Origin: a virus | Strand: one strand, 5' to 3' | Length of the DNA: 39,386 bases | Virus record (IMG/VR): IMGVR_UViG_3300036978_000268 | Coordinates: 1-39,386 of that record | In this document: positions 1 to 39,386 of the stretch, one piece after another | Numbering within the stretch: position 1 is the first letter of the stretch | Layout of the letters: the number at the start of each line of letters is the position of its first letter | The notes under the pieces: generated by a model | Told to the model about the DNA's origin: nothing | Databases searched by the model: none | Seen by the model: the letters and a program-made list of their open reading frames with translations, nothing else | Program-made: the position numbers and the translations under genes

Positions 1-607
1 CAAGTACGCCGATATGGCGGCGGTTATGGATGCCGTGATCGAGCCGTTGACCGCTTGCGGGCTTATCCTCAGGCAACGTACGGTGTTTGATCGGGCGGCG
101 GAAGTCACGGTGCTTGTGACGAGCCTGATCCATGTAGCCTCGGGCGAGTCCGAGACGCAGGAAATACCATTGTTTATCGACGAGAAGCCACAGACATTCG
201 GATCTCGCCTGACTTACTTCAGGCGGTACTCAATCCTGACACTTCTTGGCCTGGCTCCAGAAGACGACGATGGCCTGGCCGCAATGCCACAGGTCGTTGG
301 ACATGACTCGCGATCTGATCGGCGGCAATTGGAATACGATAAGCGCCCGGTTCAAGATCGCAGGCCCGCTCATCAAGAGCAGGATGATGGCGGCGGAGAT
401 ATGGGTGATTGTACCGACTGCGGGGCGCCAAGACGGATGTATAAAAACGGCAAGCCGGGATGTTCCAAGTATTGTTGGAAGGACAGGGCACCAGAACAAT
501 CTCGCCAACCAGCAAGGCGGACACCAGCCGCCAGAGACGACAGAGACGCAAGAGACGATAGAGACGACAGAGACGACAGGTACGATGAAAACGGAACCCC
601 ATTCTGA
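1..607 (+). CDS. erf: ERF-family single-strand annealing protein, C-terminal part
   Basis: The reading frame is already open at base 2 (K-Y-A-D-M...), so the gene starts before the window; the ATG at 14 is internal. KYADMAAVMDAVIEPL followed by LTYFRRYSILTLLGLAPEDDDG is the ERF signature. ERF proteins anneal single-stranded DNA during phage recombination and genome circularisation. The middle has a possible Cys zinc site (CTDCGAPRRMYKNGKPGCSKYC), and the tail is low-complexity repeats of Arg-Asp-Asp ending GTPF, which resembles the acidic tails of single-strand-DNA-binding partners. The missing N-terminus is very probably the partial gene at 39325-39386, which joins in frame across the window ends. 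Family assignment is strong; the Cys-site role is inference. Confidence 0.85.
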   Translation, partial: KYADMAAVMDAVIEPLTACGLILRQRTVFDRAAEVTVLVTSLIHVASGESETQEIPLFIDEKPQTFGSRLTYFRRYSILTLLGLAPEDDDGLAAMPQVVGHDSRSDRRQLEYDKRPVQDRRPAHQEQDDGGGDMGDCTDCGAPRRMYKNGKPGCSKYCWKDRAPEQSRQPARRTPAARDDRDARDDRDDRDDRYDENGTPF

Positions 608-630
608 CCTAAGCACGGAGGAGCAAGAAC

Positions 631-843
631 ATGCTTGTACTGGCACGGAAGACCAATGAGAAAATCGTCATCCACGAAAACGGGCGACTGATCGCAACGA
701 TCAACCTTGTAGACCTGCGGGGCGACAAAGCCCGAATCGGATTTGAAGCCGAATCGTGCATCGCAATTGATCGCGAAGAAGTTTATCTCGCAAAAACCCG
801 AAAGGCCGAAAGCCTTGAACAACCGCAAATCCTTGACCTCTAA
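631..843 (+). CDS. csrA: CsrA/RsmA-family translational regulator
   Basis: This 70-residue protein begins MLVLARKTNEKIVIHENG and continues with LRGDKARIGFEAE and an IDREEVY segment, the conserved beta-strand core of CsrA, a dimer that binds GGA motifs in mRNA leaders and alters translation or stability. GGAGG lies 5' of the ATG. It follows erf by 23 bases and precedes the replication initiator. A perfect hairpin with a GGA at the base of its loop follows immediately (866-889), a plausible binding site. A CsrA on a phage may rewire host carbon and motility control or regulate the phage's own leaders; the target is not shown by sequence. Confidence 0.9.
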   Translation: MLVLARKTNEKIVIHENGRLIATINLVDLRGDKARIGFEAESCIAIDREEVYLAKTRKAESLEQPQILDL

Positions 844-865
844 AGGTCGAAACGAAAAAATTGAA

Positions 866-889
866 CCGCCGGGGAGACAAACCCGGCGG
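866..889 (+). other. hairpin with GGA in loop between csrA and the replication gene
   Basis: CCGCCGGG (866-873) pairs perfectly with CCCGGCGG (882-889) around the loop GAGACAAA. No T run follows, so it is not a standard terminator. The closing G plus the loop form GGA, the core of CsrA sites. It lies in the leader of the next gene, just before the start-site motif GAGAGACAA. CsrA binding is inference. Confidence 0.5.
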
Positions 890-916
890 TCACTTACCAA
901 CGAGAGACAACAACCA

Positions 917-2164
917 ATGGCCTCGATCAAGAAAGTCCGGGAGAGACGAAACAAGATCGGAGAGGCGTCTGACGCTTGCACGCAACATCATCACCATTAT
1001 TGTTGTCCGGTTGACAAGGTAAGTCAAGCGGGCAACCGAAAAGGGGCTGGAATGAAGGATGAGCAGGGGCGATACGTTTCGATACCTATGGACATATTTA
1101 GGAGAGTCGAAAACGTGGTTGACGCCGTAATCTACGGGTACATTGCAGGATGGGAGAATTCCACCAAGCGGGCGAAAGTTGCGTTACATGCGGGCCGGGA
1201 GCGGATCGCAACGGATTTGAAGATCGAAGCCAAAACGGTTACACGATCCTTACAGCGACTCGAAAAGATCGGTTTAGTTGCCTACAAAAGGTATCCGAGA
1301 GGCATCTGGGTCACGACTAGAACCGATGTGATCAGGGCATGGCAACAGGCTAAAGTGATAGGACAAAATGTCCCATCACAAAACGAAGTGATAGGACAAA
1401 ATGTCCTATCTACTAGATCGGACAAAAAGTCCTATCACGATGGACAAAATGTCCCATCTAATAATATAACCCCTCTTCCTTCGGAAGGTATTATAACCCC
1501 GCAAGTAGCCTACGGCGGCGGCGGGCCTGAACCGTTTGAAACCGTCTCAGACGCAATCCTGCCCGCATCAAAGCCAACCATCATCCCCGAATCTCTCAAG
1601 GGGCTCGCCATTCAAGCCGGGCCGATCGCGGAACGCTGGATCTACGCACACATTTCAAGCGGCACCTCGACGGACGATTGGAGGCTATTGGCGGTCCTAA
1701 GGGAAGTGGCGGCGATGGCCAGTACGATTCGCAGCCCGAAGATTCTGGAACTCAAGTTTAACGACCTTCCAGAGGAGAAACCCGCCCCCGCCAAGCCGGA
1801 ACGGATCACGACAAAAGATGGCAAGCGGGTCAAGATCAACGGTGAATGGCTTGACGCCGCAAGACCATATCCAAACCAACCGCCATTGAAACCTTCTGCC
1901 GTTCCGTTAGCGGGCGTGTTCGGCAAGGAGTCGATAGTTCTAACGCCGGAAGACGCCAAATCAAAGAAGGAGGCGGCAGACGTCAAGCAGAAGAAAGTCA
2001 ATGAACAGAACGCCAAACGCGAAGAGGAGCGAACACTCGCTTATCAACTTTCAGAACGACGAAAGAAGCGGACAAACGAATTACTGGCACAAGGCAAATC
2101 CCTGATGATAGCGGCGGACATCTGCCGAACCGAAGGGCTTATGGCGGAGACACTCGACCGATGA
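917..2164 (+). CDS. winged-helix replication initiator (lambda O-like arrangement)
   Basis: About 415 residues. The N-terminal part (from MKDEQGRYVSIPMDIFRRV to about residue 140) looks like a winged helix: ATDLKIEAKTVTRSLQRLEKIGLVAYKRY is a recognition-helix and wing pattern used by phage initiators. A linker then encodes repeated GQNVPS / DKKS motifs that arise from four palindromic DNA repeats in the gene (1355-1458). The C-terminus is a basic, charged coiled region. The start at 917 follows GAGAGACAA, the leader motif seen before many genes here; ATG 1052 behind AAGGGG is a real alternative. An upstream in-frame ATG at 743 overlaps csrA and is unlikely. By analogy with lambda O it would bind the internal iterons and recruit host replication proteins. 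No helicase or polymerase gene is visible in the window. Confidence 0.75.
   Translation: MASIKKVRERRNKIGEASDACTQHHHHYCCPVDKVSQAGNRKGAGMKDEQGRYVSIPMDIFRRVENVVDAVIYGYIAGWENSTKRAKVALHAGRERIATDLKIEAKTVTRSLQRLEKIGLVAYKRYPRGIWVTTRTDVIRAWQQAKVIGQNVPSQNEVIGQNVLSTRSDKKSYHDGQNVPSNNITPLPSEGIITPQVAYGGGGPEPFETVSDAILPASKPTIIPESLKGLAIQAGPIAERWIYAHISSGTSTDDWRLLAVLREVAAMASTIRSPKILELKFNDLPEEKPAPAKPERITTKDGKRVKINGEWLDAARPYPNQPPLKPSAVPLAGVFGKESIVLTPEDAKSKKEAADVKQKKVNEQNAKREEERTLAYQLSERRKKRTNELLAQGKSLMIAADICRTEGLMAETLDR
1355..1458 (+). repeat. four palindromic iterons inside the replication gene
   Basis: Four copies of a palindrome with arms GATAGGACA and TGTCCTATC around AAA. They lie at 1355-1379 (GTGAT-A-GGACA / TGTCC-C-ATCAC), 1388-1410 (perfect 9-base arms), 1416-1438 (one arm changed to AAGTCC) and 1439-1458 (short left arm). 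Spacing is irregular. Iterons inside the initiator gene are the established arrangement of lambdoid origins; binding by this initiator is inference. Confidence 0.8.
1459..1500 (+). other. putative unwinding region of the replication origin
   Basis: Directly after the iterons comes an AT-only stretch (TAATAATATAA), a hairpin CTTCC-TTC-GGAAG (1475-1487) and a second AT tract. The 9-mer TATAACCCC flanks the hairpin as a direct repeat (1465-1473, 1492-1500). Iterons followed by an AT-rich melt site match the layout of lambda ori. The assignment rests on position and composition only. Confidence 0.6.
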
Positions 2165-2556
2165 ATTACCAGACAACAACATGCGGGATGTGTGACGGCA
2201 TTGGCATGATCATCGCTCCACAGATGACAAGATCGCCAGTAGGAGGATCAAGTCGATTGTCAAACCGAGCCTTCCGCTGTTCCTGCTATTCGGGCCAAAG
2301 ATATTTAAGCTCTCAACTGGCAAACGAGGAAGTCGAACGGCACGGGATCGAACAGGTGCAGGAATCAATCTCTAAGACAATCGAATGGTACAGACGCCTT
2401 GGTCTGGACTTCGAAAACGACGACCAAGAGGTTTTACTTGATGCCGCAAGAGCTCATTTTCGTGGATATGCTACCGAAAAATTGTTTCGGAATGTCTCAC
2501 AAAGGGACGACAAGACGGAATGTATTTACGTAGGACCAAAAACAATCCGCCAATAA
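2161..2556 (+). CDS. small putative zinc-binding protein
   Basis: 131 residues, starting in an ATGA overlap with the replication gene, so probably translated with it. The N-terminus has CGMCDGIG and later CSCYSGQ, i.e. CxxC plus CxC spaced as in a DnaJ-type or ribbon zinc site; the GxG after the first pair fits. The rest is helical and charged. Because it is coupled to the initiator it may act in replication, perhaps as a helicase loader or accessory factor, but no family is recognised. Confidence 0.6.
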   Translation: MNYQTTTCGMCDGIGMIIAPQMTRSPVGGSSRLSNRAFRCSCYSGQRYLSSQLANEEVERHGIEQVQESISKTIEWYRRLGLDFENDDQEVLLDAARAHFRGYATEKLFRNVSQRDDKTECIYVGPKTIRQ

Positions 2557-2570
2557 AACGGATTAACTTC

Positions 2571-2599
2571 TTGACCTCAAGACCACAAGGGATTAGTAT
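2571..2599 (+). promoter_or_regulatory. sigma70-like promoter overlapping an AGACC-repeat element
   Basis: TTGACC (2571-2576), a 17-base spacer and TAGTAT (2594-2599). The spacer holds the conserved element CTCAAGACCACAAGGGAT, also present at 37256, 39061 and, in variant form, 32985. It would start transcription about 40 bases before the gene at 2646. The boxes are reasonable but not consensus. Confidence 0.45.
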
Positions 2600-2645
2600 C
2601 CGCGAGCCAACAGCAATAAAACAGCAACAGTGAAGGAGCACTCCA

Positions 2646-2840
2646 GTGGAAGAACGCGACGAGCTTTATGTGGCTTGGGTAGTTGAAACCCGAATGAATG
2701 AATTCGCCGCTCGCGGCGTTACAGCCGACTGGGATTGCGTAAAAATTCAAGCGAGCCGGCAAGTCCTGGCCGCAACTGAGCAGGACAAATGGCCGGGCTT
2801 ATTGCTCTCAGCCGATGCAAATTTGGGAACTGACGAATGA
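2646..2840 (+). CDS. small protein of unknown function (GTG start)
   Basis: 64 residues. The start is GTG, chosen because AAGGAG sits 8 bases upstream. The protein is acidic and Trp-rich (VAWVVETRMNEFAARGV, DWDCVKIQ) with no family recognised. It is first in a run of overlapping genes and ends in an ATGA overlap with the next. Confidence 0.6.
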   Translation: MEERDELYVAWVVETRMNEFAARGVTADWDCVKIQASRQVLAATEQDKWPGLLLSADANLGTDE

Positions 2841-3193
2841 AAACGCCCGCCAAACCAAGGCCATTGACGACAAGGCAAATGCTTTGTGCCAAGATCATCC
2901 TCGATTACCACTCCAATAACGGGTATTGGCCTTTACTTAGCGATGTGGCCGAAGCGATGGGTGGCATTAATCGTTCAGGTGTTGCGGGCCACCTCAAGGC
3001 GTTAAAGACGAAACAGATCTTAGAATCAGTTGCGTCAAGAGCCTTTAAAATACTGCCGCTATGCACAGAAATATTCAGCCCAATGAAAGGCGAAAAGCAT
3101 GTATCAGGTGGGCGACGAAGTCCGGGACAACTCAGTCCCAAACTCAAGCCAAACCGGGCGAATCGTGTCGATAAAAACAAAGCGGGAGAATAA
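2837..3193 (+). CDS. LexA N-terminal-like DNA-binding protein
   Basis: 118 residues. Residues 10-65 (LTTRQMLCAKIILDYHSNNGYWPLLSDVAEAMGGINRSGV... then HLKALKTKQIL) follow the winged-helix pattern of the LexA DNA-binding domain: T-x-R-Q start, GYxP, a recognition helix, then HLxxLxxKxxI. The LexA protease domain is absent; the C-terminus is short and basic. It could be a transcriptional regulator or a replication accessory. It starts in ATGA overlap with the previous gene and its last 95 bases overlap the next gene in another frame, which is unusual but plausible here. Confidence 0.55.
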   Translation: MKTPAKPRPLTTRQMLCAKIILDYHSNNGYWPLLSDVAEAMGGINRSGVAGHLKALKTKQILESVASRAFKILPLCTEIFSPMKGEKHVSGGRRSPGQLSPKLKPNRANRVDKNKAGE

Positions 3194-3329
3194 CAGGACG
3201 AGGCAATTTTTGATTTGGGTCAAATACCCATTTCTGGACGCACATGTCGTTTATAAAGATTATCAAGGATTGATGGTGGTCCGAGAAGCAATCACAACAG
3301 CCAACGGGAGTAATTGGGATGTCGAGTGA
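3099..3329 (+). CDS. small protein of unknown function
   Basis: 76 residues beginning MYQVGDEVRDNSVPNSSQTGRIVSI, which resembles a small SH3-like beta-barrel or tudor-type fold seen in short phage proteins (GDEVR...TGRIVSI...VKYP). It overlaps the 3' end of the preceding gene by 95 bases and the start of the next by 11. No strong ribosome binding site is seen. Function unknown. Confidence 0.5.
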   Translation: MYQVGDEVRDNSVPNSSQTGRIVSIKTKRENNRTRQFLIWVKYPFLDAHVVYKDYQGLMVVREAITTANGSNWDVE

Positions 3330-4284
3330 AACGATGGAAGCAAAAACCGAAATAGTCGCACTGAACGGAATGACTGCGGCGGAGCTATACGGAAGCCAGG
3401 ACAAGATTGACCAGATTCTGGCTCGCATAAGCGAAGAAGCAAAAAAGCTGCCGAAAGATCTCGATCTCTCAGTGGCCAAAAACAGATCGGCAATCGTCTC
3501 GACCGCCTTTAAAGTGGTTCGATCCAAGACATTCCTTGACGACATCGGCAAGACGCTGGTGGCCGATCTCAAGGCTCAGACTGCGGCAATTGATGGCGAA
3601 CGCCGAAGAGTGCGGACAGCCCTTGATACGCTTAGGGATGAAATCCGCCAACCGCTTGAAGCGTGGGAAAAACAGGAAGCAACCCGGCTGGCCGGGCACG
3701 AAACTGCGATTAGGACTATAGCGTCATTCAGGATATTGTTAGGACCAACAGCCGAAGCGATTGAACTGGATCTCGAAAAAGTCGAAAGTATCTTTAAAAA
3801 TCGCGATTGGGAAGAATACGCCCCAAGGGCGGAAAAGGAATACAACGAGTTTAACAAGTTGTGCCGTGCGGAACTGGATAAGATGGCTTTGCAGGCGGAG
3901 CTTAAGGCCGAACGGGCCAAAATGCTCGCCGAAATTGAGGCTGAACGGACCAAGCTCAAAGCTGAACGTGATGAGCTCAACCGGACAAAAGCGGCGATGG
4001 CGGCGGCGAACGCTTCAAGCCTGATAGTTCCAAGCCCGGTAGTTATTGAGCCCGAACCGATACCGGCGATTACTGTCAACAGTAAATCAAAAACCTACAC
4101 GGAACTCAACGAATCAACCTTCCTGCTGATGGCTCATGCTATCAAATCCCTTCTAGTACTATTGGACAAGCACGTTATGCACGAACTGCCGACTGCTGAT
4201 TCGATGATCATTGCCAAGGCAATTGAACTCCGCCAAATCGCATTGGCTGAAGCCAAACGGTCTGGAATCCTAACCGAAGTTTAA
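3319..4284 (+). CDS. coiled-coil phage protein of the recombination region
   Basis: 321 residues, mostly helical. DKIDQILARISEEAKKL, then KNRSAIVSTAFKVVRSKTFLDDIGKTLVADLKAQ and IDGERRRVRTALDTLRDEIRQPLEAWE, match a coiled-coil protein common beside phage annealing or replication genes; its role is not established. A long Glu/Lys/Arg heptad stretch covers about residues 185-230. The C-terminal 70 residues are a separate helical segment. It lies between replication genes and the chain of small genes, so a role in DNA processing is likely but inferred. Confidence 0.65.
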   Translation: MSSETMEAKTEIVALNGMTAAELYGSQDKIDQILARISEEAKKLPKDLDLSVAKNRSAIVSTAFKVVRSKTFLDDIGKTLVADLKAQTAAIDGERRRVRTALDTLRDEIRQPLEAWEKQEATRLAGHETAIRTIASFRILLGPTAEAIELDLEKVESIFKNRDWEEYAPRAEKEYNEFNKLCRAELDKMALQAELKAERAKMLAEIEAERTKLKAERDELNRTKAAMAAANASSLIVPSPVVIEPEPIPAITVNSKSKTYTELNESTFLLMAHAIKSLLVLLDKHVMHELPTADSMIIAKAIELRQIALAEAKRSGILTEV

Positions 4285-4293
4285 GAGGTAAAA

Positions 4294-4617
4294 ATGGAAC
4301 ACAAATCAGTCTCGCAATTATCGTTCAACTCAATCCTGCATAAACTCAGGGTGATCGCCGAAAGGCTTGAATTTAACGACGATGAAGACGAAGAGCCTTA
4401 CGGCAAGCTTATTGATGTGCAAATGGACGAGATCGAAGAGACCGCAAGGAAGCGGATAGACGGAACTTCGGAAGACTTAGAATACGCGAATACGATGAGA
4501 ATAAATGAGGACGCTATGCTGGCTTTGGTCGGATACTATCGAAACAACCAACTCGCAATTAAAGAGATCATGGATGCACGAAAGCGTCTCAATGAGTGGG
4601 GCGAAAGGAATTTGTGA
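4294..4617 (+). CDS. acidic helical protein of unknown function
   Basis: 107 residues behind an AAGAGG site (4284-4289). The composition is acidic in the middle (EFNDDEDEEPYGKL) with helical flanks (HKLRVIAERLEF; AIKEIMDARKRLNEWGERN). No family recognised. It follows the coiled-coil gene by 9 bases and is probably in the same operon. Confidence 0.6.
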   Translation: MEHKSVSQLSFNSILHKLRVIAERLEFNDDEDEEPYGKLIDVQMDEIEETARKRIDGTSEDLEYANTMRINEDAMLALVGYYRNNQLAIKEIMDARKRLNEWGERNL

Positions 4618-4623
4618 GGAAGC

Positions 4624-4752
4624 ATGGCGGGCTCTTTGAACAGTCCACCCGCCAAGCGGAGTCAGCAGAAGGATCTCCAGCCACGGATGGCAGGCTCCAA
4701 GGATAAGCCATGCGAAAACCACAGACAGGCCGATATATTCCGGCTCCAATAG
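4624..4752 (+). CDS. possible 42-residue protein
   Basis: ATG at 4624 has GAGGAAG directly upstream and follows the previous stop by 6 bases, so spacing and ribosome site are good. The product (MAGSLNSPPAKRSQQKDLQ...) is basic and low-complexity, with no recognisable motif, and its 3' part overlaps the gene at 4710 in another frame. It may be a real small gene or only a leader for the next one. Confidence 0.3.
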   Translation: MAGSLNSPPAKRSQQKDLQPRMAGSKDKPCENHRQADIFRLQ

Positions 4753-4997
4753 TTCACCATCCATCCGGGATGAACAGCATCTTCCACGGCAGAGCAATCA
4801 GGGATTTGTCGCCACTTGACCATATCAGCCGTGTCGCAGATAAATGGTTCAATCTGGCGGACAGCGAAATACTCGAAATCGTCAAAATTCAGAGGCAACA
4901 AAAGGACTTAGGAGTCACGCAACATGAAATCGAACAACGTCTACGAGTATCAAAAGGCTTTAAAACAGCGAGTGCGGATGTACGAGGAATTCGTTGA
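4710..4997 (+). CDS. small protein of unknown function
   Basis: 95 residues behind AAGGATAAGCC. The region HISRVADKWFNLADSEILEIVKIQRQQKDLGVTQHEIEQRL has the look of a folded helical protein and argues this frame is real; the tail overlaps the next gene by 74 bases. ATG 4770 is an alternative start. No family recognised. Confidence 0.5.
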   Translation: MRKPQTGRYIPAPIVHHPSGMNSIFHGRAIRDLSPLDHISRVADKWFNLADSEILEIVKIQRQQKDLGVTQHEIEQRLRVSKGFKTASADVRGIR

Positions 4998-5268
4998 AAA
5001 ACGTGGGAAGATACCGACAGATAAACAGATCTGTGTTATGCCAACCCCACCCGACGATTTAGTCAACGCATTCAAACAGGGCACGCTCATTTATGGCACA
5101 CTGAAATGTCAGCACCAAATCACGGAGATGTACGCTGTCCATGCTCGCAGAATCAAGCAGGAAAAGACCAAAGAGCGATTGAGGGATCATGAACGCTCTA
5201 TGCGTCTGGCCTCATTCGCAACCAACGCATCAAACAGCACGCACGAACTCAAAATCAAGGGACGATAA
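4924..5268 (+). CDS. basic helical protein of unknown function
   Basis: 114 residues with TTAGGAG upstream of the ATG. Very charged and helical: YEYQKALKQRVRMYEEFVEKRGKIP at the N-terminus and RIKQEKTKERLRDHERSMRL near the C-terminus. Pro-rich middle (MPTPPDDLV). No family recognised. The TAA stop is followed at once by the next ATG. Confidence 0.6.
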   Translation: MKSNNVYEYQKALKQRVRMYEEFVEKRGKIPTDKQICVMPTPPDDLVNAFKQGTLIYGTLKCQHQITEMYAVHARRIKQEKTKERLRDHERSMRLASFATNASNSTHELKIKGR

Positions 5269-5562
5269 ATGATACCGCAATTGCCGCCTGAATTCCTACG
5301 GTTCGATTCAATCACAGAAGCCCACAAGACAGGCAACATCGAAGATCTAACCAACGCCGTCAAAGCCAATCAGGCGAACCACAAAAGCCTGATAAGGGGA
5401 CTGGATGAACAGCGGGCAAGATACTGGCCGGAATACAGCGCCATGAACGATTACCTTTGGGCTCTTGAAGCGGCAACCGGGCCGGAACCAGTCGCGGACA
5501 TCTACGAGGCAAGAGCGGCCATTCTAAGTTACTATAACGCCAAGATATCGGAACAACCATGA
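5269..5562 (+). CDS. small protein of unknown function
   Basis: 97 residues; the ATG abuts the preceding stop codon with no gap, and the TGA stop overlaps the next ATG. Trp/Tyr-rich segment RARYWPEYSAMNDYLWALEAATG suggests a folded helical bundle. Function unknown. Confidence 0.6.
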   Translation: MIPQLPPEFLRFDSITEAHKTGNIEDLTNAVKANQANHKSLIRGLDEQRARYWPEYSAMNDYLWALEAATGPEPVADIYEARAAILSYYNAKISEQP

Positions 5563-5780
5563 ATCATTGGCTCCTAACCAACACAAAGCAATGGGCCACA
5601 ATTCTCGGTCCAGATGCAGAACACGGCAATTTTGAAGCGATGCTTGGAACAATTAGTAAAGACAAAAACGCACCCGGATTTATCTTGATGTCCGAATGGC
5701 ATACGGCGACAAGATTCAAAACATTCGAAGAAGCCAAACAGCATTGCGAGAACCGTATTAACCAAGAGGATCAAGAATGA
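5559..5780 (+). CDS. small protein of unknown function
   Basis: 73 residues with ATGA overlaps at both ends. NHWLLTNTKQWATILG... FILMSEWHTATRFKTFEEAKQHCE reads as a small alpha/beta fold; the ending FEEAKQHCE is the usual last helix of short phage proteins that present a Trp-containing sheet. Function unknown. Confidence 0.6.
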   Translation: MNHWLLTNTKQWATILGPDAEHGNFEAMLGTISKDKNAPGFILMSEWHTATRFKTFEEAKQHCENRINQEDQE

Positions 5781-5995
5781 ACGGACACTATTTAGAACTT
5801 GCAGAATACCTAACGGGCGACGACTTAGTAGCCTTTGCGCTGGACGAGTTACACCAAACCAGCGGCGGGCATCGGGGCCTAAAACGGTCCGACATCTGGA
5901 AAGAAACGGTCTTAAAAGCAGCCGCATGGAGGAGAGACGCAAGCTCTAAAGATGACCAGATTGGAACCCGAAAGCCAAGCCGGGGGGCCAAATGA
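5777..5995 (+). CDS. small protein of unknown function
   Basis: 72 residues, ATGA overlaps on both sides. It starts as an amphipathic helical segment (YLELAEYLTGDDLVAFALDELHQ) and ends in a basic tail (GTRKPSRGAK). No family recognised. Confidence 0.55.
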   Translation: MNGHYLELAEYLTGDDLVAFALDELHQTSGGHRGLKRSDIWKETVLKAAAWRRDASSKDDQIGTRKPSRGAK

Positions 5996-6375
5996 GCAAA
6001 AACACAATTGAAGATGGGTATTTTACCGTCGATGAACTTAAAACCATCAACACCCCAAACGCATCACAAGTATGCAGGGAATTGGCTTTAAAAGCGGCAA
6101 ATCTACGAAAAGAATCTTGTCGTTTGCACGCCTACAAACAGCCAAACCCTGTCGATCTTTTTCAAAAGGCAAAAGACTACGAGGCGGCATACAACACAGC
6201 ATATTTCAACTCTCAATGTCCTGATTGTCAGAACTATCGTTCCCTGATGACAATCGAACCATACTTGATCGCAGCAAATCCACGCGAAATCCTGTTTTTG
6301 GCCGAACGGCTCAAAATCCTTGAAACGATGGTCCTGTTTTACAAGCACCTCAACATGACCGAGACCAAAGCATGA
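5992..6375 (+). CDS. protein of unknown function with a CxxC pair
   Basis: 127 residues, ATGA overlaps on both sides. Cys residues include CPDCQNY in the middle and single Cys earlier (QVCREL, ESCRLH), so a zinc or redox site is possible. Mostly helical otherwise. No family recognised. Confidence 0.6.
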   Translation: MSKNTIEDGYFTVDELKTINTPNASQVCRELALKAANLRKESCRLHAYKQPNPVDLFQKAKDYEAAYNTAYFNSQCPDCQNYRSLMTIEPYLIAANPREILFLAERLKILETMVLFYKHLNMTETKA

Positions 6376-6779
6376 ACGCCCAAAACTCAAAGCCAAAGGC
6401 AAGAGTCAAGCCAAAGCCTGAACTGCCGAAAGATATCGACTCAAAGCACGAACTGGCTTACCTGAGAATACTTGAAGATCAACACCGTTTGCAGGAAATC
6501 CGGGCCTATTACCTCAAGCCTGGAAGCCTCAGAACAGGCACAGGCGTGCGATACGAACCGGACTTCATGGTCATCACAAACCAAGGATATATCGAGTACC
6601 ACGAAGTAAAGGGTGCGACCCGTTTCGCTTCCAAGGGGATCGCCAAGCTAAAAATGGTGGCTCATCTATTCCCGGACTTTTGCTTTGTGCTGGTCAGGGG
6701 CTCAGAGATCAAAGATAAGCACGTTTTGACGGGCAAGATCACTAAGCGGGTCACGTTTGTATGCGAGGACATTTCGTGA
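6372..6779 (+). CDS. PD-(D/E)XK nuclease-like protein (DUF1064 or VRR-Nuc type)
   Basis: 135 residues. After a basic N-terminus and a helix, the core reads YEPDFMVITNQGYIEYHEVKGATRFASKGIAKLKMVAHLFPDFCFVLVRG. PD (metal-binding Asp) plus E-V-K (catalytic Glu and Lys) with a following basic helix is the PD-(D/E)XK nuclease core, as in phage DUF1064 or VRR-Nuc endonucleases, often Holliday-junction or flap nucleases. It closes the small-gene chain in ATGA overlap with the gene before and GTGA with a tiny ORF after. The fold is inferred from motif spacing. Confidence 0.7.
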   Translation: MNAQNSKPKARVKPKPELPKDIDSKHELAYLRILEDQHRLQEIRAYYLKPGSLRTGTGVRYEPDFMVITNQGYIEYHEVKGATRFASKGIAKLKMVAHLFPDFCFVLVRGSEIKDKHVLTGKITKRVTFVCEDIS

Positions 6780-6868
6780 TCCGACAAGAATTTCAGGCAT
6801 TTACAGACGCCCACGAACGGCCGTACGCCAATTTGAATACGAAGGCTTGCCGGCCTGATAAAACTTGA
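6776..6868 (+). CDS. possible 30-residue peptide (GTG start)
   Basis: GTG at 6776 overlaps the preceding TGA (GTGA), keeping the coupling pattern of the upstream genes, and GAGG lies upstream. The product MIRQEFQAFTDAHERPYANL... has no recognisable motif. Its stop lies inside the -35 box of the next promoter. Evidence is only position and start context. Confidence 0.3.
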   Translation: MIRQEFQAFTDAHERPYANLNTKACRPDKT

Positions 6869-6894
6869 CTTTTAGACGCCTAGACAAGTATATA
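6865..6894 (+). promoter_or_regulatory. promoter with operator TTAGACGCCTAG in its spacer
   Basis: TTGACT (6865-6870), an 18-base spacer and TATATA (6889-6894). The spacer contains TTAGACGCCTAG (6872-6883), the same 12-mer as in the promoter at 36884 and a two-base variant of the perfect palindrome CTAGACGTCTAG. It would drive the ParB-cupin-PAPS reductase cassette and possibly the packaging genes. Confidence 0.7.
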
Positions 6895-6928
6895 TGTACT
6901 AACAAGGTAACACCTGAGAGGATACCAC

Positions 6929-7585
6929 ATGGCATTGAAAACGCTTGCGATCAAACTGGAAACAGTCTCGCCGGACCCCGCAAACGTCCGACGACACCCC
7001 GAAGACAACATCAAGTCCATCATGGCTAGTCTTAGAGCTTTTGGGCAGCAAACCCCAATCGTTGTTGATGCCCGAAACATCATACTTAAAGGCAACGGCA
7101 CCTATGAAGCAGCCAGACGTCTAGGATGGGACAAGATTGATGCCGTACGAACCACGTTAGACGGATCATCTGCCGTTGCTTACGCGATTGCGGACAACCG
7201 CACAGCCGAAAAAGCGGAATGGGATAACTTAGCTCTCGGCAAAACCCTGAGAGAACTTGAAAGCTCGCTTGATTCAATCGAAATCACAGGTTTTACCTCA
7301 AAAGAGATCGACAGATTGCTTGATGACGCAGCAAGCCAGATGCTTCAGGACTCCGTGTTGTCGCGGGACGAAGACGACGACGAAACCCACGACGAAGAAG
7401 AACGCAACGAAACAGACGAAGAAGTGCCTGACGCATTTGGCGTCAGGACGCTTGTACTTGCCTACACCGGATCTGAGTTTGAAGAAGCGCTGTCGATCAT
7501 AAACGCGCTGAAATCCAAAGACGTCTCTGTCACGAGCGGTATTGCGGTACTACGAGCTTTAAGGAGCTATGCACAACATGTCTGA
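6929..7585 (+). CDS. ParB/Srx-domain protein
   Basis: 218 residues behind GAGGATACCAC. Residues 8-100 form a ParB/sulfiredoxin-fold domain: DPANVRRHPEDNIKSIMASLRAFGQQTPIVVDARNIILKGNGTYEAARRLGWDKI, with the usual GNG-x-x-x-A-A-x-x-L-G nucleotide-binding stretch. A helical linker and an extremely acidic stretch (DEDDDETHDEEERNETDEE) follow, then a small C-terminal domain. Such domains in phages act as CTP- or ATP-dependent DNA-binding modules or regulators. It is first in a cassette with a cupin, a PAPS-reductase-like enzyme and a second ParB-like protein. Chromosome-partition function is unlikely; no parA or parS-like repeats are seen. Confidence 0.8.
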   Translation: MALKTLAIKLETVSPDPANVRRHPEDNIKSIMASLRAFGQQTPIVVDARNIILKGNGTYEAARRLGWDKIDAVRTTLDGSSAVAYAIADNRTAEKAEWDNLALGKTLRELESSLDSIEITGFTSKEIDRLLDDAASQMLQDSVLSRDEDDDETHDEEERNETDEEVPDAFGVRTLVLAYTGSEFEEALSIINALKSKDVSVTSGIAVLRALRSYAQHV

Positions 7586-8294
7586 TGAATTCTTGGTGAT
7601 TGAGTCCGGACAAACAACCGAAGGCGGGGACCCAAAACACCCATGCTTAGGTTGTTTGATTACAGGGTGGGACAAAACGTCCGAAATACTTGAAGGCGAC
7701 ACAGCGTATGTCTACGCATTCAACGCAACGGTTCTGGTAAGCACGCCATCTCGTCGCCATGCTATCCGCCCGGGCGAATACGGACGTTTTGCTGGCCCCG
7801 CAAAATTCACAAACGTAAACGTGACAGAAGAAAACGGCGGGCATTTTGTCGCCGTCAAAAACAACCATTCAGGCACAACGCTTAAGGGCGGGCCAATTGA
7901 GCAGACGGGTAGGCTTCGCTATATCGACGGATGCACCGACTCACTGCTTTTGCCACCTGATAAATACGGCGACCCGTGTTTAAACCACCTTCACTTCCCG
8001 AAAGGGATTGACCAAACGATGCACATCCATCCATCTGCAAGGATCGGCATCGTTGCCCGAGGTCGTGGTGTAGCAATCACGCCAGACAACGAATATGCGT
8101 TAATTCCGGGCCTCGCTTTCGTCATCACGCCTGGCGGTCTTCACCGATTCAGAACAGAAGGCGAAACCATGGACGTAATCGCATTTCACCCCGAAAGCGA
8201 TTTTGGCCCGCAGGATGACGACCACCCGATGGTCAACCGGACAATCGTAGACGGTGTATCAGCGGCAAAGATCAAAAGTATCAGAACTATTTGA
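7578..8294 (+). CDS. cupin-fold protein
   Basis: About 239 residues from ATG 7578, chosen because AAGGAG is 2 bases from ATG 7569 but 11 from 7578. The second half holds a cupin: MHIHPSARIGIVARGRGVAI with an H-x-H pair, a glycine-rich turn, LIPGLAFVITPGGLHRFRTEG with the distal His, and AFHPESDFGPQ. The first half (YVYAFNATVLVSTPSRRHAIRPGEYG) may be a degenerate cupin repeat. Cupins bind metals and catalyse varied chemistry or sense small molecules. Between a ParB-like and a PAPS-reductase-like gene it may take part in the same modification or regulatory pathway. The substrate cannot be read from sequence. Confidence 0.65.
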   Translation: MSDEFLVIESGQTTEGGDPKHPCLGCLITGWDKTSEILEGDTAYVYAFNATVLVSTPSRRHAIRPGEYGRFAGPAKFTNVNVTEENGGHFVAVKNNHSGTTLKGGPIEQTGRLRYIDGCTDSLLLPPDKYGDPCLNHLHFPKGIDQTMHIHPSARIGIVARGRGVAITPDNEYALIPGLAFVITPGGLHRFRTEGETMDVIAFHPESDFGPQDDDHPMVNRTIVDGVSAAKIKSIRTI

Positions 8295-8309
8295 ATACAA
8301 AACTTGGCG

Positions 8310-8339
8310 GCAACCGCAAAACTAAACAATTGCGGTTGC
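8310..8339 (+). other. strong hairpin before the PAPS-reductase-like gene
   Basis: GCAACCGCAA (8310-8319) pairs perfectly with TTGCGGTTGC (8330-8339) around a 10-base A-rich loop. It fills the only real gap in this operon (8295-8366) and lacks a T run, so it may act as an RNA-processing or attenuation element rather than a terminator. Confidence 0.5.
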
Positions 8340-8366
8340 GGTCAAAATGAGACAAGGTGATTAACA

Positions 8367-9515
8367 GTGGCTGACTTGTTCAAAACGCTTTCGTGTGACG
8401 TCTGGACGGCGGCAAAATATCGGGTTCGTGTTGCTTACGAAACTTACGACAATGTTGTCGTTTCGCTGTCAGGCGGCAAAGATTCGACAGCAGCACTTCA
8501 AGCGACAATAGCCACAGCGAAGGAACTTAGACGGTTGCCCGTAGAAGTCCATTTTTACGACGAGGAAGCGATCCCGCCCGAAACAGTCGAGTATGTCGAA
8601 AGGGTCAGAAAGCTGCCCGAGGTATGTTTGAAATGGTTCTGCTTACCTTTAAAGGCTCGAAACGCTTGTTCTGCGACATCGCCTGACTGGTATCCATTCC
8701 ACCCTGACGAAAAAAACATTTGGGTGCGACCCCTACCCGCAAACGTCATTACAAAACATCCCGACTTTCGAATGGGGATGGAGATTGTCAACTTTTCGTC
8801 GTTTATGCTTGCAAAACGGGCCGAATCGACTGCGTTAGTCATGGGTATTAGAATGCAAGAGTCGATCACACGATTGCGGGCTATCCAGCACAAATCAGAC
8901 TCTGAACGCGCTTTCTTTTCGCCATCAGACAAACATAAAAACGTAGTCAAATGTTATCCGGTATACGATTGGCTTGCGGAAGATATCTGGACTGCTCCGC
9001 AACGGTTTGGATGGGATTATAATAGAGCCTATGACGTTATGCAGAAATCAGGTTTGTCAATCGGATCGCAACGATGCTCGCCGGCATTTGGCGAACAGCC
9101 AATACGAGGATTGCACAGGTATGCGACATGCTGGCCAGATTTATGGGAACGAATGATCCACCGAGTGCCAGGAGCCGCGACAGCAGCCCGATACGCCAAT
9201 ACGGAACTTTACACAGGCCTTGGTGCAAAAGAATCGGACGTTTCGTGGAAAGCTAAATTCGAAATCGGTTTTGCTCGATTGACGACTGACTCAAAAGACG
9301 AAATCCGGACGGCTATACGAAAAGTGATTCAATATCACAATCGGTTTACGCCTGACGTAGTGCCTGACCACGAACCACATCCAGAAACCTCTCTCTGCTG
9401 GCGAAAGCTGTACAAAATCGTTTTGGCTGGCGGAAACAAGTTTGGACGCCAAGAGCAGAAGCTGACCAAAGATATCGTGAATCACAGAATCAAACTGGAA
9501 GGAAGCGGCAAATGA
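8367..9515 (+). CDS. PAPS reductase / IbrA-like PP-loop ATP pyrophosphatase
   Basis: 382 residues, GTG start behind AAGGTG. Residues 29-40 (NVVVSLSGGKDS) are the PP-loop that binds ATP or PAPS and releases pyrophosphate; AIPPETVEYVERV and KWFCLPLKARNACSATSPDWYPF follow. The C-terminal half (GSQRCSPAFGEQPIRGLHRYATCWPDLWERMIHRVPGA) matches the IbrA-like group of PAPS-reductase homologues. These may transfer sulfur or adenylate a substrate; the reaction of phage members is not established. It overlaps the next, ParB-like gene by ATGA, the IbrA-IbrB pairing known from E. coli prophage activators. Family assignment is strong, reaction unknown. Confidence 0.85.
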   Translation: MADLFKTLSCDVWTAAKYRVRVAYETYDNVVVSLSGGKDSTAALQATIATAKELRRLPVEVHFYDEEAIPPETVEYVERVRKLPEVCLKWFCLPLKARNACSATSPDWYPFHPDEKNIWVRPLPANVITKHPDFRMGMEIVNFSSFMLAKRAESTALVMGIRMQESITRLRAIQHKSDSERAFFSPSDKHKNVVKCYPVYDWLAEDIWTAPQRFGWDYNRAYDVMQKSGLSIGSQRCSPAFGEQPIRGLHRYATCWPDLWERMIHRVPGAATAARYANTELYTGLGAKESDVSWKAKFEIGFARLTTDSKDEIRTAIRKVIQYHNRFTPDVVPDHEPHPETSLCWRKLYKIVLAGGNKFGRQEQKLTKDIVNHRIKLEGSGK

Positions 9516-10090
9516 AGGTAGGAACTGACAATCAACCAATCGGCAAAGTCGTTTGGATCGACAGATCAAAACTCAAAGCGAACGATTACAACCCGAATCG
9601 TCAATTCGGACCGGAACACGAACTCTTGAAACGCTCGATCATCGAAGACGGATGGACCCAACCGATTGTTGTCCACGCAGGAACGAGAGTGATTATTGAC
9701 GGCGAACATCGTTGGAAAGCGTCAGATGATCCGAGGATCAGAGAGATGACTGGATCGCTCGTCCCGGTCGTGTTTGCCGAAGCTTCACGATCACACGCAC
9801 AATTCTCAACTATTCGCCACAACCGCGCACGAGGCCAACACGGGGTACGCCCGATGGGCGATATCGTCGTCGAGTTGATTAAAGCCGGAAAGTCGGTGAA
9901 GGACATCAAAATCCAACTTGGCATGGAGACCGAGGAAATTGCGCGGCTTGCAGAAAGCCGAGGATTACCAGTTTTGATTGGAACAGACAGGGAACTGGCA
10001 AAAGCACGAATACCAAAGAAGTGGACACCTTACAGCAAACGAAAATCCGTCATAACCGCGAAGGTAAAAAAGACCAAGGCAGAGCCATGA
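9512..10090 (+). CDS. IbrB-like ParB/Srx-domain protein
   Basis: 192 residues. WIDRSKLKANDYNPNRQFGPEHELLKRSIIEDGWTQPIVVHAGTRVIIDGEHRWKAS is a complete ParB/sulfiredoxin domain with the D-G-E-H-R motif in place of G-x-x-R. A helix-turn-helix-like segment (MGDIVVELIKAGKSVKDIKIQLGMETEEIARLAESRG) follows, then a basic tail. It starts in ATGA overlap with the PAPS-reductase-like gene, as IbrB follows IbrA. It probably binds DNA and directs or partners the enzyme. Unlike the ParB-like gene at 6929 it has no acidic region, so the two likely differ in role. Confidence 0.8.
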   Translation: MKVGTDNQPIGKVVWIDRSKLKANDYNPNRQFGPEHELLKRSIIEDGWTQPIVVHAGTRVIIDGEHRWKASDDPRIREMTGSLVPVVFAEASRSHAQFSTIRHNRARGQHGVRPMGDIVVELIKAGKSVKDIKIQLGMETEEIARLAESRGLPVLIGTDRELAKARIPKKWTPYSKRKSVITAKVKKTKAEP

Positions 10091-10161
10091 CTCCGGCCAA
10101 CCCATACCCATTATGGATAGAAGCAGTCAAGAAGACAACACTGAACAGAGCAAACAAATGA
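10087..10161 (+). CDS. possible 24-residue linking peptide
   Basis: ATG overlaps the stop of the IbrB-like gene (ATGA at 10087) and its own TGA overlaps the next ATG at 10158 (ATGA). This double overlap suggests it is translated to couple the two genes. The product MTPANPYPLWIEAVKKTTLN has no known motif. Confidence 0.35.
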   Translation: MTPANPYPLWIEAVKKTTLNRANK

Positions 10162-10610
10162 CCAATACGCCTCCAGATGCCCCCCCCGAAAAAGGGGAAA
10201 GGGGCGAAAGCGAGACAGACATTTATGATCTTACCAAACGCTCTGCTATCAAAATGGTTCAAAAGGCACTCAATCAGCGATGGAACATTCCAGACAAACT
10301 TTTAGAGGCCCTGCCTCTCATGCTTGTTCAAGAACTCAACAAGACCACCGTAGTGCGTAACAAGATAGCCCTGACGCGATTGCTCGTGACAATGGCGAGC
10401 GAGAATCGGGCGACCGCTCACATGGGACTCCAAGCCGTACAGGGGCCTTCAGCAGCGGTTTCTGTCACCGTGAACGGTGCGGAAGACGTTACAGTGGATC
10501 AAAAGCTATCTGTCGAGGATATTACGGGTGTTATCAACGAACTACGATTACTTGGCATCGTTGATATGCAAAACCCAGAACCTCAAATACCCGCCTCACA
10601 AGCCGACTAA
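10158..10610 (+). CDS. probable terminase small subunit
   Basis: About 150 residues. Assigned mainly by position directly before the large terminase. The sequence has a disordered acidic N-terminus, a helical core (RSAIKMVQKALNQRWNIPDKLLEALPLMLVQELN and VVRNKIALTRLLVTMASENR) and a C-terminal segment (SVEDITGVINELRLLGIVD). Small terminases recognise packaging sites in viral DNA. ATG 10113 is an in-frame alternative start; 10158 is preferred for its ATGA overlap. Its 3' end overlaps the large subunit. Confidence 0.55.
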   Translation: MTNTPPDAPPEKGERGESETDIYDLTKRSAIKMVQKALNQRWNIPDKLLEALPLMLVQELNKTTVVRNKIALTRLLVTMASENRATAHMGLQAVQGPSAAVSVTVNGAEDVTVDQKLSVEDITGVINELRLLGIVDMQNPEPQIPASQAD

Positions 10611-11817
10611 AAAACAAAGAGCCTTTTTAGCGTTAGCAAGAACAGGCCAATACCGCGAGATATTTTACGGAGGGGCGGGCGGCGGCGGCAAATCAGACGC
10701 CCTTCTTATGCTGGCTCTTCAAGACGATTGGCTTCAGGATTCAGACTATTCTGCTTTGATACTGCGGAAGACGTTCGTGGACCTGAACCAGCCGGAAGGC
10801 ATCCTCAACCGCGCTCAAGAGTGGTTGTTCGGTCGAGAAGGCGTGACATGGCAGGCACAGCACAACCGCTTCCAGTTCGACACTGGGGCGGTCCTTCAGT
10901 TCGGGCACTGCAACGGTCCAAAGGACCACCTGAAATACCGGGGCGGCAAGTACAATGTCGTTCTATGGGATGAACTTACCGACTTCCCCGAAGAGCAGTA
11001 CACGTTCCTGTTCAGCCGCCAGAGACGACCGCTCGGCTCGACATTGCCGCTCCTAACAGCGGCGGCATCAAACCCCGGAGGAACAGGTCACGCTTGGGTA
11101 CGATCACGATTCGTTAAATCCCAAACGACTGGGCGAATGTTTATTCCAGCCTCTTACCTGGACAACCCCCACCTTGACCAAAAGGCTTACGGTGAAACGC
11201 TTGACAATCTGCTACCGACTGAACGAGCCCGGATCAAACACGGGGACTGGGACGTTCTCGACGGTTCAGCTTTGTTTGATCGCAGATGGTTCAAAGTGGT
11301 CAATCAATTACCGGAAGGGCCGAGGTTAAGCGTACGGTCGTGGGATACAGCGGCAACGCCCGGCGGCGGCGACTACTCGGTTGGGCTACGAATGCACAAG
11401 ATCGAAGACGAGTATTTCATTGATTCGATTGTGCGCGGCCAATACGGCCCATCGGATTTAGATAGGATTCAACGCGAAACAGCCGAATCCGATGGGGAGG
11501 ATGTCATAATCTTGCTCGAACGGGAACCGGGAAGCGCCGGCAAACGGGTCAACCAGTTTATGCGTCAACAACTTGAAGGCTACATTGTTTTTGAAGAATC
11601 AGCGTCAGGCGACAAATACTTCAGGGCCACACCATCCGCAAGGGCTGCGTCGAACGACAAAATCCGGTTAGTCAAAGGATCGCACATAACTGCCTTCATG
11701 GACGAAGTCCCTGCCTTTACGGGCAAGGTTGGAGTTGATGCCCATGATGACATCGTTGATGCGATGAGTCTCGGATTCAATTATCTATCAAGACGGGTCG
11801 GAATGTCGTTAGTATAG
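10477..11817 (+). CDS. terL: terminase large subunit
   Basis: Packages phage DNA into the prohead. Walker A is YGGAGGGGKS (about residues 64-73 of this frame) and Walker B is VVLWDELTDFPE, followed by the coupling motif AAASNPGG. The C-terminal nuclease has the expected Asp in VRSWDTAATPGGGDY, LLEREPGS and AHDDIVDA. The start is uncertain: GTG 10477 overlaps the small subunit by 134 bases and has no ribosome site; TTG 10552 or 10561 would place the start just before PHKPTKKQRAFLAL, where relatives usually begin. Confidence 0.95.
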   Translation: MRKTLQWIKSYLSRILRVLSTNYDYLASLICKTQNLKYPPHKPTKKQRAFLALARTGQYREIFYGGAGGGGKSDALLMLALQDDWLQDSDYSALILRKTFVDLNQPEGILNRAQEWLFGREGVTWQAQHNRFQFDTGAVLQFGHCNGPKDHLKYRGGKYNVVLWDELTDFPEEQYTFLFSRQRRPLGSTLPLLTAAASNPGGTGHAWVRSRFVKSQTTGRMFIPASYLDNPHLDQKAYGETLDNLLPTERARIKHGDWDVLDGSALFDRRWFKVVNQLPEGPRLSVRSWDTAATPGGGDYSVGLRMHKIEDEYFIDSIVRGQYGPSDLDRIQRETAESDGEDVIILLEREPGSAGKRVNQFMRQQLEGYIVFEESASGDKYFRATPSARAASNDKIRLVKGSHITAFMDEVPAFTGKVGVDAHDDIVDAMSLGFNYLSRRVGMSLV

Positions 11818-11844
11818 GGATACACACCTCAAGGGGACTAACAG

Positions 11845-13209
11845 ATGGCGAACATTCCAAACATGATCGGGCGGGCGGTAAACTCGATCGGCACATGGGC
11901 ATCGGCTCCAGCACGATTCCTATTCTCAGGCCGGGGCGGCGGCGGCGGATTCTACGCGATTCGGGCGACCCAAATCCCATCAGCACGATTCAATTGGGTA
12001 GGGGAAGCAGGCGACTTCAGGCAAAACCCGGTTGTGGCTTTAGGTCTCGATTGGATCACTCGCAACGCAACATCCGTTCCGTTGGAACTCTGGATCAAAA
12101 CCAAATACGGTGAAGACGTCCAACTAGAAGGGCACCCGCTTCTTGATCTGATTAAGAACCCAAACCCGATATATTCGGGGCACGCCTTACTGTCAGCGAC
12201 GATCATCGACACGCTTTGTGTCGGCAACGGATACTGGACAATCGTTCCAAACGCAGGCGGGCGGGTGGCTGAACTTTACTGGCTTGATGGCCGATACATG
12301 GCGCCTGACTTCCCTATTGATGGTTCTGTTTATTTGAATGCTTGGAAGTATATACCGGCAAGCACCGGACGTCCCGAAATTTTTGATCCAGCACAAATTG
12401 TCGAATTCAAAAAGGGTATTGATCCGTGGAATGACCGCCTTGGTTATTCGCCTCTACTGGCCTGCTGCCGGGAAGTGGCGTTAATCAACATGATCTCAGG
12501 TTATACCGCAAGCATCCTGAAAAACGTGGGTGTAACCAACATGGTTATTTCGCCAACAGGCGAAAACGCACTCAACAAGACTCAGGCGGAAACGCTCAAA
12601 CAATCAATCATGCAGTCGATCGGCTTGGATCGGCAAGGCCAACCACTCATTCTGACATCTCCAGCTTTAGTCGAATCGATCGGCACAAAACCCGCCGAAA
12701 TGATGCTTCCAAACGTAGACGGAATCGCAGTCGCACGCATCTGTTCGGCAATGGGCGTTTCGCCAATGGTCCTTGGCCTGCCGGATGAGGGCAGGACATA
12801 CGCCAACTACAGAGAGGCTCAACGCGCGGCGTGGATGAATTCAATCATCCCATTCCATGAACTTCTGTCAGCCTCAATCGAAAAGCAGTTGCTCAGGCTT
12901 TACGACCCGTCAGGCAGGATGTACCTGAAGTGGAACTATTCGAACGTAGAGGCTTTAGCAGAAGACCACGAACAGCTTGCAAGCAAGGCGACAATGCTTT
13001 TTAAAGAGAATATCATCACTCGCAACGAAGCGAGAATGATGGTCGGACTTGAAGAGATCGAGTGCGGCGACTTGTTTGCGGCGGATGTCACCAAGGCTCA
13101 AACGACACCAATGATGGGGGGCGGCGAATATGGGAAGCAGCCTGATGAGTCCGAAGAGGAAGGCGAAACAGCCGAAGCAACCGAAGAAACCGAAGCCGAA
13201 ACCGCCTAG
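11845..13209 (+). CDS. portal protein (HK97 family)
   Basis: 454 residues behind AAGGGGACTAACAG. ALGLDWITRNATSVPLELW, GHPLLDLIKNPNP, GNGYWTIVPN, DPWNDRLGYSPLLACCREV and VLGLPDEGRTYANYREAQRAAW are the conserved HK97-type portal segments. The portal is the dodecameric vertex ring for DNA entry and exit. The C-terminus is strongly acidic (DESEEEGETAEATEETEAETA), encoded by the same DNA that encodes the basic N-terminus of the next protein in another frame. Confidence 0.95.
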   Translation: MANIPNMIGRAVNSIGTWASAPARFLFSGRGGGGGFYAIRATQIPSARFNWVGEAGDFRQNPVVALGLDWITRNATSVPLELWIKTKYGEDVQLEGHPLLDLIKNPNPIYSGHALLSATIIDTLCVGNGYWTIVPNAGGRVAELYWLDGRYMAPDFPIDGSVYLNAWKYIPASTGRPEIFDPAQIVEFKKGIDPWNDRLGYSPLLACCREVALINMISGYTASILKNVGVTNMVISPTGENALNKTQAETLKQSIMQSIGLDRQGQPLILTSPALVESIGTKPAEMMLPNVDGIAVARICSAMGVSPMVLGLPDEGRTYANYREAQRAAWMNSIIPFHELLSASIEKQLLRLYDPSGRMYLKWNYSNVEALAEDHEQLASKATMLFKENIITRNEARMMVGLEEIECGDLFAADVTKAQTTPMMGGGEYGKQPDESEEEGETAEATEETEAETA

Positions 13210-14119
13210 AATCCTGATCCCACGCGAATACGAAAACCAGTTATTCCTGCCGATCCAAGCCCTTTGTCTGGAATATTGGCGGGCAATCAAGCCGATCTAC
13301 GTCGAAAAGATCAGGGTAGCAATGGGGCCCGTCCAGAAACGGGCTCCAAAGGTTACAGGCACGTTCTTTGAACTGCGAGAAAACAAGCATGTCAAACGGT
13401 TTATAGCCAAGTTTACGGCTCAAATCGACCAGTCCGCACGAACCGCTACGATGCGGTACGGATTGGAGCCCGCCGACGAATGGTCCATCACGAATCAATC
13501 GGTTTACGAACAGATTACCGACAGCCTTGTCGATCTGTGCCAAACGACCATAGATGAGCTTACAGCGACAACAGGGAAGGCATACGATCAGATACTAGCT
13601 GAACTCAGGCAGGAGATCCTGGACAATCAGAAGGCCGGAGAAACGATTCTGTCTCTGACCCAAAAACTCGAAAAGTTTTTTAGCACTGATGCGGCTTGGC
13701 GGGCTCGCAGGATCGCCCACACCGAATCGGCACGATCCAACAATATCGGATACATCGAAGGGGTGGCCGATTTTGAGGAGGTTTTAGGCTTTGAATGGTG
13801 TCTGTCATCGGATGCGTGCGCACTATGCCATGCTGTCGGGCTTGACCAAGATGGTCTTCCAAGGCAAATCGCAAAGGGGACAAACTTTGCCGTGAATATG
13901 AGCGGCAAGGCCAGTTATTCGCAGATCAGATGTCCGCCTCTGCATCCGAATTGCCGATGTGCCGTGAACCCGGTATTAGATTTTGAAGAGACTCGGTTTG
14001 CGACACCAACAAGAATTGAAGCGGGCAAAATCACAGTACAATCCGTGACTCCAAGGGCAAGCAAGCCTTTGATTGACTTGGCGACTCAAGGAAGCCTACG
14101 GTTAGAAGTCGATGAATGA
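13130..14119 (+). CDS. minor head protein (Mu F / SPP1 gp7 type)
   Basis: About 329 residues (ATG 13145 is an alternative). The N-terminus is Lys/Pro-rich (PKRKAKQPKQPKKPKPKPPR). The C-terminal domain is the head morphogenesis fold: WRARRIAHTESARSNNIGYIEGV, then FEWCLSSDACALCHAVG and the signature CPPLHPNCRCAV. Such proteins sit inside the procapsid near the portal and aid assembly or DNA ejection. The first 80 bases overlap the portal gene. Confidence 0.85.
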   Translation: MGSSLMSPKRKAKQPKQPKKPKPKPPRILIPREYENQLFLPIQALCLEYWRAIKPIYVEKIRVAMGPVQKRAPKVTGTFFELRENKHVKRFIAKFTAQIDQSARTATMRYGLEPADEWSITNQSVYEQITDSLVDLCQTTIDELTATTGKAYDQILAELRQEILDNQKAGETILSLTQKLEKFFSTDAAWRARRIAHTESARSNNIGYIEGVADFEEVLGFEWCLSSDACALCHAVGLDQDGLPRQIAKGTNFAVNMSGKASYSQIRCPPLHPNCRCAVNPVLDFEETRFATPTRIEAGKITVQSVTPRASKPLIDLATQGSLRLEVDE

Positions 14120-14246
14120 CGACTTGCTAGAGGGCAACACGAACCGTAACATACTTGATATTGTCAAGGCAAAAACCGCAAACAAGGACTCAGCTAATGC
14201 AGATATATTTAGACCTCAAGAGGTCAAAAGATCCTGGCGGATTTGA
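14112..14246 (+). CDS. possible 44-residue protein between minor head gene and protease
   Basis: ATG overlaps the end of the minor head gene and the frame is open to 14246, overlapping the first 50 bases of the protease in another frame. Product MNDDLLEGNTNRNILDIV... looks protein-like but has no motif and no clear ribosome site. Confidence 0.3.
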   Translation: MNDDLLEGNTNRNILDIVKAKTANKDSANADIFRPQEVKRSWRI

Positions 14247-15249
14247 AGGCTATGGGTCGGTATTCTGGAACATTGACAAGCATGGTGACGTCATCCTGCC
14301 TGGGGCATTTCGGGATTCGTTGCCAAAGTTCCTCGATGAGGGATTTATGGGCGGAGTCGGGCACGACCATGATCGACCCGCCGGAAGATTCGTCAAAGCC
14401 TACGAGGATGATCGTGGCCTATTCGTCGAAGGAAGGTTTAGTGACGTGACTTCGGGCAAGGAAGCCCGCACGCTTTTACTGGATCGAGTCGTACAAAAGC
14501 TCTCGGTCGGACTGGATCGCGAAGGGCTCGAAACAAGCCAGGTCACAGCGGGCCAACTCAAGGCTATGTGGCAGAAGGTCGGATATAAACCAACCTCCGA
14601 CGACGAGCGCAGACTAAAGGAACGCAAATCAATCCGCCTCATTCATCGGGCAAGCCTCAAGGAAGTATCACCCGTGACGATACCAGCAAACGACGAAGCA
14701 AGAATACTGGCAGTTAAGAAGTTAGGTAAAAACTACGAAGAGCTTCCAGAAGCTTTTGTCAGTTTTATCGGGAAGGCACGAAGGATATTCTGGGGGATCG
14801 CACGCCTAGACATCAAAGCCGGAAGAGTCCTATCTGGCAAGAACGAAATGAAGCTCAGGGCTATGGTTGAAGTCCTAACGTCCATCACGGACGAAATGAA
14901 CAATCTCCTGATGCTCGTGTCTCAGGCTCCTGCTGAAGGTAGTGAGGAAGCAACAGAAGAAGAGGGTAAAGAAGGCGAAGAAGGCGAACTCAAAAAGCCC
15001 GCGGGCAAACCAGATGGTGACGAGACTAAGCCGGAAATGAGCCAACGTGGTGCGAAAGACAAGCCAAAGGGCAAACCTGATGAATCCGAAGAAGGTGAAG
15101 AATCGGAAGAAGATCAATCGTTTGCAAGGCAACGGGGCAAGACGAAAAAATCGTATGACATATTCGAGGAGAAAAACCCGTTTGACCAATTTGAAAACGA
15201 CCGATTCAGGGATGAAGCACTCAAACTCATGCTGATAGGGGCAATATGA
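14197..15249 (+). CDS. prohead protease (HK97 family) with long charged tail
   Basis: ATG 14197 is chosen: AAGGACT lies upstream and the protein then begins MQIYLDLKRS. The protease domain spans residues 1-180: GGFEGYGSVFWNIDKHGDVILPGAF, GGVGHDHDRPAGRF with the catalytic His, and KLSVGLDREG. Protein maturation of the capsid is the family role. After the domain come a helical segment and a Lys/Glu-rich tail (about residues 260-335; repeats of EE, GEE, PDE) ending in FDQFENDRFRDEALKLML, so the gene may also supply a scaffold-like function. Confidence 0.9.
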   Translation: MQIYLDLKRSKDPGGFEGYGSVFWNIDKHGDVILPGAFRDSLPKFLDEGFMGGVGHDHDRPAGRFVKAYEDDRGLFVEGRFSDVTSGKEARTLLLDRVVQKLSVGLDREGLETSQVTAGQLKAMWQKVGYKPTSDDERRLKERKSIRLIHRASLKEVSPVTIPANDEARILAVKKLGKNYEELPEAFVSFIGKARRIFWGIARLDIKAGRVLSGKNEMKLRAMVEVLTSITDEMNNLLMLVSQAPAEGSEEATEEEGKEGEEGELKKPAGKPDGDETKPEMSQRGAKDKPKGKPDESEEGEESEEDQSFARQRGKTKKSYDIFEEKNPFDQFENDRFRDEALKLMLIGAI

Positions 15250-15608
15250 GCGCGGCAAATTACCTCATCAACGATATCGAAAAGGGCGCAGATTGGTCGC
15301 TGTATATCTCTTTTCAAGAGGCAAACGGAACGGCGACCAACCTGTCAGGATGCACTTTGCGAATGAAGATAAAGACAGACTTTACCAGCAATAACGGTAC
15401 GACCATTGCCAATCTAACATCAACTACAGGAGGAATTACAATCTTGTCGGCAACTGATGGCACAGCAATGATTGCTATGCCAGCGTCTCAGACATCAAAC
15501 CTGACTGCCGGAAACTATGTATACGACTTAAAACTCATTGCTACTACCGGCGCAGTTGAATACGAAATAAGAGGCGGGGCAACCATTCTACAGAGTGTGA
15601 CCGAATGA
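15246..15608 (+). CDS. beta-rich virion protein, possible fibre attachment protein
   Basis: 120 residues in ATGA overlap with the protease. IEKGADWSLYISFQEANGTATNLSGCTLRMKIK and MPASQTSNLTAGNYVYDLKLIATTGAVEYEIRGG are typical of the immunoglobulin-like N-terminal domain of BppU-type or fibre-adapter proteins. It directly precedes a fibre-like gene, so it may anchor it. Not decisively assigned. Confidence 0.55.
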   Translation: MSAANYLINDIEKGADWSLYISFQEANGTATNLSGCTLRMKIKTDFTSNNGTTIANLTSTTGGITILSATDGTAMIAMPASQTSNLTAGNYVYDLKLIATTGAVEYEIRGGATILQSVTE

Positions 15609-16951
15609 GTAACGCAATTATCATCCGCAAAGCCAGTGGCAATAGCCTTACGATCGTAAGATCCGGAAGCGTCACGATCATTGGTGGATCGTCCACACCA
15701 GCAACCACTACCACAATCGGCGGCGTGATTGTCGGCGCAAACCTGACGATTCTGGCTAATGGATTGCTATCGGCCACGGGCGGCGGCGGATCGGTCACGA
15801 CGAATTTACCCTGGGCGAATATCACGGGCAAGCCAGCGTTTTCCAGTGTCGCAACCAGCGGACTTTATACCGACCTGACCGGCGTGCCGAATTTGTCGCT
15901 CTATCTGACAACCGCCAATGCAGCGACAACCTATCTTCCAGCGGCCAATTTCAGCTTTGCGAATATTGCTGGCAAACCCTCCACGCTGGGTGGGTATGGC
16001 ATCAGTGATGGGCTACTCGCCACCACGGCTGCCTCAACCTATCTGGCAATCACCACAGCGGCATCAACCTATGCCACCGTTTCCAGCCTGTCAGTCTACG
16101 CCCCTCTTGCCAGTCCAACGCTCACAGGCACGCCATCGGCTCCCACAGCCACGGCGGGAGCATCGACCACACAACTGGCAACAACCGCGTTTGTCACCGG
16201 CGGGATCAGTACCTTATCAAACACTGTTGCAGCGACTTACCTCACCGCCGCTGACGCGAACAACGCATTCGCCATCAGAACCCGTTCGATTTTAACCGGC
16301 ACTGGATTAACGGGCGGCGGCACGCTAGAGCTTAATCGCACGCTGTCACTTGCCGTAAGCAACGCCACGGCGGGAACCTACGGATCGGCAACGGTGGTCC
16401 CGGTGGTCACGGTGGATATTTATGGCCGGATCACCAGCGTCTCGAATATAGCGATCTCCGGTGGTGGTGGCGGAGTCACTTCGGTGACGGGAGGCACGGG
16501 CATCACGGTCACAGGCACGACCACTCCAACGGTTGCGATTGATTCGGCTGTTGTTGCCACGCTCGCGGGTGCGCAGACGTTGACAAACAAGTCAATCGCA
16601 GCCGAACAACTCAACAGCGGAACGCTGGCCAACGCTCGTCTGGGCGTATCAAATAGCACGCTGACCTACGCAGCAAGCGTGACGTGGACAGCGGATTATC
16701 TCAAGGTGGCAACGCTGCCGCTCACTGGTGCATGCTCCCTGACCATAGCAGGACTGTCGGCGGGCGGGACGTACAATTTAATCGTCAAGCAAGATGCAAC
16801 CGGATCAAGAGTTGTGACGTGGGTCACGACTGTCAAGTGGTCGGCGGGTGCTGCTCCAACGCTTTCCACGGCGGCCAACTCGACCGATATCGTATCGTTC
16901 ATTTATGACGGTGTCACCTTGTTTGGCACGGCCTTGAAGGGCTTTGCCTAA
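15605..16951 (+). CDS. tail-fibre-like or head-fibre-like protein
   Basis: 448 residues, Ala/Thr/Ser/Gly-rich. Repeats such as ITGKPAFSSVA, NIAGKPSTLGGYGI and TPSAPTATAGASTTQLATTAFV are the phage fibre repeat pattern, and the C-terminus is a beta-rich domain (SLTIAGLSAGGTYNLIVKQDATGSR). It would trimerise and bind host surface or decorate the head. It starts in ATGA overlap with the preceding gene and ends in TAATG overlap with the next. Position between protease and major capsid is unusual for a tail fibre. Confidence 0.8.
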   Translation: MSNAIIIRKASGNSLTIVRSGSVTIIGGSSTPATTTTIGGVIVGANLTILANGLLSATGGGGSVTTNLPWANITGKPAFSSVATSGLYTDLTGVPNLSLYLTTANAATTYLPAANFSFANIAGKPSTLGGYGISDGLLATTAASTYLAITTAASTYATVSSLSVYAPLASPTLTGTPSAPTATAGASTTQLATTAFVTGGISTLSNTVAATYLTAADANNAFAIRTRSILTGTGLTGGGTLELNRTLSLAVSNATAGTYGSATVVPVVTVDIYGRITSVSNIAISGGGGGVTSVTGGTGITVTGTTTPTVAIDSAVVATLAGAQTLTNKSIAAEQLNSGTLANARLGVSNSTLTYAASVTWTADYLKVATLPLTGACSLTIAGLSAGGTYNLIVKQDATGSRVVTWVTTVKWSAGAAPTLSTAANSTDIVSFIYDGVTLFGTALKGFA

Positions 16952-17700
16952 TGTTGATGCCATTTGCATTTCAACAACAAAAGGCTGCGGACGTCCTGCC
17001 AGTCACGGCTGGACTGCTGCGAAATTTCGATGCGTCCGTGATGGCCAATGTTTTCACGGGCACTACCAATCGTACAACACCGGTCACGGCAAGTGGCCAG
17101 GCGGCTTCGTGCTGGGCCGATTTGGCATCTAGCCTAGATGCAACTCAGTCAATAGCAACAACTCGCCCCGTTTGGACAGCGAATCTTCGCAACGGTCTTG
17201 GCGGATTGCAATTCGACGGAACCGACGACTGGATGACGGGTGCTGACACTGGTATGACAACTGGCAGTGGCAACCGGACAGCCTTTTTCGTGGTCGAATG
17301 GAGGACTGTTACAGGTACTTTCGGCGGTTGGTCTTATGGGGTTAATGCAAGTAGTCAGACATGGGGGCAAACCAAGACTAATTTTTCCGTGATTGGCGTC
17401 CAAACTTGGGTCACTGATTACAACTCCACTTATCCAATCGTTGCGTCAACTCCGTTCGTGTACGCCGCAAAGGTCGATACTCTAAACATTTACCACTTCG
17501 TCAACAATGTTGCCAAAGGGTCGGCTGGATACGGGTCAAGTACCACGCTCCAAAATCTGCGAATTGGATCTGAGCGAAATGCTTTGGCACCATTTCAGCC
17601 GATGAACGCTTATCAGATCCTATTTTATAATCGCGCACTGACCACACAGGAAACAACAGACGTGCAGACCTACCTGATGAACAAGTGGGGGATTGCATGA
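16951..17700 (+). CDS. LamG/lectin-like virion protein
   Basis: 249 residues in TAATG overlap with the fibre gene. LRNGLGGLQFDGTDDWMTG, TAFFVVEW and QILFYNRALTTQETTDVQTYLMNKWGI match the concanavalin-like (LamG) beta-sandwich, where the closing L-x-x-x-E-x-x-x-x-x-x-Y-L-x-x-K-W is diagnostic. Such domains bind sugars on host surfaces. With the neighbouring fibre it probably forms an adsorption device. Confidence 0.75.
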   Translation: MLMPFAFQQQKAADVLPVTAGLLRNFDASVMANVFTGTTNRTTPVTASGQAASCWADLASSLDATQSIATTRPVWTANLRNGLGGLQFDGTDDWMTGADTGMTTGSGNRTAFFVVEWRTVTGTFGGWSYGVNASSQTWGQTKTNFSVIGVQTWVTDYNSTYPIVASTPFVYAAKVDTLNIYHFVNNVAKGSAGYGSSTTLQNLRIGSERNALAPFQPMNAYQILFYNRALTTQETTDVQTYLMNKWGIA

Positions 17701-18050
17701 CCATCCCTGTTGATGATCCACCGATCCAGATTTACTGGGCAGTCGCGGAGGCCGACCGAGCAGCTTTCGGCTCATGCTTCGGCGGCAACCCGATGGAACT
17801 GTCACGACAATTGATCGACTCAACCGGTGCCATATGGTGGGGCGGGTGCGGAACTTATCCGCTCTCAACACTTGACCGGATCTGTCTTAATCAGGCTCTG
17901 GCTTGGTATACAGCCTCGGTGTTTGGGTCTGGTGTGGTTGCGGAAGGCAATCTAACAGCCTTTCCTGCCGGATCACCATTGCCAAGCTACGAGGATTTCA
18001 TGGCGTCCATCGACTTGACATTCAACGACATTCCAGAGCACTACCTATGA
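17697..18050 (+). CDS. protein of unknown function in the fibre/lysis interval
   Basis: 117 residues from ATG 17697 (ATGA overlap with the lectin-like gene). It has Trp- and Cys-containing segments (WAVAEADRAAFGSCFGGN, IWWGGCGTYP) and the acidic motif LPSYEDFMASIDLTFND. May be a fibre chaperone or accessory because of its position. No family recognised. Confidence 0.6.
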   Translation: MTIPVDDPPIQIYWAVAEADRAAFGSCFGGNPMELSRQLIDSTGAIWWGGCGTYPLSTLDRICLNQALAWYTASVFGSGVVAEGNLTAFPAGSPLPSYEDFMASIDLTFNDIPEHYL

Positions 18051-18080
18051 TCTTCGCAACACCCGCGACAAGGAATCGTA

Positions 18081-18296
18081 ATGAATACTGATTGGATCGG
18101 ACAAATCAACGCGCAGCAGGCGAAAGCGACAATCATCCGCATGGCTCTAGTCGGGGCCATTTCGGCAATTGGCGTTTTAAGCCAAAACCTTGAATCTATC
18201 GTAGCGACTACAAGCCCGCTAGGACTTGCTCTTACCTTTGGAATCGGGCAAGCACTGTATTACCTACGGCAAGGCGAGCCGCCAAGGAGTGAATAA
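18081..18296 (+). CDS. small membrane protein, holin candidate
   Basis: 71 residues behind AAGGAATCG. Two hydrophobic stretches (IIRMALVGAISAIGVLSQNL about 20-39 and TSPLGLALTFGIGQALYYL about 44-62) with a charged tail fit a two-pass holin. Its position before other small membrane proteins and a protease supports a lysis role. Holins share little sequence, so this is inference. Confidence 0.5.
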   Translation: MNTDWIGQINAQQAKATIIRMALVGAISAIGVLSQNLESIVATTSPLGLALTFGIGQALYYLRQGEPPRSE

Positions 18297-18484
18297 TGAG
18301 GATCGAACAAATAGTAAACCCTGACTACGGCTGGATCGTACCTGTGGCTCAGATCGCAACCGACCCGGTCGTAAAATCTACGCCAATCGACCCATCAATC
18401 CCTCAGACTATGTACGCGATGGCAGCTATAATTTATGCCATTGCGGCATATCGTCGATCATGCAGGGAACCGCGAAACAAATAG
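18296..18484 (+). CDS. small protein with one membrane segment
   Basis: 62 residues in TAATG overlap with the holin candidate. Hydrophobic helix MYAMAAIIYAIAAYR near the C-terminus followed by a basic tail (RRSCREPRNK). Possible second holin, antiholin or spanin subunit; not assigned. Confidence 0.5.
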   Translation: MRIEQIVNPDYGWIVPVAQIATDPVVKSTPIDPSIPQTMYAMAAIIYAIAAYRRSCREPRNK

Positions 18485-18491
18485 TAAAACC

Positions 18492-18513
18492 ATATTGCTG
18501 ATGTCGGCAATAT
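18492..18513 (+). other. hairpin in the lysis region
   Basis: ATATTGC (18492-18498) pairs with GCAATAT (18507-18513) around an 8-base loop in the gap 18485-18549. No T run. Role unknown. Confidence 0.35.
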
Positions 18514-18549
18514 AGTGAACGGTGGTCCAGTACCTTAAAGGGGAATCGA

Positions 18550-18774
18550 ATGCTTCCACAAATCGTCTTTTACGCTCTTCAGCCAATCCAGACATGCCAA
18601 ACCGGGCAGTGCCCAAATCAGGCTACAACAGTCACACAAACCGTCACAAAAACAGAATCGGTTATTCCGTTTGCAACTAACGCCAAAACGACGATCCAGT
18701 ACAGGCGAAACCTATTCGGACGGCTTGTACCAATGCAGGCGACCGTTGTCACACAAGCCAAAAAGGATAAGTAA
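18550..18774 (+). CDS. small protein of unknown function
   Basis: 74 residues behind AAAGGGGAATCG. Hydrophobic N-terminus (MLPQIVFYALQPIQTC) may be a signal sequence; CQTGQC could form a disulfide; the tail YRRNLFGRLVPMQ is basic. Secreted or membrane-linked protein of the lysis region is possible. Confidence 0.5.
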   Translation: MLPQIVFYALQPIQTCQTGQCPNQATTVTQTVTKTESVIPFATNAKTTIQYRRNLFGRLVPMQATVVTQAKKDK

Positions 18775-18962
18775 TGCTATTCGAAAAGCTGCTCATGAAG
18801 TTCGCCTTGGAACTTGTGCCTAAAGTCCTGCCTCAGTTATTGCGAATGTTGGCGGACAAGATCGAAAGCGGGGAGGTCACGCTTGACGCAGAATCCGTGG
18901 CGATGATTGTCCAAGGATGTGACGGGATCCTCTCTAAAACCGCACAGGAAGCAATTGCATGA
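18774..18962 (+). CDS. small helical protein of unknown function
   Basis: 62 residues, TAATG overlap with the previous gene and ATGA with the next. Amphipathic leader (LFEKLLMKFALELVPKVLPQLLRMLADKI) then VTLDAESVAMIVQGCDGIL. Probably membrane-associated; role unknown. Confidence 0.5.
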   Translation: MLFEKLLMKFALELVPKVLPQLLRMLADKIESGEVTLDAESVAMIVQGCDGILSKTAQEAIA

Positions 18963-19489
18963 GACACAGCTTTTTGCTGATGCTTTTAACCGCGACATCG
19001 GCGGGGGCTCAGGCTCCTGCCGATCTCTCGTCTGTCATCATACCGCCAACAACAGAACGGACGATTGTCTTTACGGATCGGGGCCGAACCTATGCAGTCG
19101 GTACCCAGTCCGGCAAGATCAGCATCCTCAACGGTGGCGGGCCGGGGCCTGTCATCCCTCGACCGAACCCCGGAACTCTATCAGGGCTTTCAAAGCAAGT
19201 CCTTGACGCCGTCACGCAAGCCGTACCAGATGCGACGACGAGGGCTCAAGGGGCAAAAGCTCTGATTGGAGCCATCGAAAGCACGATAGGCGAAGCGGGG
19301 GGCCTTGGGACAACTGACCCGCAGGCAATCATAAACAGTTTAGCGGCAAACGCCGAAGCGGCAAAGGTCAACGAACTCCTGAAAGGCTTCCGGCTCGGGG
19401 ATATTCTCACCGGGGCCAATGTAACAACAGCCGACCAGTTAATCAAGGTATTGAACGATATCAAGGCCGGGATGGAGGCGGTTAAATGA
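18959..19489 (+). CDS. secreted protein with signal peptide
   Basis: 176 residues. Residues 1-18 (MRHSFLLMLLTATSAGAQA) are a classic Sec signal peptide with an Ala-x-Ala cleavage site. The mature part has a Pro/Gly linker (GGGPGPVIPRPNPG) and two helical segments. ATGA overlaps join it to neighbours on both sides, just before the cysteine protease. It may be exported to the periplasm as a spanin-like or envelope factor. No family recognised. Confidence 0.6.
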   Translation: MRHSFLLMLLTATSAGAQAPADLSSVIIPPTTERTIVFTDRGRTYAVGTQSGKISILNGGGPGPVIPRPNPGTLSGLSKQVLDAVTQAVPDATTRAQGAKALIGAIESTIGEAGGLGTTDPQAIINSLAANAEAAKVNELLKGFRLGDILTGANVTTADQLIKVLNDIKAGMEAVK

Positions 19490-20397
19490 ACATAGAACTG
19501 GACGCAACGCTCCTAAACTTTGGAACGGGATGGATTGACGATCCAGACGCAGTAAAGGCAATCATCTCCGAAAACAATGTTCGCCAAGTCTCGGAACTGA
19601 TTGGGCCGACAGATACGTCAGATCGGCGTCAGATTACCGATCTGACGATTTACCTCGAAAAAGTATACGGTGAACGGTGGTATCTCAACCAAGGCTCCTG
19701 CGGCTCATGTGTCGCCTTTGGAGCGGCATTGGCGTGCGATACGCTTGTGGCTATCGAAATTGTAGAGCGGTCAATGAATAAACCGACTGGCCGAACTGAT
19801 CCGATGTCGATCTATTGGGGCTCGCGTGTGGAGATCGGCGGCAATCGGCTATGGGGCCAAGGTTCGGTAGGTGCATGGGCGGCAAAATGGCTCAAAGACT
19901 ACGGAGTATTGACACAGGCTGAATATCCCGGATGCGATTTATCGACCTATAGTGCGGCGGTATGCTGCGGGCCAAACGCCAACCGGGGAGTGCCGAATGA
20001 ACTCGAATCAATAGCACGGCAACACCCGGTAAAAGACTATGCACAGTGCAAAACCTTCGAAGATCTTACAAGGGCAATCGAATCAGGATATCCAGTGACC
20101 GTTGCGTCAAACCAAGGCTTCACCCGGAAAAGGGATGCGAAAGGCTTTGCTAAACCATCAGGAAACTGGGGACACCAAATGGTAATCGTAGGCGTCAGGC
20201 ACGATATACCGGGGGCATTGATCGCCAACTCATGGGGAGCCTATTTTACAGGCGGGCCGGATAAGCTTTCACCAGCCTGTTTTTGGACAGACGATACAAC
20301 TGTAAGCAGGATGCTTCGTCAGGGCGACTCCTTCGCTATGTCAAACATACAGGGCTGGCCGGGCAAAAGGCTTTCAGCAATCGCGTTAAACTGGTGA
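19486..20397 (+). CDS. papain-like (C1) cysteine protease
   Basis: 303 residues. QGSCGSC (residues 69-75) has the oxyanion Gln69 and catalytic Cys75; GHQMVIVGV supplies catalytic His230; ANSWG supplies Asn248, in correct papain order. Additional Cys pairs (CC at 160-161, CDL) may form disulfides. No signal peptide is visible on this protein; the preceding gene has one. Placed at the end of a run of small membrane proteins, where an endolysin normally sits. It may cleave envelope or cell-wall protein during lysis, or serve in virion maturation. Confidence 0.85.
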   Translation: MNIELDATLLNFGTGWIDDPDAVKAIISENNVRQVSELIGPTDTSDRRQITDLTIYLEKVYGERWYLNQGSCGSCVAFGAALACDTLVAIEIVERSMNKPTGRTDPMSIYWGSRVEIGGNRLWGQGSVGAWAAKWLKDYGVLTQAEYPGCDLSTYSAAVCCGPNANRGVPNELESIARQHPVKDYAQCKTFEDLTRAIESGYPVTVASNQGFTRKRDAKGFAKPSGNWGHQMVIVGVRHDIPGALIANSWGAYFTGGPDKLSPACFWTDDTTVSRMLRQGDSFAMSNIQGWPGKRLSAIALNW

Positions 20398-20399
20398 CG

Positions 20400-20416
20400 A
20401 GAAGTACCTTCTTTTT
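20400..20416 (+). terminator. weak terminator-like hairpin
   Basis: AGAAG-TAC-CTTCT (20400-20412) followed by TTTT. The stem is only 5 pairs, so termination is possible but weak. It would separate the protease from the capsid gene. Confidence 0.3.
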
Positions 20417-20440
20417 ACCGGGCTGACTTGGTACGATGTT

Positions 20441-20453
20441 TTAGACCTCTAAT
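20441..20453 (+). promoter_or_regulatory. operator-like palindrome over a possible -10, before the major capsid gene
   Basis: TTAGACCTCTAA (20441-20452) has arms TTAGA/TCTAA and differs from the operator at 35253 only at the two end bases. TCTAAT (20448-20453) could be a -10 box; no good -35 is visible. It implies the capsid transcript may answer to the same regulator. Confidence 0.35.
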
Positions 20454-20476
20454 CCTCTTGACATAATGGGCGAACG

Positions 20477-21880
20477 ATGAATCAGATTGACACCTTGAAA
20501 AGCGAAAAAGACGTTCTCGTCAAGCGGGCTGACGAGCTAGCGGGCCTCAGCGAATTCACTGCTGACCAACGCCAAGAGATACCAAACCTTCGAACAAGAC
20601 TCGTTGAAGTCAAAAAGCAAATCATTGAGCACGAAGAAGCCTCGCAGGCGCAAACCGAACTGCGTGCAGATTTAGCGGAAACAAAGAAGTTTGACGAGCG
20701 TGTGCCGAAGGGCAACCGACCCGCTCATGTTTACAACGTCTCGCAGAAAGGGAAGCCCGTGGCCGGAATCACACGCAAGAATTACCTGCCGGAAGTCGAT
20801 CTGTCGGAAGATGATGTTCTGGTGCTAAAAAAGGATGGATACAGCGACGAAACCATTCAGGGATGTTCAACCCCGGCTTATCTGTCGGAGTTTACATCAT
20901 TCCTGAAATCCGGCGGGCGGCATACACCCGAAATGGTGCTCAAATCCATGACAGAGGCCGGGGCGGGCGGCGTGCTTGTTCCGATCCAGTGGGGAGAATT
21001 GATTACCAACCCACCAATGAACGGAATGCTTCGGTCAAGCGTGCGGAATATGGCGGTAAATTCGCAGCTAATGCGATTCCCGCGCATTCAAACCACGAAC
21101 GTAAACTATCCGGCTTATCCGGTCAAAGTGTCTTGGGGCGGCGAACAGCCAACCAGCCTCCAAAACCCGAACCAAGGGGCCAACTTCAACACCACGAACA
21201 TTGACATTGGTGTCAACGAAGTTTATGCACAGGGCTTATTCTCGATTTCACTCTTGGAAGACAACGCATACAGCCTTCAAAGCTATATCCCAAGCGTCTT
21301 CCAAGAATCCCTTGATGTCGATCTGGACCTCAGGATTATCGCAGGCACTGGCACAGCGGATTCAGCATCCCCGCAACCGTGGGGCCTGAACGAAACCGGG
21401 ATCATCCCACAGACAGCCGCGACCACAACCGGGGTCTCTGCAGCAATAAAATTCCAAGACTTTGTCAACGTGTTTTATCAACTGCCGCAACAATACCGGG
21501 GTCAAGCAGTCTGGTTGATGAACAGCAAAACGCTCGGAGCAGTCGCGGGCCTTGTTGACGGTAATCTACGACCATTGTTTTTGCCAAACTTTGGTTACGT
21601 GGGCGATACGCCGGGCGGCGGAGCGACATGGTCAAACGGCACCATTCTGGGACGTCCTTTTATCATCTCCGAAAACATGCCTGACATAGCTCAGGGCAAT
21701 GTGTCGATCTATCTGGCTGACTGGCAAAAACTCTACTTCCTACTCTCCAGAGTCGGGCCAACCGTCAAAATCCTTGACCAGCCGCAGTATACCGCCGGGA
21801 ACTACATCTTTGCACTGCGTGCAAGGATGGGTGGCCGGGTGGTTCAACCGTGGGCGGGCCGGTCTCTCAAGCACAATTGA
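20477..21880 (+). CDS. major capsid protein (HK97 fold)
   Basis: 467 residues. The N-terminal ~80 residues are a coiled coil (LKSEKDVLVKRADELAGLSEFTADQRQEIPNLRTRLVEVKKQ) typical of the HK97 delta/scaffold domain, removed by the prohead protease. The body includes EAGAGGVLVPIQWGELI, FPRIQTTNVNYPAYPVKVSWGGE, SISLLEDNAYSLQSYI, GQAVWLMNSKTLGAV, ILGRPFIISENMP and IYLADWQKLYFLLSRV, the usual HK97 major capsid pattern. Together these form the shell. Confidence 0.95.
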   Translation: MNQIDTLKSEKDVLVKRADELAGLSEFTADQRQEIPNLRTRLVEVKKQIIEHEEASQAQTELRADLAETKKFDERVPKGNRPAHVYNVSQKGKPVAGITRKNYLPEVDLSEDDVLVLKKDGYSDETIQGCSTPAYLSEFTSFLKSGGRHTPEMVLKSMTEAGAGGVLVPIQWGELITNPPMNGMLRSSVRNMAVNSQLMRFPRIQTTNVNYPAYPVKVSWGGEQPTSLQNPNQGANFNTTNIDIGVNEVYAQGLFSISLLEDNAYSLQSYIPSVFQESLDVDLDLRIIAGTGTADSASPQPWGLNETGIIPQTAATTTGVSAAIKFQDFVNVFYQLPQQYRGQAVWLMNSKTLGAVAGLVDGNLRPLFLPNFGYVGDTPGGGATWSNGTILGRPFIISENMPDIAQGNVSIYLADWQKLYFLLSRVGPTVKILDQPQYTAGNYIFALRARMGGRVVQPWAGRSLKHN

Positions 21881-21909
21881 TGCGACATAGGGCATAAGCA
21901 TAATCAGAG

Positions 21910-21936
21910 GGGGATAGCGGGCGACCCGCTAACCCC
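21910..21936 (+). terminator. hairpin after the major capsid gene
   Basis: GGGG (21910-21913) and AGCGGG (21916-21921) pair with CCCGCT (21925-21930) and CCCC (21933-21936), with a small internal loop. Only a weak T-rich tract follows, so it may partly terminate and thus raise capsid expression relative to downstream genes. Confidence 0.45.
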
Positions 21937-21958
21937 TTCTTTCGAAAGGGATGATCCA

Positions 21959-22261
21959 ATGAATATCACGGTTTACAAGGCTTTGAACACGCTCGCCGGG
22001 GCGAATACAACCCTGACGGCGAATCTGGGAACAATCGGGGCGGCAATTACCGTCAAGGACGCCAACTTCAACGGGACCAATATCCAAGGCATCTGGACCG
22101 CTTTGCAGGGCGGTCTGGACAGTTGGTATTGCAACGAAACGCACCAAGGCGATGGGGCCTACGCAGCAACCTACGCGAACCTGACATTGTCTACAAACGT
22201 AACAGTGTTGCGGACTCCAGAATACAAGTACGTCAACGCAAACACAGCGATTCCGAGCTAA
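21959..22261 (+). CDS. small virion protein of unknown function
   Basis: 100 residues behind AAAGGGATG. Thr/Asn/Ala-rich with beta-strand character (AANTTLTANLGTIGAAITVKD-like segments). Position right after the capsid gene suggests a head decoration or head-tail protein, but no family is recognised. Confidence 0.55.
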   Translation: MNITVYKALNTLAGANTTLTANLGTIGAAITVKDANFNGTNIQGIWTALQGGLDSWYCNETHQGDGAYAATYANLTLSTNVTVLRTPEYKYVNANTAIPS

Positions 22262-22264
22262 TTC

Positions 22265-22834
22265 ATGGGCGTGTCACCAGCAGTCACAACTCTTTTTCCG
22301 GGCCTGAATTCTTTGGATCAGGCCGCAATTGGCGTCTGTGCAACAGCCGCAGAGGCTTGGGTGACACGCTATCTTAACCGGGCTCTCGATTCGGGGCAGT
22401 ACACAGAGACGTTTTCGGGCTACAATCAGCCCATACTATTTCTGCCCAACACACCTATCGTCACGGTCAATTCCGTGGCAGTAAAGGGCCGGGGAGGAAC
22501 AAGCACCTTTACGGTATCCAGTAACTACTACGACTGGACAACCGAAGGGTCCTTGTTTATTCAGCCTCAAACCTTTTGGAATCAGATGGCCGGATGGCGG
22601 GCCGGAATCGGGAACGTAAGCGTCGAGTACGAATCAAAGGGCCTCGATCAACCGACTCAGGATTTGATTATCGGATCCGTCATGAACTGGTTTAACGATG
22701 CCGCTCAAAGATCTGGCCTCGTGATGATGGAAGTGATCGGATCCTACACATATCAAATGCGGGCGGACGTTAAAGGCGTGCCATATTCGGTCACGTCTAT
22801 ACTCAACCCTTACAGACACATGCTGGCGGTATAA
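22265..22834 (+). CDS. head-tail connector protein (HK97 gp6-like)
   Basis: 189 residues. GLNSLDQAAIGVCATAAEAWVTRYLNRALDSGQYTETFSGY is the helix-helix pattern of phage connector adaptors with the conserved C-terminal TQDLIIGSVMNWFNDAAQRSG. It would sit under the portal ring. Followed after 1 base by the next gene. Confidence 0.65.
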   Translation: MGVSPAVTTLFPGLNSLDQAAIGVCATAAEAWVTRYLNRALDSGQYTETFSGYNQPILFLPNTPIVTVNSVAVKGRGGTSTFTVSSNYYDWTTEGSLFIQPQTFWNQMAGWRAGIGNVSVEYESKGLDQPTQDLIIGSVMNWFNDAAQRSGLVMMEVIGSYTYQMRADVKGVPYSVTSILNPYRHMLAV

Positions 22835-22835
22835 C

Positions 22836-23408
22836 ATGGCGACCATCGTCAAGATAGCATGGAACGCTAAAAAGTACGTCCAGAACGTCAACCGCCAAAC
22901 AGCCGCATCAATCCGGCGGGCATCTCAGTTAGTCATCAAGACAACCAGAACCGCATTAGACAAGCCGGGCGAAAACGCTGTTTCGCCACTGAACACAGTC
23001 AAAAAGAAAGACCGCTTTGAAAGCGGCGCAAGCCGGATACAGGGGCTCCAATCGCATGGAGTCCGGCATTTCGGCGGCTCGATTGATATCGACAACAAAA
23101 CCGTTAAAGGGGTGTACTGGAATGCAGCGGCACATAAATGGACAACCGCTTCGGCACCAGGTACGCCACCGCACAAGCAAACCGGGCTATTGAGGCGGCG
23201 GATTGATGCCGAATACTCGCGTAACGGTTTAACGGCAAAAGTCGGGCCACGCGATGGGCTGGTCTACGGCCGGGTCCAAGAATTAGGCGGGCCAACATGG
23301 CGGGCAACATTACCGCCGCGCCCGTATTTAGGACCATCGTTTGATGCAGTAAAAGACATGTGCAACCGCATTATCAAGTACGGCATCAAGAAGGCGGGGA
23401 CCAAGTAA
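22836..23408 (+). CDS. tail completion protein (HK97 gp10-like)
   Basis: 190 residues, strongly basic. The motif VYGRVQELGG ... LPPRPYLGPSFD is diagnostic for gp10-type proteins that join the tail to the head. The TAA stop overlaps the next ATG (TAATG). Here it precedes rather than follows the head-closure gene. Confidence 0.75.
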   Translation: MATIVKIAWNAKKYVQNVNRQTAASIRRASQLVIKTTRTALDKPGENAVSPLNTVKKKDRFESGASRIQGLQSHGVRHFGGSIDIDNKTVKGVYWNAAAHKWTTASAPGTPPHKQTGLLRRRIDAEYSRNGLTAKVGPRDGLVYGRVQELGGPTWRATLPPRPYLGPSFDAVKDMCNRIIKYGIKKAGTK

Positions 23409-23776
23409 TGGGCATCCCGAACCACTTATTCAACGCCACAGCGACATTCTACAGCGAGGATAACCCCAAGGGAGCCTTCGGGCAACCTTCCAAGGTGCTG
23501 ACTGTTATCGGCACAGCGAAGGTTCGATGCGACATGACAAACGAAGCCCGAATGGTGCAGGATGGCAACTTTGAACAGAGGCGGCGTGTGTTCCGATTAT
23601 TCACCAATAAACTACCGCCAACGCTGAACACGAAAACATGGGTGCGAGTCAAAACGAACGCCAACGGCATGACGTTTTTGGGGCAAATTGACTCGATCCG
23701 ATATCCGGGTATGTCCGGGCATCACTCCGAATTAACCATTGTCGAGGATCCACCCATGGAGCTTACGATTGGCTAA
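23408..23776 (+). CDS. head-closure / head-tail adaptor protein
   Basis: 122 residues from ATG 23408 (TAATG overlap; the upstream in-frame ATG at 23360 is internal to the previous gene). FNATATFYSEDNPKGAFGQPSKVLTVIGTAKVRCDM then RVFRLFTNKLP and VKTNANGMTFLGQIDSIRYPG follow the head-tail joining pattern (SPP1 gp16-like). Confidence 0.65.
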   Translation: MGIPNHLFNATATFYSEDNPKGAFGQPSKVLTVIGTAKVRCDMTNEARMVQDGNFEQRRRVFRLFTNKLPPTLNTKTWVRVKTNANGMTFLGQIDSIRYPGMSGHHSELTIVEDPPMELTIG

Positions 23777-24149
23777 TTTGCCACAAGAAGTGCTCGCCTA
23801 CTGGAACGCCAACAGCCTCGGCCTGCCTGCTCTTTGGTACGAGTACGCACCCGATGGGCAGTATCCACCGATATCGGTGTTTTGGGCGGATGGATTCAGC
23901 CGCGAATACGCAAACTTGGGATTTAAGATGGACACCTACCGCTACAAATTCAGCCTTCTGGGTACCGATCCAGTCGCGACCTACGAAGCAGGATTTAAAG
24001 CGGTGGCGTATCTCAACAATTTCGAACCGTCCGGGTATATCCAAACGACTTCAACGCCGGAACAGTTTGCGACACCATCGGAGACGGGGCAGGCGAATGT
24101 GTGGGAATACAACTTTACGATTGACTTCGTGATTCAACCTTCAAACTAA
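23769..24149 (+). CDS. tail terminator candidate (TTG start)
   Basis: About 126 residues. No ATG or GTG start exists; TTG 23769 with GGAG 8 bases upstream overlaps the previous stop and is chosen. NLPQEVLAYWNANSLG, PISVFWADGFSREY and TYRYKFSLLGTDPVATYEAGFKAVAYLNNF suit the tail-terminator fold (HK97 gp/lambda U), where position between connectors and tail tube agrees. Assignment is by position plus fold impression. Confidence 0.55.
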   Translation: MANLPQEVLAYWNANSLGLPALWYEYAPDGQYPPISVFWADGFSREYANLGFKMDTYRYKFSLLGTDPVATYEAGFKAVAYLNNFEPSGYIQTTSTPEQFATPSETGQANVWEYNFTIDFVIQPSN

Positions 24150-24160
24150 GGATCCGATAC

Positions 24161-24631
24161 ATGGCCTACAATGTGCTTGGCAACCCGGTCACAGGCAAGA
24201 AGGCAACGGCAATCGTTACGCCTTTGACTGCCAACGGGGTAGTGGTAGCAAACGGCACCGCAATCAATCTTGTCGTCAAATCCATATCACTGGACGAAGA
24301 GGGCTCGGAAGCGGAAGCCGAAACCAATCTTTTTGGCCGACTGATTACAGTCGGCAACACGAAAACTAGCCTCGAAGTCTCTGCTTATGTATCCGGGGCC
24401 AACGGAACCGGACCCGTAAATGCATCGGCAAACTGGACGATGGCTGTCGGCGACTACTTTACCGCCAACATTACCGCCGGGCTCGCAAACACAATCGGCA
24501 CGTTCATGCTCTCCAAGAACTCGATGACGATTGATCCGAACGAAGTTGTCAATCTGGATATGTCATGGGCCTCGCATGGAATCATGACAACCAGAACCGT
24601 GGCTATTCTGACCGCTAACGGAACCGCTTGA
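24161..24631 (+). CDS. major tail tube protein candidate
   Basis: 156 residues behind AAGGATCC. Beta-rich and Ala/Thr/Asn-rich: KATAIVTPLTANGVVVANG, SLEVSAYVSGANGTGPV, IGTFMLSKNSMTIDPN. Size and position just before the tail chaperones match a tail tube protein. No unique motif. Confidence 0.6.
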   Translation: MAYNVLGNPVTGKKATAIVTPLTANGVVVANGTAINLVVKSISLDEEGSEAEAETNLFGRLITVGNTKTSLEVSAYVSGANGTGPVNASANWTMAVGDYFTANITAGLANTIGTFMLSKNSMTIDPNEVVNLDMSWASHGIMTTRTVAILTANGTA

Positions 24632-24643
24632 TAGGGGCAACAA

Positions 24644-25114
24644 ATGGCTGATGTGTTTTACTTGTCGGACATTGGCGACGACTTCATGGAACTTAAAGCC
24701 GGGGGGCAAATCTACCGGCTTAGTCCTTTGTCCGTAGGAGATCGGGGCCGATTACAAACCCTTCTCAGGAAGTATTCGGACAACCCGATTGATGTCGCAA
24801 GAGAAGCGTGCAAGGATCAGCCTTTCCCTATTGCACAACACATTATGGACCGGGCAATGGATCGGCGGCGGCACTGGCCACCCGCTATTGACTCGCCTGA
24901 TGGGCTAACGCTCTTGATGCAGACGATTGAACTTCAGGAAGAGATGATTCGGGCCATGCTTCGTCGGCAACACCCGGAATCAGGCTTGAAAGAGGCTAAA
25001 GAGATATCTGAACTCATCGGAATCGAAACCCTTGGAAAGCTCTTCAGCTTCGCATGGACAGGGCGGAGACCCGACGACCCAAACCTCTCGGGGTCGGAAA
25101 CGCCGACCCAGTAA
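24644..25114 (+). CDS. tail assembly chaperone (gpG-like)
   Basis: 156 residues, mostly helical: RLSPLSVGDRGRLQTLLRKY, MQTIELQEEMIRAMLRRQ, LKEAKEISELIGIETLGKLFSFAW. Lies directly before the tape measure, as gpG does. A slippery CCCAAAC at 25078 allows a -1 shift into the overlapping frame to make a longer gpGT-like product. Chaperones of this type coat the tape measure during tail assembly. Confidence 0.75.
   Translation: MADVFYLSDIGDDFMELKAGGQIYRLSPLSVGDRGRLQTLLRKYSDNPIDVAREACKDQPFPIAQHIMDRAMDRRRHWPPAIDSPDGLTLLMQTIELQEEMIRAMLRRQHPESGLKEAKEISELIGIETLGKLFSFAWTGRRPDDPNLSGSETPTQ
25078..25109 (+). promoter_or_regulatory. programmed -1 frameshift signal
   Basis: C-CCA-AAC (25078-25084) is a perfect X-XXY-YYZ heptamer in the frame of the upstream gene. 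After a 6-base spacer, GGGTCGG (25091-25097) pairs with CCGACCC (25103-25109) around AAACG. Slippery site, spacer and stem match the textbook -1 signal and would direct ribosomes into the 25084-25293 frame. Confidence 0.75.
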
Positions 25115-25293
25115 ACTGGCAAAAAATCGTGCGGCACCTGGTTACGGAATTCCACTTGTCCTACCGGGAAGTTTTGGATCTTACACCCCGGCAAATCGCG
25201 GCCATTCTGACCGAAAAGTCTGACCCGCCGGGGCTCCTGCAACTCGAAACCCTTGACGCCATGAAAAGATCTCTGAAGGAATATTATGGCTGA
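25084..25293 (+). CDS. gpT-like extension of the tail chaperone, made by -1 frameshift
   Basis: After the shift, reading continues PLGVGNADPVNWQKIVRHLVTEFHLSYREVLDLTPRQIAAILTEKSD to 25293; the joined protein would be about 216 residues. The frame is open from 25012, and the ATG at 25054 lacks a ribosome site. A helical domain (YREVLDLTPRQIAAIL) resembles the small gpT domain that contacts the tape measure. It overlaps the tape-measure ATG by 8 bases. Confidence 0.7.
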   Translation, partial: PLGVGNADPVNWQKIVRHLVTEFHLSYREVLDLTPRQIAAILTEKSDPPGLLQLETLDAMKRSLKEYYG

Positions 25294-26755
25294 CAACGCA
25301 ATCAGCAAGCTATATGTCCTGATTGGGGCATCAACACAAGGATTATCCGCCGGGCTGAACAAAGCACTGGCGGATGTGACCAAATGGGCGAATGATGTAT
25401 CCAAGGTAGCAGTCGGCAACATCATTGCCAACAACATCGGCGGAGCCATTAACGGACTGGTCTCTGGCTTTACAACCGCAATTCAGCACGCATCTGACTT
25501 AAATGAGTCCATCTCAAAAACGCGGGCTTTACTTGGCGACAACGCCAACGAAGCCTTGGCTTTTGCGAACCAGATGGAACAATCCGGTGTAGCATCCTCA
25601 AAAACGGTTCTGGACTCATTCACCAATACTTTTCTGGCTTTAAAGAATCAGGGAATCAAGACTCAAGAAGCCTTCGCATCCGCCAAGGCTCTTGAAGAGC
25701 GGATGGCCGACATCTCGTCTCAGAGCAACCTACCACCGGAACAGCTTCGGGAGATGATTCAATCGGGACTAGCCGGGCAATTTGAAGCCTTACGGGGCAT
25801 GTCCGTTTACACCTCGGCGGATCAACTTGACCAGCGGAGCGGAACCTCAGGCGGGAGTGCGGCGGACAAGCAGACGTCTCGGGCGAAGGGAATCGTCCAA
25901 GAGATTCTAAAGCAGACATCCTCAGCGAAAGGGGACTTTGAAGCGACGAAATTCTCCTACGCAAATATGGAACGCCAAGGTGATGTCAAAAGCCAAGGGG
26001 TATCAACCCGCATTGGTCAAGACTTGTTGGCAGTAGGGCAAATCTTCCAGTATTTTCGGAGCCGATTCCTAAGCCAAATCCTCGAAATAGCCAACACTGG
26101 AGCCTTCAAAAAGATCGGGCAAATGCTGTCCGATGCGGTTGGTTATGTCGGCATGGCCTTCGAAACGATTCTGCCTGCTATCACGGGCACGATCATAAGC
26201 TGGATGGAGCGACTCGTCGAAGGCATCAAATTCATGGCGACGATGGTTATGGCGGTTATCACAAAGCCTCAAAGCGTGGTCGATATGATATCCGGGATGA
26301 TTCAATTGGCAGGTATCGCACTGGCCGACAAAATTAACTGGGTGGCGAATAAGCTGTCGCTAGGTTTGATTCAACGAACCGACAACAGCAACCAGAAGGA
26401 AGCACCGCAAAAAAAGATTGACCAAGGAATGACTGATATCCAAGAGCAGAAGGCGAAGTACGATGAGGCTATGAAGGAACTTTACAAAAAGTTTGAAAGT
26501 GCCGGGCAAACCGGAACACCAGCAGGCCTTCAAATGCCTCAAACTCAGGCAAATGACACGTCAAAATCGTCCCGATCGGCATTCAACTCTCTCTTGCAGG
26601 ATGTAGTCGGCGGCGGCAAAAAGTACGAAGACCAGATGCTTACGGCAACCAAATCAATCGCAGAAAATACAAAGCCAAAAGGCACAGGCGTATCGGATGT
26701 GGCTCAGGGCACGCCTTCGCGTGCAAGCCAACCTCAACTAGCGATGGGACTCTAA
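25286..26755 (+). CDS. tape measure protein
   Basis: 489 residues behind AAGGAATATT. N-terminus LYVLIGASTQGLSAGLNKALADVTKW is typical of tape measures; helical with hydrophobic stretches (GYVGMAFETILPAITGTIISWM; FMATMVMAVI; MISGMIQLAGIAL) in the centre. At about 0.15 nm per residue it would suit a tail near 70 nm, a short siphophage tail. The C-terminus is disordered and charged. Confidence 0.85.
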   Translation: MADNAISKLYVLIGASTQGLSAGLNKALADVTKWANDVSKVAVGNIIANNIGGAINGLVSGFTTAIQHASDLNESISKTRALLGDNANEALAFANQMEQSGVASSKTVLDSFTNTFLALKNQGIKTQEAFASAKALEERMADISSQSNLPPEQLREMIQSGLAGQFEALRGMSVYTSADQLDQRSGTSGGSAADKQTSRAKGIVQEILKQTSSAKGDFEATKFSYANMERQGDVKSQGVSTRIGQDLLAVGQIFQYFRSRFLSQILEIANTGAFKKIGQMLSDAVGYVGMAFETILPAITGTIISWMERLVEGIKFMATMVMAVITKPQSVVDMISGMIQLAGIALADKINWVANKLSLGLIQRTDNSNQKEAPQKKIDQGMTDIQEQKAKYDEAMKELYKKFESAGQTGTPAGLQMPQTQANDTSKSSRSAFNSLLQDVVGGGKKYEDQMLTATKSIAENTKPKGTGVSDVAQGTPSRASQPQLAMGL

Positions 26756-26756
26756 A

Positions 26757-27974
26757 ATGCCGATTACAGCAACTCCGGGTGCTATCTTCGAAAACTGGGT
26801 CCCAGTCACGGATGGATTCGGATATTCAGGCCAAGGGAACGATGTCCAGTACACGGGCCGATGGCTGGCACCGTACTCATCTGACACGCTTCTAAAGGCT
26901 CTCAACCTTATAGATTACAAAGCACGCTTCGAAGCGACAGCGAACACGACTCTGGCGGTTCCTAACCCTACGTTTTTGTACAAGGAACAAATCGAACAGT
27001 CGCTTTATCCTCTTTTAACGTCTCAGAGGATGTCCATCAAACCAGCAGCGGGGTATAACGCCAACTCAGTAAACGCCAACGGCACATCTACTGATGGTCT
27101 TTGGCAGGGGCAATCTAACGCCACAAACATCATCCAGAACGCTCCGTGGGCTCTCGTGGATCTCGAATGGCATCTAAAACCGGTTAATTCGTTCGGCATT
27201 AATTGCTGCTCAATATCCGTCAACGGAACAGGTGAATTTAACGAGATGGGTGCGGATCGAACTTGCTGGATGAAACAAGACAGCCGCACAGGAACTGGAT
27301 ACCCATTGGACACGCCGGGCCGGGGCGGCATTTCGGTTATTACGGGCAACACTACGGCAAATTCAACGCTCTGGTCAAACTCGACATGGTCCTATATACC
27401 GATTAATAATCTGGCGAAAGGTTACACGCTGATTGAACCGAAGGACACGGTTACGATTGAATATCCTTGGGTCGATGCGGCGCTGGTGAACCTTCAGGCG
27501 ATGCGGGCATTGCGTGGCAAGATTAACCTGAACGACATTTTACAGTGGTACGCTGGAACGCTTCTTTACGAAGGTTCGGATGTCGAATCGGCGATGTCGC
27601 CATTAGGGACTTTAGGCTATAAAATCACCCACCATTTTACGGCTCGCCAAGTAGACTGGAACCTCGTACCAGTCATGCCACCATCGGTAGCGAACTCGAC
27701 CGCCAACATCTCGTGGAACCAGATATCTTACGGGTGGGCAAGCTACAAACCGCCTTTGATGGCTTACACACAGACAAACGCCAACCTTCAGGCCTCTGGA
27801 ATCTATCCGAATCTAACGCTTGAAAACACCTATTCGAACTACAACAACCGAATTTACCAGTATGACCAATTCTTTAAATACGTCTCATCGAAAGTAGTCT
27901 CAAACCTGTTTTATTACGGCTTTAACCCTACGGCAAATTGGTATACTCCACCCGTCAACGTGCTCGCAAGCTAA
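26757..27974 (+). CDS. tail protein of unknown function
   Basis: 405 residues starting 1 base after the tape measure stop. Trp/Tyr/Asn-rich beta composition (YSSDTLLKALNLIDYKARF, YKITHHFTARQVDWNLVPVMPP, SWNQISYGWASYKPP) fits a distal tail or baseplate protein. No motif recognised. Assigned from position. Confidence 0.6.
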   Translation: MPITATPGAIFENWVPVTDGFGYSGQGNDVQYTGRWLAPYSSDTLLKALNLIDYKARFEATANTTLAVPNPTFLYKEQIEQSLYPLLTSQRMSIKPAAGYNANSVNANGTSTDGLWQGQSNATNIIQNAPWALVDLEWHLKPVNSFGINCCSISVNGTGEFNEMGADRTCWMKQDSRTGTGYPLDTPGRGGISVITGNTTANSTLWSNSTWSYIPINNLAKGYTLIEPKDTVTIEYPWVDAALVNLQAMRALRGKINLNDILQWYAGTLLYEGSDVESAMSPLGTLGYKITHHFTARQVDWNLVPVMPPSVANSTANISWNQISYGWASYKPPLMAYTQTNANLQASGIYPNLTLENTYSNYNNRIYQYDQFFKYVSSKVVSNLFYYGFNPTANWYTPPVNVLAS

Positions 27975-27984
27975 AGGATATCAA

Positions 27985-28506
27985 ATGCCTGAACTGGCAC
28001 CGTTTGACCGAATTCGAAAGATATTTACCGGGGCCGGACTTGCTTCAGCAACTACCGCAGGCACTCGCACCAGTTACCAATGGCTTGGTCTGGCTCCGTA
28101 CGTCAATGAAGCAACGGCACCCGTCTACGTCTCAATCGTCAACGGTTCGATCACGATAAACGAATCAACCGATGTGACGACATACCCAACAACCGCCTGT
28201 AACGGCTTCGTCACGGCAACGCTTGGTAACACCGTTATAACGGGCTCAGCGGACGGGTATGTATTAGCAGCGGATCCAACGCCAACCGGGCCGGCAACTC
28301 CATTCAGCGTGTCTCGCAAAAGCAATCCAATTTGGATCAAGGTATTGATCGGATCGGTGTTTTACGAGTGCCGGGGATTTATCACAAGCATTGAATTCGC
28401 AGCAACCCCGGACGAAGTCGTCAAGGCATCGTTTGATTTTACGCTTTTCGGTATACCGAAGGCGGCACAGCATAACCTTTGGACAGCAGGAGCGGCGCCA
28501 TTATGA
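27985..28506 (+). CDS. tail protein of unknown function
   Basis: 173 residues, 10 bases after the previous gene. Beta-rich with repeats of TTAT/TGSAD composition and a C-terminal segment FITSIEFAATPDEVVKASFDFTLFGIPK. Position between other tail proteins; possible distal tail or tail tube-like protein. Not recognised. Confidence 0.55.
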   Translation: MPELAPFDRIRKIFTGAGLASATTAGTRTSYQWLGLAPYVNEATAPVYVSIVNGSITINESTDVTTYPTTACNGFVTATLGNTVITGSADGYVLAADPTPTGPATPFSVSRKSNPIWIKVLIGSVFYECRGFITSIEFAATPDEVVKASFDFTLFGIPKAAQHNLWTAGAAPL

Positions 28507-28823
28507 TGAACCGAGCAAGACTCAGGCGAAAACTCTCGATGTCTGGCGTATCTGGATCAATGGACCAGAACGGCACACGGCTACGACCCGTCACAGGGGA
28601 AGAGGAGTTTTACATACGTCTTATCAAAAAGTACACAGTCGGATTAACGCTTGTTTACAGTTGGGTAGCGGTAGTACGCAACCTCACGGAATGGACAACA
28701 ACAGGAGCAAACGGCGGGCCGGGGCTTGACCCGGCTTTTGAAGTCAACAATCAGGACTCTCCAGTTAATACGGTTTACAGGGCCTACAGGGAACCAAACA
28801 GCGGACAGGTGCTTTTTTTTTAA
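28503..28823 (+). CDS. tail protein, N-terminal part, ending in a T9 run
   Basis: About 106 residues from ATG 28503 (ATGA overlap with the previous gene). RPVTGEEEFYIRLIKKYTVGLTLVYSW and VYRAYREPNSGQVLFF suggest a beta-structured tail protein. The frame ends at 28821-28823 in a run of nine Ts; a -1 slip there continues without a stop into the gene at 28862, giving a fused product of about 686 residues. Confidence 0.6.
   Translation: MMNRARLRRKLSMSGVSGSMDQNGTRLRPVTGEEEFYIRLIKKYTVGLTLVYSWVAVVRNLTEWTTTGANGGPGLDPAFEVNNQDSPVNTVYRAYREPNSGQVLFF
28813..28821 (+). promoter_or_regulatory. T9 slippery run joining two tail reading frames
   Basis: Nine Ts. In the upstream frame T-TTT-TTT lets two ribosomal tRNAs slip by -1 with full pairing; polymerase slippage on T9 would have the same effect. 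The next frame is open from 28769 on, with no good start codon before GTG 28862. A sequencing error of one base in the run would also explain it. Confidence 0.5.
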
Positions 28824-28861
28824 AGGGAGCTTGCATAGCACCCGAAGATCCGGGCTGGCCA

Positions 28862-30562
28862 GTGGCATTATTCGGTTTCGGCGGCATAATGGAATTCGTC
28901 TATCTGGATCAAGTGGATGCCGGTGGCAATTATATTATCAATCCATCGGTACCTGACAAGCTACCCTTAAAGCACATTCAAGATTGGCGCGTCGCAACCA
29001 TGCAGGGCGATGACGGGAATACCTATCAGGTCAGGGGCTATTCTGGCTGGTATTTTCAGGCCAGTGCATCGACGTCTGAGGTCGATGTAAACGCCACCGC
29101 CAATGATGAATTGGATCTTGTCCAAGGTCGAACCGACTGGCGTGACTTTGTCATGTGGTGGGCGAATAAGCCAACCGGATATTCCGATCCAACTGCACCT
29201 GGTGTGTATTACCCTAAGTTTTACGGGATTGAACGCCTGTTCATGGGCCTGACGGAATTTGGTGGACACTATTTTGTCTCGCCTGGTTACACGCCACCGG
29301 ACAGCCCGCCTTACACAATCGTATTTAATCGTTATCCAGGGCCGATCCGCATGAGTTATCTGTATGGGCCACACGGAAGTAGTGGAGAGCACAAGATATT
29401 TCACACGTTGCGGTTTGAACTATTGGGCAAGTGTAGCGTCTCGCTTACAGGTACAACGCCAACGATTGAAAATTGGGGTAATCTCGGATCAATCTTGTCG
29501 GCAAACAAGATCAGGCTCCATCCGGGATCGGACACGCTATTGATTATTGATGGTCAGCGTGGGATCAGGATCAGGACTAACGGTTGGCACGCTCACTTTG
29601 GCGATCACATCTTTAAGAATTCAGTTACTCGCCAATACCTATTTGGCGGTAATATCGAGTGGGTCTGCATTAACGCACTGTATTCTAACGACGAAAACGG
29701 AGCAGTCGTTTACGGATCGACCATCCAGTTAGTCGGCTATCATCACTGGTGGTTGCAAATCTGGTGCGACACCAATCCCGGCAAGATGGATCGTTACAAC
29801 ATCCAAGCCAAGGCTTCGATCTGGTACAAGCGGACAGCACCAGTCAGCCCGAACGCATGGAGTCTGCCCGACCCACACCGTGTGGTCAAAGGGGCATACG
29901 ATCTACCAGTCGCTGACGAGGTCGTCTATTCGCAGGCCGATATCTGGGAGACGATGCACGACCCAGGCGAATCGGAACCAATCGAGGTTCCTCCAAGTTA
30001 TGCCGACTCAATTAAAATGCCATTTTCGTTCTCCCAGACATCAAACAATTGGGCCTACATGCACGTCGAATTCTTCTCTGATGGCACGCTTCTGGGTTCA
30101 AAGTTCATGCGGTTTCGCCACGAAACCTACGGCACGTACTACGAGGAGCAGATCCCTTGGAAGCGAGCAGCCGACAACGGACACTACGAGGGCGGGTATC
30201 CTCCTGTCTGGGTCGATAATACGGCTGAAACGGGATATCCGGAGTACGACAATGAAGCGAACATGCTCTGCCTGCCGTTCGGCACTCGTATCCCATCCAT
30301 CCTGCCGACTTGCGGCTTCCAACTCACAACGCTCGGCTCCGCAGGTGTCGCGTTTACAGCCGTACCGTACAGCACTCGCAAGACGACCGGCATCAGCAGT
30401 GCCTCCATGAGTTGGGGCGATGGATCATCCAACACGGTGACACTTGGTACGGCCATCAACCACACATGGGCCACGGTTGGATCTTACACTGTGACAGTAA
30501 CTGTCAATCATGCTGACGGCACTAATGATTCTGCTAAAACTTATGTGACGGTGGAGTCATGA
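28862..30562 (+). CDS. tail or receptor-binding protein with C-terminal PKD domain
   Basis: 566 residues if begun at GTG 28862, which has no clear ribosome site; the frame is open back to 28769 and probably joins the upstream gene through a -1 slip at T9. The body is beta-rich, with Tyr- and Trp-rich stretches. The last ~80 residues (GSAGVAFTAVPYST ... MSWGDGSSNTVTLG ... HTWATVGSYTVTVTVNHADG) are a PKD domain, common in adhesins and tail fibres that bind glycans. Probably the tail tip adhesin, and the end of the late operon before a terminator. Confidence 0.75.
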   Translation: MALFGFGGIMEFVYLDQVDAGGNYIINPSVPDKLPLKHIQDWRVATMQGDDGNTYQVRGYSGWYFQASASTSEVDVNATANDELDLVQGRTDWRDFVMWWANKPTGYSDPTAPGVYYPKFYGIERLFMGLTEFGGHYFVSPGYTPPDSPPYTIVFNRYPGPIRMSYLYGPHGSSGEHKIFHTLRFELLGKCSVSLTGTTPTIENWGNLGSILSANKIRLHPGSDTLLIIDGQRGIRIRTNGWHAHFGDHIFKNSVTRQYLFGGNIEWVCINALYSNDENGAVVYGSTIQLVGYHHWWLQIWCDTNPGKMDRYNIQAKASIWYKRTAPVSPNAWSLPDPHRVVKGAYDLPVADEVVYSQADIWETMHDPGESEPIEVPPSYADSIKMPFSFSQTSNNWAYMHVEFFSDGTLLGSKFMRFRHETYGTYYEEQIPWKRAADNGHYEGGYPPVWVDNTAETGYPEYDNEANMLCLPFGTRIPSILPTCGFQLTTLGSAGVAFTAVPYSTRKTTGISSASMSWGDGSSNTVTLGTAINHTWATVGSYTVTVTVNHADGTNDSAKTYVTVES

Positions 30563-30635
30563 AAAACGCTACAACCTTCTGGCGGGTTGCATTATAGACA
30601 ACCGTCAAGGCAATACGTTCAGGTATTTAAATACA

Positions 30636-30660
30636 CCCCGGCTTTACGCCGGGGCCCTTT
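30636..30660 (+). terminator. terminator at the end of the late region
   Basis: CCCCGGC (30636-30642) pairs with GCCGGGG (30648-30654) around TTTAC, followed by CCCTTT. It lies 73 bases after the last tail gene and closes the structural operon. Confidence 0.65.
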
Positions 30661-30662
30661 GG

Positions 30663-30801
30663 ACAGGCGGTTTAGACCGATAGGCGTCAATAAAAAAGAT
30701 TTTAGAGGTATAACTATTGTGCATTAACTCGATTTGTGCTAGTGTCGAAAGTAGGGGTGGAATGGAGTAGGTCTGATTACTACTACGAAGGAGTCTGGTT
30801 G
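30663..30801 (+). promoter_or_regulatory. intergenic region with possible promoter
   Basis: Between the late terminator and the next gene. Contains TTTAGACC at 30671, half of the operator motif found elsewhere, and an AT-rich tract with TATAAC (30709-30714) that could be a -10 box; no convincing -35. GAAGGAG before ATG 30802 is the ribosome site. Nothing more is certain. Confidence 0.3.
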
Positions 30802-31161
30802 ATGGCAACTTTCAACGACACAGGCAAGATGATCGCGATTCGGGTACTACCTGAAGTTTACAACTCGCTTAACCTTGAAATCTCCGACATAAACGCTTTT
30901 TCGGGGCTCAGATTCCAAGATAAAGTCGTCAACAAAGAGAGCATGATAAACGCCACCTTGGTGGCGTTTTTGTCGCTAGAAAAGAAGGTACGCCGGAAAA
31001 AGCTGGAAGTGTGCCTCAAGATAATCGAAGGCATGTTGGCGTCTACCGAAGACAAATCGGAGCAGGATAACGCTCGAATCCATGTGCCCGCACACCTTGA
31101 AATGCCGGCAGAAGTGGTCGAAGAGGATCAACCAAAGCCTCTTAAAAAGGCTCGAAAGTAA
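30802..31161 (+). CDS. small protein next to integrase
   Basis: About 119 residues from ATG 30802, chosen for GAAGGAG 8 bases upstream over the earlier in-frame start at 30736. KMIAIRVLPEVYNSLNLEISDINAFSGLRFQDKVVNKESMINATLVAFLSLEKKVRRKKLEV may be a ribbon-helix-helix-like protein; the tail is acidic and Pro-rich. Position before integrase suggests a regulator or excision factor. Not recognised. Confidence 0.5.
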   Translation: MATFNDTGKMIAIRVLPEVYNSLNLEISDINAFSGLRFQDKVVNKESMINATLVAFLSLEKKVRRKKLEVCLKIIEGMLASTEDKSEQDNARIHVPAHLEMPAEVVEEDQPKPLKKARK

Positions 31162-31165
31162 GTAA

Positions 31166-32665
31166 GTGAGAGTTTACAGGCGGGCAACCAACCCCGTACC
31201 AGACGGGGCGTCTATCTCCAAGCCAACACGCGCGGGCATCGCCTCAGCGTCATGGCGGGATAAATCCAGACGCCTTCATTATCACGATTGTCAGAGAGAC
31301 AAAGAAGGGGTCTGGCGAATCCTTTCGCCGTGTTATTACGCACGCATTCGCTCAGAAACAGGCACCTATACGCTCTTGGCAACCGGGCTCGACGATCTGG
31401 AATCGGCGACCAATTGGGCGATAGAACGGCAAAAAGAGCATGACCTTGTCCGGGCTGGATTGCAGACCAAACAGGGCATTATTTCGCACAAATCGAATCA
31501 GGCTCCTTATCTGGATCACGTCCGGGCTTATCTGGATGATCTCAAGCTCAGGGCCGGGAACGATCATGTCAAAGCAGTCGAGTATCGACTTAACAGGCTC
31601 GCCAAAGAACTCGGATACAAGCGGCTTACGGATATTGATCCGATCCAGATAAATGCGTGGGCGGCAAAAACGGCGGCGGCGGGCGAAAGCAACCGATCCG
31701 TCAATTGTTATCTGATCGCTATGAGTGCGATGATGCGATGGGCCGAAGCGGCGGGCCGGACAACAATCGTTTTAAAGGGCCTCAGGAAACTGCCTGATAA
31801 GGCAACGCGACCCCGGCGGGCACTAACGCCAGATGAATTCGAACGTCTGGTTGTAGCGGCAATAAAGCGAAAGAATCCAGCAAGGGCGATGGTCTACCGG
31901 GTGGCAGCGGGAACCGGATTGAGGAAGGAAGAACTCGCACAGCTTACCGTCGATCAACTTATCCTTGATGGGGCTCCAGCGATCAGGCTCAGGGCGGAAC
32001 ACACCAAAAACGGGAAGGCCGATATCCTGCCGATCAGTGCCGACCTGTCGGCACGCTTGGCGGAATTCATCGGCGACCGGAAAGAGGGCAGGCTATTTGA
32101 CCGAGTCCCTCGACCGCTAACGCTTCACAAGGATCTCAATGCCGCAGGCATCAAGCGGGTCGATCCAAAGGCCGGGAACGTCGATTTTCATTCCCTCAGA
32201 AAAACGTATGTAACGTGGCTGATTATTGCCGGGGTCAACCCGCGAACGATTCAGGCTCTCGCACGCCATGCCGACATCCGCATGACGATGGGGGCCTACA
32301 CCGATACAAGCCAACTTCCAACACGCGCGGGCGTGGATATGTTAGGGAGTTTTTTGACAAGCTATGGTACAAGCACCTCTACGCCGATCCGCAAAACCAA
32401 CCAGAGTCGCGACTTAGAGAAGGTAGGGCGCAAACATGGGGTGCAAGAGGCCGGAGGTTCGAATCCTCTCGCCCCGACTATGCTAGGCCCTACGGGGTCT
32501 GAACTTACGGAAAGTTTAAAGAAGGGGGCCGGGTCTGCCGACCCCCCTTCAAATAAGTCCTTGTTACACGATTCGTTGACAACCTATGGTACAACGACCT
32601 CAGGCATGACCAAGGCGGACCTCCTTAAGCTGATGGCGGAGATCCTGCACGCCCTAGATGAATGA
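31166..32665 (+). CDS. int: tyrosine integrase with attP inside its coding sequence
   Basis: 499 residues, GTG start. Arm-binding and core-binding domains precede the catalytic domain. Arg253 (TGLRKEEL), Lys (HTKNGK), His342-x-x-Arg345 (FHSLRKTY), His368 (LARHADI) and nucleophile Tyr378 (MGAYTD) are all in place, so it should be active. It inserts phage DNA by recombination at a tRNA-like site. About 120 residues follow the Tyr and hold two near-identical segments (LTSYGTSTST, LTTYGTTTSG) around the tRNA-like core. Integration would separate the coding sequence 3' of the core, changing the C-terminus. Confidence 0.9.
   Translation: MRVYRRATNPVPDGASISKPTRAGIASASWRDKSRRLHYHDCQRDKEGVWRILSPCYYARIRSETGTYTLLATGLDDLESATNWAIERQKEHDLVRAGLQTKQGIISHKSNQAPYLDHVRAYLDDLKLRAGNDHVKAVEYRLNRLAKELGYKRLTDIDPIQINAWAAKTAAAGESNRSVNCYLIAMSAMMRWAEAAGRTTIVLKGLRKLPDKATRPRRALTPDEFERLVVAAIKRKNPARAMVYRVAAGTGLRKEELAQLTVDQLILDGAPAIRLRAEHTKNGKADILPISADLSARLAEFIGDRKEGRLFDRVPRPLTLHKDLNAAGIKRVDPKAGNVDFHSLRKTYVTWLIIAGVNPRTIQALARHADIRMTMGAYTDTSQLPTRAGVDMLGSFLTSYGTSTSTPIRKTNQSRDLEKVGRKHGVQEAGGSNPLAPTMLGPTGSELTESLKKGAGSADPPSNKSLLHDSLTTYGTTTSGMTKADLLKLMAEILHALDE
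32453..32478 (+). other. attP core: 3' end of a tRNA
   Basis: GGAGG-TTCGAAT-CCTCT is a complete T-arm with its loop, followed by CGCCCCG (acceptor 3' strand) and A (discriminator), the last bases of a bacterial tRNA. No tRNA body precedes it here. Phages that integrate into tRNA genes carry such a 3'-end copy to restore the gene. The site lies inside the integrase gene (translated GGSNPLAP). Confidence 0.75.
32521..32550 (+). other. strong hairpin inside the integrase gene
   Basis: GAAGGGGG (32521-32528) pairs with CCCCCTTC (32543-32550); the interior can form GGTC/GACC. Between the att core and the second direct repeat. May influence transcription past att; no T run. Confidence 0.35.
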
Positions 32666-32975
32666 CCGAATAGCGATTGCGATGTCGGCCTTTTTGGATC
32701 ATATCTTGAAGATTTGTCCGTTGTGTCCCTAAAAAAAGATGGTCGGGATTAACGCACAGCGGGTTGTCGCAGCGATGCAGGACATGCTCGCCTCTTGGGA
32801 TCACTCCGTGACGCAGGACCCAACTAAAGCGATGGGCTCGCACCATTTTCCGACCATACAGGCGGGAAGTGACCGAGAACTTCCCATACCCTTTGGAGCC
32901 GGAAGTCGAGCCAGTCCAAATCCAGCAAGCCGGCGTTTTGTCAACCTTGGCGAAAAACCTGTCTTCGATATCCAT
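32625..32975 (-). CDS. HNH homing-type endonuclease
   Basis: About 116 residues from the ATG at 32975, preceded by AAAGGAG; an upstream in-frame ATG at 32996 is less likely. CWIWTG, RAHRFSWVLRHG, VLHRCDNPLCVNPDHLFLGT and DMIQKGR are the HNH motif of phage mobile nucleases, with zinc-binding and catalytic residues all seen. The only gene on the minus strand. Its 3' end overlaps the integrase 3' end by 41 bases. Likely a selfish insertion next to att. Confidence 0.9.
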   Translation of the reverse strand: MDIEDRFFAKVDKTPACWIWTGSTSGSKGYGKFSVTSRLYGRKMVRAHRFSWVLRHGVIPRGEHVLHRCDNPLCVNPDHLFLGTQRTNLQDMIQKGRHRNRYSVIHLGRAGSPPSA

Positions 32976-32984
32976 GTTATCTCC

Positions 32985-33006
32985 TTTAGACGTCAAGACC
33001 TCAAGG
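32985..33006 (+). repeat. AGAC-repeat element before the HNH gene
   Basis: TTTAGACGTCAAGACCTCAAGG on the plus strand, a variant of the element at 2571, 37256 and 39061. It falls between the HNH promoter and its ATG, so a bound regulator could block HNH expression. Confidence 0.5.
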
Positions 33007-33010
33007 AAAA

Positions 33011-33038
33011 AGGATACCAGCGATTAGTGATACGTCAA
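33011..33038 (-). promoter_or_regulatory. promoter for the HNH gene
   Basis: On the minus strand, TTGACG (33038-33033), a 16-base spacer and TATCCT (33016-33011), 36 bases before the HNH ATG. Reasonable sigma70-like boxes. Confidence 0.45.
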
Positions 33039-33149
33039 CAAAATGGACCCTGAAAACCGAATGTTGGACAATCAGACGGATTCCCGATTATCATAAAACC
33101 TTGAAGCCTAAGCATTAATAAAAAACGAAAAAATAATTCACAATAAACC

Positions 33150-33178
33150 TTGACTCCTAGACGTCTAGGGTATATAGT
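33150..33178 (+). promoter_or_regulatory. promoter with operator CTAGACGTCTAG in its spacer
   Basis: TTGACT (33150-33155), 17-base spacer with the perfect palindrome CTAGACGTCTAG (33157-33168), TATAGT (33173-33178). A near-identical promoter and leader recur at 35246 and 38187. Binding of a repressor between the boxes would block polymerase. Confidence 0.8.
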
Positions 33179-33229
33179 ATTGATGTAGGGAAGAGACAAC
33201 GGAAACAACGAAACGAAAGAGACAAGACA
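33179..33229 (+). promoter_or_regulatory. conserved purine-rich leader
   Basis: From GTAGGGAAGA to AAAGAGACAAGACA, ending right at ATG 33230. The same leader occurs at 35275-35329 and 38216-38266. T-poor and unlikely to fold; contains GGA triplets (GGGAAG, CGGAAAC) of the kind CsrA binds. GAGACAAGAC replaces a classical AGGAGG. Confidence 0.55.
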
Positions 33230-33418
33230 ATGAAGATTATGAACCACGCTGAATATCGAAAACAAATGACAACGCTCTCGAACGAAGTACTTCGCTTCAT
33301 CATGGCGGATGCCTATAACGCCGCACAAGCCATGCCTGAAAGCCCGAATGCTGGATACTATCTGGACGAACTGAATTACGCTTCTATGGAATTGGCAAGA
33401 CGCCATCGTTGCAATTGA
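33230..33418 (+). CDS. small protein in cassette 1, before a ribozyme
   Basis: 62 residues. MKIMNHAEYRKQMTTLSNEVLRFIMADAYNAAQAMPES and YYLDELNYASMELARR are helical and charged. The leader is conserved with the cassettes at 35330 and 38267, though the proteins share no obvious sequence. A hammerhead ribozyme starts 3 bases after the stop. Function unknown. Confidence 0.65.
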   Translation: MKIMNHAEYRKQMTTLSNEVLRFIMADAYNAAQAMPESPNAGYYLDELNYASMELARRHRCN

Positions 33419-33420
33419 CT

Positions 33421-33472
33421 AAGCCGAAACGCCGAAAGGCGTCTGCCGATCTAAGCGGCACTGACGAGGCTT
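33421..33472 (+). ncRNA. hammerhead ribozyme 1 (type II)
   Basis: Order: AAGCC (33421, stem II) - GAAA - CGCC-GAAA-GGCG (stem III with GAAA loop) - UC with cleavage after C33443 - UGCCG/CGGCA (stem I) - CUGACGA - GGCUU (stem II). Core residues CUGANGA and GAAA and the cleavage triplet GUC are all present. Stem II is the open one, so it is type II. It lies between two small genes and would cut their shared mRNA. Confidence 0.9.
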
Positions 33473-33491
33473 TAACATAGGAGACAGACAA

Positions 33492-33773
33492 ATGGCTCAG
33501 TACAAAACACCCATGGACCGCGACCAAGTTTTCGAGTCGGCCATGCGATCTTTCAAGGCTTTTCTGAACGATCAGATTGGACTGAACGATCAGGCTTTAA
33601 CCCCCTACAACGAGCTAGACGACGAGATGCTCGGCATGTATAACGATCTTACGGAGAACGATGGACTAGGCCACAGGGAAGCCATGAAGCAGGTTAAAGA
33701 GTCGTTCTACGAATCACTCGAAGAGATTTTGAGCGATGGCCTTGACGACATCTTTAATGGCATCGGACAATAA
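33492..33773 (+). CDS. small acidic protein after ribozyme 1
   Basis: 93 residues behind TAGGAGACAGACAA. Helical and acidic (DDEMLGMYNDLTEND, KESFYESLEEILSDGLDDIF). Cleavage by the ribozyme would leave it on a downstream mRNA piece with a 5' hydroxyl. No family recognised. Confidence 0.65.
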   Translation: MAQYKTPMDRDQVFESAMRSFKAFLNDQIGLNDQALTPYNELDDEMLGMYNDLTENDGLGHREAMKQVKESFYESLEEILSDGLDDIFNGIGQ

Positions 33774-33785
33774 CTATCGCACCGG

Positions 33786-33810
33786 CCCCTCTACAGAGGG
33801 GCAAGTTTTT
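33786..33810 (+). terminator. terminator of cassette 1
   Basis: CCCCTC (33786-33791) pairs with GAGGGG (33796-33801) around TACA, then CAAGTTTTT. Good intrinsic terminator. Confidence 0.7.
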
Positions 33811-33842
33811 AAGTTTGATCCACCACCTAACAGGAGTCAGTA

Positions 33843-34112
33843 ATGAAGTATCCAATAGTGTCGGACGTCTTGACGATGGATGAAGTTTTTGAGGCTGTCG
33901 CCAAGGCCCACCCCGAAGCGGTCTATCGGGTCGAGACGCTGGAAGATCAGGAGGACGGGACGAAGGCTTGGCAAAACATAGAGTGCGCCAAGGTGATAAT
34001 CATGACTGGCGGAAAGGCTTTGTATGTCGATGACGCAAACGGCTACGACCTTTTAGACGACCTTGAGACTCTCGATCACCCAACCGTCCGGCTAGTTTGG
34101 GATAACAGCTAA
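33843..34112 (+). CDS. small protein of unknown function
   Basis: 89 residues behind AACAGGAG. MKYPIVSDVLTMDEVFEAVAKAHPEAVYRVETLED then a beta segment (AKVIIMTGGKALYVDDANG). Acidic. No family recognised; no promoter is visible in the 32-base gap after the terminator, so it may rely on read-through. Confidence 0.65.
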   Translation: MKYPIVSDVLTMDEVFEAVAKAHPEAVYRVETLEDQEDGTKAWQNIECAKVIIMTGGKALYVDDANGYDLLDDLETLDHPTVRLVWDNS

Positions 34113-34153
34113 CCTCTTTTTCGAGTTCGAATAATACATTAACAGGAGTTCGA

Positions 34154-34324
34154 ATGACACCGCTTGACGATCCGGCCAAACCACTGACAGAGTGTTTCCA
34201 ATGCGAGCGGAAATCCGACTTTATCTGCGCTGATTGCGCCGTTTGTCTGCTGTGTTGCAATTGTGACGACACCGCCGAATACGACGACGAAGAAGAGGAA
34301 GACGACGATGACGACACCGCTTGA
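34154..34324 (+). CDS. short Cys-rich protein with acidic tail
   Basis: 56 residues. CFQCERKSDFICADCAVCLLCCNC is a dense set of Cys pairs suited to two zinc sites, followed by an acidic tail (DDTAEYDDEEEEDDDDDTA). The same module, with DDPAKPLT upstream of it, is inside the protein at 34555, so one was copied from the other. Ribosome site ACAGGAG. Confidence 0.65.
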   Translation: MTPLDDPAKPLTECFQCERKSDFICADCAVCLLCCNCDDTAEYDDEEEEDDDDDTA

Positions 34325-34568
34325 ACAAGTAGAAACACAGATTATCGAGCTTGAGGCTAAAATTGCCGAACTTGAGGCTGAACTAGAGAACAGGCCGGTC
34401 GTATGGGCGATCCAGCACATCGAGACCAAAACGCTGTCGAACAGAGGGTACTCGGTGGACCTCTACGCATCAGTGGAGGCCGCCGAAAGTGCTATTCGAA
34501 CAGAATTTGAACCGTCCGAGTATCAGACGATCGTTTACACGGAGAGGCATCTTGATGACACCGCTTGA
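34308..34568 (+). CDS. small coiled-coil protein between the two Cys-rich genes
   Basis: 86 residues from ATG 34308 (an earlier in-frame start at 34263 is inside the preceding gene). N-terminus is a short coiled coil (LEQVETQIIELEAKIAELEAELEN), then a beta domain (VVWAIQHIETKTLSNRGYSVDLY, AAESAIRTEFEPSEYQTIVYTERH). It overlaps its neighbours at both ends through the same ACACCGCTTGA block. Confidence 0.6.
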   Translation: MTTPLEQVETQIIELEAKIAELEAELENRPVVWAIQHIETKTLSNRGYSVDLYASVEAAESAIRTEFEPSEYQTIVYTERHLDDTA

Positions 34569-35139
34569 ATTTATCGCATCACTAGAGCACGGCGAGGCCA
34601 AGGCTGCGGCGTTGACCATTTACAACCTGATGTCGCCAAAGTGGATTGAGAACACCGACGATCCGGCCAAACCACTGACTGCAGAGTGCTTGCAGTGCGA
34701 AAATCAAACAAAACATCTTTGCCTTTATTGCGATGTTTGTTTGCTGTGTTGCGATTGCGATGACGACGAAGAAGAAGAGGAAGACGAGGACGAAGAAGAG
34801 CAACGACCAACCGAAAGAAACGAGATAATGAAGATTACGAGCCGCAACGATAAGCCAAGGATTGATCCTGAGGTTCTAGCAGAAAACAAAGCGTGGCGGT
34901 CTAATGTGTTCGATACCCCCTTTAATCGGCAAGACGCAGCGAAGCAGCTTCTCGACCTAAGAAGTCGTGGCACCGAGGGAAGATATTACGCTTCACACAT
35001 TCGTCGCATGGCCCAATTAGGACCAGGCATGTGGCACGCATCGCCTGGCGTACGCGCTTCAAGGATGGCCTTCGCAATCACCGAACAGATTACGCCAACA
35101 CTACTCGCCAGATTGCCGCAACCCGTTACTGCACCCTGA
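34555..35139 (+). CDS. Cys-rich protein with acidic linker and C-terminal helical domain
   Basis: 194 residues from ATG 34555 with GGAGAGG upstream. Residues 36-70 repeat the Cys module of the gene at 34154 (DDPAKPLTAECLQCE, CLYCDVCLLCCDC). An acidic run (DDDEEEEEDEDEEE) links to a C-terminal domain (NRQDAAKQLLDLRSRGTEGRYYASHIRRMAQLGP). A zinc-binding adaptor is likely. No family recognised. Confidence 0.6.
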   Translation: MTPLEFIASLEHGEAKAAALTIYNLMSPKWIENTDDPAKPLTAECLQCENQTKHLCLYCDVCLLCCDCDDDEEEEEDEDEEEQRPTERNEIMKITSRNDKPRIDPEVLAENKAWRSNVFDTPFNRQDAAKQLLDLRSRGTEGRYYASHIRRMAQLGPGMWHASPGVRASRMAFAITEQITPTLLARLPQPVTAP

Positions 35140-35154
35140 ACACCTTAATCTCCA

Positions 35155-35194
35155 AAGCCTGTTCGCCATTTCCTGTGGCAACAGGCTTGTTTTA
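35155..35194 (+). terminator. strong two-part terminator
   Basis: AAGCCTGTT (35155-35163) pairs with AACAGGCTT (35180-35188); an inner GCCA/TGGC stem extends it with a one-base bulge. GTTTTAT follows. Ends the Cys-rich group before cassette 2. Confidence 0.75.
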
Positions 35195-35245
35195 TAGTGT
35201 TTGATGTACGCTCGAAAAACTTTTCAAAAAACTTTGGAATACACC

Positions 35246-35274
35246 TTGACTACTAGACCTCTAGGGTATATAGT
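35246..35274 (+). promoter_or_regulatory. promoter of cassette 2 with operator CTAGACCTCTAG
   Basis: TTGACT (35246-35251), 17-base spacer, TATAGT (35269-35274). The operator palindrome lies at 35253-35264. Upstream A/T tracts (TTTTCAAAAAACTT) match those before 38187 and may be an UP element. Leader 35275-35329 is the conserved one. Confidence 0.8.
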
Positions 35275-35329
35275 CTTGGTGTAGGGAAGAGAAGCGAAAC
35301 GAAACCGACAAACGAAAGAGACAAGACCG

Positions 35330-35551
35330 ATGACAAGCTTGACACTTTACTTTAGTGACCGCCCTTACGTCTCGAGCCACCTCAAAGCACCAAAGGGATT
35401 TGGCGTATGGGCATTCAGCGAAGACCAACGGGGCAACGACATGATCTTCACGCCATACGCCATGACGCTGACAAACGCCAAGAAATGGCTCAAAACCAAA
35501 CTGAAGACCGAAGGCGTCACGGGAATTTACACGGTTTATATCCTATCCTGA
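35330..35551 (+). CDS. small protein in cassette 2
   Basis: 73 residues behind AAAGAGACAAGACCG. SLTLYFSDRPYVSSHLKAPKGFGVWAFSEDQRGND... and AKKWLKTKLKTEGVTGIYTVYIL read as a small alpha/beta protein. Widespread-phage-like in style but not recognised. Followed by a hairpin terminator. Confidence 0.65.
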   Translation: MTSLTLYFSDRPYVSSHLKAPKGFGVWAFSEDQRGNDMIFTPYAMTLTNAKKWLKTKLKTEGVTGIYTVYILS

Positions 35552-35557
35552 CCGACC

Positions 35558-35573
35558 GGGGCCTTCGGGCCCC
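35558..35573 (+). terminator. TTCG-loop hairpin
   Basis: GGGGCC-TTCG-GGCCCC. The same hairpin recurs at 37236 and 39041, each shortly after a small gene. Only a mild T tract follows (TGCTTTGG), so some transcription may pass to the gene at 35594. Confidence 0.55.
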
Positions 35574-35593
35574 ACTGCTTTGGAGAGAGACGA

Positions 35594-35893
35594 ATGCTAA
35601 TTGCGAAGACAATCCTCGAACAACTTGGCGGATCAAAATTCATTGCGATGACTGGAGCTAAATCCTTTATCACTGATGGCAACGGCTTGCAGTTCAAACT
35701 GCCTTCACGGTTCGCACGGGGCGGCACCAACTTTGTCCGGATTACGCTTGAACCTTCGGATTTATACAAGATGGAATTCTTCCTTTACCGGAAGAATCGG
35801 GACTTGGAGATGGTAGATGTCATGACTGGCGTTTATTGCGACCAGCTTCAAACGATATTCACCGGAGCAACCGGGCTTGACGTTAGCCTTTGA
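35594..35893 (+). CDS. widespread phage protein of unknown function
   Basis: 99 residues behind GGAGAGAGACGA. LEQLGGSKFIAMTGAKSFITDGNGLQFKLPSRFARGG...VRITLEPSDLYKMEFF is a pattern I recognise from many phages and prophages; the role is unknown. Hammerhead 2 starts 2 bases after the stop, so the stop codon sits at the ribozyme edge. Confidence 0.7.
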   Translation: MLIAKTILEQLGGSKFIAMTGAKSFITDGNGLQFKLPSRFARGGTNFVRITLEPSDLYKMEFFLYRKNRDLEMVDVMTGVYCDQLQTIFTGATGLDVSL

Positions 35894-35894
35894 C

Positions 35895-35946
35895 AAGCCG
35901 AAACGCCGAAAGGCGTCTGGCGGTTATACCGCCACTGATGAGGCTT
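35895..35946 (+). ncRNA. hammerhead ribozyme 2 (type II)
   Basis: AAGCC - GAAA - CGCC-GAAA-GGCG - UC, cleavage after C35917 - UGGCGGU/ACCGCCA (7-pair stem I) - CUGAUGA - GGCUU. All core bases match the hammerhead consensus and stem I is covariant with ribozymes 1 and 3. Separates the genes at 35594 and 35971. Confidence 0.92.
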
Positions 35947-35970
35947 TAAACACGTCTGGAGAGACAACAG

Positions 35971-36447
35971 ATGGATTACGAGAAGATTGCCGAAGATCAC
36001 CGGGCATACGCGAAAGAATGCGACCAGCGGGCCGCAGAGAGCTTTGAACGGTGCGACACAGACGGATTTCTGACCCAATGGGCAACCGGGCTGACGGCTG
36101 AACTTAATCGCACACGGGCTGATATTGCGGACAAGAAAGGGTGCTGGACGTTTTGCGGATTGTACAAGGGCGGCACCCGGATTAAAGCCAAGATCGTCAA
36201 GACAGCATACGGGCGGACATGGCTTATTCACGACGATCATTTTGACCTGGTCAACAACAGGCGGTTTATCCCTCTTGCAATGGGAGGCACCAGCCGCATT
36301 CAGGTTGGACTCGGGCTGACCGAGCGTTTTGAACTGGCACCCGCCTTCGCGATGATTACAGGCGAAGGGTACGGGCTATCCGGGACCGCATGGGTCGAGG
36401 TCATTCGATCAGGCGACAAATGGGGCCTTGATTCAATTCCAGCGTAA
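35971..36447 (+). CDS. phage protein family of unknown function, after ribozyme 2
   Basis: 158 residues behind GGAGAGACAACAG. AAESFERCDTDGFLTQWATGLTAELNRTRADIADKKGCWTFCGLYKGGTRIKAK and GLSGTAWVEVIRSGDKWGLDS match a family often next to the family of the 35594 gene in phage genomes. The conserved pairing, here split by a ribozyme, suggests a shared job. Role not known. Confidence 0.7.
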   Translation: MDYEKIAEDHRAYAKECDQRAAESFERCDTDGFLTQWATGLTAELNRTRADIADKKGCWTFCGLYKGGTRIKAKIVKTAYGRTWLIHDDHFDLVNNRRFIPLAMGGTSRIQVGLGLTERFELAPAFAMITGEGYGLSGTAWVEVIRSGDKWGLDSIPA

Positions 36448-36475
36448 AGCCTCACACCATGCCAAGGAGGGCACT

Positions 36476-36805
36476 ATGTGGAGCATACGGATATCGGCGT
36501 TTGGACTATCAGTAACTTTCAAGCGGGGCCTACGAGCCTCAAAGGATAAGGCTAAAAATGGGAGTGGCGAAACGAGTAGGATACAACCCCGACAAAGTGC
36601 GGATCGGGCTCCAGATGATACTCGACGGGAGTCTGGATCAAAAGCAAATCGTCAATGCCGTCCGGGCGGCAATTCACTTTGTCGATGCCGAAGGCCGGGC
36701 GGTAGAACTGGCAACGGGCGACTCCAATCAAGCCCGGAAGGCCTTGGCGTTAAACCGGGGGGACGCCTTATGGCATTCCCGGAAGCCCGAATACTGGTAC
36801 GATGA
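36476..36805 (+). CDS. possible overlapping small gene with strong ribosome site
   Basis: ATG 36476 follows AAGGAGGGCACT, the best Shine-Dalgarno of the region. Product begins MWSIRISAFGLSVTFKRGLRASKDKAKNG, then reads through the frame of the gene at 36558 and turns Arg/Pro-rich, unlike a real domain. Either the strong site serves a short peptide or the frame is a chance opening. Confidence 0.3.
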   Translation: MWSIRISAFGLSVTFKRGLRASKDKAKNGSGETSRIQPRQSADRAPDDTRRESGSKANRQCRPGGNSLCRCRRPGGRTGNGRLQSSPEGLGVKPGGRLMAFPEARILVR

Positions 36806-36887
36806 AGTCCGGGCTGAACGGCGGGCGCTAAATGACGGCGACGAGGCACTTTACACCCCGCAAAAAAATGTTTTTGCGAAGCCTTGA
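36558..36887 (+). CDS. protein of unknown function
   Basis: 109 residues behind AAAGGATAAGGC. VGYNPDKVRIGLQMILDGSLDQKQIVNAVRAAIHFVDAEGRAVEL and ALNRGDALWHSRKPEYWYDEVRAERRALNDG are helical and well formed. The stop overlaps the -35 box of the next promoter. No family recognised. Confidence 0.6.
   Translation: MGVAKRVGYNPDKVRIGLQMILDGSLDQKQIVNAVRAAIHFVDAEGRAVELATGDSNQARKALALNRGDALWHSRKPEYWYDEVRAERRALNDGDEALYTPQKNVFAKP
36859..36878 (+). other. hairpin inside the end of the 36558 gene
   Basis: CGCAAAAA (36859-36866) pairs with TTTTTGCG (36871-36878) around AATG. Followed by AAGCC, so not a terminator by the usual rule. Confidence 0.35.
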
Positions 36888-36912
36888 AATTAGACGCCTA
36901 GAAGGCTAGAAT
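36884..36912 (+). promoter_or_regulatory. promoter with operator TTAGACGCCTAG in its spacer
   Basis: TTGAAA (36884-36889), 17-base spacer with TTAGACGCCTAG (36890-36901), TAGAAT (36907-36912). The operator is identical to that at 6872. TSS would fall near 36919, at the start of a hairpin. Confidence 0.7.
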
Positions 36913-36919
36913 ACTAAAG

Positions 36920-36937
36920 GCGGGAGAGACACCCCGC
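36920..36937 (+). other. GGA-loop hairpin at the 5' end of the transcript
   Basis: GCGGG (36920-36924) pairs with CCCGC (36933-36937) around AGAGACAC. Like the hairpin at 866 it presents GGGA-GA at the loop, a candidate CsrA site, at the predicted start of the mRNA. Confidence 0.4.
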
Positions 36938-36959
36938 AACATCTTCACGGGAGCCAAAA

Positions 36960-37229
36960 ATGCAGTACTCAGAATTAGATCTTGTCCGAATGACGCCCCG
37001 CAATCGCGGGGATGTCCTGACCCAACTTCAACGCCAAATCGACTCTTATATTGAACTCGATTGGTTGACAGACGATGAGGCCGAACATTGTTTATATATC
37101 GAACGGCTCGTCCAATTGCTCTGGGCATTGCCCACGCAAATATCTGAGACGTCACCTGTCGGGTATTACGATGGGCGGACGTACCAGTATATCGTTGTCG
37201 CGGAATCACGGGATAAGGCTTTCGCCTGA
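36960..37229 (+). CDS. small protein of unknown function
   Basis: 89 residues behind CGGGAGCC. MTPRNRGDVLTQLQRQIDSYIELDWLTDDEAEHCLYIERLVQLLWAL is helical with a C-terminal strand (YDGRTYQYIVVAES). No family recognised. TTCG-loop hairpin follows. Confidence 0.65.
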   Translation: MQYSELDLVRMTPRNRGDVLTQLQRQIDSYIELDWLTDDEAEHCLYIERLVQLLWALPTQISETSPVGYYDGRTYQYIVVAESRDKAFA

Positions 37230-37235
37230 CCGACT

Positions 37236-37255
37236 GGGGCCTTCGGGCCCCGGAA
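37236..37255 (+). terminator. TTCG-loop terminator
   Basis: GGGGCC-TTCG-GGCCCC (37236-37251) then GGAATTTAG. Same hairpin as 35558 and 39041. Immediately followed by the AGACC-repeat element. Confidence 0.6.
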
Positions 37256-37280
37256 TTTAGACCTCAAGACCACAAGGGAT
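37256..37280 (+). repeat. AGACC-repeat element before ATG
   Basis: Begins TTTAGACC and holds the tandem units AGACCTCA-AGACCACA followed by AGGGAT, 5 bases before ATG 37286. A copy with the same bases lies at 39061-39085. The AGGGA also serves as ribosome site. A variant operator or conserved leader. Confidence 0.6.
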
Positions 37281-37285
37281 TAAGC

Positions 37286-37531
37286 ATGAAACATTTCGCC
37301 TACAGAACTAAGGGTGCAGGGCCAACTGACACTATGGGAGCCCGAATTAAAGTCCGCCAAATGGGGCTCAAACGGCTCACTACGGTTCCTTACGACTATG
37401 CCATAAACGTATGTCAAAACCATGTCCAAGCGGCAATCAAGGCGCACCGCAGAGTGGAAGAGGAAGACCTTGAAATCCTCGAAACAAGGGATATGCAAAT
37501 GGGCTATCTGATAATAGGAGTGGTGCGATGA
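37286..37531 (+). CDS. small protein of unknown function
   Basis: 81 residues. YRTKGAGPTDTMGARIKVRQMGLKRLTTVPYDYAINVCQNHVQAAIKAH and DLEILETRDMQMGYLIIGVV read as a small alpha/beta protein. ATGA overlap to the next gene. Confidence 0.6.
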   Translation: MKHFAYRTKGAGPTDTMGARIKVRQMGLKRLTTVPYDYAINVCQNHVQAAIKAHRRVEEEDLEILETRDMQMGYLIIGVVR

Positions 37532-37899
37532 AATTTCGGAGGATCACACCAGCAAGCGGACAGCAAGCTCTACCACTCCCACGCCGAAAGCGTGGGGGAC
37601 ATGCCAATATTCAGCGAATTGCAGAACAGACCGAGGAAATCGTCTGGCACGCTCATGCGATGATTAAGCACCATGGAAGGGTCAGTGTTGGTGGATTATG
37701 CCAAACTTGGCACATTACGCCGGGAGGAGCAAGTTATCAGCGACTTCGAGATCTACTCCTGTCAGCAGGCTTTACGCTTGCACAACTCGGAATCGAAGAG
37801 AGGGCTCCAGAAGCCACCCAGACCAAGCCAATTCCAACAGGACCAAAGCCTGAACCTGTCGGGGCTGACACCTGTTTTGTCTGCTACGCAGGAGGCTGA
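37528..37899 (+). CDS. protein of unknown function with C-terminal CxxC
   Basis: 123 residues, ATGA overlap with the previous gene. Basic N-terminus; helical middle (IQRIAEQTEEIVWHAHAMIKHHGRVSVGGLCQTWHI and SYQRLRDLLLSAGFTL) with winged-helix character; Pro-rich linker; C-terminal CFVC. The gene contains a 9-pair hairpin (37576-37598, CGAAA loop). Confidence 0.6.
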   Translation: MKFRRITPASGQQALPLPRRKRGGHANIQRIAEQTEEIVWHAHAMIKHHGRVSVGGLCQTWHITPGGASYQRLRDLLLSAGFTLAQLGIEERAPEATQTKPIPTGPKPEPVGADTCFVCYAGG

Positions 37900-37924
37900 C
37901 GAATTGATTGACGGAGCAAGCTCG

Positions 37925-38197
37925 ATGCACGAAACCGCTTACCAACTGATTGTGGAGATTGAGGGCGGGAAGTGCTTGCGCGAACTCGGAATCTATCTGT
38001 CAGTCGAAGATGTCCGGCGGGCCATGAATGCCATCGTGGCGGATCGGCCAAAAGATGTTGTCGCGATCGGCGTCAGGACGGTACGGGTGCTTTATTGGGG
38101 CAAGCCTGATAAACCCTACAAGTTCAGGGTCGAACCGATCACGCCACCACGCCGAAAAATAATTTTCAAAAAACTTCGGAATTCCCTTGACGTCTAG
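37925..38197 (+). CDS. small protein of unknown function ending in the next promoter
   Basis: About 90 residues from ATG 37925; TTG 37904 behind AGGAGG is an in-frame alternative. The longer frame back to 37673 overlaps the previous gene and is unlikely. YQLIVEIEGGKCLRELGIYLSVEDVRRAMNAIVADRPKDVVAIGVRTVRVLYW is a clear helical/beta domain. The last codons (LRNSLDV) lie inside the promoter at 38187. Confidence 0.6.
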   Translation: MHETAYQLIVEIEGGKCLRELGIYLSVEDVRRAMNAIVADRPKDVVAIGVRTVRVLYWGKPDKPYKFRVEPITPPRRKIIFKKLRNSLDV

Positions 38198-38215
38198 ACG
38201 TCTAGGGAATATAGT
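38187..38215 (+). promoter_or_regulatory. promoter of cassette 3 with operator CTAGACGTCTAG
   Basis: TTGACG (38187-38192), 17-base spacer, TATAGT (38210-38215). The perfect operator at 38194-38205 overlaps a second palindrome GTCTAGAC. Upstream TTTTCAAAAAACTT equals that of cassette 2. Leader 38216-38266 is the conserved one. Confidence 0.8.
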
Positions 38216-38266
38216 CTTGGTGTAGGGAAGACGCAACGGAAACAACCGAACGAAAGAGACAAGACG

Positions 38267-38653
38267 ATGACCGTAGCAACCAAATCAGTCGTTTCAACCG
38301 AAATGGCGATGGAATTGATTCTAAAACTCACCCTCAAGCGTAACATGCGGGTGTCAGTTTGCAACGGCGAAGCCATGGTGCTAACAAAGTCAACGGATCT
38401 CGAAGCCATCAAAGCGGCTATGTATTCGACCGACAGCGAAACGCTTACCTTTTGGGATAACGAAGGCTTCGGTTCGGCTTCCGTCCAGCAAGGCTATTTG
38501 AACCTTGTTCACGACGAAGCTAACGTAGGGCTGGATTGCGTCTCGACGGCATACGGGAAGCCAATAGAGGACGCCTACGACCGGATACTGGAAGTCGTTA
38601 AGAGAATTGACGAATTATGCGATTTTCAGATTTGGCTATTCAGCCGGAACTAA
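38267..38653 (+). CDS. protein in cassette 3, before ribozyme 3
   Basis: 128 residues behind AAAGAGACAAGACG. SVVSTEMAMELILKLTLKRNMRVSVCNGEAMVLTKSTDLEAIKAAMYS and DETLTFWDNEG-like strands suggest an alpha/beta fold. The TAA stop overlaps the first bases of ribozyme 3. No family recognised. Confidence 0.65.
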   Translation: MTVATKSVVSTEMAMELILKLTLKRNMRVSVCNGEAMVLTKSTDLEAIKAAMYSTDSETLTFWDNEGFGSASVQQGYLNLVHDEANVGLDCVSTAYGKPIEDAYDRILEVVKRIDELCDFQIWLFSRN

Positions 38654-38703
38654 GCCGAAACGCCGAAAGGCGTCTGGCGGTTTTACCGCCACTGATGAGG
38701 CTT
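38652..38703 (+). ncRNA. hammerhead ribozyme 3 (type II)
   Basis: AAGCC - GAAA - CGCC-GAAA-GGCG - UC, cleavage after C38674 - UGGCGG-UUUU-ACCGCCA (stem I) - CUGAUGA - GGCUU. All conserved core bases present; stem I loop differs from ribozyme 2. Separates the genes at 38267 and 38731. Confidence 0.92.
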
Positions 38704-38730
38704 TAAACAACCAACGAAAGAGAGAGACAA

Positions 38731-39030
38731 ATGAACTCAGTAACGACCAAGCCGATGAGCAACAAACAACGCTCCAAGGATGCACAAGAGACCGATGCGT
38801 TTGATCGGAAGATGAAAGACAGCAGATTCTGGAGCGACGAGTGGTATTACGCTCGGTGTCGTTTCAATTACGGCCAAGCGATGACGTGCTTGAATTTAGC
38901 TTGTGAAAGTAGGAACCCAACCTTTGCTCGGGTCTGGATTATGCGATTTACAAATGATCGGAAAAGCTACATTCAGGCGGTCAAAAACCTCAAGGAACAT
39001 CCAAAAAAGATCATGCCACTTCCAAACTGA
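38731..39030 (+). CDS. small basic protein after ribozyme 3
   Basis: 99 residues behind GAAAGAGAGAGACAA. TKPMSNKQRSKDAQETDAFDRKMKDSRFWSDEWYYARCRFNYGQAMTCLNL and RFTNDRKSYIQAVKNLKEHPKKIMPL. Aromatic-rich, helical. No family recognised. Confidence 0.6.
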   Translation: MNSVTTKPMSNKQRSKDAQETDAFDRKMKDSRFWSDEWYYARCRFNYGQAMTCLNLACESRNPTFARVWIMRFTNDRKSYIQAVKNLKEHPKKIMPLPN

Positions 39031-39038
39031 CTGACCGA

Positions 39039-39063
39039 CCGGGGCCTTCGGGCCCCGGAATTT
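39039..39063 (+). terminator. TTCG-loop terminator
   Basis: CCGGGGCC-TTCG-GGCCCCGG (39039-39058) followed by AATTT. Longest of the three such hairpins. Confidence 0.7.
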
Positions 39064-39085
39064 AGACCTCAAGACCACAAGGGAT
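39061..39085 (+). repeat. AGACC-repeat element before ATG
   Basis: Same bases as the element at 37256-37280, here 5 bases before ATG 39091. AGGGAT is the ribosome site. Confidence 0.6.
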
Positions 39086-39090
39086 CAAAC

Positions 39091-39300
39091 ATGGCGGCGA
39101 AAATAACGACAGCGGCGACAATCAAAGAACAGACAGGAGTAGCTATGGACGTTCCAAAGGACTTGTACAAACGGTTTAAAATTCATTCCGCAACATACGG
39201 AATCAGCTTGCAAGCACTTATGGTGCGGGCAATTTGCGACGAGATTGGTGTCAATGCGGCTCCATATCTCAAAGGGCGGCGGCTCGGGAACAAGAAGTAA
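39091..39300 (+). CDS. ribbon-helix-helix-like DNA-binding protein, candidate regulator
   Basis: 69 residues. TGVAMDVPKDLYKRFKIHSATYGISLQALMVRAICDEIG has the strand-helix-helix pattern of MetJ/Arc-type regulators (strand VAMDVP, helix KDLYKRFKIHSATYG, then SLQALMVRAI). Flanked by the repeated AGACC element, which such dimers could bind as half-sites, suggesting self-control. Identity of the target is inference. Confidence 0.6.
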   Translation: MAAKITTAATIKEQTGVAMDVPKDLYKRFKIHSATYGISLQALMVRAICDEIGVNAAPYLKGRRLGNKK

Positions 39301-39324
39301 TTCACCAACGAGAGAGACAAGACA

Positions 39325-39386
39325 ATGAAGAATCTGAACGAAGCACTGCTCTGTTTTCAAGGCAAATCGGTATCAGTCCACAAAAA
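39325..39386 (+). CDS. erf: ERF-family annealing protein, N-terminal part
   Basis: ATG 39325 follows CGAGAGAGACAAGACA, the standard leader here. The 20 residues MKNLNEALLCFQGKSVSVHK look like the ERF N-terminus (A-L-x-x-F-Q-x-x). The final two bases AA plus base 1 (C) make Asn, and base 2 onward continues K-Y-A-D-M of the first gene, so both belong to one gene across the window ends. Confidence 0.75.
   Translation, partial: MKNLNEALLCFQGKSVSVHK

Follow-up and report, generated by a model that had tools for sequence, protein, structure and literature searches.

The window analysed here, the whole of IMG/VR record IMGVR_UViG_3300036978_000268 (39,386 bp), in our assessment very probably represents a single, nearly complete unit of a temperate siphophage whose map is circular, linearised at an arbitrary point inside the erf gene with the loss of about 18 bp, which would give a true unit of about 39,404 bp. 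A first-pass annotation had proposed that the phage genome is circular, complete and exactly 39,386 bp long, with ends that join directly and in frame. An essentially complete genome with a circular map is upheld by synteny over the join and by related contigs that close on themselves, but the ends are not contiguous, and the exact length and direct join are contradicted by the roughly 18 missing base pairs.

A recombination gene split by the contig ends

The 5′ end of erf, truncated by the contig end, runs on the + strand from an ATG at 39325 to the last base at 39386, comprising 20 codons and a remainder of two bases (AA), and reads MKNLNEALLCFQGKSVSVHK. The 3′ part occupies positions 1–607 on the same strand, the frame from base 2 staying open until a stop at 607. 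The sequence at the contig end is ...CACAAAAA and that at the contig start is CAAGTACGCC. Direct joining of the two ends gives one ORF of 222 codons (222 aa), the product of which matches the Pfam ERF family (PF04404) at 52.6 bits, against a cut-off of 25, and also matches PHROG families of Erf-like annealing proteins. Taken alone, the open frame across the join is weak evidence, because 9% of random joins here are open for at least 201 codons in a genome that is gene-dense and coded on one strand. The real weight for adjacency of the window ends lies in homology, which at the sequence level provides strong evidence. In a scan of IMG/VR, three close relatives had a whole, uninterrupted erf (L007, L008 and L009, with ERF identities of 93%, 92% and 75%, respectively), bearing out the initial proposal that the last gene and the first frame are halves of one ERF gene.

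These relatives also measure the distance between the ends. The contigs carrying L007 and L008 (G001 and G002) are colinear in DNA with both the end and the start of the window, at 81–90% identity over kilobases on both sides; the order is window 37540–39386 then 1–16866 in G001, and 33149–39386 then 1–13494 in G002. All three erf genes have exactly 18 extra bases at the join, where the relatives read ...CAYAAGAA[CGCNAAGGCGGAYMGNTA]CAAGTAY... (L008 has T in place of the C that follows the bracket). In G001, the anchors stop at 15689 and resume at 15670, with exactly 18 bp between them (15671–15688), and the same 18 bp occur in the contig of L009 (G003), whose ERF protein is 75% identical. Given these further bases, base 1 of the window, a C, does not complete an Asn codon as had been supposed but stands third in a Tyr codon (TAC in L007 and L009; Tyr27 in the relatives' numbering), with about 18 bp absent before it. 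The join appears in frame since the 18 bases make up whole codons, and the apparent Asn is coincidental.

The same gap is visible in the protein, which reads HKN-AKADRY-KYAD in the relatives and HKN-KYAD in the joined window. Across 72 related ERF proteins from IMG/VR, the number of residues between the conserved K-N/D and the next Tyr is 7 in 47 proteins, 9 in 24 and 15 in one, so that all 72 have at least 7 residues in this N-terminal motif; the joined window has 1. The joined ERF is thus not of the expected size, and the comparison with the N-termini of relatives that had been suggested as a check comes out divided: the N-terminus itself agrees, but six residues are missing at the join. On this comparison, we read the short linker as missing sequence; if the phage has the standard linker, the unit genome would probably measure about 39,404 bp (39,386 + 18).

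Taken at face value, the open frame over the join and the ERF score of the joined protein would fit a genome of exactly 39,386 bp in which the ends join directly and the in-frame deletion of six ERF residues is real. None of the 72 ERF relatives has such a gap, however, their minimum being 7 residues against 1, and the deletion would need to fall at precisely the base where the contig breaks. The joined protein also scores lower as ERF than L007 does (52.6 versus 59.1 bits, the latter with 118 aa), with an alignment that starts only at residue 19. We give this explanation a very slim chance. The 18-bp gap would instead be an assembly gap rather than a deletion: judged by alignment with the relatives, the window ends are adjacent on the map yet not contiguous, with about 18 bp of erf absent between them. 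IMG/VR holds no bridging contig of the same strain (exact end pattern with 0–30 unknown bases between), and cultured phages include no DNA relatives of the window's 3′ end.

Circular map, gene content and packaging

Related contigs close on themselves. The ends of G008 (IMGVR_UViG_3300035680_000045, 34,823 bp) overlap exactly over 127 bp, those of G003 (IMGVR_UViG_3300027969_000220, 37,180 bp) over 144 bp at 99% and those of G011 (35,428 bp) over 176 bp at 97%, and the unit length of related end-overlapping contigs is 34.7–37.0 kb. The order csrA–TerL–portal–MuF–protease–MCP–tail is common to G008, G011 and the window, and the map breakpoints differ, lying in the head–tail connector genes in G011, between the tail-fibre-like gene and the capsid region in G008 and in erf in the window. 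G008 is therefore like the window in gene order, and G003 is like it in the erf–csrA neighbourhood, but these two contigs close by overlaps of 127 bp and 144 bp, respectively, whereas about 18 bp are lacking between the ends of the window. At the sensitivity used, their integrases show no relation to that of the window.

The window ends carry no terminal repeat, direct or inverted, and hence no direct terminal repeat of at least 20 bp, the usual criterion described in the CheckV paper, according to which end repeats often result from assembling circular or concatemeric genomes (PMC8116208). By that criterion the window would not count as complete, though it is nearly complete. De Bruijn assemblers generally break contigs at multi-path positions, and within-population variation was among the causes simulated in the COBRA paper (PMC10914622); the 97–99% overlaps of G003 and G011 suggest that variation of this kind exists among related phages. 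The stretch of 30.6–33.1 kb around the integrase is uncovered by any close relative, and continuity there is read from the contig alone.

Since no overlap closes the contig, and since an HNH endonuclease elsewhere in the window indicates that mobile genes occur, the window might also be a fragment of a longer genome, or its erf might be split by an inserted element such as an intron or transposon, with more than 18 bp between the ends. The close relatives have no insert at the erf join, however; a simple insertion would spare the erf flanks any loss, and contig ends would normally enter the insert. The window length also falls within the range of the end-overlapping relatives (units of 34.7–37.0 kb), with all modules present. 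We see only a slim chance for a fragment or an insertion, and prefer a nearly complete circular unit that lacks about 18 bp.

The + strand carries every convincing gene except one. Beside erf lies the gene for a CsrA-like regulator (631–843, +; PF02599, 47 bits), which has the same neighbour in the circular relative G003 and a homologue in most related contigs; a LexA-like winged-helix protein and a RuvC-like or DUF1064-like nuclease were also identified. A cluster of ParB-like, PAPS-reductase-like and ParB-like genes (6929–10090, +) stands upstream of the terminase large subunit gene (10477–11817, +). The genes for the portal, a MuF-like head morphogenesis protein and the head maturation protease follow (11845–15249, +), in the same order as in G008, G009 and G011, and then those for the major capsid protein, head–tail adaptor, neck and tail proteins (20477–30562, +). 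Further genes identified encode a tail-fibre-like protein and a papain-like cysteine protease; searches for relatives of the tail protein returned none in bacterial genome contigs (prophage search) and none in cultured phages. With head, tail, packaging, recombination and integration modules present and attP intact, the full gene content of a temperate siphophage, as first annotated, is well supported.

Two further features were observed along this map. The papain-family (C1) cysteine protease gene sits just before the capsid gene (19486–20397, +) and its product is about 48% identical in G013, G018 and G021; it possibly has a role in head maturation or lysis. Near the start of the window, a 25-nt hairpin repeat, GATAGGACAAAATGTCC, occurs in four near-tandem copies (1353–1458, +) inside ORF 743–2164 (917–2161), whose product weakly matches replication initiation proteins, and the repeats are possible origin iterons.

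The terminase large subunit is 43% identical to that of Methanobacterium phage psiM2, and by terminase the closest isolated phages are psiM2 and psiM100 (42–43% over 90% of the protein). Unlike the window, these phages have archaeal hosts and lengths of 26–31 kb, and the comparison with them covers the terminase. Virions of psiM1 have a circular redundancy of about 3 kb (PMC3820453). Because of the terminase identity to psiM2 and the circular redundancy of psiM1 virions, headful (pac) packaging is the best guess, and the virion DNA is probably circularly permuted. In the cell, the phage DNA would circularise, as the intact attP and the integrase suggest.

Under a third explanation, that of a cos or defined-end phage, the contig ends would be the physical ends of virion DNA, and a 3′ overhang lost in library preparation could conceivably account for a short loss of sequence. 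The contigs of relatives nevertheless pass straight through the erf site and break elsewhere, and psiM2 has the most similar terminase. To our knowledge, known cos sites do not resemble this place, which is within a conserved coding gene and at a distance from the terminase. We grant physical ends scarcely any probability and retain the circular map with an arbitrary break in erf.

Integrase, attP and candidate hammerhead cassettes

The tyrosine integrase ORF (31166–32665, +; 499 aa; PF00589, 69.5 bits) has relatives in IMG/VR that are only 28–29% identical, and its catalytic Tyr378 is followed by a 121-aa tail. In frame inside this ORF, after the Tyr378 codon, lies a 46-bp attP core (32435–32480, +) identical to the 3′ part of tRNA-Pro(GGG), from the anticodon stem-loop to the 3′ end. 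All 46 bp are identical in Candidatus Kuenenia (L143) and in another bacterium (L144), and 44 bp are identical in the tRNA-Pro(GGG) of Ornatilinea apprima (L141). No tRNA genes were found within the window, and ARAGORN misses the attP fragment. As phage DNA flanks the attP core on both sides, the contig represents the unintegrated form. From these sequence features, namely an integrase domain and an attP that matches a bacterial tRNA gene, we infer that the phage is temperate.

Several other elements surround this site. A direct repeat, TTGACAASCTATGGTACAASSACCTC, flanks the attP core near 32355 and 32578 and may correspond to integrase arm sites. The HNH endonuclease gene (32625–32996, −; PF13392, 44 bits), the sole convincing minus-strand gene, overlaps the end of the integrase ORF. 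Near the integrase in several related contigs there are tRNA-like fragments. Two bacterial tRNA-Pro(GGG) copies, L140 in Ornatilinea apprima and L142 in a Pelolinea MAG, are not called as tRNAs and resemble displaced 3′ fragments. Together with L141, these displaced fragments suggest that in Anaerolineae other mobile elements have integrated at this tRNA gene, and they are a possible hint of the phage's host range.

Three type II hammerhead ribozyme candidates of the form GAAAC...GUC...CUGANGA are present on the + strand, at 33421–33478, 35895–35952 and 38652–38709, each immediately following a stop codon and lying about 13–22 nt ahead of the next start. Over seven copies from the window, G001, G002 and G003, the hammerhead pairs are kept at 98%, with compensatory changes in stems I and III. 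The candidates score 24 bits against a cut-off of 37 for Rfam RF02276; an Rfam scan of the whole window left them unlisted at the E-value limit used, and scans of short stretches listed them. An 86-nt promoter-like repeat with TTGAC...TATAGT and a CTAGACGTCTAG-type palindrome occurs in three copies (33148–33233, 35244–35329 and 38185–38270, +), every one of which opens a unit consisting of promoter, gene or genes, and hammerhead. Multiple hammerheads in prophages are known (PMC3088659). In the same region, a terminator-like repeat, GACCGGGGCCTTCGGGCCCCGG, is found in near-identical copies at 37226–37288 and 39031–39093 (+), with a partial copy at 35548–35573; behind it, a leader common to the copies precedes the next gene.

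Significance

If the contig were taken to be closed at 39,386 bp, the genome length would be wrong and a recombination protein would acquire a false six-residue deletion. Contig ends that join in frame are weak evidence by themselves; an alignment of relatives over the join supports the adjacency of the ends and also shows how many bases are missing. With the genome nearly complete, the integrase and attP arrangement and the ribozyme cassettes can also be read. As a finding, the genome closure is ordinary; the attP inside int and the three candidate hammerheads in their cassettes are of greater interest, although precedents for them have been published (PMC6070905; PMC3088659). The unusual part is the integration site, not the closure.

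The attP of Myxococcus phage Mx8 is located in int, the 3′ end of which is replaced on integration, swapping the C-terminus of the integrase (PMC6070905). In the window, too, attP is inside the integrase coding sequence, the likeness being one of arrangement; the attP core of the window is the 3′ half of tRNA-Pro(GGG). Integration into tRNA-Pro(GGG) would swap about the last 60 integrase residues for host-encoded ones and thereby switch activity, a proposal that we regard as evenly poised and that would place an Mx8-like switch in another lineage, beside three promoter–gene–hammerhead cassettes.

Follow-up and report, generated by a model that had tools for sequence, protein, structure and literature searches.

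Type II hammerhead ribozymes, in which stem II is the open one and the core reads CUGANGA, GAA and NUH, have been described in bacteria and phages (PMC3088659; RF02276), where multiple copies lie between phage genes and transcript processing was proposed as their role. In the sections of Perreault et al. (2011, PMC3088659) drawn on here, several phage hammerheads are proposed to cut transcripts into mRNAs of single-gene or operon length, multiple prophage hammerheads cleave in vitro within transcripts of ~2 kb (one set also in E. coli), and a halovirus transcript has its 5′ end at most 3 nt from the hammerhead cut site. The role of phage hammerheads has been described as open (PMC6155905). Among engineered systems, RiboJ-type insulators normalise 5′ ends and raise mRNA stability (PMC7536230).

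The locus described here shares the open stem II, the core and the repeated placement between phage genes with the known type II examples; ribozyme type, multiplicity and the processing idea were already known in 2011, and our copies are a variant with a compact form and a fixed placement. Like the hammerhead of haloviruses HF1/HF2, for which the account of Perreault et al. gives a mapped 5′ end that coincides with the cut, they lie just 5′ of a start codon (there that of an early gene), but that hammerhead is a core variant at a single site in an archaeal virus. As in RiboJ-type insulators, a hammerhead 5′ of a gene would give a defined, hairpin-bearing 5′ end and insulation from upstream sequence; those insulators, however, are engineered, derived from sTRSV and placed after promoters, whereas our copies are natural and follow a stop codon.

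The window that we analysed is a 39,386-nt stretch of viral DNA (IMG/VR record IMGVR_UViG_3300036978_000268). It carries three type II hammerheads, all on the + strand, at 33421–33472 (HHR1), 35895–35946 (HHR2) and 38652–38703 (HHR3). Searching both strands for the core CUGANGA, GAA and NUH with at least four pairs in stems I and III and at least two in stem II gave exactly these three matches and no further hammerhead-like site. The sequence GAAACGCCGAAAGGCGTCTG, with up to three mismatches allowed, occurs three times against 0.00 expected, and a covariance model built from relatives, whose 58 training sequences include the three copies themselves, scored those copies at 72.0, 72.0 and 64.9 bits, with the next-best site in the window at 13 bits. 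These searches bear out the three positions given in the preliminary description. A nucleotide comparison with 50,697 phage records gave no match.

Each copy has the core CUGA(C/U)GA, GAAA and the cleavage triplet GUC, with five pairs in stem III and five in stem II, stems I and III being closed and stem II open. In HHR1, stem II (33421–33425/33468–33472), GAA (33426–33428), stem III (33429–33433/33438–33442), stem I (33444–33448/33456–33460) and CUGACGA (33461–33467) can be placed base by base, and stem I has five standard pairs plus an A·G; HHR2 and HHR3 have six to seven pairs there (stem I hairpins at 35918–35934 and 38675–38691), with CUGAUGA at 35935–35941 and 38692–38698 and stem II of HHR2 at 35895–35899/35942–35946. 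Because hammerheads cleave after C17 (33443, 35917 and 38674), new 5′ ends are predicted at 33444, 35918 and 38675, in agreement with the ends proposed earlier. When a core base was mutated in the search pattern (G5C), matches in the viral collection fell from at least 120 to 4, which reduce to two independent sequences, neither with a proper stem I; by this decoy scan, catalytically dead copies are essentially absent.

The three copies sit in cassettes that begin with a repeated promoter-leader. In the first, promoter P1 (TTGACT, 17 nt, TATAGT; 33150–33178; repeat family D2, with the palindrome CCTAGACGTCTAGG inside the spacer) is followed by the small gene A1 (62 aa, 33230–33418), HHR1, the small gene B1 (93 aa, 33492–33773) and a terminator-like hairpin (33785–33802), of a kind only slightly more frequent than in shuffled sequence. 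The second has promoter P2 (TTGACT, 17 nt, TATAGT; 35246–35274) and two genes ahead of HHR2, namely A2 (73 aa, 35330–35551) and A2′ (99 aa, phrog_9437, 35594–35893), separated by a second type of intercistronic element, a stop codon with a GGGGCC-UUCG-GGCCCC hairpin (35547–35573, repeat D6); gene B2 (158 aa, phrog_5855, 35971–36447) follows the ribozyme. In the third, promoter P3 (TTGACG, 17 nt, TATAGT; 38187–38215) precedes the small gene A3 (128 aa, phrog_22565, 38267–38653), HHR3 and the small gene B3 (99 aa, 38731–39030). All cassette features are on the + strand. At the three elements themselves, no terminator-like site (GC-rich hairpin plus U run) was found.

Every copy thus has a stop codon on its 5′ side and another small gene on its 3′ side, as had been proposed. 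The proposed distance of 0–2 bases from the stop holds for HHR1 (2 nt after TGA) and HHR2 (1 nt after TGA), but HHR3 overlaps its TAA (38651–38653). A two-gene mRNA is clear in cassette 1 only; cassette 2 has two genes before its ribozyme. Nor is the set phage-wide: the window has only three copies, between 33.4 and 38.7 kb, and its structural, replication and integrase regions are free of them.

The same placement recurs across unrelated phages. Among the matches listed, for which the search pattern kept stem III and the core constant and genes were called with our own caller, 103 of 122 sites (84%) are flanked by co-directional gene pairs, against 6.5% of random placements; the upstream stop codon falls −1 to +2 nt from stem II at 79 of 111 sites, and the next start codon mostly lies 14–41 nt past stem II. 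One phage genome (G039) has nine covariance-model matches within 3.1 kb, and all seven of its core-matched ribozymes have an ORF stop at −1 to +6 nt and an ORF start 15–22 nt downstream. General phage compactness could be a partial source of this tight spacing. Such locking to the stop codon is not stated in the parts of PMC3088659 that describe type II hammerheads. A host-borne element was considered and set aside, as the model matched in only 2 of 294 Planctomycetota genomes.

A fixed position in so many phages suggests that shared messages are cut into separate single-gene messages, and the splitting of mRNA put forward in the preliminary description is, with cleavage predicted from sequence, the best-supported reading. 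We consider it probable that the three compact type II hammerheads serve as constitutive gene separators that work in cis. RNA polymerase would transcribe promoter, gene A, ribozyme and gene B into a single RNA; the ribozyme would fold past the stop codon of gene A and cut after C17, ~22–25 nt from that stop. The upstream message would carry a 2′,3′-cyclic phosphate at the end of its terminal stem III hairpin; the downstream one would open with the closed stem I hairpin, bearing a 5′-OH, and continue into the Shine-Dalgarno region and start codon of gene B. Type II has both of these stems closed, so a single cut would leave a hairpin on each new end, which may stabilise both. The two genes would be uncoupled in translation and in decay, and the phage may gain or lose a small gene within a transcription unit with its neighbour's message unaltered.

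The closed hairpins on both ends, a stop codon that abuts the ribozyme and leaves an almost minimal 3′ UTR, and slightly shorter genes upstream of ribozymes (median 249 versus 306 nt, p = 0.0006) would also fit a ribozyme that mainly ends or protects one message, through stem III at the 3′ end of A or the 5′-OH hairpin of B, with separation incidental. We regard this as unlikely: in the relative L124, where a neighbouring gene or block is missing the ribozyme is missing as well and the gene that remains has none, as gene separation, but not terminal stabilisation, would predict.

Alternatively, the ribozyme might be a switch whose cleavage depends on a ligand, on a protein or on whether the upstream gene is translated. 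Stem II is abutted or overlapped by the stop codon and would be covered by a ribosome that terminates there. With 20 nt of flank, the minimum-energy folds of HHR1 and HHR2 retain stems I and III but give up stem II to the upstream coding sequence, so that they compete with the end of gene A, a point that also weighs against the separator reading; the minimum-energy fold of HHR3 is the hammerhead. Across 97 sites, however, the end of gene A pairs with the core no more strongly than shuffled or swapped sequences do (mean z −0.15, SE 0.11), which leads us to reject a core masked by the gene A end under the control of translation, and loops of 3–8 nt leave no space for a sensor domain. Regulated switching is distinctly improbable.

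Comparison with relatives shows how the cassettes vary. Four protein queries found the early region of the window in only two other contigs. L124 and L130 were retrieved through protein similarity, not through the ribozyme. L124 has proteins matching A1 (90% identical), A2 (90%), A2′ (79%) and B2 (89%), and between the same two flanking genes its HHR2 differs from ours by compensatory changes in stem I and in loop III, with the core intact. HHR3 has an orthologue in L130/L008; in L130 loop III changes from GAAA to UGCG, both tetraloops, and the free position N7 differs. In L124, A3 and HHR3 are missing jointly, so that the promoter-leader stands directly 5′ of B3; a second joint absence covers HHR1, B1 and the block after them, and A1 runs into promoter P2. 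The preliminary description had suggested a designed system; with two of three sites in L124 lacking the ribozyme plus a flanking gene or block, ribozymes rather come and go piecemeal. This presence/absence evidence comes from two events in one relative and is compatible with either gain or loss of modules. A ribozyme travelling with gene B2 was also considered and rejected: distant B2 relatives in L125–L129 are without a type II hammerhead, and the covariance model found none in G052–G054. A near-identical integrase, sought in genome contigs as a lead to the host, was not found.

Promoter-leaders, ribozymes and UUCG hairpins each recur in the window, the presence of modules varies at these joints, and stem I of L124's HHR2 is nearly identical to that of our HHR1. 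The 52-nt units might therefore serve at the DNA level as joints for module exchange, with ribozyme activity secondary, yet across phages selection keeps the RNA pairing while the DNA of stems I and II varies freely. A homology joint would require the reverse, and we hold this reading very improbable. Hammerheads of eukaryotes and viroids serve selfish or circular-RNA elements (PMC6155905). That ours belong to such an element is scarcely credible, as the copies lie 2.5–2.8 kb apart under separate promoters, next to unrelated small genes and with no conserved cargo, and Perreault et al. (PMC3088659) report, in the relevant section, that no circular or spliced products were found.

The form of the ribozyme itself sets these copies apart. 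Among the matches listed, a compact subtype accounts for 54 of 122 related phage sites; it has a 6-bp stem I, a 5-nt loop UNANG and a 4-bp stem II preceded by A, a form that differs from type II as set out in the sections of PMC3088659 used here and in RF02276, lacks the Watson–Crick pseudoknot between loop I and the tail, and falls below the Rfam cut-off. The preliminary description had named the lack of an Rfam type II hit above threshold among results that would count against it, and formally that is the outcome: no Rfam match in the window at the gathering threshold, with RF02276 scoring HHR3 at 24.3 bits and HHR1 at 23.9 bits against a cut-off of 37 and not listing HHR2 at E ≤ 10. The cut-off is exceeded by only 2 of 31 records selected for carrying the compact subtype. 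The low scores arise because the model was built mainly on pseudoknotted members. If a pseudoknot is counted wherever loop I can form 4 bp or more with the tail that follows stem II, 71% of the other subtype qualifies (mean longest match 4.22 versus 2.97 shuffled) against 11% of the compact one (2.39 versus 2.11), for which we reject it. By the figure in Perreault et al. (PMC3088659), ~40% of all hammerheads have a pseudoknot, so it does not define a hammerhead.

Selection on the fold is evident from covariation. Across 58 sequences, 15 pairs are 99.5% paired, with 208 compensatory cells versus 57 in shuffled alignments and two-sided changes in 9 of the 15; the search pattern did not require stems I and II to pair, and stem III is invariant because the pattern fixed it. 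The compensatory change claimed earlier for stem I is thus borne out in comparisons of the copies, of orthologous sites and of the 58 sequences. Natural hammerheads have a single tertiary pair in common, made by an A that adjoins stem II and a U beside residue 1.6 (PMC2553840). The compact subtype conserves and covaries the same two positions (A-U in 54 sequences, U-A in 2, C-C in 1 and A-G in 1; n = 58), and none of 500 shuffles matched the observed pairing percentage or covariation score. These are the bases of the conserved A-U Hoogsteen pair of satellite-virus hammerheads, although U-A is not an isosteric replacement for A-U in a Hoogsteen pair and the A of the window copies could instead lengthen stem II to 5 bp. 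The covariation supports a putative single-base contact in place of the pseudoknot. The sTRSV class (type III, satellite RNA) otherwise differs from our copies, with stem III rather than II open and a role in circular RNA replication rather than phage mRNA.

More broadly, and tentatively, a distinct compact type II subclass, largely unseen by the Rfam model, may be standard gene punctuation in many phages, starting at the stop codon, giving the next gene a hairpin-capped message, coming and going with insulated small genes and forming a natural counterpart of engineered ribozyme insulators. The two conserved contact bases offer a simple test of the minimum length of a fast natural hammerhead. 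Surveys based on Rfam undercount phage hammerheads, as the compact subtype shows. Finally, placement locked to the stop codon at more than 100 sites, joint absence of ribozyme and gene, and natural pairs with and without the ribozyme turn the processing idea into specific predictions.

The window carries three type II hammerheads, HHR1 (33421-33472), HHR2 (35895-35946) and HHR3 (38652-38703), all on the + strand in a region of small, mostly unassignable genes. These are the three of the preliminary description; a core-plus-stems search of both strands of the 39,386-nt window gives no further place. Each copy runs, 5' to 3', through stem II, GAA, stem III (closed by GAAA), C17 (the residue before the predicted cut), the stem I hairpin, CUGANGA and stem II. 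When we scanned a viral collection with the core and stem III fixed and stems I and II left free, at least 120 stretches matched, and stem I had four or more pairs in 129 of 138 places among the matches listed. An alignment of 58 members of the window's kind, the compact subtype, has standard pairs in 99.5% of pair cells, and pairing falls to about a third when partners are slid by one column. Across all pairs it holds 208 two-sided changes versus 57 in shuffles, which bears out the compensatory change earlier proposed for stem I. A decoy pattern with one essential core base changed gave four matches in the viral collection, which come from two independent sequences and all lack a proper stem I. 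What decides the matter is covariation not imposed by the search pattern; together with the near absence of decoy-core matches, it shows that these sequences are maintained as hammerheads, which are predicted to cut themselves.

Among the matches listed, 122 unique sites split into two groups with little overlap: the compact subtype (54 of 122), with a stem-loop I of about 17 nt and a 4-bp stem II, and a second group with about 22 nt and 2-3 bp. The second group has the published pseudoknot between loop I and the tail (mean longest match 4.22 versus 2.97 shuffled), which was not seen in the compact group (2.39 versus 2.11). Perreault et al. (PMC3088659) describe the pseudoknot as missing from many hammerheads, where other contacts may serve instead. 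In the compact group, an A lies immediately 5' of stem II and loop I opens with a U. The two match the bases of the one tertiary pair that both natural hammerhead classes share, an A next to stem II and a U next to residue 1.6 (PMC2553840). Across the 58 sequences these positions are A-U in 54, U-A in two, C-C in one and A-G in one; the probability of both exceptions coinciding at the A and U positions is 6e-4, and the A is kept in 27 of 29 cases where it lies outside the stop codon. The last base of loop I also covaries with the first base after stem II (A-U 7 and U-A 6, otherwise mainly G opposite A or G), to which shared ancestry could contribute. Among 31 records selected for carrying the compact subtype, only 2 (G007 and G024) passed the cut-off of the Rfam type II model, RF02276 (37 bits), and 14 had no match to it at E<=0.01.

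Placement was measured against our own gene calls, which make about 85% of the DNA coding. Among the matches listed, the ribozyme lies between two same-strand genes at 103 of 122 sites, versus 6.5% of random placements; the upstream stop codon ends -1 to +2 nt from stem II at 79 of 111 sites, and the next start codon is mostly 14-41 nt past it. The window's copies fit, with starts 19-27 nt downstream; the tight adjacency described earlier holds, although the stops span -2 to +2 nt rather than 0-2 bases before each ribozyme. Phage record G039 (L140, 42000-47500) has nine RF02276 matches in 3.1 kb, of the pseudoknotted subtype, separating successive small genes; all seven core-matched copies in the examined part have an ORF stop within -1 to +6 nt and are followed by an ORF start at 15-22 nt. 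Another record, G040 (L141), holds a dense set of eight RF02276 matches within about 3-4 kb.

The three cassettes have in common a promoter with a 17-nt spacer and a leader; the first runs promoter, A1, HHR1, B1 and a terminator-like hairpin, A and B being the genes upstream and downstream of the ribozyme. The window's early region is common to two other contigs. Site 2 of L124 is flanked by the same two genes and has a hammerhead at the same point, with a longer stem III and a stem I of UGCCGA/GCGGCA versus UGGCGG/CCGCCA in the window, the third pair going from G-C to C-G. The site 3 hammerhead is retained in L130, where loop III reads UGCG instead of GAAA and the free core position N7 is altered; in L124, A3 and the ribozyme are both absent from this site and the promoter-leader leads directly into B3. 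Site 1 of L124 has A1 leading directly into the second cassette's promoter, with no ribozyme, no B1 and none of the genes that lie between B1 and that promoter in the window. In this small sample of relatives, the ribozyme occurs where there are two genes to separate and is missing where there are not.

Sigma-70-type promoters lie at 33150-33178, 35246-35274, 36884-36912 and 38187-38215. In three of the four, the 17-nt spacer has a palindrome around CTAGACGTCTAG that resembles an operator, which suggests one common repressor. A GGGGCC-UUCG-GGCCCC hairpin without a U run directly follows stop codons at 35547-35573, 37225-37251 and 39030-39056, occurs also in L124 and L130, and is a second kind of intercistronic element whose job may resemble the ribozyme's. 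The genes at 34154-34324 and 34555-35139 form a repeated pair (repeat D4); both encode small, cysteine-rich proteins (CxxC ... CLLCC) with long acidic tails.

This 39,386-nt virus record is a temperate tailed phage, with genes including large terminase, portal, prohead protease, HK97-type capsid and tyrosine integrase. Its host is probably a planctomycete, since the integrase's best match scores 136 bits in 199 Planctomycetota genomes versus 51 bits in 200 genomes of Pseudomonadota, the phylum of an Asticcacaulis MAG. Because L008/L130 and L124 continue without break from the window's end (39371) into its start (1), the genome is circular or circularly permuted. A papain-family cysteine protease gene (19486-20397) sits inside the structural cluster immediately before the major capsid gene. 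A PAPS-reductase-like gene, an upstream ParB-like gene (Pfam ParB_N match sub-threshold) and a gene immediately downstream that may be similar (6929-7585, 8367-9515, 9512-10090) might form a module for DNA or nucleotide modification.

That hammerheads are known in phages, as the preliminary description stated, goes back to 2011, when type II hammerheads, their multiple copies and a transcript-processing hypothesis were published (Perreault et al., PMC3088659). Set against the accessible literature, the measured locking to stop codons, the natural cases of presence and absence and the near invisibility of the compact subtype to Rfam are new; so, probably, are the compact subtype and its covarying contact, although Perreault et al. 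may have sighted the subtype earlier. HHR1 and HHR2 have competing folds in isolation; a general regulatory meaning of these was tested and rejected. Cutting after C17 would leave the gene A message ending in the stem III hairpin and the gene B message beginning with the stem I hairpin. Given this anatomy, the published cleavage of similar phage sets in vitro and in E. coli, and ribozyme insulators, we infer that the hammerhead would separate and insulate the messages of the two genes.
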